Source: a virus
Virus record (IMG/VR): IMGVR_UViG_3300006028_000021
Span: 1 to 37,487 of that record
Strand: one strand, 5' to 3'
DNA length: 37,487 bases
A program made the translations under genes and the position numbers. How positions within the stretch are numbered: position 1 is the first letter of the stretch; every line of letters begins with the position of its first letter. The notes under the pieces were generated by a model. That model made no database searches, was not told the origin of the DNA, and saw only the letters and a program-made list of their open reading frames with translations. Positions 1-37,487 of this stretch are shown in pieces.

Positions 1-102
1 AGTCGCGGCCTCAGTCGCGGCCAGAGTCGCGGCCAGAGTCGCGTCCCCAGTCGCGGCCCAAGTCGCGGCCCAAGTCGCGGCCCGAGTCGCGGCCTCAGTC
101 GC
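1..102. repeat. 12-bp tandem repeat AGTCGCGGCCNN, left block (8 full units plus 6 nt)
   Basis: Units start at 1, 13, 25, 37, 49, 61, 73 and 85, with a partial unit at 97-102. Ten positions are nearly invariant (unit 37 has GTC for GGC) and the last two vary: TC, AG, AG, CC, CA, CA, CG, TC. Read on the minus strand each unit encodes A-T plus one variable residue plus A (E, L, L, G, W, W, R, E), with one Asp substitution. It is the same repeat as at 37241-37487, so the two blocks were probably one array. Confidence 0.95.
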
Positions 103-375
103 TGTATTTTTGTGATGGTGCAGAATCCACGAAGACGCGCCGTAAGCGAACGCCATCACCATCGGGCTTGGGACGATAACGATGCGCGGTTCTTTCTTGC
201 CGGCAGCGGCGTACAGGCTTTTAATTGCCGGCACGATTTTGGAAGGATCGATAGGATCTGTGCGCATGGCGCGCTTGATCCACAGTTGGGCATGCGCATC
301 CATCCTAGTTTTTTCTTCAGGTGTAATACCCCCGTCGGCGAAGTCTGGGCGGCGAATAATTTTCGATGTGGCCAT
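1..375 (-). CDS. 5' part of a DUF6745-like repeat protein (continues at the window's right end)
   Basis: This is the N-terminal 125 codons of a gene that runs off the left edge and continues leftward from 37487. The ATG at 373-375 has an AGGAG ribosome site 7 nt upstream. Residues 1-92 form a unique domain (starts MATSKIIRRPDFADGGITPE; contains a hydrophobic stretch around PMVMAFAYGASSWIL). Residue 93 onward is made of four-residue units A-A-T-X, encoded by the 12-bp repeat. The codon frame is intact to base 1. Function is unknown. The C-terminal part (36562-37487) has a DUF6745-like motif. The gene is first in the long leftward operon and is read from promoters in 432-500. Confidence 0.75.
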   Translation of the reverse strand, partial: MATSKIIRRPDFADGGITPEEKTRMDAHAQLWIKRAMRTDPIDPSKIVPAIKSLYAAAGKKEPRIVIVPSPMVMAFAYGASSWILHHHKNTATEAATRAATWAATWAATGDATLAATLAATEAAT

Positions 376-431
376 TTATTGCTCCTGTAGATGTTCAGTG
401 TTTAAAACCGTTTATGGGTAACGCAGAACAG

Positions 432-460
432 AATTTAGGCCCTAGAAAACCCTAAGTCAA
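432..460 (-). promoter_or_regulatory. Sigma70-like leftward promoter for the left operon
   Basis: On the minus strand a -35 TTGACT (455-460) is separated by 17 bp from a -10 TAAATT (432-437). It lies 57 nt upstream of the ATG at 375. A second, weaker leftward promoter with -10 TAAAAT (468-473) overlaps the palindrome at 472-483. Both would drive the gene that crosses the window junction and probably the whole leftward operon. Confidence 0.6.
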
Positions 461-471
461 CACATTTATTT

Positions 472-483
472 TAGCAGTTGCTA
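472..483. promoter_or_regulatory. Palindromic operator candidate TAGCAGTTGCTA
   Basis: This is a 12-bp inverted repeat in the divergent control region. It is identical to the site at 30587-30598 and near-identical to those at 4099-4110 and 24397-24408. On the minus strand it abuts a TAAAAT -10 box, as the other three abut TATAAT or TATACT. A related GCTA-N5-TAGC inverted repeat follows at about 506-518. Confidence 0.6.
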
Positions 484-531
484 CTAGTATTTTGCCGTTT
501 TATGTGCTAAGCGATAGCTAAAAAATATCAC

Positions 532-560
532 TTGCGAAAGCTATTGTGCGCACCTATACT
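532..560 (+). promoter_or_regulatory. Rightward sigma70-like promoter of the regulator/primase operon
   Basis: -35 TTGCGA (532-537), 17-bp spacer, -10 TATACT (555-560). It is followed 26 nt later by the ATG at 587 with an AAGGAG ribosome site. The 11 bases CTATACTCGCG at the -10 are repeated exactly at the structural-operon promoter near 4596. Confidence 0.7.
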
Positions 561-586
561 CGCGCTAAGAGTTCAAGGAGAAACAC

Positions 587-823
587 ATGGTATCGAATCG
601 CTTTAAAAAGTGGATGGAAACAACAACACTACTCCGGAAAAAGGAGGTCGCGCGCCAAGCCAAATCCTCGCATATCCTGTTCTACCATCTCGCTACCGGC
701 TACCGTAACGCGTCCAACGAACTCGCGGCTCGGGTTGAACATGCCGCGAACGGGGAACTGGACCGGGGGGATCTGAACGCGACTTGTGCTTCGTGTAAGT
801 ATTACAAGGAGTGCAAGAAATGA
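587..823 (+). CDS. Small Cro/YdaS-like helix-turn-helix DNA-binding protein
   Basis: A 78-aa protein whose central part (about residues 20-58, RKKEVARQAKSSHILFYHLA then ...NASNELAARVEHAANGEL) has the pattern of Cro/YdaS-type HTH proteins, in which the end of the recognition region is followed by a conserved S-x-ELA-x-R-[IV]-E-x-A motif. The C-terminus adds CASCKYYKEC, a possible metal-binding knuckle. The start is fixed by AAGGAG 7 nt upstream of ATG. It is first in the rightward operon and its stop overlaps the next gene's start. By analogy it would be a transcriptional regulator, and it is the best candidate to bind the TAGCA-NN-TGCTA palindromes. The HTH call rests on motif resemblance, and the DNA target is inference. 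Confidence 0.6.
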   Translation: MVSNRFKKWMETTTLLRKKEVARQAKSSHILFYHLATGYRNASNELAARVEHAANGELDRGDLNATCASCKYYKECKK

Positions 824-1065
824 GCGACGAAACAAAAGCTTATTCACGTGGTTACTATGCGGGTCGTAGTCGTCTCAAGAGAGACGTTTCGTATGATCGT
901 CTTCAAAAATCAAGAACGGCTTTCAGAGATAGAGCTTTTTTAGCCATATTACCTTTTGCTTTTCAACAAGATAGTTGGACACAAAACGGGAAACCGATAA
1001 AGTCCGTAGCTGAACGTGTCAATTTAGCCTGGACTATTGCAAACGAAGCTGTGAAAACTAAATAA
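820..1065 (+). CDS. Hypothetical 81-aa basic protein
   Basis: The ATG at 820 overlaps the previous stop (ATGA), and AAGGAG at 806-811 sits 8 nt upstream, so this start is preferred over the in-frame GTG at 811. The protein is rich in Arg, Lys and Tyr (N-terminus MSDETKAYSRGYYAGRSRLK) and has no motif I recognise. Base composition is more AT-rich than its neighbours, which hints at separate acquisition. It lies between a regulator and the primase-helicase and ends just before a hairpin. Confidence 0.7.
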   Translation: MSDETKAYSRGYYAGRSRLKRDVSYDRLQKSRTAFRDRAFLAILPFAFQQDSWTQNGKPIKSVAERVNLAWTIANEAVKTK

Positions 1066-1070
1066 ATCCA

Positions 1071-1107
1071 AAGGCCCTGGACCGCCGCCACCGGCATCCA
1101 GGGCCTT
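1071..1107 (+). terminator. Strong hairpin between the small gene and the primase
   Basis: An 11-bp perfect stem (AAGGCCCTGGA / TCCAGGGCCTT) encloses a 15-nt loop. It is followed by only a weak T run (GTTGCCTCTT), so it may attenuate rather than fully stop transcription into the primase gene. It lies 23 nt upstream of the primase ATG, so it may also influence translation. Confidence 0.5.
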
Positions 1108-1129
1108 GTTGCCTCTTGGAGCGCCTTCA

Positions 1130-3079
1130 ATGCGATACTTAAAAGAATACGGCGCGCAGTTAGTCGCGCTCGGTTATTCCATCATCCCACTACCCCCTGG
1201 CACGAAAGGCCCCCGCAAGCCCGGTTGGCAGAAAATAACAGCAACCCCTGAACTTGTAGACGCCTGGCTGGCGAATGGCTCAGCCGACGACGGTATCGGT
1301 GTTCTCGCCGCCCACACGCCGGCCATCGATGTGGACATCATGGACGCCCAAGTAGCCGAGGAAGTGCGCCGGCTCCTGGAGCGTCACTTCGGACCTGTGC
1401 TGCACACCCGTGTCGGCATGGCGCCGAAGTTCCTCGTACCGTTCCGGTGCGCCACGCCTTTCAAGAAGTTGTCTTCCCACTACTACACCGACACCGTCAC
1501 CGACATCGATCACCACGTCGAGATCCTGGCCGAGGGCCAGCAGTGGGTCGCGTACCACGAGCACCCTGACACCCACCAGCCCTACACCTGGCCACGTGGC
1601 AATCTTCTGGACTTGCCCTACGCCGAGCTGCCTCTCTTGTCCGAGTCAGCGGCCGCAGCCTTCGTCGCCGGCTTCGAGGCCATCGCCTCCCGGCTTGTCG
1701 ACGCCGGCCAATGGGAGAAAAAGGTACGCGTCGCCGACACACCGACAACGCCCAAACCTAGCGACGACCCGCTCCTGACGTGGAAACCTACCATCGACTT
1801 CAAGACCTTGAAGTCCGCCTTAGCCAAAATCCCGAACAAAGGAAAAGACGAGCTCGATTACGACGCGTGGCGCAATATCATCTTCGCCATCCACCGCGAA
1901 ACGCAGGGCGCCGACCACGGCCGCCAGCTGGCACACGCCTGGTCAGCACGCTCCAGCAAGCACGACGCCGCATTCCTGGACGAGCGTGTATGGCCTTACA
2001 TCCACAGTGATCGCCCCGGCGCCGTCACCGGTCTGACCATCATCAAGCTGGCGCGTGGCTACGGCTGGGAATCCGCGGCCCCCGCAAAAATAGACCGGCT
2101 CCCCGCCAAACTGCTGCAGCTGTCCGATTTTGCCCAGCTGAAACCTGTCAGCTGGCTCATCAAGAGCATCCTGCCGGCCGCGGAGGTGGCGATCTGTTAC
2201 GGGGCTTCCGGCTCAGGCAAATCGTTTTTCGTACTGGACATGGCCGCCGCCGTCGCGCGCGGTATTGAGTGGCGCGGGCACCGCACCAGACAGTGTCCTG
2301 TCGTCTATGTCGCCGCTGAGGGCGCCGGCGGCTTCCGCGGCCGTACCGTCGCCTACGGGCGCCATAACCACCTTGACCTGGCCACCGTCCCCTTCTACGT
2401 GCTGCCGTCCATAATCGACCTGGCAGACGACTACCCCCAGCTGATCACCAACATCGATGAGATAGGCGGCGCCGGCCTCGTTGTTGTCGATACCCTGGCC
2501 GCCACCACGCCGGGCATGGACGAGAACACCGGCAAGGACATGGGGCGCGTTATCGACGCCTGCCGCCAGATCCACGACGCCACGGGCGCTATGGTGTTGC
2601 TGATCCACCATAGCGGCAAGGATGCAGCGCAAGGTGCCCGCGGCTGGTCGGGCTTGCGCGCAGCCTGCGACGCCGAGTTCCAGATTACCCAGGAGGGCGA
2701 TACCCGCGCTGCCCGCGTCACCAAGCAGAAAGACGGAGAGGAGGGTCAGGAGTACGGCTTCAAGCTGCAGGTTGTCGAGATCGGGGAAGACGAGGACGGC
2801 GATCCGATCACGTCGTGCGTTGTAACAGCTGCCGATGTCGTTAAAGCAACCCCACGCGTCAAACTCTCCGACGCCCAGCAATTCATACTGGATGTCTTCG
2901 ACCAGGCGCTCGGCATGGATGATTCCTTAACGGAGGTGGAGCTGATCGACGCCGTAAAAGCGGCGCAGAAAGAGTACGGCGATACGCCATCAAGGGCTTC
3001 CAACATCAAGCGTTCCATTGAGAGAATTGTCGAGTATGGTATATTGGACACGTCTACAGGTAAAATTTTACGTGCTTAA
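1130..3079 (+). CDS. Bifunctional primase-polymerase / RecA-fold helicase
   Basis: A 649-aa protein that should prime and unwind DNA at the phage origin. Residues 1-190 match the Prim-Pol domain: the catalytic D-x-D is at about 67-69 (AIDVDIMD) and a His-containing HHVEILAEGQQW segment at about 128-140. Residues about 230-310 resemble a primase C-terminal (PriCT-like) linker (YDAWRNIIFAIHRE). Residues about 350-580 are a RepA/DnaB-like ATPase with Walker A GASGSGKS (358-365), Walker B VVVD (D453) and LLIHHSGK. The C-terminus looks like a winged helix. The ATG at 1130 has GGAG 8 nt upstream, while the longer open frame from 1106 begins inside the hairpin. It ends at an iteron-rich region, as replication initiators often do. 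Confidence 0.9.
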   Translation: MRYLKEYGAQLVALGYSIIPLPPGTKGPRKPGWQKITATPELVDAWLANGSADDGIGVLAAHTPAIDVDIMDAQVAEEVRRLLERHFGPVLHTRVGMAPKFLVPFRCATPFKKLSSHYYTDTVTDIDHHVEILAEGQQWVAYHEHPDTHQPYTWPRGNLLDLPYAELPLLSESAAAAFVAGFEAIASRLVDAGQWEKKVRVADTPTTPKPSDDPLLTWKPTIDFKTLKSALAKIPNKGKDELDYDAWRNIIFAIHRETQGADHGRQLAHAWSARSSKHDAAFLDERVWPYIHSDRPGAVTGLTIIKLARGYGWESAAPAKIDRLPAKLLQLSDFAQLKPVSWLIKSILPAAEVAICYGASGSGKSFFVLDMAAAVARGIEWRGHRTRQCPVVYVAAEGAGGFRGRTVAYGRHNHLDLATVPFYVLPSIIDLADDYPQLITNIDEIGGAGLVVVDTLAATTPGMDENTGKDMGRVIDACRQIHDATGAMVLLIHHSGKDAAQGARGWSGLRAACDAEFQITQEGDTRAARVTKQKDGEEGQEYGFKLQVVEIGEDEDGDPITSCVVTAADVVKATPRVKLSDAQQFILDVFDQALGMDDSLTEVELIDAVKAAQKEYGDTPSRASNIKRSIERIVEYGILDTSTGKILRA

Positions 3080-3340
3080 CGCGTAAAATTTTACGTTTTA
3101 AATAGGGACTACCTGCTCCGACCACCCCTGTTTTTTGAGGGGGTCGGAGCAGGTAGTCGGAGCAGGTAGCTGCTCCGAGTAAAAAATTACGTGGAGCAGG
3201 TAAAACTTAATAAACATACGGGTTTCGAGAGACCTGCTCCGACCTGCTCCGACCTGCTCCGACCTGTCGGAGTAAGCTGCTCCGGCTGCTCCGACCCCCT
3301 ATAGGGGGGAGGAGCCGGAGCAACCGGAGTCGAGGAGCTG
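3060..3340. other. Candidate replication origin: AT-rich palindromes and CCTGCTCCGA iterons
   Basis: The 12-bp palindrome GTAAAATTTTAC occurs at 3060-3071 (overlapping the primase 3' end) and 3083-3094. It is followed by many copies of CCTGCTCCGA or its complement: direct copies at about 3112, 3233, 3243 and 3253 (three head to tail at 10-bp spacing), inverted copies at about 3143 and 3158, and partial copies at about 3171, 3192, 3278, 3287 and 3314. Such arrays beside a primase-helicase gene are typical of origins. No convincing gene lies in 3080-3345. This is an inference from architecture. Confidence 0.6.
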
Positions 3341-3345
3341 AGAAA

Positions 3346-3543
3346 GTGAATATGCGAAAAGATACGACTTTGTGTTTCAGGTGCGGAAAACCGTTTCAGA
3401 CGGGTTTGATTGAGATGGTCAGACGCAAGCATCAGATTTGTCCGGCTTGCGTTTCACGAGACAGCGCCACCGCCGTAAAGGACTCACAGGCCGCGATTGC
3501 GGGGCCAGGTTCAACGATCAATGGTAAGGGAGTACTGGAATAG
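3346..3543 (+). CDS. Small Zn-ribbon protein
   Basis: A 65-aa protein with two CxxC pairs (Cys10/13 and Cys32/35; CFRCGKPF and CPACV), the pattern of a treble-clef or zinc-ribbon fold. The GTG at 3346 has AGGAG 8 nt upstream, whereas the ATG at 3352 would be 14 nt away, so GTG is preferred. It lies directly after the candidate origin and before a terminator, so it may belong to the replication/early unit. Function is unknown: a nucleic-acid-binding or protein-interaction role is possible. Confidence 0.7.
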   Translation: MNMRKDTTLCFRCGKPFQTGLIEMVRRKHQICPACVSRDSATAVKDSQAAIAGPGSTINGKGVLE

Positions 3544-3551
3544 GGGAGAAG

Positions 3552-3596
3552 CCCGAAAACGGCTAAAAACGCGTTTTAAACGGTTTCGGGTTTATT
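3552..3596. terminator. Bidirectional terminator between convergent units
   Basis: CCCGAAAACG (3552-3561) pairs with CGGTTTCGGG (3581-3590) with one mismatch, followed rightward by TTTATT. The complementary strand also reads A/T-rich flanks. It separates the rightward Zn-ribbon gene from the leftward small-gene cluster ending at 3592. Confidence 0.65.
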
Positions 3597-3783
3597 GTAG
3601 TGTCAAAGCTGCAATAGCGATGCCGGGGTTTGCCAACAGGAGACCGTCGCGGTCGTCAAAGCCCAAGAGCTCGGCCAGCTTGTCGCCCATCATCTCGAAA
3701 GTTGGGTACACGTCGCTGACCATGTACCCAACAGGGATTTCGGAGGACGGCACAAAGAGACCGTAGACGAGGAACTGCTTCAT
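3592..3783 (-). CDS. Hypothetical 63-aa protein (third gene of leftward pocket)
   Basis: The ATG at 3781-3783 overlaps the stop of the preceding gene (ATGA), so the two are translationally coupled. The product begins MKQFLVYGLFVPSSEIPVGY and ends IAIAALTLQ, with an acidic centre (LAELLGFDDRDG). Its first residues resemble the N-terminus of its upstream neighbour, perhaps short paralogues, but the similarity is weak. No domain is recognised. Confidence 0.6.
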   Translation of the reverse strand: MKQFLVYGLFVPSSEIPVGYMVSDVYPTFEMMGDKLAELLGFDDRDGLLLANPGIAIAALTLQ

Positions 3784-3941
3784 TGCAGGGCAATCGCGGC
3801 GTACGGCACCGAGCGGGCGTAGAACAGGCGCTCGAATGGATGGTAGGCGTCGGCATACGAGACGTACTCCAGGTAGCCGCAATTGATGTCCAGGGCGGGA
3901 CATTTGGGCTCTTGGCCCATGAGAATGAGGACGTGGTTCAT
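3780..3941 (-). CDS. Hypothetical 53-aa protein (second gene of leftward pocket)
   Basis: The product reads MNHVLILMGQEPKCPALDIN then GYLEYVSYADAYHPFERLFYARSV, rich in Tyr, with two Cys. The ATG at 3939-3941 lies two bases after the upstream stop (TGATCATG). A longer open frame runs upstream to 4175, but the operon spacing supports this short start. Function is unknown. Confidence 0.55.
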   Translation of the reverse strand: MNHVLILMGQEPKCPALDINCGYLEYVSYADAYHPFERLFYARSVPYAAIALQ

Positions 3942-3943
3942 GA

Positions 3944-4066
3944 TCAGATCACCCCGCAAGTGAGCAGGCAAAAGGCTGCGGTGACGATGATAGCAGCGAC
4001 GAGCAGACCCATGATGGCGAAGTCCATGAGTTTGTCGAGCGTGTTGTCGTAGTCCGAAGGTTCCAT
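3944..4066 (-). CDS. Tiny single-span membrane protein (40 aa)
   Basis: The product has an acidic N-terminus (MEPSDYDNTLDKLMDF) and one long hydrophobic segment (IMGLLVAAIIVTAAFCLLTC). The ATG at 4064-4066 has GGAG 8 nt upstream and lies about 29 nt from a good -10 box. It heads a three-gene leftward unit. Small single-span phage proteins of this kind can affect the membrane or act as inhibitors, but nothing specific can be said. Confidence 0.6.
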   Translation of the reverse strand: MEPSDYDNTLDKLMDFAIMGLLVAAIIVTAAFCLLTCGVI

Positions 4067-4094
4067 GATGTTTTCTCCGAGTTGGTGAAACTTG

Positions 4095-4122
4095 AGTATA
4101 GCACTTGCTAAAACAAAGGCAA
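4095..4122 (-). promoter_or_regulatory. Leftward promoter with overlapping palindrome TAGCACTTGCTA
   Basis: On the minus strand -35 TTGCCT (4117-4122), 16-bp spacer, extended -10 TGCTATACT (TATACT at 4095-4100). The palindrome at 4099-4110 covers part of the -10 and the spacer. This is the same layout as at 24393 and 30583. It drives the three tiny genes 4066-3592. Confidence 0.65.
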
Positions 4123-4631
4123 GCGATTCGTGCGTATGGTGACGCTTGCGTCAGGCGCGCGTATAGAGAGCGCATGACGAGGCTAACTATGCAAGAAAAG
4201 CATAACGTTAAAAAGTGACAACAAACCGAAACGGTGACTGCGACATTTTCTTAAGGAAGTGGCACGGGTCCGAGACCCCAAAACATGCACCGCGATCCAC
4301 CGACAGCCGACCAAGTTAGCAAGCACTTACATCAAACCGATGGTGCGGTGCGTCACGACCAAAAGGCCCCGATTCGTTATGCCCGACAAGATACAACGTG
4401 TTCTAAGTCATTGATTATAAAGGGTATTGCAGTGCAACATACGCATAATCTATATTATGTAAAATGACCCTTTTGCGCGAAAACCCCCGATTCGTTATCA
4501 AAATGCAAACTCTGGGGGCCCTCCCCCGAGGGACGGGTGGGTTATGATTTTTGTAGACCACGTTACCGATCCGCGTACCGAAAAACACGCATCTGCTATA
4601 CTCGCGAAAAATTACCAACTAATCGGAATCC
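4123..4631. other. Non-coding leader of the structural operon (small direct repeat, promoters)
   Basis: I find no convincing gene in this stretch. It holds a 14-bp direct repeat CCCCGATTCGTTAT at 4367-4380 and 4485-4498, a possible rightward promoter (TTGCAG 4427-4432, 18 bp, TATATT 4451-4456), a G/C hairpin zone at 4514-4532, and an extended -10 TGCTATACT at 4594-4602. A packaging or regulatory role is possible because it lies just upstream of the terminase gene. Confidence 0.4.
4594..4607 (+). promoter_or_regulatory. Extended -10 promoter of the structural operon
   Basis: TGC-TATACT (TATACT at 4597-4602) followed by CGCG. It shares CTATACTCGCG with the rightward promoter at 555. The -35 region is weak. 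A half copy of the operator palindrome (TGCTA) overlaps the -10. The terminase ATG is 30 nt downstream. Confidence 0.55.
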
Positions 4632-6638
4632 ATGGCCGCCCTCTCCAACGCCGCGATACTGAAAGCCATATCCCAGGACCGGGCACTGGGCAGCGCCATG
4701 ATCTTCCCCCACAGGCACCCCCAGGCAAGCCCAACCTTTCACGTCGACATCATGGATTTGTGGCGCTCGAGCGACGAGAACGTGCTGGTGGAAGCTTTCC
4801 GCGAGGGCGCCAAGTCCACCTTGTCCGAGGAGTTCCTGTTGCTGGAAGCGTGTTTCGGCAACTTCGGCTACTGCATCATTCTCGGGGAAACCTACACCAA
4901 GGCTTGCCAGCGTCTGGAAGCGATCAAGCACGAAGCCGTAAAAAACATGAAGCTGTACTCCCTGTTCGGCAAGTTGAGGGCGCCGGGCAACGTCTGGAAC
5001 GAGAACCAGATCGAATTAATGAACGGCGTCATGATCGAGGCCCACGGCTGGGAAGAGGAGTTGCGTGGCTTCAAATGGCATGACCTGCGCCCGGACCGGG
5101 CTTATCTCGACGACATCGAGAACCGGACCTCGGTCAAGGACAAGCTGGCGGTCGACGCCACCATGAAGAAAATCTACCTCGAATTGATGCCGGCCATGGA
5201 CAAGGAGCGAGGCAAGATTCGTGTCACCGGCACACCGCTGGCGGAAGACTGCATGATCTCCCGGCTGCGGGTCGATGCGGCGTGGACCGCCGGCCGGTAT
5301 CCGATCTGCAACGGCGACATTGACGACCCAAAGACGGTAGCGACCTGGCCGGACCGGTACCCGATGGAGTGGATCAGGAAGAAACGTGACGCCTACGAGC
5401 GCGCCGGGCAGCTGCGGGGCTTCCTGCAGGAGTACATGCTCATGGCAATCGACACCCAGGACAAGCCTTTTGAGGACCGGCACTTCAACGAGGTCATGTT
5501 CGACCCGGCGCCGTGGCTGCCGAAAACGTTGATCATCGATCCGGCGCGCACCACGGACGTGAAAAAGTCCGACCGCACCGGGCGCGTAGTGGTCAGCCGG
5601 CTGGGGTCGCGGGTGTACGTGCATGCAAGTTCCGGCGAGTACTGGAAGCCGGACCAGGTGATCGACGACTGCTTCGACACGTCCAAGAAGTTCGGCGAGG
5701 CAACAGTGGCTATCGAGAAAAACTCGCTGGACGAGTGGCTGCTGCAGCCGATGCGCGCCGCAATGCTAAGCCGGGGGAGGTCGCTGAACCTGCGCCCGCT
5801 GCAGGCGCCGCAGAACATGGACAAAACCCAGTTCATCATGGGCCTGCAACCGTTCTTCGAAGCCGGCGACATTGTCCTGGTGGGCGGACGCGGGGCGCAT
5901 GCGCAGCTGGTGGCGGAGTTGCTTAACTTCCCGAGCGGCAAGCGCGACATCGTCAACGCCCTGGCCTACGTGCTGCGGGTCTATACCGGCACACCTGTCT
6001 ACGAGGATTTCGGGCCGTGGAACTTCGTCGAAGAGTACGAGCCGCCGCAGGGTACGCAGCTTGCCATCGCGTTCAACGCCAGCGCCAACGAGACGACAGC
6101 GGCGCTGGTGGCGGTCGAGGGGGAACGTTTGGTGGTGCTGGCGGACTGGGCTAGTCCCGTGTCTCCTATGGAGGCCGTGCCGGACATCCTGACCGTGGTG
6201 CGCGCCGTGTACCCCGGCCGACGCCTGTCGTGCTGGGTCACGGGCGACGTGGCGGACCAGAAAGACAGGCTGCCGCTCATGAACGCGCTGCGGGCGGCTA
6301 ACTTGCCGGCGCACCGCGGCGGCTACGCGTCGGTGGCGCGGGGGTCGCTCTCGCCTTTGATCCGCACTGAGGCGCGCGGCCGGCGCCTGCTGCTGGTGAC
6401 ACCGGACGCCAAGCACACGGGCAATGCCCTGGCTGGCGGCTATAATTTCCCCCTGGGGCGGGACTTGCGGGTGTCGGGGGAACCGGAGCGCGGACCGCAC
6501 AGAACGCTGGTGGAGGGGCTTGAAACATTAGCCGCTAGCATTTGTCAAGGAGTTAGTGATATGCTCCCGGATAACGCCCACATGGGTATCAATCCGCAGG
6601 GCGCGACCTACATGACCAGTCTACCCAGGAGAAAATGA
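4632..6638 (+). CDS. terL: Terminase large subunit
   Basis: A 668-aa DNA-packaging motor. The ATPase has a deviant Walker A FREGAKST (56-63), Walker B AYLDDIE (about 157-163) and coupling motif VTGTP (198-202). The RNase H-fold nuclease follows: IIDPAR (301-306), VAIEKN (E362) and GKRDIVNAL (D439). Podoviral terminases usually end near here, but this one goes on for about 218 residues (451-668) with a second segment, LAIAFNASANETTAALVAVE, that looks like another RNase H-type strand pattern. The start has only a weak ribosome site (GGAA). It is first in the rightward late operon. Confidence 0.93.
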   Translation: MAALSNAAILKAISQDRALGSAMIFPHRHPQASPTFHVDIMDLWRSSDENVLVEAFREGAKSTLSEEFLLLEACFGNFGYCIILGETYTKACQRLEAIKHEAVKNMKLYSLFGKLRAPGNVWNENQIELMNGVMIEAHGWEEELRGFKWHDLRPDRAYLDDIENRTSVKDKLAVDATMKKIYLELMPAMDKERGKIRVTGTPLAEDCMISRLRVDAAWTAGRYPICNGDIDDPKTVATWPDRYPMEWIRKKRDAYERAGQLRGFLQEYMLMAIDTQDKPFEDRHFNEVMFDPAPWLPKTLIIDPARTTDVKKSDRTGRVVVSRLGSRVYVHASSGEYWKPDQVIDDCFDTSKKFGEATVAIEKNSLDEWLLQPMRAAMLSRGRSLNLRPLQAPQNMDKTQFIMGLQPFFEAGDIVLVGGRGAHAQLVAELLNFPSGKRDIVNALAYVLRVYTGTPVYEDFGPWNFVEEYEPPQGTQLAIAFNASANETTAALVAVEGERLVVLADWASPVSPMEAVPDILTVVRAVYPGRRLSCWVTGDVADQKDRLPLMNALRAANLPAHRGGYASVARGSLSPLIRTEARGRRLLLVTPDAKHTGNALAGGYNFPLGRDLRVSGEPERGPHRTLVEGLETLAASICQGVSDMLPDNAHMGINPQGATYMTSLPRRK

Positions 6639-6799
6639 TGGCCGTTACCAAGACAATTCACCCGAAAGCCCCGTCGCAAAAGCCGACGGACTTTTTCAAA
6701 GGCAAGCAGCAAGGCGGCGCCCATGGCAAGCCGCAATCGGTCCCGGAGAAGCTGACCGGCGGTCCGATGCGCGAAAAAATGGCGAAGAAGGGGCTGTGA
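6638..6799 (+). CDS. Hypothetical 53-aa basic protein
   Basis: The product reads MAVTKTIHPKAPSQKPTDFF and continues with Gly/Lys-rich sequence ending MREKMAKKGL. AGGAG at 6627-6631 is 6 nt from the ATG at 6638 but only 3 nt from the ATG at 6635, so the former is preferred. It overlaps the terminase stop by one base. Likely disordered and basic. Small basic proteins are common between terminase and portal genes, and function is unknown. Confidence 0.65.
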   Translation: MAVTKTIHPKAPSQKPTDFFKGKQQGGAHGKPQSVPEKLTGGPMREKMAKKGL

Positions 6800-6801
6800 T
6801 C

Positions 6802-7032
6802 ATGGGCATCATGGAAAACGTTGCGGCTGACCAGGCCGCCGTGGCCGCGGCACAAGCTGCGCTCGACACCGCCAATGCACAACTTGCCAAGGACCAGGCC
6901 GCCCTGGACGCGGCGCAGCCCCACGTTTCTCTGTGGGAAGAAGTTGTCGCCGAGGCCGACAAGCTGGGCGCCGACGTTGCCGCACCGTTCGCCGCGCTTG
7001 CGGCGCGCGCCAAGACACTGCTGGGGCTGTGA
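6802..7032 (+). CDS. Alanine-rich coiled-coil protein (76 aa)
   Basis: Residues about 5-45 form an Ala/Gln/Asp heptad-like helix (VAADQAAVAAAQAALDTANA...), ending in an Ala-rich helix (FAALAARAKTLLGL). The ATG follows the previous stop by 2 nt (TGATCATGG), the same junction found before the next gene. Probably a small structural or assembly protein, with no family recognised. Confidence 0.65.
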   Translation: MGIMENVAADQAAVAAAQAALDTANAQLAKDQAALDAAQPHVSLWEEVVAEADKLGADVAAPFAALAARAKTLLGL

Positions 7033-7034
7033 TC

Positions 7035-7229
7035 ATGGCGATCAAAAACGACAAGATGCGCGGCCACGCCGGCAAGAACTGGTCAAAATCCGTGGACATG
7101 CGCTCAGGCGGCGTCTATGACAAAACGTCCAAGAAACCGGAACCGGACGACAAGCCGGCGAGAACCCCCAAGGAGCGCAACACCGGCACCACGGTTGCCA
7201 AGCGCCTGGCGGGTAGGGTCATAGGGTAA
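7035..7229 (+). CDS. Hypothetical 64-aa basic protein
   Basis: The product begins MAIKNDKMRGHAGKNWSKSV and is rich in Lys, Arg and Pro, with a basic C-terminus (VAKRLAGRVIG). The ATG is 2 nt after the previous stop in a TGATCATGG junction. No known domain. It may be disordered and nucleic-acid-associated. Confidence 0.65.
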   Translation: MAIKNDKMRGHAGKNWSKSVDMRSGGVYDKTSKKPEPDDKPARTPKERNTGTTVAKRLAGRVIG

Positions 7230-7233
7230 CGTC

Positions 7234-7467
7234 ATGGCCCACGGCAAGATAAAGCTATCCCCCGCGCAACGAGCTAAGGACGCAGCGGAAATTAAGGACA
7301 ATTTGCTGTTTCGCAAAGCGGAGCTGGCGGGACACGCAGTGCAGGGCAAAGTTCGCCAGCCGGGGGATAAGTCCCCACCTGACAAGCCCCGTACTACGTT
7401 GAAAAGCAAAGGTGGCGGAGGCGCTTCCGCCCGCATGCGAAAACGTCTTGAAGATGTGAAAATCTGA
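7234..7467 (+). CDS. Hypothetical 77-aa basic protein
   Basis: The product begins MAHGKIKLSPAQRAKDAAEI and contains a Lys/Gly-rich C-terminal half (LKSKGGGGASARMRKRLEDVKI). Its stop overlaps the portal start by one base (TGATG), which implies translational coupling to the portal gene. No domain recognised. Confidence 0.65.
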   Translation: MAHGKIKLSPAQRAKDAAEIKDNLLFRKAELAGHAVQGKVRQPGDKSPPDKPRTTLKSKGGGGASARMRKRLEDVKI

Positions 7468-9662
7468 TGCCGCGCGCCAAGAAACAGAAAGACACCGATG
7501 ATATCAAGGTCGGCAAGGTCGGCAAGGTCGGCAAGGTCGACTCCCGTGGGATCGACCCGGAGAAACTCGGCGAAGAGGTAGAGAACTGGGCGGATAAGCC
7601 CGACTCGGAAGCCTATCTCGACGCCGAGAAGCTTTACCCCAAGATCGCCAAATGCTACGAGAACAAGCAGGAGCAGATGGACCGTATTGAGGAGTACTGG
7701 AACATCTACCAGGCCACGCCTGACGAAAATCAGCAGTATTCCGGCAATTCCCTGTGCTACATCCCTGCGGTGCGTGACTGCATTAACGCCCGTATCAAGC
7801 GTACTCTGGCGCAACTTTTTCCCGCCAACTACAAGCACGTCGACGCCGTCGGTCCGACCGGCGAAACGCCATTCGCGCAGATGTCGCTCATGGAGCACTA
7901 CATCCGCAAATGTGGCTTGAAGGACATCGTGCGCGCGGATCTTCTCGCCGGTGACGTGACCGGGCAATGGAATTTGTACGTGGACTGGACGAAGTCGACC
8001 CGGCGCGTGACCGAGGTCATCAAGAAACCGCCGACGCTGGCAAACGCCGACGGCTCGATCACGGCCGAGGACACGACCGCCGAGGACGAATACGAAACCG
8101 AAAACCAGGAAGTCATCGACGAAGGTCCGGATATTGTGCCCTTCGCAACGGAAGACATGGCTTTCTATCCACCGACATGCAACAGCGTCGAGGAAGCAAC
8201 GGCCACCTGTATCCGCCTGCGCATGTCCAAGGAGAAGCTGGAACAGCTGGTCGATGAAGGCGTTTTCGTTGGCGTGACCGCCAAGGAGCTGATCGACAAA
8301 GTCGCCAAACCCTCGGGCGGGCGCGAGAAGTACGTGCCCCCCAAGAAGCGCACCGGCGACGCCGGCATCCGCACCGAAGGCACTTACAAGTACGCCCTGA
8401 TCTACGAGGTGCACACGAACCTGGACTTGGGCAAAGGCTACAAGGAGCCGGCCTACATCTACTACGCCGGGCAAGATGAAATTCTGGGTATTATCCGTAA
8501 CCCGTTCTGGGGCGGCTGGCGTCCGATCCTATCCGCGCCGAACGAGCGCATCCAGGGTTCGGCTTTTGGTGTCTCCAAGATTGAACCGGTCAAGTATCTG
8601 CAGTGGAACTTAAACGACTACTTCAACATGGGACAGGACTCGGCGCAGTACGCGCTGCTGCCTATCGTCATGACAGACCCGCTGGCGCAACCGAACTATC
8701 AAAGTATGGTCATGGGCTTGGCCGCCGTGTGGCTGGCAAACCCGCAAACCACGCAATTCGCCACATTTCCTCCTCTGTGGAAAGATTCGATCCAGCTGTG
8801 CGGCGCGATCAAGCAGCAGATCCAAGAGTCCATGGACGTGAACGAAGCCATGCTGGGCAAAGTCCCGCAAGGCCGCAAGAACCAGGCGCAACAGGCCGCC
8901 GCCTCTCAAACCCAGGAAACCAACATTGTCGACCACGCCAAGCGCTACGAGGAAGTGATCCTCAACCCGCTGCTAGAGCGCATGTTCGAGCTCGACCGCC
9001 AGTTCAGGACCAAGGACATCACGATCGCCAATATGGGCGAAGTCGGCACCGAGAAACGCTTGCAGGAAATCCCGCCACAGGCGTTTGGCGAACGTTACTT
9101 TTTCCGCTGGGCCGGCACTTCCTTCCAGATGGGCATGCAGCGCATTCAGCAGATGATTTCGTGGATGAACGTCATGCGCGGCATCCCCCCGCAGCAATTG
9201 AACGGTCGGCGGCTGGACATTACTCCGATCCTGGAGTACGGCACCGGGCAGATTTTCGGGGTGGAAGTCGCACCCAAGATCCTGATCGACGAGCGCAACC
9301 TGTTCCACGTTGAGCCGAGCGAAGAAAACTTGATGATGCACAACGGGCTGGCGGCGCAGATTCACGAAGCCGACGACGATGCGCGCCACATCCAGGAGCA
9401 CCAGCAAGGCGCGGTGCTGACGGGCGATCCTGTCGGCTTGTTCCGGGCGCACATCCAGGCGCATACCCAGGCCATGCAGATCAAGCAACAGAAAGCCATG
9501 GGCCAGCAGCAGGGCGGTCAGCCAGGTGTGCCAGGCGGTGCGGGGCCAGGTGTGGCGGGTACGCCGCGCCCCGGTGCGCAACCGGGGCAGCCACGGCCTC
9601 AGCAGCCGGCCGGCGCAATCCATCCCGATCAGATGGCTGATCCACAGGCGCAGCCGCGATGA
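7467..9662 (+). CDS. Portal (head-tail connector) protein
   Basis: A 731-aa protein at the unique capsid vertex through which DNA enters and leaves. The stretch from about 70 to 620 has podoviral portal character (YENKQEQMDRIEEYW, NEAMLGKVPQGR then a Gln/Ala-rich helix, FELDRQFR). The N-terminus carries a small KVG repeat (9-bp DNA repeat at 7506-7539). The last about 80 residues are Gln/Gly/Pro-rich and probably disordered. Its position between the terminase and the scaffold/capsid genes supports the call. Its stop overlaps the peptidase gene's ATG. Confidence 0.85.
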   Translation: MPRAKKQKDTDDIKVGKVGKVGKVDSRGIDPEKLGEEVENWADKPDSEAYLDAEKLYPKIAKCYENKQEQMDRIEEYWNIYQATPDENQQYSGNSLCYIPAVRDCINARIKRTLAQLFPANYKHVDAVGPTGETPFAQMSLMEHYIRKCGLKDIVRADLLAGDVTGQWNLYVDWTKSTRRVTEVIKKPPTLANADGSITAEDTTAEDEYETENQEVIDEGPDIVPFATEDMAFYPPTCNSVEEATATCIRLRMSKEKLEQLVDEGVFVGVTAKELIDKVAKPSGGREKYVPPKKRTGDAGIRTEGTYKYALIYEVHTNLDLGKGYKEPAYIYYAGQDEILGIIRNPFWGGWRPILSAPNERIQGSAFGVSKIEPVKYLQWNLNDYFNMGQDSAQYALLPIVMTDPLAQPNYQSMVMGLAAVWLANPQTTQFATFPPLWKDSIQLCGAIKQQIQESMDVNEAMLGKVPQGRKNQAQQAAASQTQETNIVDHAKRYEEVILNPLLERMFELDRQFRTKDITIANMGEVGTEKRLQEIPPQAFGERYFFRWAGTSFQMGMQRIQQMISWMNVMRGIPPQQLNGRRLDITPILEYGTGQIFGVEVAPKILIDERNLFHVEPSEENLMMHNGLAAQIHEADDDARHIQEHQQGAVLTGDPVGLFRAHIQAHTQAMQIKQQKAMGQQQGGQPGVPGGAGPGVAGTPRPGAQPGQPRPQQPAGAIHPDQMADPQAQPR
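7506..7539 (+). repeat. 9-bp tandem repeat AAGGTCGGC in the portal gene
   Basis: Three exact copies start at 7506, 7515 and 7524, plus a 7-nt partial copy. They encode KVGKVGKVGKV near the portal N-terminus, in frame, so copy-number change would only lengthen the protein. Confidence 0.85.
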
Positions 9663-10006
9663 GAAAATTCTACGCCTACACGACGCCCTGGGGCACGATC
9701 CGTACCGGGTCGCTGTTCAAGAAACTGACACCACGGGAGCAATTGGCGGTGTGGGCGCACGAGCGTGGGCACATCGTGCATAAGCATGCGTGGAAGCGTA
9801 TGCTGTGGGTATTTACCGGTTACGCCCTGTTTCACCGAGAAAAGTATTTCGCCATGTGTCGCGCACAGGAGTTCGAAGCCGATAGCTACGCCGTGAAAAC
9901 AGGGCATCTTGTCGGTATGATACTGGCGCTATCCCGAATCGCCTCTGTCAAAACGGATACCCATCCGAGCAGAGAAGAACGTTTGGCAAGGTTACGCAAT
10001 GAGTGA
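9659..10006 (+). CDS. M48-like zinc metallopeptidase
   Basis: A 115-aa protein with HERGH (His34, Glu35, His38), the HExxH zinc/catalytic motif, and downstream AQEFEADSYAV (E71-x3-D75), which matches the ExxxD third-ligand motif of M48 (HtpX/Ste24-type) peptidases. Unlike HtpX it has at most one short hydrophobic segment (residues about 48-57), so it is a minimal catalytic core. The start overlaps the portal stop (ATGA). A role in head maturation, ejection or envelope processing is possible, and its substrate cannot be read from sequence. Confidence 0.75.
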   Translation: MRKFYAYTTPWGTIRTGSLFKKLTPREQLAVWAHERGHIVHKHAWKRMLWVFTGYALFHREKYFAMCRAQEFEADSYAVKTGHLVGMILALSRIASVKTDTHPSREERLARLRNE

Positions 10007-11255
10007 TCTTTATCCCCTCACCGCTCCCCGGGTCGATGCACAAGGCGCGGATCTGACGCAGATCAGTGTCCAGTTGGCGTTCAATCAGCTGGCTGGCGCG
10101 GTGCGCATTTACCTGAACCAGATCGCCGCCGGAACGATTCCGTCAGGCCCGGCTGGCGGTGACCTCTCCGGAACATACCCGAACCCGACCGTCGCCGCAG
10201 TCCATGCGGTAGCCGGCACAATCGATGGCGTTGTCATCGGAGGGGTTGTTCCGGACCCGGGTACGTTCACCACCTTGGCGGCGTCCTCGCTCACCTTGAC
10301 CACGGCGCTTGCCATTGCACAAGGCGGCACAGGCGCGACCACAGCGGCCGGCGCCCGCACGAACATGGGCTTGGGCACAATAGCTACACAAAACGCGAAC
10401 GCGGTGGCGATCACCGGTGGCACGGTCGACGGCGCGGTGATCGGTGGCGTGACACCGGCGGCGGGTACGTTCACGGCTTTGAGCAGTACCAGCGGCGCGT
10501 TGAACGGGACGATAGGCGCCACAACACCGGCGGCTGGCGCGTTCACCACGGTCACGGCGACGACACCGGTAGGTGTTGCTAGCGGCGGCACTGGCCGTGC
10601 AACGTTGACAGCGCATGGCGTTCTGGTGGGCGAGGGCACCGCCGCGATCAACCAGACCGCAGTCGGTACTACCGGACAAATGCTACTTGGAGTTACCGGT
10701 GCGGATCCTACCTTCGGAAACAATCCAACGATCACAGGCGGTACGGTCGACGGCGCGGCTATCGGTGCAACAACGCCCAGTACAGGAAAATTCACAACTA
10801 TTCAGGCAAGCAGCACAATCACACCATCTTCTACCGCGGGTATCGTGGGGACCACGACCAACGATAACGCGAACGCGGGTAGTGTCGGGGAATTTGCCAG
10901 TAGTACAACACTTACGACAGCAGTTACTACCAACGTACCTGTGAACGCTGCAAGTGTTTCGCTGACCGCTGGTGACTGGGAAGTGTACGGTGTTCTTCGT
11001 ACAAATCCCGCTGGCACAACGTTAGTGACAGGAATAGCGGAAGGCATCTCGACTACGTCAGCGACACTAGGAGCTTTCGGCACCTTTACCCAGTACAATT
11101 TTACAGCGCCAGCAGGAACAGGAAATGTTGTATCTGGACCGCCAATGCGAATAAGTATTGCAGGTACGACAACCGTATTCCTCGTTGCCCAAATCAGCTT
11201 CAGCGTAAGTACATGCACCGTTGACGGTTTTATCCGTGCACGACGTGTGCGTTGA
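9999..11255 (+). CDS. Fibre protein with repeated GGTVDGxxIG units (head or tail fibre)
   Basis: A 418-aa protein. After a short N-terminal anchor it has repeated segments such as GGTVDGAVIGGVTPAAGTFT and GGTVDGAAIGATTPSTGKFT, typical of trimeric phage fibre shafts. A compact beta-rich C-terminal domain of about 140 residues (AGDWEVYGVLRTNPAG, TVFLVAQISFSV) probably mediates binding. Pro and Gly are frequent and Cys is nearly absent. Its place between portal/peptidase and scaffold/capsid is unusual for a tail fibre and suggests a head or neck fibre. The start overlaps the peptidase stop. Confidence 0.7.
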   Translation: MSDLYPLTAPRVDAQGADLTQISVQLAFNQLAGAVRIYLNQIAAGTIPSGPAGGDLSGTYPNPTVAAVHAVAGTIDGVVIGGVVPDPGTFTTLAASSLTLTTALAIAQGGTGATTAAGARTNMGLGTIATQNANAVAITGGTVDGAVIGGVTPAAGTFTALSSTSGALNGTIGATTPAAGAFTTVTATTPVGVASGGTGRATLTAHGVLVGEGTAAINQTAVGTTGQMLLGVTGADPTFGNNPTITGGTVDGAAIGATTPSTGKFTTIQASSTITPSSTAGIVGTTTNDNANAGSVGEFASSTTLTTAVTTNVPVNAASVSLTAGDWEVYGVLRTNPAGTTLVTGIAEGISTTSATLGAFGTFTQYNFTAPAGTGNVVSGPPMRISIAGTTTVFLVAQISFSVSTCTVDGFIRARRVR

Positions 11256-11280
11256 CTTTTATAACCAAAAGTAGTAAAAC
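11252..11280 (+). promoter_or_regulatory. Possible internal promoter before the 173-aa virion gene
   Basis: TTGACT (11252-11257), 17 bp, TAAAAC (11275-11280), in a short AT-rich gap of 52 nt between genes. The -10 box is poor. It is followed by AGGAG upstream of the ATG at 11308. Offered as a candidate only. Confidence 0.3.
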
Positions 11281-11307
11281 CCTCATTAAATCTTATAGGA
11301 GCGCATC

Positions 11308-11829
11308 ATGTTGAAAACCTATCTCGCCGCGCTGATCGGCTCGATCTTTCCGGCGATCATCGGCCCGGGCAATAACCCGAATGTGGCTTTGAATGGTGCG
11401 CTGCCGGATATCACGTCGCTCAATGCTTCCATTCTGAACATCAACCCGTTCCAGGAAACCAACGTCAACACCGCCGCGAATACGACAGGCTTTACCGCCT
11501 TAGGCCCCCAGGTTTCAGGGGCGGCGCAAAACTTCCTCATTCTGTCGGGTACGCTCGGCGCCGGCGCGGCGCTGACATTGCCCACGGTCGCCGCGCTCTT
11601 AGCCAGCCTGCCGGCCAACGTCCAGGCGGCGCCTATCGGAACCAGTTGGCAGTTGCGCGTCGTTGTGCTCAATGCCGCCGCCTTTGCGTGGACGGTTACC
11701 ACGAACACGGGCTGGACACTGGTCGGTGCACAAACACTGGCCGCGAACACCTGGCGTGACTTCGTTATTCAGATCACTTCTGCAACGACAGCCACAATCA
11801 CCTCTGTCGGCCTGGGTACCACACCATGA
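11308..11829 (+). CDS. Hypothetical virion protein (173 aa; decoration or fibre-associated)
   Basis: Residues 1-20 (MLKTYLAALIGSIFPAIIGP) are hydrophobic. The rest is Ala/Thr-rich and beta-prone, with a segment (SWQLRVVVLNAAAFAWTVTT then GWTLVGAQTLAANTWRDFVI) resembling small phage surface or fibre-tip domains. It lies between the fibre and the scaffold. Its stop overlaps the scaffold start. A decoration role is inference. Confidence 0.55.
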   Translation: MLKTYLAALIGSIFPAIIGPGNNPNVALNGALPDITSLNASILNINPFQETNVNTAANTTGFTALGPQVSGAAQNFLILSGTLGAGAALTLPTVAALLASLPANVQAAPIGTSWQLRVVVLNAAAFAWTVTTNTGWTLVGAQTLAANTWRDFVIQITSATTATITSVGLGTTP

Positions 11830-12590
11830 GCGCACTACTTCGCAAACTGCTGGCAAGTCTGTTCCTCGGTATCGATGACGACGATTTGCCAGGACCACCA
11901 GGTGACGAGGACGACGATACGCCACCAGGTGACGAGGACGACGATACGCCACCAAGTGACGAGGACGACGATACGCCACCAGGTGACGAGGACGACGATA
12001 CGCCACCAGCGCGCCAAACCCGGCGCGTATCGCGGGACGATTCCAGTTCACGCGCGGTAGAGGCAGCGCTTGAACGCGCGCGTCGGCTTGAAGAAGACGT
12101 TGAAACGCTGAAACGCAGTTCTGCAACGCCTTCCGAAGATCAGCGCCTGCGCGCCGACGAAGACCGTCAGTTGCAGGACCCGCAGACCGATCCTATGGTC
12201 AAGTGGCAGATCAATGCCAATCGTACCCTGCGCGAAACGCAGCAAAACGCCAATCGCGCACTGGCTGAGGCCCGGGACATGCAGGATCGGGCAGCGTTCA
12301 TGTCCAAGGCTGCCGCCGACCCGCGCCGCGCCAAGTACGAGGAACGCATCGAGAAAGAATTGAAAACACTGCGCAACAAGGGCCAGAACGTTGACCGCGA
12401 AACACTGTATTTCTACCAGCTCGGCAAGGACATCGCCGAAGGCAAATTGAAGCCGGCACCGAAGAAAGCGTCCAACGCTGCAAACGTACCGCGTGGTAGA
12501 ACGCCGGCGGCGCGCAGTGACGTACGATCACGAGGAACAAGCAGAAGTTCGTCAGGCGCGCGTGAACGCCTGGCAGACAAACCCATTTAA
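11826..12590 (+). CDS. Putative capsid scaffolding protein with acidic tandem repeats
   Basis: A 254-aa protein immediately upstream of the major capsid gene, the usual scaffold position. Residues about 17-60 hold four copies of the acidic unit GDEDDDTPP (one reads SDEDDDTPP), then a basic/charged helical region (EAALERARRLEEDVETLKRS; RTLRETQQNANRALAEARDM) and a Lys/Arg-rich C-terminus that could bind the capsid shell. The composition is typical of scaffolds, but the repeat is unusual. Confidence 0.65.
   Translation: MSALLRKLLASLFLGIDDDDLPGPPGDEDDDTPPGDEDDDTPPSDEDDDTPPGDEDDDTPPARQTRRVSRDDSSSRAVEAALERARRLEEDVETLKRSSATPSEDQRLRADEDRQLQDPQTDPMVKWQINANRTLRETQQNANRALAEARDMQDRAAFMSKAAADPRRAKYEERIEKELKTLRNKGQNVDRETLYFYQLGKDIAEGKLKPAPKKASNAANVPRGRTPAARSDVRSRGTSRSSSGARERLADKPI
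11895..12002 (+). repeat. 27-bp tandem repeat, four copies, in the scaffold gene
   Basis: Units start at 11895, 11922, 11949 and 11976. They are almost identical and in frame (9 codons). The third unit changes G to A, giving Ser for Gly. High identity suggests recent expansion. Confidence 0.9.
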
Positions 12591-12610
12591 CCACCACCCC
12601 AAGGATGACC

Positions 12611-14029
12611 ATGAACACCTTTTACCTTGCCATCCTTGCGATGGCGCACAGCTTGTTCCCAGGCGTGACCAATCAGTCGACCAGCTTTACGGCCGACGTT
12701 GAAGCGTACATTCAGGAAGAAGTCGAGCCGCTGGCGCGCCGTCAGCTGGTGGCGTATCAGTTCGGCAAGCCTCTGCACTTGGACACAAACCGGGGCACGA
12801 CTTATACCGCCTCGCGTTACACTCGCCTGCCACTGCCTTTTGCGCCTTTGCAGGAAGGTGTTGCGCCTCCAGGCGAAGCGATGACGCTGCAGCAAGTCAC
12901 CGCAACCGCGCAGCAATGGGGCGACCGTGTCATCATCACCGACGTGGCGAATCTGACCATCAAGCATCCACTGTTCCAACAAGCATGTGAATTGGTGGCG
13001 CTGCAGATGCCGGAAACGCTGGAGCGCAATACACTCAACACCCTCATGTCGGCGACTCAGGTGAACTTTGCCAACGGCAAGACCAGCCGTGCAAATTTGC
13101 TGGCAACCGACGTCATGACCCCCCACGAAAACAATCGTATCGTCGGCTCCATGCTGACCTACGGTGTGCCACGTTTCATGGGTGACGAGCGGGAAGACAT
13201 GATGATCGAGGCAGGTTCTTACCGCGATCCGTCGAAGTCCCCCGCTGTCATGCAGCACTACGTCGCGCTGATTCACCCATTGTCGGCGCAGGACATGCGC
13301 GAGAATACCGTGGTGGTCAACGCCTGGTCGTACAGCGACGTGAACCGTTTGTACAACAACGAACTCGGCCCGTTTGGCGGTTCGCGTTACGTTGAAACCA
13401 ACTTTATGCCGTACTTTGTCGGCAACGCCGCTATTCAGGGCACTGCGTCGGCCGCTGGCGGTCAGTTGGCGACCAACGCCGGCTACCAGATCATCGTCAC
13501 CGCATCGCCGTCGCAGACTAGCGTCGAACAGCAAATCTATCAGGTGTCGAACGCGATCAGCGTCACCGGCCCGACAGGTTCGATCTCGGTCACCCTGCCA
13601 CAGCTGGTAGGCTACACATTCAGTGTGTACATCGGCACCTCGGCAAACCCCGCGAACTTGGGGCTGTCCGCCTCTGGTCCAACAGTCGGTGCACTGGCGG
13701 GCCAGGCTACTCAGCTGGCGCCAAACCAAACGGTGGTGATCACCGGCATCGGCGCAGCGCAAGTGCCGCCAGCTGCGCCAGCAACCGGTGTGACCGTGTT
13801 CCCAACGATCTTCATCGGGAACCACAGCTACGGCCAGGTGCTTCTGGAAAATCCAGAGTTCCACTACCTGACCGGCGCCGACAAGTCCGATCCGTTGAAC
13901 CAAACTCGCGTCGTGTCGTGGAAGGTGTTCTACGGCTCGATCATTCTGAACCAGGCATTCCTGGCAAGGGTTGAGGCAGGTTCCGGCTTCTCGGCCGGCT
14001 ACACTGCGGGCACCGTAACTACACCGTAA
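12611..14029 (+). CDS. Major capsid protein, N4-gp56 family
   Basis: A 472-aa shell protein. The N-terminal half (VEPLARRQLVAYQFGKPLHL, GDRVIITDVANLTIKHPLFQ) and the C-terminus (YGQVLLEN, DPLNQTRVVSWKVFYGSIIL then NQAFLARVEAGS) match the N4-gp56-type HK97-fold capsids. An Ig-like insertion appears at about 270-385 (TGPTGSISVTLPQLVGYTFS). The start at 12611 has AAGGA 5 nt upstream, while the ATG at 12605 overlaps that site. It is followed by a strong terminator. Confidence 0.85.
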   Translation: MNTFYLAILAMAHSLFPGVTNQSTSFTADVEAYIQEEVEPLARRQLVAYQFGKPLHLDTNRGTTYTASRYTRLPLPFAPLQEGVAPPGEAMTLQQVTATAQQWGDRVIITDVANLTIKHPLFQQACELVALQMPETLERNTLNTLMSATQVNFANGKTSRANLLATDVMTPHENNRIVGSMLTYGVPRFMGDEREDMMIEAGSYRDPSKSPAVMQHYVALIHPLSAQDMRENTVVVNAWSYSDVNRLYNNELGPFGGSRYVETNFMPYFVGNAAIQGTASAAGGQLATNAGYQIIVTASPSQTSVEQQIYQVSNAISVTGPTGSISVTLPQLVGYTFSVYIGTSANPANLGLSASGPTVGALAGQATQLAPNQTVVITGIGAAQVPPAAPATGVTVFPTIFIGNHSYGQVLLENPEFHYLTGADKSDPLNQTRVVSWKVFYGSIILNQAFLARVEAGSGFSAGYTAGTVTTP

Positions 14030-14035
14030 CGCCAA

Positions 14036-14059
14036 CGGGGGCTTCGGCCCCCGCTTTTT
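14036..14059 (+). terminator. Rho-independent terminator after the capsid gene
   Basis: The 7-bp stem CGGGGGC/GCCCCCG closes a UUCG tetraloop, followed by CTTTTT. It begins 7 nt after the capsid stop, so it could give partial termination and keep capsid transcripts more abundant than downstream tail transcripts. Confidence 0.9.
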
Positions 14060-14078
14060 AAACTCGTTGGAGACAGCA

Positions 14079-14534
14079 ATGGCAACTCGCCTACCCGGTA
14101 GTGACAAACCCGAAAAAGAAGAACAGTCCGACGATTCGTTGAAACAGCGTATCGCGGAACTGGAAGCAGAACTGGCCGCATCTAAGACATCCGAGCAGAA
14201 AGCTATCGAGCTGGCTGCGCATAACGCCGCCGCCGCACAAAGCGTTTTGTTGTTCAACTCCACGACCACTGAAATCCATATGGGCAAGACGGAAGACGGC
14301 AAGGACCTGTGGAAATACAAAATCGACCTGCCGCCATCCGGCGGAACCGACATCAAGGTGAACATGGTCCCTTACTACCATGGCGAAACCTACACGTTTG
14401 AAACCGACCTGCTGCGCACGATCAAAGAAATTGTGCAGCGTTCCTGGGGGCACGAAGCCAGTATCCAGGGCAGCAACGAGAACTTTTACCGTAAAGAAAT
14501 GAACCGGACAATCAGCGGACGAGGCGGCCGATAA
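14079..14534 (+). CDS. Hypothetical virion-region protein (151 aa)
   Basis: The ATG at 14079 follows GGAGA. Residues about 20-45 form a coiled coil (DSLKQRIAELEAELAASKTS). The rest is a small mixed alpha/beta domain (TEIHMGKTEDGKDLWKYKID) ending in basic GRGGR. It may be an accessory capsid or neck protein. Its stop overlaps the next start (TAATG). Confidence 0.65.
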   Translation: MATRLPGSDKPEKEEQSDDSLKQRIAELEAELAASKTSEQKAIELAAHNAAAAQSVLLFNSTTTEIHMGKTEDGKDLWKYKIDLPPSGGTDIKVNMVPYYHGETYTFETDLLRTIKEIVQRSWGHEASIQGSNENFYRKEMNRTISGRGGR

Positions 14535-14929
14535 TGAGCGAACAAAATCAAGTCGGATCTGCAGCGATCCTAGGCAATTTCGAAATCACCCTGCCGGCGC
14601 CTAACGGTGCGTCGATGCGCATCACCAGCTATCTGTACGAGGGCGAGTCCCAAGAGTCGCTGGACCAGCGCATGGACACCTGCCGCGAGTCGTTGTTGCG
14701 TCAACAGCAGTTTCTGGAAAAACCGATTCTGGAAGAAAAGATCAAGATGCTGCGCGATCAGGAAAAACATGTCGAGCAAGCCTACGCCGATCTTCTGGAG
14801 AAAAACAAGAAACGCACCCTGCCGAGCGCCGAGGAACAACACCTGCGCAACTATCCTGCGCAGTTGAAACAAATTCGCCAGGAAATCGTCAAAGGCGAGA
14901 TCAAGCTTGAACAGATCGCGGCGGCGTAA
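14534..14929 (+). CDS. Hypothetical coiled-coil protein (131 aa)
   Basis: A short beta-prone N-terminus (FEITLPAPNGASMRI) is followed by a long charged helix (residues about 35-131: ESLDQRMDTCRESLLRQQQF...LEEKIKMLRDQEKHVEQAYA). The domain is not recognised. It lies between capsid and tail-adaptor genes, and its stop abuts the next ATG. Confidence 0.65.
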   Translation: MSEQNQVGSAAILGNFEITLPAPNGASMRITSYLYEGESQESLDQRMDTCRESLLRQQQFLEKPILEEKIKMLRDQEKHVEQAYADLLEKNKKRTLPSAEEQHLRNYPAQLKQIRQEIVKGEIKLEQIAAA

Positions 14930-15619
14930 ATGGCTCTTACTGCAGCCCAAATTATCACGTATGCCCTTCAAATTGCGAAATGCCCCGGCTTTACGCAACA
15001 AGGTGGGCAGTCGCTTAATTTGGTGCTGCAAGACCTAGCGATGCACCGCGATTTGAAAATCAATCGCGTGTCCACCACGATTATCGCGCAGCCGAACAAT
15101 AACGGGCCTTTCAATCTGGAGCCGGATTATCTGCGCACCTACGACCTGTTTTTCTCGCAGAACAATTTACCGTATTTCCTGCATCCGATCTCGATGGAAG
15201 AGTACGACCAAGAGTTTAAAGACCCTTCCATTGCGAACTATCCCTATGAGTTTGCGACTGACTTGTCTCCTCAGGCCACTGGCGGGCTGGGTCTTCTTTA
15301 TATCTATCCGCAGTCGTCCGGCACGATTCTTCTAACGCATCGTTATATGCTGCAGCGGGCGGATATCGTTACGCCCGAGACTTCGGCAATCGTTCCATGG
15401 TTTCCTGATACCGATTATCTGATCCACGCGACCGCGTACCGGATGATGCGGATCACGGACGACGAACGACATGATCGCTTCGTCGCCGAAGCCGACAAGA
15501 TGCTGCGCATTCACCTGATCATGGAAGGCGATGAGCAGGCTGTTGTAAAATCGGTGCGCCTCGATCCCCGGCGTTTCCATACAAACCGGACGCTCAAACC
15601 GACCAAAATTACCGATTAG
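14930..15619 (+). CDS. Head-tail adaptor / tail tube A-like protein
   Basis: A 229-aa protein. The helical N-terminus (MALTAAQIITYALQIAKCPG), the central LRTYDLFFSQNNLPYFLHPI and the C-terminal helix with LIHATAYRMMRITDDERHDR fit the P22 gp4 / T7 gp11-type adaptor families that join portal to tail nozzle. It precedes the nozzle-like gene, which supports the call. Confidence 0.7.
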   Translation: MALTAAQIITYALQIAKCPGFTQQGGQSLNLVLQDLAMHRDLKINRVSTTIIAQPNNNGPFNLEPDYLRTYDLFFSQNNLPYFLHPISMEEYDQEFKDPSIANYPYEFATDLSPQATGGLGLLYIYPQSSGTILLTHRYMLQRADIVTPETSAIVPWFPDTDYLIHATAYRMMRITDDERHDRFVAEADKMLRIHLIMEGDEQAVVKSVRLDPRRFHTNRTLKPTKITD

Positions 15620-15628
15620 GAGCCGTAT

Positions 15629-17278
15629 ATGACGATTCCTAAAAACTATCCAATTCGCTTTACCCCGAAGGGCTTGAGCGACGCTTTCGACGCTACGGAT
15701 ACGTTTCCCGGCGCCTGCCAAACGCTGCAAAATTTGGTCTTTGATCAGGCAAATCCTGAATTGATCAGTGCCCGGCCGGGTGTCGGCACGGCATTAACTT
15801 CCTTTTCAGGGTTCAGCGCGCCAGGCTACGTATCCATCCATGTAACTCTTGGTACGCTTACCTTCGGCATGATCGCCACTTCCCGTTTTGCGGGGCACGA
15901 CGAACCTTTTTGCTACGATAACGTAGCCGGAGCTTTTATTGGTGTTTTTGGTCCCACAGCAGCCAATACTCCTACGTCGCCGGCGACAACAGGCCCTTGG
16001 ACTCCACCGACGATGGCGGTTATTGGGGTGAAAATTATCATTACGCATCCGGGTTTTAACGGTGTAGGCGCAAACTTTTTTGGCGTGATCGATATTACGA
16101 ACCCCGCCGCGCCAACATGGACCTCGGCCAACTTGGCGACCAACCCCCTACCGGCTGTGCCGACCAGTGTAGCGAATTTTAATAATCGTGCGTATTATTC
16201 GTTTGGTAATAAACTTTTCTACTCCGATGTCCTGGTCCCGCTGACGGCAACCAACGCCGGTCAATCACTGACAGTGGGGGATAACACGGCGATCACTGCG
16301 CAGGCGGGGCTGCCAGTACAGACAACATCGAGCGGTATTGTAGGCGCTTTGGTGATATTTAAGCCCGCGCAAATTTGGCAGATTACAGGCGACGCTGCTA
16401 TTGCGACCAATCCTCTTGCGCAGAATTACCTAACACTGAACGTGGGATGTATTTCCCCGCGCAGTATTGTGCCTACTAGTTTCGGGCTGGCGTTTGTAGG
16501 TATAGCAGGACCGTTTTTCCTGAGCCCATTGGGCGCCGTTTTACCATTGAACAGCAAATTGAGCGACGGCAGCCCTGCCGACTTACAGGCACCCTTCCAA
16601 AATACAACCTCGCCCACGCGTATCGCCGCGGGGTTCCAGGGAAATATTTATCGGGTATGTGTGCCGACAACAACAGCGGCCGGGGTGGCGACCAACGATT
16701 ATTGGTACGACTTATACCGCAGGCGGTGGACAGGGCCCCATACCTTCCCCTATGACTGCGTTTCCATGGTGTCCGGCAGCGCAAGCGGTTCGTACTTCCT
16801 ACTATCCTCTGCCGCAAATCCGGGTGCTTTGTACCGTGGCTTGGCGCAGACACAAGCGGGAATTACCCCTGAATACGACGATCTAGGCGTCCCTTTGCAG
16901 GTGGTGATGCAAAGTTCCTCCTTTCCCAAGACGGGCCATATGGCTGAGAAGCAGGTGGTAGAATCGACAATCGAGCTGTCGTCCATCGGTGTCGGCGTAC
17001 TTTACAACATAACCGCGATGAACACCTTGGGCAACACCATTGGTACTGCTGCGGTTACCACAAAAAATATTGGCGGTGTTTGGGGCTCAAACGTATGGGG
17101 GGACGGCACTTTATGGGCGTCCGTAAAAAATACCCCGAATGTTTATACCGTACCTTGGAGCGCCCCCGTCGTTTTCAAAAAATTCAGTTTGAATATCCAG
17201 GCCACAGCCGTAAATAGCTTGTCAATTGGTACTTTTTACGCCCGATATCAGGACTGCGGCTATACTTTGATGGAGTAA
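15629..17278 (+). CDS. Tail nozzle / DNA-stabilisation protein (P22 gp10-like)
   Basis: A 549-aa, beta-rich, low-helix protein. It begins with an ADP-type segment seen in tail-nozzle proteins (SDAFDATDTFPGACQTLQNL) and then repeats propeller-like strands (IVGALVIFKPAQIWQITGDA; AFVGIAGPFFLSPLGAV; NDYWYDLYRRRWTGPHTFPY). This matches the beta-propeller nozzle or packaged-DNA stabilisation proteins that close the portal in podoviruses. It lies between the adaptor and the fibre-tip gene. Function is inferred from family and position. Confidence 0.7.
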   Translation: MTIPKNYPIRFTPKGLSDAFDATDTFPGACQTLQNLVFDQANPELISARPGVGTALTSFSGFSAPGYVSIHVTLGTLTFGMIATSRFAGHDEPFCYDNVAGAFIGVFGPTAANTPTSPATTGPWTPPTMAVIGVKIIITHPGFNGVGANFFGVIDITNPAAPTWTSANLATNPLPAVPTSVANFNNRAYYSFGNKLFYSDVLVPLTATNAGQSLTVGDNTAITAQAGLPVQTTSSGIVGALVIFKPAQIWQITGDAAIATNPLAQNYLTLNVGCISPRSIVPTSFGLAFVGIAGPFFLSPLGAVLPLNSKLSDGSPADLQAPFQNTTSPTRIAAGFQGNIYRVCVPTTTAAGVATNDYWYDLYRRRWTGPHTFPYDCVSMVSGSASGSYFLLSSAANPGALYRGLAQTQAGITPEYDDLGVPLQVVMQSSSFPKTGHMAEKQVVESTIELSSIGVGVLYNITAMNTLGNTIGTAAVTTKNIGGVWGSNVWGDGTLWASVKNTPNVYTVPWSAPVVFKKFSLNIQATAVNSLSIGTFYARYQDCGYTLME

Positions 17279-17280
17279 TT

Positions 17281-17850
17281 ATGTCAATTATCGGAACACT
17301 ACCCAACAATATACAAAACGGTCAGGCAGAAGACGCCACGCCGGTAATGGCAAATTTCAATTTCATCATCAACCAAGTGAACGCGGCCGCAACCCCTCTT
17401 GGTACGTTCACCGCCCCCGCCGGCACGCGTATGTTGTTCAATCAGGCCGCCCCACCCGCCGGATGGACGCAAGAGGTCGGAGCGGCGTTTAACGATACCT
17501 CTGTGCGTACCGTCACTAGCGCCGGCGGCGCGACAGCAGGGTCGGTGCTGTGGTCATCCTGGAACTTTAGCGGCACGTTCAACGTGAACTCTTTTGCGTT
17601 GAGCGTAGCGCAGTTGCCCGCGCACAGCCACACGGTAACGGATCCTGGGCATCGTCACGGAACGGGCTATTTCAATAACGCCTCAGGCAATCCAGGTACG
17701 GGTATTCCGGCGTACTCCGGTGGCGATCAGACTACGTCGGTGACGACGGGTATCACGCTGCAGAATACGGGTTCAGGGGCTTTTATCACGCCTACGTATC
17801 AAACACCGCAAGTGAAGTTTTCTGACTACATTATCGGCATCAAGTCATGA
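17281..17850 (+). CDS. Tail collar/fibre-tip protein
   Basis: A 189-aa protein with a phage tail-collar-like module: MLFNQAAPPAGWTQ, followed by ALSVAQLPAHSHTVTDPGHR and a His-rich HRHGTGYF segment. Such modules occur at the tips of tail fibres, and their His clusters usually coordinate a metal. It is probably involved in adsorption. It follows the nozzle gene by 2 nt and overlaps the next gene. Confidence 0.8.
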   Translation: MSIIGTLPNNIQNGQAEDATPVMANFNFIINQVNAAATPLGTFTAPAGTRMLFNQAAPPAGWTQEVGAAFNDTSVRTVTSAGGATAGSVLWSSWNFSGTFNVNSFALSVAQLPAHSHTVTDPGHRHGTGYFNNASGNPGTGIPAYSGGDQTTSVTTGITLQNTGSGAFITPTYQTPQVKFSDYIIGIKS

Positions 17851-18143
17851 AAAACATGTGCCCGCTGCTTAAAAAAGAATGCATCGAGCATCAATGCGCC
17901 TGGTACACGCACGTTATCGGAAAAGACCCGCAAACGGGCAAGGATATGGACCATTGGGACTGCGCCGTAAGGTGGCTGCCGTTATTGATCACTGAGGGCG
18001 CAAGGCAGACGCACAATGTGGCGGCGTCGGTGGACTCGATGCGCAATGAAGTGATACAGCGGCAGGACGTATTGAACAACGCGGTCAGGGTCGCACAGCC
18101 GCAAACACCGCCACGTCTTGAGGACGGAGGGAACGATGGATAA
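17847..18143 (+). CDS. Conserved phage hypothetical protein (Cys-rich, 98 aa)
   Basis: The N-terminal half has MCPLLKKECIEHQCAWYTHV and CAVRWLPLLITEGARQ. I recognise this pattern (CPLLKKxCIEHxC, CA-x-WLP) from podoviral tail/lysis regions, where its function is unknown. The cysteines may bind metal or an Fe-S cluster. Its start overlaps the collar stop (ATGA) and its stop overlaps the holin start. Confidence 0.65.
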   Translation: MKNMCPLLKKECIEHQCAWYTHVIGKDPQTGKDMDHWDCAVRWLPLLITEGARQTHNVAASVDSMRNEVIQRQDVLNNAVRVAQPQTPPRLEDGGNDG

Positions 18144-18315
18144 GAACCTAGGGGATGGGCTTTCAATCATGACTATGATCGCGGCGTTTGCAGGGTGGTT
18201 GCCCTCTCTCTCGTTACTCGTGACCATCGTTTGGGGGTGCATCCGTATCTACGAGACAGACACCGTGCAACGATGGCTTGGTTACAAAGAAAAGGTGGTG
18301 AAGGATGAACACTGA
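18136..18315 (+). CDS. Putative holin (small membrane protein)
   Basis: A 59-aa protein with one or two hydrophobic segments (IMTMIAAFAGWLPSLSLLVTIVW) and a basic/acidic tail (IRIYETDTVQRWLGYKEKVV). It sits directly before the endolysin gene, the usual holin position. The ATG at 18136 is preceded by a GGAGGG ribosome site. Its stop lies inside the first copy of a 34-bp duplication that precedes the endolysin. Confidence 0.65.
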   Translation: MDKNLGDGLSIMTMIAAFAGWLPSLSLLVTIVWGCIRIYETDTVQRWLGYKEKVVKDEH

Positions 18316-18370
18316 TTTGTTAGCCCAGGAGCTGGAGGATGAACACTGATTTGTTAGCCCAGGAGCTGGA
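18303..18370 (+). repeat. 34-bp perfect tandem duplication at the holin/endolysin boundary
   Basis: Bases 18303-18336 and 18337-18370 are identical. The unit contains the holin's last codons and stop, an ATG, and the first ten endolysin codons. Copy 1's ATG (18305) opens a 14-codon frame (MNTDLLAQELEDEH) that stops at 18349, and copy 2's ATG (18339) opens the endolysin. Because 34 is not a multiple of 3, the first ATG is a decoy. The duplicated coding sequence provides a GGAG upstream of the real start. Confidence 0.95.
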
Positions 18371-18749
18371 GCGTGACGAAGGAAAGAAAAACATGCTCTA
18401 TCGTGACAGCCTCGGGATTTGGTCTATCGGCATAGGCCGTAATCTGCAAGACCGAGGTTTGAGCGACGACGAGATACTTTACTTGTTGAAAAACGACATG
18501 AACATCGTTTTTGCAGCTCTGGATACTTCGCTGCCGTGGTGGCGCGCCATGACGGAAAACAGGCAAAGGGCGCTGGCGAACATGTGTTTCAATTTGGGCA
18601 TAAATCGCTTGCTCGGGTTCAAAAATACACTGCTGTCGATGTCACAAGGCGATTACGCCGCCGCCGCCGCCGGCATGCTGGCGTCACGGTGGGCTACTCA
18701 AGTCGGTGACCGGGCTAAACGTCTGGCCGCCATGATGGAACAAGGTTAA
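18339..18749 (+). CDS. Endolysin, T4-type lysozyme (GH24 family)
   Basis: A 136-aa muramidase that cuts peptidoglycan. Catalytic residues follow the T4 spacing: Glu14, Asp23 and Ser29 where T4 has Thr (E-x8-D-x5-T), in DEGKKNMLYRDSLGIWSIGI. The Thr-to-Ser change is conservative. No signal peptide is present, so release should depend on the holin. The start is the second copy of the 34-bp duplication. Confidence 0.92.
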   Translation: MNTDLLAQELERDEGKKNMLYRDSLGIWSIGIGRNLQDRGLSDDEILYLLKNDMNIVFAALDTSLPWWRAMTENRQRALANMCFNLGINRLLGFKNTLLSMSQGDYAAAAAGMLASRWATQVGDRAKRLAAMMEQG

Positions 18750-18759
18750 GGAGAAAATA

Positions 18760-19167
18760 ATGGCTCTCGACCCAATCACCGCCGTCATCGGCGTAGTAGG
18801 ACAAGTTATTGACCGTGTTTGGCCTGACCCGACGCAGGCCGCTGCGGCTAAATTGCAACTCATGACGTTGCAGATGAACGGTGAACTGGCTCAACTCACC
18901 GGGCAGATGGACATCAACAAGAATGAGGCGGCGAACGCCAGTGTGTTCGTATCCGGCTGGCGCCCGTTCATTGGATGGGTATGCGGTGCGGCTTGCGCTT
19001 GGAACTGGATCGGGCTGCCAGTCGCGGGGTTTGTACTGGCGATGGCGGGGCATCCTATCAGCCTGCACCAGGCCGATATCAGCGAAATGATGCCGGTGCT
19101 AATGGGCATGCTCGGTTTGGGCGGCCTGCGTACTTTCGAGAAACTGAACGGGGTAGCGGCTAAGTGA
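18760..19167 (+). CDS. Second holin candidate (3TM holin superfamily)
   Basis: A 135-aa protein. Its NEAANASVFVSGWRPFIGWV segment and the following hydrophobic stretch (FVLAMAGHPISL, MMPVLMGMLGLGGLRTFE) match GTA-type 3TM holins, in which a conserved SGWRP leads into the first membrane helix. An AGGAG site precedes the ATG. Two holin-like genes flank the endolysin, so one may be the holin and the other an antiholin or regulator. Confidence 0.7.
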   Translation: MALDPITAVIGVVGQVIDRVWPDPTQAAAAKLQLMTLQMNGELAQLTGQMDINKNEAANASVFVSGWRPFIGWVCGAACAWNWIGLPVAGFVLAMAGHPISLHQADISEMMPVLMGMLGLGGLRTFEKLNGVAAK

Positions 19168-19727
19168 AAAATCTACTCAAAATTGCCCAGGGCATCGATG
19201 TGACACCGTTGCTGCTGGCGGTGCAGCGCCAGCCCAAGCTGTGGAACCGCCATACGATCCGCAAGGACGCCGAGGGCAGTCCGCATGCCGCGATGTCGGA
19301 TATCTGGCTGCGTTATAACGACGTTAAGGACTACGAGCTGACGGGCGATTACACCGGGTTCAACGATCCGCATGACGCGATCTTCTACCCCGAGTGGTAC
19401 GCCTTGCCTCAAGCCCGGCCAATTGTCATGGGGCTGATGGCGCGCGTGGAAGGCACACGACTGGGCGGCGTCATGATCACCAAGATCCCGCCAGGCGGCA
19501 AAATCCTGCCGCATAGCGATGATGGCTGGCATGCCAAGCATTTCAACACCAAGTTGTACGTAGTCCTGCAGTCGAACCCGCAATGCATCAACCGTGTCGA
19601 GGATGACGTGGTCAGCATGGCGCCGGGCGAAGTATGGTATTTCGACAACACCAAGGAGCATGAAGTCGTGAACGATGGCCCGGATGACCGGATCACGTTG
19701 ATCATTTGTATCAGGTGTGAAAAATGA
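19164..19727 (+). CDS. Aspartyl/asparaginyl beta-hydroxylase-like 2OG-Fe(II) oxygenase
   Basis: A 187-aa enzyme with a double-stranded beta-helix pattern. ILPHSDDGWH gives the HxD metal pair (H117, D119), KEHEVVND gives the distal His (H166), and R176 in DDRITLIICI is the likely 2-oxoglutarate ligand. These are the complete ligands expected for an Fe(II)/2OG oxygenase of the Asp/Asn hydroxylase type. Substrate is unknown; a virion or host protein is possible. GTG start overlaps the holin stop (GTGA). Confidence 0.75.
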   Translation: MKNLLKIAQGIDVTPLLLAVQRQPKLWNRHTIRKDAEGSPHAAMSDIWLRYNDVKDYELTGDYTGFNDPHDAIFYPEWYALPQARPIVMGLMARVEGTRLGGVMITKIPPGGKILPHSDDGWHAKHFNTKLYVVLQSNPQCINRVEDDVVSMAPGEVWYFDNTKEHEVVNDGPDDRITLIICIRCEK

Positions 19728-20092
19728 GCTTTCAACCCTTAGGTTTGGTCGAAATGTTGGCGCATACGTCGCCTTCACGGATCGTGCACCATTTCCCTTC
19801 GAACGGCGTAACGTCCTCGGGCGTGTATATCCGGGAAGCCACCTTGCGCGCCCAAAGCACCGTGGATACGCATTTGCACACCTATGACCATTGGGGCGTT
19901 CTGGTGTCGGGTTCGGCGGCCGTTGATGTCAATGGTGTCGTCGTCGTCTACGACGGTTTGAGCATTATCGACATCAAAGCCAATAAAGAGCATAAAATTA
20001 CCGCATTGACTGACATCGTCTGGCTTTGCATCCACGCAACCGACGAAACCGATCCCTCAAAGATCGACGAAGTCCTGATCAAAGGGGAATAG
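19724..20092 (+). CDS. Cupin-domain protein
   Basis: A 122-aa small beta-barrel. HLHTYDHWGVLVSG supplies His50, His52 and His56, and EH (H90) closes a cupin-like metal site. It overlaps the hydroxylase gene (ATGA), so the two are coupled and may act together. Cupins can be enzymes or ligand binders, and the activity is not evident. Confidence 0.7.
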   Translation: MSFQPLGLVEMLAHTSPSRIVHHFPSNGVTSSGVYIREATLRAQSTVDTHLHTYDHWGVLVSGSAAVDVNGVVVVYDGLSIIDIKANKEHKITALTDIVWLCIHATDETDPSKIDEVLIKGE

Positions 20093-20093
20093 C

Positions 20094-21050
20094 ATGCCTT
20101 GGGGAGTCGCAGCAGCAGCAGCCGGGTCTTTGGTGTCCTCGGCATTGGCGCCTAGCCCCTCGGGCGGGGGTAGTGGCGGAAGCCCGAATATGTACGTTCC
20201 GACAGGCTTGGGCGCGGCTGATCAGAATTGGCAGAATCTGCAGAGTAGTCAGCTCGGACTCTACAACCAAGGCAATCCTTACCAGGACTGGAATCAACAG
20301 CAAGCGATAAAGAGCAGCGAACAATACGGTGTTCTTGGGACGCAGGCAGGGCAATACGGTCAGCAGCTCGGACAGCAGGCCCAAGGTAACTACGGCGCGC
20401 AGCAGTATCTGCAGGGCGCCGGCCAGCAAGTCTACAATCTGGCGATGGACCCGCAAAGCGCCCTGTATAACAGGACGCAGCAACAGCTCGGGGACCAGGT
20501 CAACGCCGGCCAGGCGCAGCGCGGTCTCGGCGGCTCGGCCGTGGGCGGCTCGGAGTATAACCAGGCTATGTCCAATTTCAATATTGACTGGCAGAATCAG
20601 CAGCTGCAGCGCGCAACCCAAGGCGCAAGCGCGTTGAGCGGGCTGTACGGACAGGCCGGCAGCTACGGGCAGCTGGGCAACGCTGATCTTGCGGCGTCTA
20701 TCGGTATGGGCGCGCAGGGCGCGCAGTACACCGGCATGCAGGGCCAGTTACCTTATCAAACAGCCCAAGGCATGACCAACAACCAGCTTCAACAGGCTCA
20801 GGGTATCCAGAGCCAGGCCATTCCTTACATGAACTACGGCCAGGGGGCAACTTCCAACGCCTACAACGCCGCCTCGCAAAACGCCGGCGCTACGGGTGCG
20901 CTGGTGAACCAGGGTATCAGCGCGCTCGGTAACTCCAGCTGGGGGCAAAACCTGTTCGGTGGAGGCGGGGGCGGTGGTACTATTTACGGGAACACGGATA
21001 ACTCGCAACTGGCGACAGGTGGCGGCTTCACCTTGGCGTCAGGGTTTTAA
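20094..21050 (+). CDS. Putative internal virion / DNA-ejection protein (Gln/Gly-rich)
   Basis: A 318-aa low-complexity protein. It has a Gly/Ser-rich N-terminus, a long Gln/Asn/Tyr-rich middle with GNYGAQQYLQGAGQQVYNLA, and a glycine run near the end (GGGGGGGTIYGNTDNSQLAT). This composition and its place ahead of two other ejection-type genes fit internal head proteins such as P22 gp7/gp16/gp20. Exact family not assigned. Confidence 0.6.
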   Translation: MPWGVAAAAAGSLVSSALAPSPSGGGSGGSPNMYVPTGLGAADQNWQNLQSSQLGLYNQGNPYQDWNQQQAIKSSEQYGVLGTQAGQYGQQLGQQAQGNYGAQQYLQGAGQQVYNLAMDPQSALYNRTQQQLGDQVNAGQAQRGLGGSAVGGSEYNQAMSNFNIDWQNQQLQRATQGASALSGLYGQAGSYGQLGNADLAASIGMGAQGAQYTGMQGQLPYQTAQGMTNNQLQQAQGIQSQAIPYMNYGQGATSNAYNAASQNAGATGALVNQGISALGNSSWGQNLFGGGGGGGTIYGNTDNSQLATGGGFTLASGF

Positions 21051-21061
21051 AGGAGCACGAC

Positions 21062-22576
21062 ATGGCCGGACTCGGCGGGATGCCCTACTACATTCAGGAT
21101 TTAGGGCAACTCCAACAACAAGCGGCGCAGAAACAGCAGATGCAGTTGCAACAACAGGAAGCGTTGCAACGGCAAGCTATTCTCCAGCAGCAGCAGCAGG
21201 ACCGTCAGCGTCAAATGGCGGCGGCCAACGCTGCGGGGAACGTGCTGCCGCAAATGTTCTTGCCCCCGCCCCCTTCCAATGCACAACAATCGGGCGCGCC
21301 CCCACAGCAGCCCCCAATGCCTGGCCAGCCGTCACAGCCTATGGTGCAGCCAGGTGCGCAACGGCCACAAGGCATGTTGCCACCCCCGCCGCAGGGTATG
21401 CCACAAGGTCAGCCGCCGATGCCACAAGGTGGGGGTACGCCGCCTCAAGGCATGCCGCAACAGCCACCCCCTTATCGACCGATGCCGACTTCCCCGCCGG
21501 CGCCGCCGTCACAGGGCGGCGCAATTGCGCCCCCACCACAGGCGCAACAAGCACCGCAACAGCAGCCGGGCCCCTTGTCGTTCGAACATGCCGTAAAACT
21601 CCTATCGGATCAGGGGCTGAAAGGCGCGGACTTGATGGCCGGTTTGCAGCAGCTGCAGCCATTGCTCGATACTCAGGCCAAGATACAGGCCGCCCAGATC
21701 CAGCAGCAGTTCACCAATGAAGTGAAACTGCAACAGCTGCAAAACGCTCGGGACAACCTGGAAGAGAAACGGCGCGAAGCCGACCAGCGGGCAAAAGATC
21801 GATCTCTGGATCGTATCGACCGCGAACGTGCACATGCCGATTCCATGGCGATGCGCCAGGAGTCTATCGCCATCCGCAAGCAGATGGTGGGCGCCGGCGC
21901 GGGCGACGATGCCAAGTTCACACCGGAAGACTTGAAGTTCCTAGCCGAGCAGGCGCGCGCCGGCGATACGTCGGTGTACCAGAACCTCGGCCGAGGCGCG
22001 CAAGGCGCAAAGAACATCATTGCTTTGCGCCGGGAAGTCATGAAACAAACCCGTGAAGCAGGCGGTTCAGGGGCCGATGTAGCGGCCGCCAATGTCGGTT
22101 ATCAAGGCGAAAAAGCTGGAGCGCGTACCGCGGGCACGAAAGCGACCAATGTGGAACTGGCCGCCGCCGAAGCACAGAAAACTTTCCCCTTGGTCAAACA
22201 GGCGTCGGCTGCGCTCCCACGTACAGAATTTGTGCCGGCGAATCGAGCATTACAGGCTGCGCAAACGAATACCGGCGACCCCCGCGTTATTGCGCTCGGG
22301 ACCGCGATCAATACTTCAATCAACGCCTATGCCCGGGCTATCAGCCCCTCCGGCACACCGACCGTGCACGACAAGGAACACGCCCGGGAGCTGCTGTCCA
22401 CCGCCAACACACCGGATCAGCTCAACGCAGTGCTGGACATGATGAACAAGGAAATGACCGCCGCACGGCGGGCACCGAAAGAAGTCATGAACGCGCAAAA
22501 ATCTCGTATCTCGGGCCGCGCACCAGAGGATGAAACGCCGGCTATCCCTTCCGGCTGGTCGGTCAAGGAACACTGA
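21062..22576 (+). CDS. Putative ejection protein (Gln/Pro-rich)
   Basis: A 504-aa protein. The N-terminal 170 residues are Gln- then Pro-rich and disordered. A charged coiled coil follows (READQRAKDRSLDRIDRERA), then a helical C-terminus with ALGTAINTSINAYARAISPS and HDKEHARELLSTANTPDQLN, which resembles the conserved C-terminal part of podoviral DNA-ejection proteins. Part of a run of three such genes. Confidence 0.6.
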   Translation: MAGLGGMPYYIQDLGQLQQQAAQKQQMQLQQQEALQRQAILQQQQQDRQRQMAAANAAGNVLPQMFLPPPPSNAQQSGAPPQQPPMPGQPSQPMVQPGAQRPQGMLPPPPQGMPQGQPPMPQGGGTPPQGMPQQPPPYRPMPTSPPAPPSQGGAIAPPPQAQQAPQQQPGPLSFEHAVKLLSDQGLKGADLMAGLQQLQPLLDTQAKIQAAQIQQQFTNEVKLQQLQNARDNLEEKRREADQRAKDRSLDRIDRERAHADSMAMRQESIAIRKQMVGAGAGDDAKFTPEDLKFLAEQARAGDTSVYQNLGRGAQGAKNIIALRREVMKQTREAGGSGADVAAANVGYQGEKAGARTAGTKATNVELAAAEAQKTFPLVKQASAALPRTEFVPANRALQAAQTNTGDPRVIALGTAINTSINAYARAISPSGTPTVHDKEHARELLSTANTPDQLNAVLDMMNKEMTAARRAPKEVMNAQKSRISGRAPEDETPAIPSGWSVKEH

Positions 22577-22577
22577 C

Positions 22578-24200
22578 ATGCCGAAATTTACCTTCACCTC
22601 GCCTGAGGGCAAGACTTATGACGTGGAAGGCCCTGACGGAGCCACCAAAGAACAGGCGTTCGGTATTCTGCAACAGAAACTGAGCGCCGCGCCACCCCCC
22701 GGCCCGGCTGAGCAGATTCCGACAACGAACGCCACTGCACCGAAGCCGCGCCTGGCGCCCGCACCAGATACCGGCGCGCCACGCACCGGGGGCGATGTGC
22801 TGACAGGCTTGGGCGAGACAGCGCTGACCGTGGGCACTGCCATCCCCGCCGGCATCGCGGGCCAGGTCAAAGGCGTCGCGCAGGGTGTGACAGGCGGTAA
22901 GTACGGCACCCAGGCCGGTGTCGCGCAAGCTGCGGATGTGGCGAACAAGTTCACCAAGGAGCACACCTACGAGCCGCGCACCGCAGCCGGGCGGGAGTAC
23001 ACACAGCGCTTGGGTAGCGCGTTCGATGAGAGCAAGCTGGCCGGCCTGTCGCCGGAGGTCGCCATGGGGCAAATTCCCAAAGTACCCCGCGCGGTGAACC
23101 TCGGCGCTGAGGCGCTGGAAGCTGGTGCGTCCAAGGCGGGTAAGACCTTGAGCAAGGCGGCGTTGGGTACGCTGCCGGCTATCGATCCAGAAACCCGCGC
23201 CTTGGCGCGCGAGGCGCACTCCATGGGCTTCCGGCTGCGTCCGGATCAAGTGTATGGCAGCAAGTACGGCAAGATTGCTGGCGAACTGTCGTCGCATGTG
23301 CCGTTCTCGGGGAGCACGATTGACAGCAACCAGGCCGTGTTCAACCGCAACGTGTTGAAGACCATTGGCGGTGAGGGCGACAAGCTGACGCGTCAGGCTT
23401 ACGCTGATGCTATGGAAAAATCAGGGAAAACTATCGGCGACATCGCCGCACGTACGCCTGTTCCTCTCGATAAAGACGCTATTGCGCAGCTTAGTTCGCA
23501 TATAACAGAAGCGCGTGAACTTGGTGGTCGACCTGATATAGCTAGTGCTTTGGAGGGTTATTTAAGCACCCTTAGAAAACAGTCTAAGGGTTCATTTGAC
23601 CCACTCGCGGGGGTTACAGGCAGTAGCAAACAACCTTTGGGGGGTGTTTTGCCTGGAAAAGCTTTCCGTGAAATTAATACCGATTTGAATGATCGTATTC
23701 GGAACACTACAGACGGGGATTTAAAACACGCTTTAAGCGAGTTTCAAGATTCGCTACATGATATTAGAGGCAAGTACCTAACCCCCGAAGACGCTAAGCT
23801 ATATGACACCGCCCGTCGTCAGTACGCCGCCGGTAAAACATTGGAGGGCTTAGTCGCCAAATCACCCACCGGGGATATTCCACCCTCTGCGTTAACTGGT
23901 GCGCTTACAGGCACTAAAGCAGGTAAATCAATGGTAGCTAGGGGGACGGCTGGTGATTTGGGTAAGCTCGCCGACATCGGGCAACGATTCCTGAAAGAAC
24001 CGGCGTCGAGCGGCTCTGCTGAAAGGGGGCTAGTACAGAAAGTGCTGACGGGGGTAGCCGGCGCGGGTGGTGCGTACGCTCTTCCTGCAGCGGCTACTAT
24101 TCCAGGGATAGCAGGGGTGTACACTGGCGCAAACCTGTACAACCGCTACGGGCCGGGTATTACGCAGCGTCTTCTTGAGCGTCCGCCAACTCAGCCTTAA
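22578..24200 (+). CDS. Putative internal virion / ejection protein (540 aa)
   Basis: The N-terminus (MPKFTFTSPEGKTYDVEGPD then GATKEQAFGILQQKL) is a small domain I recognise at the start of phage internal virion proteins, followed by Ala/Gly-rich helical sequence with Pro-rich linkers. I prefer ATG 22578 over the upstream open frame because it begins this domain right after the previous stop. From about 23410 to 23960 the DNA is clearly more AT-rich, which suggests recombination in the middle of the gene. The last 41 bp overlap a convergent gene. Confidence 0.6.
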   Translation: MPKFTFTSPEGKTYDVEGPDGATKEQAFGILQQKLSAAPPPGPAEQIPTTNATAPKPRLAPAPDTGAPRTGGDVLTGLGETALTVGTAIPAGIAGQVKGVAQGVTGGKYGTQAGVAQAADVANKFTKEHTYEPRTAAGREYTQRLGSAFDESKLAGLSPEVAMGQIPKVPRAVNLGAEALEAGASKAGKTLSKAALGTLPAIDPETRALAREAHSMGFRLRPDQVYGSKYGKIAGELSSHVPFSGSTIDSNQAVFNRNVLKTIGGEGDKLTRQAYADAMEKSGKTIGDIAARTPVPLDKDAIAQLSSHITEARELGGRPDIASALEGYLSTLRKQSKGSFDPLAGVTGSSKQPLGGVLPGKAFREINTDLNDRIRNTTDGDLKHALSEFQDSLHDIRGKYLTPEDAKLYDTARRQYAAGKTLEGLVAKSPTGDIPPSALTGALTGTKAGKSMVARGTAGDLGKLADIGQRFLKEPASSGSAERGLVQKVLTGVAGAGGAYALPAAATIPGIAGVYTGANLYNRYGPGITQRLLERPPTQP

Positions 24201-24366
24201 TACGGCGCCGTTTTAAGATATGTTCGTAGATCATCCCGGTGAAGCCCCCGTACCCGCCCCCGATAAGCACCGCGGGAATGAAGTCACCGGTGGTGTATAT
24301 CTGGATGATTTTGAAGAGAACAAAGAAATACAGCACCCCGAAACAAAGTTCAAAGAATTTGCGCAT
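24160..24366 (-). CDS. Small two-span membrane protein (68 aa)
   Basis: Two hydrophobic segments (FFELCFGVLYFFVLFKIIQI; AVLIGGGYGGFTGMIYEHIL) are followed by a basic/acidic tail. AGGAGG lies upstream of the ATG. It is leftward within a rightward region, has its own promoter at 24393, and overlaps the ejection gene by 41 bp at the 3' end. It may be a moron-type gene; function is unknown. Confidence 0.65.
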   Translation of the reverse strand: MRKFFELCFGVLYFFVLFKIIQIYTTGDFIPAVLIGGGYGGFTGMIYEHILKRRRIKAELADAQEDAA

Positions 24367-24392
24367 GGCAACCTCCTGTTAAATGACGCTTT

Positions 24393-24408
24393 ATTATAGC
24401 AGACGCTA
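24393..24408 (-). promoter_or_regulatory. Leftward promoter with overlapping palindrome TAGCAGACGCTA
   Basis: On the minus strand an extended -10 TGCTATAAT (TATAAT at 24393-24398) overlaps the 12-bp palindrome at 24397-24408. The -35 is weak, which the extended -10 may offset. It drives the membrane-protein gene at 24366 and lies within 2 nt of the ATP-grasp start on the other strand. Confidence 0.6.
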
Positions 24409-24409
24409 A

Positions 24410-25750
24410 ATGAAAATACTAATTATCGATGTCGGTTCTAACGCCTTGGACTGGGCGATGCGTTGTCAGTTGTGGGGGCATGAGGTCATGTGGTACGACA
24501 AACCCCGTCCCGACGGCACACATCGTCGCGCCGGCGAAGGCATGATCAAGAAGATCACTGATTTCGATTCTTTGCGCAAGAAGTGGATCGGCTGGGCCGA
24601 CCTTATTTATCTTCCTGACAATACGCACTACGTCGATATGCTGGACCCTTATCAGCGTATAGGTTATCCGATCTTCGGCTGTAACCTAGCGGCCCGCGAA
24701 TGGGAACTGGACCGCGAAGTCGGGCAGAGGGTTATGAAAGACTGCGGCATGCAGATTATCCCCGGCAAAACGTTCCACGACTACGACAGCGCCATTGCCT
24801 ATGTCAAGAAACAGGGTAAGGCGTTCGTGTCCAAGCCGTCCGGCGATGGGGAGCGCGCTTTGTCCTACGTCGCCGATAGCGCCGCCGACTTGGTCTACAT
24901 GCTCGGGCGCTGGAACAAAATCGATAAATATCGGAAATCGGCCAAGGAGGAGGGGTTTATTCTCCAGGAAAAGATTTCCGGTATGGAAATGGCTTGCGGC
25001 GGGTGGTTCGGTCCCGACGGCTGGAGCAAGTATTTCGTCGAAAACTTCGAGAACAAGAAACTCATGAACGGTGATCTCGGGGTTAATACAGGGGAGCAAG
25101 GAACTTCAATTGCTTTGGTTAAAAAGTCAAAATTAGCCGATCAAGTTTTGATCCCGGCTACAAAACATCTGCAGGATATTGGGTATGTTGGTTACGTCGA
25201 TGTCAACTGCATGATAACCGAGGAGGGTGTGCCCTTTCCGCTTGAATGGACTATGCGTGACGGCTGGCCTATACGGCACAATTTGACCTCCCTTATTCTC
25301 GGGGACCCCGCGCAATGGATGCTGGATAAGTTGAACGGTAAAGACACGATGAAAGTCAAAGAAAATACTGTCAGTGTAAGTGTAGTAATGGCTCTGCCGG
25401 ATTATCCTTACTCCAAAATAACCAATAAAGAATTGTGCGGAATTCCTATTTATGGTGCTGACGACATGGAACATATTCATCTGTCAGAAGCCATGATTGG
25501 TGAAGCCCCGACCAACATTAACGGGAAAGTAGTTGACCTTCCTTCCTTGGTCACGGCGGGGGACTACGTACTAGTAGCGACGGGAGAAGGAGCAACGCTC
25601 ACCGGCGCGCGGCGCGGAGTGTACGCGGCGTTAAAAAAAGTGAAAATACCCAACAGCCCTTTCTACCGCACTGATATCGGCGCCGGGCGGTTAAAGAAAC
25701 AACTTCCCATTTTACATGAACTCGGTTATGCTAAAGCCTTCGATTTTTGA
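24410..25750 (+). CDS. PurD-like ATP-grasp ligase
   Basis: A 446-aa enzyme with the GAR-synthetase (PurD) layout: an N-terminal nucleotide-fold segment (MKILIIDVGSNALDWAMRCQ), a central ATP-grasp (AFVSKPSGDGERALSYVADS, FILQEKISGMEMACGG, YVGYVDVNCMITEEG, PLEWTMRDGWP), and a PurD-like C-terminal module (VSVVMALPDYPYSK, GDYVLVATGEGATLTGARRG, FYRTDIGAGRLKK). The usual PurD GGREHAL motif is only partly kept, so the substrate may differ. It could support purine or nucleotide metabolism or a ligation reaction. An AT-rich stretch spans about 25085-25510. Confidence 0.75.
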   Translation: MKILIIDVGSNALDWAMRCQLWGHEVMWYDKPRPDGTHRRAGEGMIKKITDFDSLRKKWIGWADLIYLPDNTHYVDMLDPYQRIGYPIFGCNLAAREWELDREVGQRVMKDCGMQIIPGKTFHDYDSAIAYVKKQGKAFVSKPSGDGERALSYVADSAADLVYMLGRWNKIDKYRKSAKEEGFILQEKISGMEMACGGWFGPDGWSKYFVENFENKKLMNGDLGVNTGEQGTSIALVKKSKLADQVLIPATKHLQDIGYVGYVDVNCMITEEGVPFPLEWTMRDGWPIRHNLTSLILGDPAQWMLDKLNGKDTMKVKENTVSVSVVMALPDYPYSKITNKELCGIPIYGADDMEHIHLSEAMIGEAPTNINGKVVDLPSLVTAGDYVLVATGEGATLTGARRGVYAALKKVKIPNSPFYRTDIGAGRLKKQLPILHELGYAKAFDF

Positions 25751-25761
25751 AAGTTTTAGCT

Positions 25762-26298
25762 GTGAAAAAATGTACTAATTGCGGTGAGTTAAAATCTTTA
25801 ACCCAGTTCGGGAAAAAGACTCGTGCTCCGGATGGTTTGCACTGGGAATGCAAAACATGTAGAGCTACGGAAAGCGCAGCGTATCGTGCAAAAATGCAGA
25901 ACGTTATTAACGAGAAACAAGCTAAAAAACGCGCTGAAAATCATGAATTAGTCATAGCGCGTCGTAGACAATACACCGCAAAAAACAGAGAACGTTTAAC
26001 AGAACAAAATAGAAAATATTACGAAAATAATAAGGGGTCAGAGAATGCAAAGGGTGCTAGATACAGAGCTAAAATACTCCAAGCAACACCGCTTTGGGCT
26101 GATCATAGTAAAATTTTAGAATATTACGAAAACGCACAAGAATTGAGCGTTCTTATAGGCGAACCGTGTCATGTAGACCACATTGTTCCGTTACAAAGCA
26201 AGATAGTTTGTGGATTGCACGTAGAGCACAATTTACAAGTGCTTCCGGGTTTAGAAAATAGAAGTAAAGGAAACCGGCATTGGCCGGATATGCCATGA
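25762..26298 (+). CDS. HNH endonuclease (probable homing type)
   Basis: A 178-aa protein. The N-terminus has two CxxC pairs (CTNCGELK, CKTCRATE), a zinc-finger-like domain often preceding phage HNH nucleases. A long basic helix follows (ENHELVIARRRQYTAKNRER). The HNH core is VDHIVPLQSKIVCGLHVEHN, then LENRSKGNRH. The GTG at 25762 starts MKKCTNCG, but a TTG at 25747 overlaps the previous stop and has a similar claim. DNA is much more AT-rich than its neighbours, as in recently transferred genes. Its place before the small terminase could also reflect a packaging role. Confidence 0.85.
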   Translation: MKKCTNCGELKSLTQFGKKTRAPDGLHWECKTCRATESAAYRAKMQNVINEKQAKKRAENHELVIARRRQYTAKNRERLTEQNRKYYENNKGSENAKGARYRAKILQATPLWADHSKILEYYENAQELSVLIGEPCHVDHIVPLQSKIVCGLHVEHNLQVLPGLENRSKGNRHWPDMP

Positions 26299-26825
26299 GA
26301 CGTTCTATGCGTTCCGGCCTGATTTCCGAGGCATCCATCAAGGCAGTGCTCACCGAGACCAAGGGCGACCTGTTCCTGGCCGCCTGCGCGCTTGATTGCA
26401 CGGTGCGTGAACTGGATCAGTACATCCGGCGTTCCCCGCTCCTGCAAGCATTTGCCTCGACCGTGGAGCAGGTTAAAACCGATCCTGGTTATGACCGCAT
26501 GAGCGCGGAGCAGTTCGAGGCGCAAGTGACGATCCTGTCCCGGTCCTATAAGCTGGATGGGCTGAACGAAATCCATACCCTGGCGATGATGCCGATAGGC
26601 GAATCGGCTGCCATGGCTAAAGTGAAGTTGGAAGCAGCCGTAGCGCTTCGAGGCGGGGCTTCGCATACAGGGCACGGTGGCGAAGCCGAGGCGGCACTGG
26701 CCGAGCTGAACCAACTCTACCAGGCCAATGCGCCACGGATCCGCGAGATACGCACCACTGTGGTCACGTTGACAGATGAGCGGGTAGCGCCTCCACATAC
26801 CTTTGAACTTCCTGCAGATCGATAA
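26295..26825 (+). CDS. Terminase small subunit candidate
   Basis: A 176-aa protein. Residues about 1-50 have helix-turn-helix character (EASIKAVLTETKGDLFLAAC then TVRELDQYIRRSPLL), a middle of helices for oligomerisation and a short C-terminal tail. This fits phage TerS, which recognises the packaging site. The start ATG overlaps the HNH stop (ATGA). It lies 20 kb downstream of TerL rather than beside it, which lowers confidence. Its 3' end overlaps the convergent gene by 62 bp. Confidence 0.5.
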   Translation: MRRSMRSGLISEASIKAVLTETKGDLFLAACALDCTVRELDQYIRRSPLLQAFASTVEQVKTDPGYDRMSAEQFEAQVTILSRSYKLDGLNEIHTLAMMPIGESAAMAKVKLEAAVALRGGASHTGHGGEAEAALAELNQLYQANAPRIREIRTTVVTLTDERVAPPHTFELPADR

Positions 26826-27648
26826 ACGCCGTATCGTGCAGTTTCTGGATCTTGTCGAAGTTCGGTTCCTCTACCGGGTACACATGCAGTCGAGTCAGGC
26901 TGATATGCCCCTGGCGCGCCATCTCCTTCACCGCCCGACGCCACGGTTGCAAAGGCTGGCCCAGCTTCACGAACTGGCGCACACCGTTCACCGCTTCGAC
27001 TTGTTCGATCAGGTCCCATGCCTGAGTTAGTGCGGCGTCTTCCGGCCGGATCCGTAGCTTTACCGACCACACCTCATGCGGTCTTAGCGTGTGACGCATG
27101 TACATGATGTGTTGCGCCGATAACCCGCTGGCTGTGCACAGTTCACTATCCGTCATTACCCGCAGGCTGTCGGGGTGCTTGGAGATGGCGGCCGCGCTGG
27201 CGCGCTCCGGAATATCGCGCAGCACATCCCATATCTTGCGGCAGGATTCGACAGACGGGATTTTCAGTTCCAGCGTTTCGAAATGGGAACGCCAGCTAGG
27301 CGGCTTGAACACCACCGTCTGCTGTTCGGTGTGGATACGCGACCAGTCCAGCGTGCGCACAGCCGAGGGGCATTCAACGTGGATCAGCGCATCGTGGTCC
27401 CCGATCCCGTACGACGAGCTGGAACGGTCGATCAGGACGCCGCCTTGTTCCCGCCATTTCGCCAGCTGACCGAGCGATGCTTTATCCCAGTCCGCGTAAA
27501 TGAACACCGGCAAGTGGGCGATCAACCCACTTTTGAAATACACCGGGTTCATGATCTGGTACGAACGGTTCACCACAACGTGCGTGAACTGCTGGTGGGC
27601 GTTGATCACGGACATGGCGACGTTGTCGGTAGAGAAAACCTTGGACAT
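26764..27648 (-). CDS. Hypothetical 294-aa protein (last gene of left operon)
   Basis: Globular, mixed composition, no transmembrane segment or signal peptide. Segments include FTHVVVNRSYQIMNPVYFKS and KSGLIAHLPVFIYADWDKAS and a C-terminal half with a possible HTH-like repeat (HPDSLRVMTDSELCTASGLS). I do not recognise a family. The ATG follows the previous stop by one base. It ends 62 bp inside the small-terminase candidate on the other strand. Confidence 0.7.
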   Translation of the reverse strand: MSKVFSTDNVAMSVINAHQQFTHVVVNRSYQIMNPVYFKSGLIAHLPVFIYADWDKASLGQLAKWREQGGVLIDRSSSSYGIGDHDALIHVECPSAVRTLDWSRIHTEQQTVVFKPPSWRSHFETLELKIPSVESCRKIWDVLRDIPERASAAAISKHPDSLRVMTDSELCTASGLSAQHIMYMRHTLRPHEVWSVKLRIRPEDAALTQAWDLIEQVEAVNGVRQFVKLGQPLQPWRRAVKEMARQGHISLTRLHVYPVEEPNFDKIQKLHDTAFIDLQEVQRYVEALPAHLST

Positions 27649-27649
27649 G

Positions 27650-28021
27650 TTACCGCCCCAGTACCTTGCGCGCGGCGTTGCGCACTTCCTCGGTGACGTT
27701 CAGCGCGTAACAGTCTAGGTCCAACAACGCCTCGATGAAATTCCTGTATTCCATGATCGTTTTGGCGTTGCTGTCGGGACCGATGACACCGGTCGGTTTA
27801 GTGTTGAGAGAACCCCAGGTGTTCATGGCGACGAAGCCGTTATCCTGCTGCGTATTAGCCGCTGATTTCGCTGAATTTATACGTTCAACGAACGATGTTT
27901 GGTGTTGCGTGGCCTTAGCGCTTTGCTCGATCACAGTTACCCGCTTATCTAACTCACTGACCCAGTCAGTGAGACGTGTTACCGCCATTTCAGCGTCCAC
28001 AAAACCGTTAATTTTAGGCAT
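27650..28021 (-). CDS. Hypothetical 123-aa protein
   Basis: An N-terminal helix/coiled coil (TRLTDWVSELDKRVTVIEQS) is followed by a globular part with KTIMEYRNFIEALLDLDCYA. I prefer ATG 28021 over 28024 because AGGAG then lies 6 nt upstream, as in the terL downstream gene. It overlaps the helicase stop. No family recognised. Confidence 0.65.
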   Translation of the reverse strand: MPKINGFVDAEMAVTRLTDWVSELDKRVTVIEQSAKATQHQTSFVERINSAKSAANTQQDNGFVAMNTWGSLNTKPTGVIGPDSNAKTIMEYRNFIEALLDLDCYALNVTEEVRNAARKVLGR

Positions 28022-29454
28022 CATTTTCTCCTTTTCATCGCGTTTAACAGCGAATCCTGCACGCTGCGTTTTGTTTCCAAGCGGTCCAGCACGTCATAAT
28101 CGAGCGTACCGTACGCCAGAATGTAGTGAATAAACACCGGCCTGTCGTGTCCGGCTTGTAACTGCCTTGTCGGACCGATGCGTTCAATGATTTGCTGGTG
28201 TTCCTCAAGGTTCCAGTTCACCGAGAAGAACACCAGGGTGTTACCCCCGTCTTGCAAATTTAAGCCGTGCCCCGCAGAAGCCGGATGAGCAAGGAGCATG
28301 CGAATTCGCCCATTATTCCAATCAGTAATAGTGGAAGGATCACTGTCCAGAGCACGAGCATAAGGGAAAGCGTGGCGAATGCGCGCAAGGTCGTGCTTAA
28401 AATGGTAAGCAACCAGCACAGGAGCACCACCAGACTCTTCCATAATGTCGTCAAGGGCTTGTAGTTTTGCATCGTGTATCTCCTGCCAGTTATATGAGTC
28501 ATCGGTGTAAATCGCACCGTTTGCCAGTTGCAAACATTTTTGCGTCTTTGCTGCTGCGTTCAGGGCCTCGATCTCGACTTCCGCTTCGAGTTCCAGGAAC
28601 ATCTTTTTTTCCATGTCGCGGTACTGCTGCATCGCTTTCGCCGGTAAATGGACCGGGATCACGTTCTTGATCGGCTCCTTGAGATCGAACCAGTCCTTCG
28701 CCTCCAGACTCAACGAACAATCCGCTATCGCCGCTTGTATAGCTTCTTGAGCGCCGGGCAGCGGCTCCACGCCGAAGCCGTCATAACTAGGCTTGAACCA
28801 ACGTTGCGTAAATGCCGTGTATGAGCGCCCGAGCCGAGAACCCCCATCAACGAACCATTGCTGCCCCCAGAGGTCTTTGAGTCCGTTTGGGGCGGGCGTT
28901 CCTGTAAGGTTGACCCAGCGCCGGACTTTACGATGCGCCACCTCAGCGAGGGCTCGACCTCGGATACTTCCACCTGTTTTCTTGATAAACTCAGTGCCTT
29001 TTTTACTTGTTTGCGTACTGATCCTCGTACTTTTAAGCTTCGTCGACTCATCGGCGATAACCGAGGCAAACGGCCACGGTTTCGGGTTGTGTTTGAAGTA
29101 ATCCACAAGCCAAGGTAAGTTTTCATAGTTCGTTGTGAAAACAGAAGCGTTCCGGTTATTCAGCGCCACGGTACGGCGGTCCTTGGGGCCTAGTATCGGT
29201 TGCACTTCTATGTTGCGAAGGTGGTCCCACTTCTTCGCTTCATCCGGCCAGGTGGATTGCGCCACGCGTAACGGCGCGATCACCAGGGTCGGTTGCGTTT
29301 CCCCGCCTGCCAAATACAGTCGTTCCAGCGCCGTCATGGTCGATACCGTTTTCCCGAGCCCCATCCCTGCAAAAACATTCGTGCGCTGGATTTCGATCTG
29401 GAAATCGGTAATCAAGTCCTGGTAGCCGCGGGGCACGTAAATTTTACGGGTCAT
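28021..29454 (-). CDS. SNF2-type superfamily 2 helicase
   Basis: A 477-aa ATPase. Walker A GMGLGKTVS is at about 30-38, motif II is DEST in VIADESTKLK, and motif III is in LTGTPAPNGL. The C-terminal helicase half has GHGLNLQDGGNTLVFFSVNW and a motif VI-like QQIIERIGPTRQ, where SNF2 enzymes often have QRxxRIGQ. Such helicases are common in phage replication modules beside VRR-NUC nucleases and probably remodel DNA or forks. It overlaps both neighbouring genes by 3-4 bases. Confidence 0.9.
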   Translation of the reverse strand: MTRKIYVPRGYQDLITDFQIEIQRTNVFAGMGLGKTVSTMTALERLYLAGGETQPTLVIAPLRVAQSTWPDEAKKWDHLRNIEVQPILGPKDRRTVALNNRNASVFTTNYENLPWLVDYFKHNPKPWPFASVIADESTKLKSTRISTQTSKKGTEFIKKTGGSIRGRALAEVAHRKVRRWVNLTGTPAPNGLKDLWGQQWFVDGGSRLGRSYTAFTQRWFKPSYDGFGVEPLPGAQEAIQAAIADCSLSLEAKDWFDLKEPIKNVIPVHLPAKAMQQYRDMEKKMFLELEAEVEIEALNAAAKTQKCLQLANGAIYTDDSYNWQEIHDAKLQALDDIMEESGGAPVLVAYHFKHDLARIRHAFPYARALDSDPSTITDWNNGRIRMLLAHPASAGHGLNLQDGGNTLVFFSVNWNLEEHQQIIERIGPTRQLQAGHDRPVFIHYILAYGTLDYDVLDRLETKRSVQDSLLNAMKRRK

Positions 29455-29681
29455 GCCGCTGGTGTATTTGGGGGAGCCGGAACGATAATCGGATCAAACC
29501 CCGCGGCATTTGATCCGCATTTCGCGTTGTCTTGGCGGCTTACAACGGGATTTGTTTCGACCATGACAGGATTCCCGAAAACGGGGTCCAGTACCGTAAC
29601 AGGGCCCATCCAGTTGCAGCTAGGCCTCGAGTACAGCGGGTCGAACGGGTTGAACCGCGTACAGTCTTTGCAGAAATTCAT
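29451..29681 (-). CDS. Small Cys-rich hypothetical protein (76 aa)
   Basis: The ATG at 29681 is coupled to the VRR-NUC stop and has GGAGG upstream; a longer open frame to 29750 is less likely. FCKDCTRF and later single Cys residues (SCNWMG, AKCGSN) suggest a zinc-binding module. Pro-rich C-terminus. Function unknown. Confidence 0.6.
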   Translation of the reverse strand: MNFCKDCTRFNPFDPLYSRPSCNWMGPVTVLDPVFGNPVMVETNPVVSRQDNAKCGSNAAGFDPIIVPAPPNTPAA

Positions 29682-29974
29682 CGCTTGGCCCCTCCTAAAA
29701 CAACGTAGTTGATAAAACGGTCCGTTTCCTCGTAGCTGTGGATCACCCACACCTCGCAGCCCATTGCCCTCAACCGTTTATGTTCACGCAGCTGGTCAGG
29801 GGCCGGCTCTTTGCCAGGGGCTTTCAACTCGACAAAAAAGACCTTGCCGAAAGGCTCGAAAATCGCCAGCTGGTCAGGTACGCCGCGCCGGCCAGGGCTG
29901 ACAAACTTACGGGTCATCCCCCGGGTTTCCTTGACGCGGCGCTTGAAGTACGCCTCGACAAGCGATTCACGCAT
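29678..29974 (-). CDS. VRR-NUC domain nuclease
   Basis: A 98-aa PD-(D/E)xK nuclease. The N-terminal helix (ESLVEAYFKRRVKETRGM) leads to GRRGVPDQLAIF (Asp) and FFVELKAPGKEPAPDQ (ExK), the VRR-NUC signature. The minimal size is normal for phage stand-alone forms, which act as structure-specific nucleases. The in-frame extension to 30073 overlaps the upstream small gene; the ATG at 29974 is coupled to that gene's stop and is preferred. Confidence 0.85.
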   Translation of the reverse strand: MRESLVEAYFKRRVKETRGMTRKFVSPGRRGVPDQLAIFEPFGKVFFVELKAPGKEPAPDQLREHKRLRAMGCEVWVIHSYEETDRFINYVVLGGAKR

Positions 29975-30149
29975 GACTGGCGCGACCCAGCTGGAGGCGC
30001 AACAACTGTGTGTGCTTGTCGCGGCACAGGCGTTCGTAGTGCAAAGTGGAGCGTTCAACGTGATCGCGTTCACGATCCAGGGCGTTGAGATGTGCGGCGA
30101 TGCTGCGGATTTGGCGCCGAAGAACCCAGCGACGGATGAAATTTTTCAT
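29967..30149 (-). CDS. Small basic coiled-coil protein (60 aa)
   Basis: The product reads MKNFIRRWVLRRQIRSIAAH then a charged helix (NALDRERDHVERSTLHYERL). GGAG lies upstream of the ATG. Its stop overlaps the VRR-NUC start. It may bind DNA or the nuclease, but no family is recognised. Confidence 0.6.
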   Translation of the reverse strand: MKNFIRRWVLRRQIRSIAAHLNALDRERDHVERSTLHYERLCRDKHTQLLRLQLGRASHA

Positions 30150-30164
30150 GATTTTCTCCTATAG

Positions 30165-30548
30165 CTACTTAACGAGAATATCGGGCATGATCACCGAGGG
30201 TTTGAACACGACTCTGTAGTGGAAGGTACTCACAGCGGTAGGTTCAAGCTGCTCTATAAAATACGTCACATTGTCCGACAGTCCGAGAAAATGTTTCTTG
30301 AATGTCGTCGGACCAGTTTTGCAAGTGATTGATATTTTGCGTAGTGTATCAGCGTCCAAGGAGCAAAGCCCTTCGATACTGAGCATGTATTCACCAGTGA
30401 TGCTGTTATAAAACACAACACGGCGGTTGATTTCAAAGTTGTCTGCTGCCTGGGATAAATTATGGGAAGCGACTTGGGCGTCGTTCGAACAACCTAGAAT
30501 TGATGCTGTGATGGCGAAAACGGTGATTAAAAGTGGAATACGATTCAT
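30165..30548 (-). CDS. Lipoprotein (beta-sandwich phage lipoprotein type)
   Basis: A 127-aa protein with a lipoprotein signal: a hydrophobic stretch ending SILGC, with Cys20 as the lipidation site and Ser at +2, which favours the outer membrane. The mature part is beta-rich (RRVVFYNSITGEYMLSIEGL, NVTYFIEQLEPTAVSTFHYR) and resembles a conserved phage beta-sandwich lipoprotein family I have seen in related phages. It has its own near-consensus promoter with the shared palindrome. A role in superinfection exclusion or surface conversion is plausible but unproven. Confidence 0.75.
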   Translation of the reverse strand: MNRIPLLITVFAITASILGCSNDAQVASHNLSQAADNFEINRRVVFYNSITGEYMLSIEGLCSLDADTLRKISITCKTGPTTFKKHFLGLSDNVTYFIEQLEPTAVSTFHYRVVFKPSVIMPDILVK

Positions 30549-30582
30549 GATTTTTCTCCTGTGATTGTTGTGTTACGGCTTA

Positions 30583-30610
30583 ATTATAGCAGTTGCTAAA
30601 CGTGTGTCAA
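30583..30610 (-). promoter_or_regulatory. Near-consensus promoter with overlapping palindrome TAGCAGTTGCTA
   Basis: On the minus strand a perfect -35 TTGACA (30605-30610), 16-bp spacer, and extended -10 TGCTATAAT (TATAAT at 30583-30588). The palindrome at 30587-30598 lies over the -10 and spacer, so a bound protein would block RNA polymerase. The -35 overlaps the end of the polymerase gene. This is the strongest promoter in the window and drives the lipoprotein gene. Confidence 0.85.
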
Positions 30611-32685
30611 TCTTTTCTGTAGCGATACGCCTCGAAGCCGGCGGCGGCCAGCGGTAGCCCTTTTGTCCAGGACTTGTTTTGCGCCAGTAACCGGGACAGG
30701 TCCTCGTGGCTGAATTCCGGTATATCCGGCGCGTCCGTGATCAACTCATCGTGCACCGTCAACCGAATATCGTAGCCGGCCGCCTGGATGTCCGGCATAT
30801 TGTGCGCCATGACGTTGCGCGCGAACTTTTGGCACAGATTCTCGAAAAACTTACCCCCATAAGTCTTGATCCGCGACCACTGCCGGCTGTACTGGTTCAC
30901 ACCAGCGTAGCTGATACCGCCGCCCTCATCCACGCGCGGCGAGGGGTAGGCCAGGCAATCCCCGCTCGGTAGCATCATGCGAAGCCAGTTGCCGTCGCGC
31001 TGGAAATACACCATACCGACGGGGAACGCAACACCGGGTTTGTAGATCGCCTGGCGCGCTGCGTTCTCCAGTTCCCCCCACATGCTGGCGATCCGTGGAT
31101 TTGCCTCGCGCCACATGCGTTTTAGCGACTCGCAGACGCAGAAAACTTCATCGGCAAGTCCGAAAGTCGGGCGTTTCGTTTCCCTGGCCCACTTCAAAAA
31201 GCCTTGCGATTCTTGCCAGATAGCCACGGGTATCGAGTCAATCACGGCGTCGGTCATGTCATCCAGGTCGAGGCCGTAGGTTGCAGCGAACGTCAAGAAA
31301 GCGCCTACACCGCCACCGTATGCGAGTCCCAGTTCCTGGACTTTGCCGATCTGGCGCTGAGACTTGTCCACGTCTTCTGGGTCAATGCGCGAGGACCGAG
31401 CGTAGGCCAGCTTGTACAGATCGGGACCGGTGCCGGTATCGAAGTCGCGGAACGCCTGTAATTTCCACTTCTCGCCTGCCAGGTAGGCGGCGGCGCGCCC
31501 CTCGATGTTGGACAAGTCGGCCACCACCAGTTTCTTGCCGGGCGGCGCGATGATGACGCCCCGCATGCAGTTGGCTGTCAACTCCATAACGTTGTCGACG
31601 ATCAAGTCGGCGCAACCCAGCTTGATTGCCTCGATGCCGATGTCGATGTCCGTTTGCGGCAGGGTCGGCCGCAAGAAGTTTTGAGGTTGGAGCAGCCGGC
31701 CGGCCCAGCGCTGTGTACGGCTGGCGCCGGAGAACTGCAGCAGCCCCCGCATGTAGCCGTCCGGGGATATACCCTTGACGATCCGCTTGTACTTGCTCAC
31801 TGAGCTGGTGGACGCCTGGAGCCGGATATGGATCAGATTCTTAACCCCGTCCGGGAGGTCAGGGTCGTTCAGCCGGCGCTCCAATGTATCCGCTTTCATG
31901 TCGGGCAACGAGATACCGTATTCCGCCAAGATATGCCCGAGCAACTTGTCGCGCTGCGTGGCGGCCTGGATGACGCCGCCTGTGGCTTCTTGCGCCTGGA
32001 TAGCGAGGCCGGCTTGCGCGATGTCTACCGTTTCAATGGCTTTTTCCGCCAGCTCAAGGTCGATGTAGACGCCGCGTTGATTGATCTCCTGGTCCAGATG
32101 CCACAAGTCCAGTTCAAACTTGTTGTTCGGGTAGTTCCACTTCGGGATTTTCGGATGCAAGGCGCGCATCGAGGTAATGTCCGACTTGGCGTATTCGATG
32201 AATTCAGCCCACTCGGTAGGATGCGTTTCCCGCGTCGCGCGGCGCATTTTCTGGTTTTTTGGCCGTGGCTTACAGAACAGCTGAATCAGCTGCTTGCCGC
32301 GTTTTTGCTTGGCAATGTCTTCGGGCAACTTGAAAATTTCACAGAGCTTGTCGAGACTGCCCGGCAGGCCGTGGCATAGGGCTTGCACCATGAGGTCACG
32401 ATGTTTGTTTCGGGGCATCATGACGTAAACATCGGGTAACGCATGCCGCAGAATAGTGTTGTCAAACATACCACTATTCTGCCCCCAGTATTCGCCACAT
32501 TCAGTAAGGGCGGTAGTTAAATCTTGCGGCATGGGGGCGCCGGTGGTGAGATCCCAGAAACGCACTGGGCCATCATCCACAGCCCACACCCACAGCATGA
32601 CCTCGGCGCCCTCGGCGTAGGCGTGTGTACCGTTGTTGATCGGTACTTCGCTGTAGGTTTCCAGATCCCACCACAGTTTCGTCAT
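30607..32685 (-). CDS. DNA polymerase A family (with 3'-5' exonuclease-like domain)
   Basis: A 692-aa replicative polymerase. The DnaQ-like part has D7-x-E9, FDN (D75) and YAKSD (Y165/D169). The palm shows motif A VVADLSN (D390), motif B R444-x3-K448 and Y456, and motif C HDE (645-647). All catalytic positions expected for PolA are present. It follows a winged-helix gene by coupling (stop overlap at 32682-32685). Confidence 0.95.
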   Translation of the reverse strand: MTKLWWDLETYSEVPINNGTHAYAEGAEVMLWVWAVDDGPVRFWDLTTGAPMPQDLTTALTECGEYWGQNSGMFDNTILRHALPDVYVMMPRNKHRDLMVQALCHGLPGSLDKLCEIFKLPEDIAKQKRGKQLIQLFCKPRPKNQKMRRATRETHPTEWAEFIEYAKSDITSMRALHPKIPKWNYPNNKFELDLWHLDQEINQRGVYIDLELAEKAIETVDIAQAGLAIQAQEATGGVIQAATQRDKLLGHILAEYGISLPDMKADTLERRLNDPDLPDGVKNLIHIRLQASTSSVSKYKRIVKGISPDGYMRGLLQFSGASRTQRWAGRLLQPQNFLRPTLPQTDIDIGIEAIKLGCADLIVDNVMELTANCMRGVIIAPPGKKLVVADLSNIEGRAAAYLAGEKWKLQAFRDFDTGTGPDLYKLAYARSSRIDPEDVDKSQRQIGKVQELGLAYGGGVGAFLTFAATYGLDLDDMTDAVIDSIPVAIWQESQGFLKWARETKRPTFGLADEVFCVCESLKRMWREANPRIASMWGELENAARQAIYKPGVAFPVGMVYFQRDGNWLRMMLPSGDCLAYPSPRVDEGGGISYAGVNQYSRQWSRIKTYGGKFFENLCQKFARNVMAHNMPDIQAAGYDIRLTVHDELITDAPDIPEFSHEDLSRLLAQNKSWTKGLPLAAAGFEAYRYRKD

Positions 32686-33035
32686 GCCTTACCTAACCCC
32701 AAAGCGGGCGCACCGGCCCATCCTTCGAACCAGTTCTTTCCAGTCGATTTTTTTTGTTCCTCGGCTGGCTCCGTATCCCACCAGTCTTTTACCTCGGGCT
32801 CGACGGCCGGTGCGGCAACGATTTCCGGTTCGCTCCAGGGCAATGCGAGTTTGTGCGGCTGGTGGTATTGCTTGCGCGGTGTAGCGATGACCCGCTGCTC
32901 GACGCAATGCTGGATCAGCACACACGTAGCACCCTTCGACAGCCCTAGGGCATTCTCCACGTCTTTCCGTGTGCCGCCGATCTCGGCGATGCGCCGCACG
33001 GTCTCGATACGTTCCGGTGTCATGATAAGTTGCAT
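32682..33035 (-). CDS. Winged-helix DNA-binding protein
   Basis: A 117-aa protein. Residues about 6-60 (ERIETVRRIAEIGGTRKDVE then NALGLSKGATCVLIQHCVEQ) look like a winged HTH in which a helix of the form LGLSKGATCVLI is the recognition element. The acidic C-terminus has Trp-rich WFEGW. The start at 33035 has GGAG upstream; the long open frame to 33254 lies inside the DUF2815 gene. It may regulate or assist replication. Confidence 0.7.
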   Translation of the reverse strand: MQLIMTPERIETVRRIAEIGGTRKDVENALGLSKGATCVLIQHCVEQRVIATPRKQYHQPHKLALPWSEPEIVAAPAVEPEVKDWWDTEPAEEQKKSTGKNWFEGWAGAPALGLGKA

Positions 33036-33078
33036 GATTTTCTCCCCGAAAGAAAAGCCCGGTTCCCCGGGCCACAAG

Positions 33079-33645
33079 TTACGCCAGGTCGTCCTCGGCC
33101 GGGGCCTCGATGCTGTCGAATTCGTCTTCGCTGACGGGTACGCCGGCGCCGAACGAATCGCCATCACGGAGAAACTGAATACCGCGCAGCTGCGCCCGAG
33201 CAGCTTTGCCGAACTTGTTGTCTTGCGCCCAGATATCCACGGAGGCGTTGACATAGCAGCCGCCGTAAATCATGCCCCGTTCTTTTTCCGACAACGGGCT
33301 TTTACGGTCCGGTCCACCGCCCAGGATCAACGGCATGCCGTCTTCCTGCCGTCGCACTGACGACAGTACCATCATACCCTCGTAGCCGTCGTACGTCTTG
33401 CTATCGCCCGAATACAGGCAGCACTTTTGCGAGTTATCCTTAGTGTCGGCGATGATGGCTTTCGCTTTGGTTTTGAACTTCTCGGTCATCACCTCATCGA
33501 TGGCGGCTGTCAGCGTTTTATGCTCGGCGCTGCCCGGGGGGAACAGGAAAGCGGCTTTGTAAGTGAAGGGGCCGGTTCCCTGGAACTGCGTAGCTTCCCA
33601 AATTTCAGGAAAGGCCAGGCGAACGTTATTGAGTTTGACGATCAT
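33079..33645 (-). CDS. DUF2815 protein (probable ssDNA-binding)
   Basis: A 188-aa protein. KLNNVRLAFPEIWEATQFQG, FTYKAAFLFPPGS, YDGYEGMMVLSSVRRQEDGM and GCYVNASVDIWAQDNKFGKA match the DUF2815 family, which is an OB-fold-type phage protein found with DUF2800 and PolA and thought to bind single-stranded DNA. The C-terminus is acidic (SEDEFDSIEAPAEDD), as in many SSBs, which recruit partners through acidic tails. The DNA-binding role is from family and context. Confidence 0.88.
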   Translation of the reverse strand: MIVKLNNVRLAFPEIWEATQFQGTGPFTYKAAFLFPPGSAEHKTLTAAIDEVMTEKFKTKAKAIIADTKDNSQKCCLYSGDSKTYDGYEGMMVLSSVRRQEDGMPLILGGGPDRKSPLSEKERGMIYGGCYVNASVDIWAQDNKFGKAARAQLRGIQFLRDGDSFGAGVPVSEDEFDSIEAPAEDDLA

Positions 33646-33806
33646 TTTTGTTTCTCCTCAGGTGTAATTTCATAAATAAGAACAACACGTTGCGCGCTAT
33701 TGACATCGACGTTTGCCAGTATTTGTCTTACTAACACGTCGGCAGCTTGTTGAATAATTTCCGGTTTATTTTCATAACAGGGAATTATTACAGAGTCTCT
33801 TTTCAT
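33642..33806 (-). CDS. Hypothetical 54-aa protein between DUF2815 and DUF2800
   Basis: The product reads MKRDSVIIPCYENKPEIIQQ, continues AADVLVRQILANVDVNSAQR and ends VVLIYEITPEEKQK. The ATG at 33804-33806 overlaps the DUF2800 stop (TATGA) and its TGA overlaps the DUF2815 start. GAGAGG lies upstream. Coupling on both sides argues it is a real gene. Function unknown. Confidence 0.7.
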   Translation of the reverse strand: MKRDSVIIPCYENKPEIIQQAADVLVRQILANVDVNSAQRVVLIYEITPEEKQK

Positions 33807-35056
33807 ACCAAATCCTCTCCACTTTGAACGGGATCAAATTCATCAACCAGGGGTTTGATTTCAAGAGGCGCGCGCTTGTCCGATACGTGGGCAACGTGCG
33901 GCTTGCCCGATTTTTGCGTGATCATGCTCTCAACTTTCTTGGCGCGCCGCGGCTGGTCTTTCAAGAGATCCAGGATCGGTTTCGGCCCCAGGAGTTTGAA
34001 GCTGTACATTTCCTCCTGCTTAAGCCGGAAGGATTTGAGCAGCTTCTCAGCCTCCTCGTCCGAGTCCCAGGACCTGTTACCCTTGCGCCCTTCCACAAGC
34101 TTCGTGCCAGGCACTTCGCGGCCTTGCAACAGCTCATACTCGATGCGGCCGCGCACGGCTTTGGTCCAGTCCTCGATGAAGTCCAGCGCCGGCCAAATGT
34201 CGCCCAGGTCATTGTTAGACAGCATCGTTATCGCCGTATCGATAGGTGGCTGCATGGCGTCAAAGTCCAATCCGATCACCTCTTTCACTTTCTCCGAGCG
34301 CGCGGGGCACACGGCTTTGGCGCGGCACCATTCGCACTGTTTGGCGCCGGGGTTGAAATCCTCGGCTTTCAACGCGCGCTGGTCCCGCATATGGTGGATC
34401 AGGACCGCTCTGGCAGCGGCTGGCGCTGCGGTGTTGTCGACCCAATCCTGCAGCTCCCCCACACTGAACGACCACTCGGTAGGCGCGCCGATGGCCGGCT
34501 GGTCGATCACCGCCGTTACGGTCTGGAACTCGGCAACCAGGCCGAACTTCTCCAGCGCGCCAGCAGCGTACAGCATGAGCTGCGGATTGTTCTCGACTTC
34601 CACCTCGCGGTAACCGAACTTGGCGTCGATAGGACATATCTCGGCGCGGCCGTCCGGCCAGGTGGCGATCAGCACCACGTCAGCGCGGCCGGTGGCGTTC
34701 ACCTCACCGGTAATATGCGAGATCGGCACGTCCTGCTCGATTTCGATCTGCACATCGGCGCCAGCCAGCTTATACGCCTGGACACGATCCGCGATGTTAT
34801 CGAGCACCTGTTGCACATCATCAGCGAAGGCTTGGTCAACGAAATTGCCTTTCTCCATGACGCTGCCAATCAACCCCTGCGCCGACACCTTGGACGATAG
34901 ACAGGAGGCCAACAGCTGGTGCTTATCGGTGCCGAGATCCGCAGCCGTGGTATCACGGATGTCTGGCTGATCAGCTTCGGCAGCCAAGGAGTTCGCACAG
35001 TTGATCCACTTGGCCGCGCCCGAAGGGCTGAGAAGCGCGTGGTATTCTTCGGTCAT
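33803..35056 (-). CDS. DUF2800 Cas4-like PD-(D/E)xK nuclease
   Basis: A 417-aa protein. The nuclease core has VLIATWPDGRAEICPIDAKF (D...DxK-like) and YREVEVENNPQLMLYAAGAL (QL-Y helix). Cys20 near the N-terminus (WINCANSLAA) and three Cys at CEWCRAKAVCP are arranged as in Cas4/AddB-type Fe-S nucleases. Such enzymes usually process recombination ends. It is paired with DUF2815 and PolA, as in other phage replication cassettes. Confidence 0.88.
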   Translation of the reverse strand: MTEEYHALLSPSGAAKWINCANSLAAEADQPDIRDTTAADLGTDKHQLLASCLSSKVSAQGLIGSVMEKGNFVDQAFADDVQQVLDNIADRVQAYKLAGADVQIEIEQDVPISHITGEVNATGRADVVLIATWPDGRAEICPIDAKFGYREVEVENNPQLMLYAAGALEKFGLVAEFQTVTAVIDQPAIGAPTEWSFSVGELQDWVDNTAAPAAARAVLIHHMRDQRALKAEDFNPGAKQCEWCRAKAVCPARSEKVKEVIGLDFDAMQPPIDTAITMLSNNDLGDIWPALDFIEDWTKAVRGRIEYELLQGREVPGTKLVEGRKGNRSWDSDEEAEKLLKSFRLKQEEMYSFKLLGPKPILDLLKDQPRRAKKVESMITQKSGKPHVAHVSDKRAPLEIKPLVDEFDPVQSGEDLV

Positions 35057-35484
35057 TACGCCCCCGCTTCCGGATCGAGATCGCCGGACAGGACCAGGTT
35101 TCCTTCATGCACGAACAGGGCGTACTGTTCTTCTTTCAGGTCCGGGCCTTTCTTGGCGCCATAGCGCGCCAGGAGCGCCACGACTTTGTCGCGGCTCTTA
35201 GCGGAAATCGCCAGGATCAACTTTTTCACGTCCTCGTAACCCGGTTCTGGCAAAGATGACCCGGTAGTCGGTGCAGACGCTTTCGACGACTCGGGGGTCG
35301 TAGGCGCTTCCGCCTTCGACTTTTTTGCAGCAGCTTCCTGGAGGGCTCCTTCCGCTTGTTTCAACGCTTGACCCGCCGTTTTTATGTCCTTGTCTGGCAA
35401 TGAGACAGAGCTGCTCATCGTCTGTGCTGCCACCAAATTATTGATTGCCTGCGCCAAAAGTTCGATGCTTGATTCGAGTGACAT
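35056..35484 (-). CDS. Hypothetical 142-aa protein upstream of DUF2800
   Basis: The Ala/Lys/Thr/Ser-rich middle is a disordered linker. The C-terminal domain (YEDVKKLILAISAKSRDKVV then ARYGAKKGPDLKEEQYALFV) is a small helical module I have seen in phages upstream of DUF2800. It may be a replication accessory protein. The stop overlaps the DUF2800 start (TAATG). The DNA-binding idea is only inference. Confidence 0.6.
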   Translation of the reverse strand: MSLESSIELLAQAINNLVAAQTMSSSVSLPDKDIKTAGQALKQAEGALQEAAAKKSKAEAPTTPESSKASAPTTGSSLPEPGYEDVKKLILAISAKSRDKVVALLARYGAKKGPDLKEEQYALFVHEGNLVLSGDLDPEAGA

Positions 35485-35495
35485 TACTTTTCTCC

Positions 35496-36167
35496 TTAGA
35501 ATTTGTATTTCAAAGACAACAAATGCGTATGTTTCCAGATCGTGGAGTAAGGGTCGTTCTTTACCCCGTCGTTGGAAAAATATTGGTACGACAACGTAAA
35601 ATTATTGCGCCCGACAGATACGCCGTACGTCGAACTCCACACCCATTTATTCATGTTGTGGGCGTAGACCGTTTGCGGCGGGGTATTTGGATTTGGTTGC
35701 CAGTTGTAGACTACCTCCGAGAATAAGGGTTTGTGGAGATAGGGGCCGAACTCGGCACCGAACCGCCAGCCATTAACGACATAATACGGTTCCAGCGTGA
35801 AAAGGAATCCTTGGTCGTGACCGCTGCCGACGAAATTAGCCAAGGGCAAACATTTCCCGTTACACCCTTTGCTTACAACGTTGTAGTTGGCGTCGTCAGG
35901 CACCGCCATCGCTTGAGTGTGCACCGTGCCCAGATAAACCCAATCAGCGTGGTACGCCAAGCCATAGCTTGGCCGACGCCACAAGTTACCTGTTACACCT
36001 ACCTCTAGAGCAGTGGGTTCCAATTGCAGGCTATTTTGAAACCCTTCCTGATACCAATAGCCGTCTGCCTTTTTATCGTAATGCGAACCGCCAACACCCA
36101 TCTCGAAATCGACCGCGCCGGCCGATAGGCACGTCCCTGCGATAAGCACGGCAACGGTCAATTTCAT
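35496..36167 (-). CDS. Outer-membrane beta-barrel protein
   Basis: A 223-aa protein with a cleavable signal peptide (MKLTVAVLIAGTCLSAGA, cut after AGA). The mature part has alternating strands with Tyr/Trp girdles (YGLAYHADWVYLG, RFGAEFGPYLHK, FTLSYQYFSND), and the C-terminus ends LLSLKYKF with a terminal Phe, the BAM assembly signal. A cell-surface role such as blocking superinfection or changing receptors is plausible. It lies in the leftward operon, not with virion genes. AGGAG precedes the ATG. Confidence 0.8.
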   Translation of the reverse strand: MKLTVAVLIAGTCLSAGAVDFEMGVGGSHYDKKADGYWYQEGFQNSLQLEPTALEVGVTGNLWRRPSYGLAYHADWVYLGTVHTQAMAVPDDANYNVVSKGCNGKCLPLANFVGSGHDQGFLFTLEPYYVVNGWRFGAEFGPYLHKPLFSEVVYNWQPNPNTPPQTVYAHNMNKWVWSSTYGVSVGRNNFTLSYQYFSNDGVKNDPYSTIWKHTHLLSLKYKF

Positions 36168-36192
36168 GGTGTTCTCCTGTTAGTCGAACGGT

Positions 36193-36546
36193 TTAGTCTT
36201 CCACCCTGCGCCAGCCTTCCGGCGAATACTCGCGCTGCCGGCGGATCTCGTAATTGCCTGGCGTGATCTTGATTGTTTCGTGCGTGTCGTAGTTGCGCAG
36301 GTGCTCCAGCAACGTTTCAGTCGCATCCGTAGCTTCGATCACCCGCAGATAGGACACCATCGGATCGCCGGTTGTCAGCAGCTGTACGTTAGGCCGCGCT
36401 TCGATGACGTGGTTATGCCCCGTTTCACTGTGAGCAACTACAAACACCCCTTTTTCCGCGTTCATCGCTACGGCTTTCGCCGGAATAGTTTCGATACGAC
36501 GGATCATGAGATCGCCTTGTGCTGCCATTTTGTTAAAAGTTTTCAT
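36193..36546 (-). CDS. Small conserved phage protein (HSETGHNHV motif)
   Basis: A 117-aa protein. AVAMNAEKGVFVVAHSETGH then NHVIEARPNVQ, and EHLRNYDTHETIKITPGNYE ending RRQREYSPEGWRRVED, match a conserved phage protein family that I recognise as travelling with DUF6745-like genes. The His cluster may bind metal. AAGGAG precedes the ATG. It is directly downstream of the DUF6745-like gene with a 15-nt gap. Function unknown. Confidence 0.75.
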   Translation of the reverse strand: MKTFNKMAAQGDLMIRRIETIPAKAVAMNAEKGVFVVAHSETGHNHVIEARPNVQLLTTGDPMVSYLRVIEATDATETLLEHLRNYDTHETIKITPGNYEIRRQREYSPEGWRRVED

Positions 36547-36561
36547 TTCAATACTCCTTGG

Positions 36562-37487
36562 TTAAGTACGCACTTCGGGTGAAAAATCTTTAGGGTCAAG
36601 ACCGTAAGTCCAGGCGTTTGCCTGTATCGCGGTCTTCATATCTGGCGGAACAGGGAGTGCAAACTGGCGCCCCGTTCCACACTTCACTTGCAGGAAACGT
36701 TCCCGGCCGGAATCAGGCAAGTCAACTTCGAGCAGCGTTCCTATTTCCTCGTCGCCGTCTTCATCGATAACACGGGCGTTCAATTCACGAAGAATTTTTG
36801 CCCATCCGACAATCTCGCAGGCAGCCCGGCGCTGCTCGATATTCGACCAAGTAAGCGCTTCTTTTGCCGAAGGGGGTTTGCCACTTACCCATTCCCCGGG
36901 GATCGAGACGCCGTGCCAATAATACAAGCTCCAGCCATCGCGCCAGCGGTGGGAGGGCCCGTTTTCGCAATGTGGACGGTTTTCGTTATCTACCCTCAAA
37001 ATCTCGGGGAAATCGCTCACCATACAGAAATCTTCATGCATGACACGGAAACCGCCTTCAATTGCGCATTGTTCCCAGGCCGCATATTTTTCATGAACGG
37101 GGAGCTTCAAACCGAGAATATCTCGAGCAGCCGATAAATAACTATCGTAACCCGCCCACATATTGCCTCCTTGATAGCTTGAATACCACCGTTCTGCACA
37201 TTGCAAACCAGGTACACCTGCTAACTCTTGACATGCTGCAGCGGCCTCAGTCGCGGCCCCAGTCGCGGCCCCAGTCGCGGCCCCAGTCGCGGCCCCAGTC
37301 GCGGCCCCAGTCGCGGCCAGAGTCGCGGCCTCAGTCGCGGCCAGAGTCGCGGCCTCAGTCGCGGCCAGAGTCGCGGCCCAAGTCGCGTCCCCAGTCGCGG
37401 CCCCAGTCGCGGCCCGAGTCGCGGCCTCAGTCGCGGCCCGAGTCGCGGCCTCAGTCGCGGCCTCAGTCGCGGCCCGAGTCGCGGCCC
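36562..37487 (-). CDS. 3' part of the DUF6745-like repeat protein
   Basis: The gene enters at the right edge and is the continuation of the frame at 375-1. The repeat block runs from 37487 to 37241, then ACQELAGVPGLQ and a unique domain: WAGYDSYLSAARDILGLKLP, HCENGPSHRWRDGWSLYYWH, GVSIPGEWVSGKPPS. The last two match the DUF6745 pattern (DG-Pro-x-W/Y around a Trp/Tyr-rich hairpin). The frame is open for 307 codons before the stop. Joining base 37487 directly to base 1 would drop one base, so the true array is not exactly as joined. Start and N-terminus are at the left end. Confidence 0.75.
   Translation of the reverse strand, partial: AATRAATEAATEAATRAATEAATRAATGAATGDATWAATLAATEAATLAATEAATLAATGAATGAATGAATGAATGAATEAAAACQELAGVPGLQCAERWYSSYQGGNMWAGYDSYLSAARDILGLKLPVHEKYAAWEQCAIEGGFRVMHEDFCMVSDFPEILRVDNENRPHCENGPSHRWRDGWSLYYWHGVSIPGEWVSGKPPSAKEALTWSNIEQRRAACEIVGWAKILRELNARVIDEDGDEEIGTLLEVDLPDSGRERFLQVKCGTGRQFALPVPPDMKTAIQANAWTYGLDPKDFSPEVRT
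37241..37487. repeat. 12-bp tandem repeat AGTCGCGGCCNN, right block (19 full units plus 11 nt)
   Basis: After an 8-nt partial unit at 37241, units start at 37249 and every 12 bp to 37465, with an 11-nt partial unit at 37477. The two variable bases give residues G, E, L, W and R. Two units in the whole window (37 and 37381) carry GTC for GGC, giving Asp for Ala. The contig end falls inside the array, so the total copy number (at least 27 full units) is a minimum. Confidence 0.95.

Follow-up and report, generated by a model that had tools for sequence, protein, structure and literature searches.

A palindromic operator dispersed over early promoters in a group of uncultivated phages, and a Cro/YdaS-like protein as its probable reader

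Introduction

Is a 12-bp palindrome that recurs beside distant leftward promoters of one phage genome a shared operator, and if so, which protein reads it? The window, meaning the whole stretch of DNA analysed, is a 37,487-base virus record. Its leftward genes begin at 375, continue through the join and end at 26,764; among them are those for exonuclease, SSB, DNA polymerase, nuclease and helicase. The rightward genes comprise cro78 and a primase-helicase gene followed by terminase, portal, capsid and tail genes. A reading of this DNA from the letters alone (hereafter the sequence-only reading) had proposed one operator at four leftward -10 boxes, acted upon by a single regulator as a switch, with a 78-aa Cro-like protein as the candidate. 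In the usual view Cro is the partner of CI. The comparison with related phages presented here makes it fairly likely that TAGCA-N2-TGCTA is the binding site of this protein, Cro78, in a dispersed Cro-only regulon that would lower early transcription and spare the late promoter.

The operator motif

The operator consensus is TAGCA-N2-TGCTA with TT before one arm. All four 12-mers of the sequence-only reading are present with the sequences given, three as perfect 5+2+5 palindromes (472, 4099 and 30587) and the one at 24397 with a single mismatch, and the motif exceeds chance: TAGCANNNGCTA has seven strand matches in the window against 0.16 expected, and none of 100 shuffles reaches seven. Among perfect 5+2+5 palindromes the top half-site is TAGCA (three in the window, six in relatives), and when spacings of 0-15 were scanned the TAGCA palindrome was found at spacing 2 only. 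Because the 5+2+5 count becomes unremarkable when one mismatch is allowed (TAGCA then ranks 46 among the window's 1024 half-sites), the case for an operator rests on position and conservation. The four sites all fall within the approximately 5% of the window that lies outside the gene list (non-coding), and each is followed by a minus-strand -10-like hexamer, as had been described.

The control region before cro78

A sigma-70-like consensus scan of 380-620 found two promoters in the control region before cro78 (430-590): the leftward early promoter PL of the replication operon (432-460, minus strand; TTGACT 460-455, 17 bp, TAAATT 437-432) and the rightward early promoter PR (532-560, plus strand; TTGCGA 532-537, 17 bp, TATACT 555-560). 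Three operators, which like the others are listed without a strand, occupy this divergent region. O1 (472-483, TAGCAGTTGCTA) is kept in G001, G002, G004, G005 and G021. O2 (509-520) is a degenerate AAGCGATAGCTA, weak alone in the window, and reads TAGCAATTGTTA in G004 and TAGCAACTGCGA in G005. O3 (526-537, TATCACTTGCGA) is likewise degenerate in the window, reads TAGCACTTGCGA in G002, and covers the -35 of PR. The start-to-start distances of the three, compared by eye, are 37 and 17 bp. A three-operator array at this place is found in the window (G000) and in the same five contigs that keep O1, lying at 6820, 6858 and 6877 in G005, and two operators are found in G023 and G024. The earlier list of four sites was thus right in each member and incomplete, as the weaker operators at 509-520 and 526-537 join that at 472-483.

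The register of O1 probably differs from that first described. PL, judged by eye, is kept in relatives, where the operator precedes the PL -35 by 7-11 bp; the distance from O1 to PL in the window is 11 bp. The TAAAAT beside O1, taken previously as a -10, has no clear -35 partner and is CAAAAT in G005, and for these reasons O1 is treated here as lying upstream of PL. Same-register overlap with a -10 holds at 4099, 24397 and 30587 and probably fails at 472, where the conserved PL starts 11 bp further on.

Dispersed operators and the units behind them

At the three remaining places the operator sits in the spacer of a leftward promoter and abuts the -10. The copy at 4099-4110 (TAGCACTTGCTA) lies in the promoter (TTGCCT 4122-4117, 16 bp, TATACT 4100-4095) of a small-gene pocket (3592-4066, minus strand), and is kept in G001, G002, G004, G016-G018 and G022-G024. 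The ORFs of the pocket (3944-4066, 3780-3971 and 3592-3807), two of which are conserved in relatives, gave no family match. Direct and inverted copies of TACCTGCTCCGACC cluster at 3107-3330, directly after the primase gene, and could be a replication or regulatory element.

The copy at 24397-24408 (TAGCAGACGCTA, one mismatch) overlaps a leftward extended -10, TGCTATAAT (24398-24393), with no clear -35, and stands over the gene for a predicted membrane protein of 68 aa (24160-24366, minus strand). Its counterpart in G002 is perfect (TAGCAGATGCTA), and in G004 neither this gene nor its operator was found. Divergent from the membrane protein gene, 24410-25750 encodes a phage ATP-grasp protein with GARS-like domains that is conserved in relatives.

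The copy at 30587-30598, identical in sequence to O1, lies in a leftward promoter behind the DNA polymerase gene (TTGACA 30610-30605, 16 bp, TATAAT 30588-30583), and this operator-promoter is kept in G002-G005, G021 and G023. Between it and an older unit starting at 30149 lies a lipoprotein gene (30165-30548, minus strand; Phage_VG64, PF25682), which the sequence-only reading had counted as a meaningful part of the circuit. That part of the proposal was rejected: the gene was not found in the ten relative contig pieces searched, and since relatives keep the operator-promoter behind the DNA polymerase gene without it, the lipoprotein looks like a passenger. The same protein matches phrog_478, named 'recombination directionality factor'. 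This name looks doubtful for a protein with a lipoprotein-like N-terminus and no integrase alongside, and it was not relied upon, the Pfam match being Phage_VG64 and no integrase having been found.

Conservation in related phages

Searches with Cro78, polymerase and primase yielded 12 related uncultivated phage contigs (G001-G005, G016-G018 and G021-G024). Gene homology and the site map place orthologous operators in these contigs before cro78, at the small-gene pocket after the primase gene, at the 68-aa membrane protein gene and in the promoter behind the DNA polymerase gene; the arms are held and the two central bases drift. In an alignment of 24 copies embedded in promoters, hardly any change is seen in the arms or in the TT before them, the -10 reads TATAnT, and the centre varies far more. 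A 16-bp spacer separates this -10 from a -35 that mostly resembles TTGAC or TTGC, although the membrane protein promoter lacks a clear one. Recurrence of the motif at matching promoters of relatives, proposed earlier as a check, is found across the 12 contigs, and the sites together with their orthology support the idea of one palindromic operator common to several early units. Motif matches also occur in the more distant polymerase relatives G013 and G014. When viral contigs were scanned for the whole -35/operator/-10 pattern one contig matched, G003. Near-identical sequence to the first 25 kb of the window gave no match in the phage collection, and bacterial genomes scanned with Cro78 and terminase gave no relative, in scans that reach close relatives only and leave room for prophages.

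Cro78 as the candidate reader

The gene cro78 (587-823, plus strand) is the first gene of the rightward early unit, beside the multi-operator divergent region, and encodes a 78-aa Cro/YdaS-like HTH protein with a CX2CX5C tail, the presumed operator reader, with orthologues in relatives. The window's Cro78 has no Pfam or PHROG match, its profile reached only E 0.91 against a YdaS PDB chain, and the orthologue from G004 scored E 2.6e-4 with HTH_3, short of the cut-off; since it thus falls outside the curated families YdaS and HTH_3, Cro78 is called YdaS-like and not a YdaS family member. The structure model (pLDDT 88.9 from eight sequences, 61 from five) has the small all-helical HTH fold of the lambda-repressor/Cro class. 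Its best fold match is YdaS of CP-933P (Foldseek E 6.5e-3, Z 8.4; best non-YdaS match Z 5.5), for which structures 8co2 and 8c7k are in the PDB, followed by P22 c2, Xylella Cro and lambda repressor, with fold E-values that are modest.

Distribution of the protein and its presumed site agree. All nine Cro78-encoding contigs carry operators (the window, G001, G002, G004, G005, G017 and G021-G024, less duplicates), and Cro78 is present in every relative with a sequenced control region, the operator contigs without it being fragments. Position 3 of the half-site is G in 70 of 72 half-sites in clades A and C versus 6 of 20 in G004 and G021/G022, and the predicted recognition helix of Cro78 differs in those same clades with position-3 variation. 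This covariation favours Cro78 as the operator reader, with a weight limited by few lineages, shared ancestry and operators picked by the analyst. The array at its own gene, the co-occurrence with operators, the predicted HTH fold and the position-3 variation along Cro78 clades all point to the 78-aa protein named in the sequence-only reading as the likely reader.

Lifestyle of the group

Peptidase_S24, used with HTH_3 to search for a CI-type repressor, and the tyrosine integrase family PF00589 had no match in the window, G002, G004 or G023, of which the contigs may be incomplete. Both were present in the four temperate controls (BPP-1, BcepC6B, Acinetobacter phage 4316 and Yersinia phage YeP4). 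Neither the window nor its relatives gave an HTH_3 match above the cut-off, and no PHROG integrase was found in the window; the earlier remark that no integrase is recognised is borne out for these searches. Cro78 is the only regulator candidate found. As distant relatives keep the site at the same places, early genes throughout this group, where neither a CI-type repressor nor an integrase was detected, are probably under a single regulator. In the four controls, too, the replication operon lies opposite primase and the gene of a small regulator; carrying CI and integrase, they have neither Cro78 nor the operator array. The simplest story would be a temperate ancestor that lost CI and integrase and kept Cro. 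A switch, as first proposed for the operator set, is plausible, but with no CI-type repressor detected nothing points to a two-state switch like that of lambda.

A model for the regulon and its alternatives

In the proposed mechanism, where binding by Cro78, repression, its timing and whatever O1 does at PL are inferred, the operators O1-O3 would act between the divergent promoters PL, which serves the replication operon, and PR, which serves cro78 and primase, and single operators inside three more leftward promoters would serve the small-gene pocket, the 68-aa membrane protein and the unit behind the DNA polymerase. Accumulating Cro78 would fill these operators and block RNA polymerase sterically where the site lies in the -35/-10 spacer or over the -35, so that Cro78 would lower its own synthesis and early transcription would fall as infection proceeds. 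The terminase promoter provides an internal control. Its extended -10 (4594-4602, plus strand, TGCTATACT) is conserved and the upstream half-site is not, and it is not counted as an operator. A promoter of this kind would stay open, and late transcription would escape. The placement of sites in spacers or over a -35, together with a spared terminase promoter, argues that Cro78 probably lowers early transcription, including its own.

That the palindrome is a promoter element only, a TGC-TATAAT extended -10 with an inverted half arising by chance, is hardly credible. TGC-TATAAT is indeed an extended -10 and occurs at the terminase promoter as well, and it is precisely there that the upstream TTTAGCA/TTTTGCA half, nearly invariant in the 24 sites, is not conserved; the extended -10 was rejected as a sufficient explanation on this ground, and neither O2 nor O3 is placed at a -10. 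It is also very unlikely, though less so, that Cro78 binds the operators and activates PL, O1 being centred near -53, which would make it a redirector of early transcription and not a general repressor. The position of O1 upstream of the PL -35 also suits activation, and conservation of an operator there, at a distance of 7-11 bp, extends from G000 to G024, but the other operators lie in a spacer or over a -35, where an activator is unexpected with a 16-bp spacer.

An unlikely but more serious alternative has the operator read by an unrecognised phage repressor or a host regulator, with Cro78 as neighbour or competitor in the manner of Cro and CI. Many genes of the window gave no family match, among them several for conserved leftward proteins, and two readers are usual in systems of this type, since PaaR2 and YdaS of CP-933P share overlapping sites (PMC8630535). 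Against such a reader, Peptidase_S24 was matched in 0/4 genomes versus 4/4 temperate controls, no HTH_3 match exceeded the cut-off in the window or relatives, the array is at the cro78 gene, and operator variation tracks the Cro78 clades. Cro78 itself remains the favoured reader.

Relation to known systems

Dispersed operators and YdaS-like Cro proteins are already known. YdaS of the E. coli O157:H7 prophage CP-933P binds at PRM and PR by gel shift and footprint and was argued to be a Cro analogue; the bound region contains inverted repeats with half-site GTTTAGTAA, the exact YdaS site being left open (PMC8630535). It resembles Cro78 as the best fold match over almost the whole protein, as first gene of a rightward unit at a divergent control region, in having several operators, and in that its repeat half-site GTTTAGTAA is similar to GTTTAGCA here (PMC8630535). 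YdaS differs in sharing ~19% identity and in belonging to a lambdoid region with the CI analogue PaaR2 and the CII analogue YdaT, whereas Cro78 has the CX2CX5C tail and operators here lie also at distant promoters. The temperate podoviruses BPP-1 (Bordetella) and BcepC6B (Burkholderia) share the layout of exonuclease, SSB, polymerase, nuclease and helicase opposing a cro-like gene and primase, and their polymerase is 57-59% identical to that of the window, but they have cI, an integrase and a different Cro, and no TAGCA-N2-TGCTA within one mismatch.

Sites scattered over a phage genome at several distant promoters are also seen for P1 C1, where one repressor with 22 dispersed operators represses lytic genes (PMC8546580), and the window likewise has the same site at several distant promoters. 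P1 C1 is a lysogeny repressor with an asymmetric 17-bp site, whereas the site here is a palindrome and its reader appears Cro-like. The operator and stoperators of L5/D29 are 13-bp asymmetric sites that mostly halt elongation (PMC5712189); the sites here, in contrast, lie within promoters. A limited literature search found no description of a Cro-only dispersed regulon in non-integrating phages. In this group the early regulon, spread over the genome, seems to be run by a Cro/YdaS-like protein alone, while syntenic temperate relatives carry CI and integrase. The role of Cro alone, the rebuilding of a circuit after loss of lysogeny, and the joint change of operators and recognition helix are testable here. 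The case also shows that comparing relatives can bear out a regulon first read in raw DNA, with no need of gene annotation.

Additional features

The CX2CX5C tail of Cro78 (CASCKYYKEC, residues 67-76, window 785-814) is invariant in all Cro78 relatives, and the window's protein has no cysteine outside it. The tail is similar to cysteine patterns of metal or Fe-S sites. That Cro78 responds to metal or redox state, its tail binding a metal or Fe-S cluster and making the shut-off of every early promoter depend on host state in phages without detectable CI or integrase, permitting a reversible carrier state without integration, is a rather improbable extension of the model.

Several repeats were also noted. 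Both contig ends (1-160 and 37193-37487) carry 12-bp tandem repeats, AGTCGCGGCCnn, inside what is apparently a single DUF6745-containing leftward gene, and as both ends fall in this one repeat it probably marks the cut in a circular or permuted molecule. GTCGGCG repeats, similar to those at the contig ends, precede cro78 in L057, L058 and L059. In a protein of the structural region, an acidic PPGDEDDDT-like repeat is encoded by 27-bp tandem repeats at 11868-12029. A 34-bp direct duplication (18293-18360, 91% identical) lies at the start of a lysozyme-like gene, the start region of which is duplicated.
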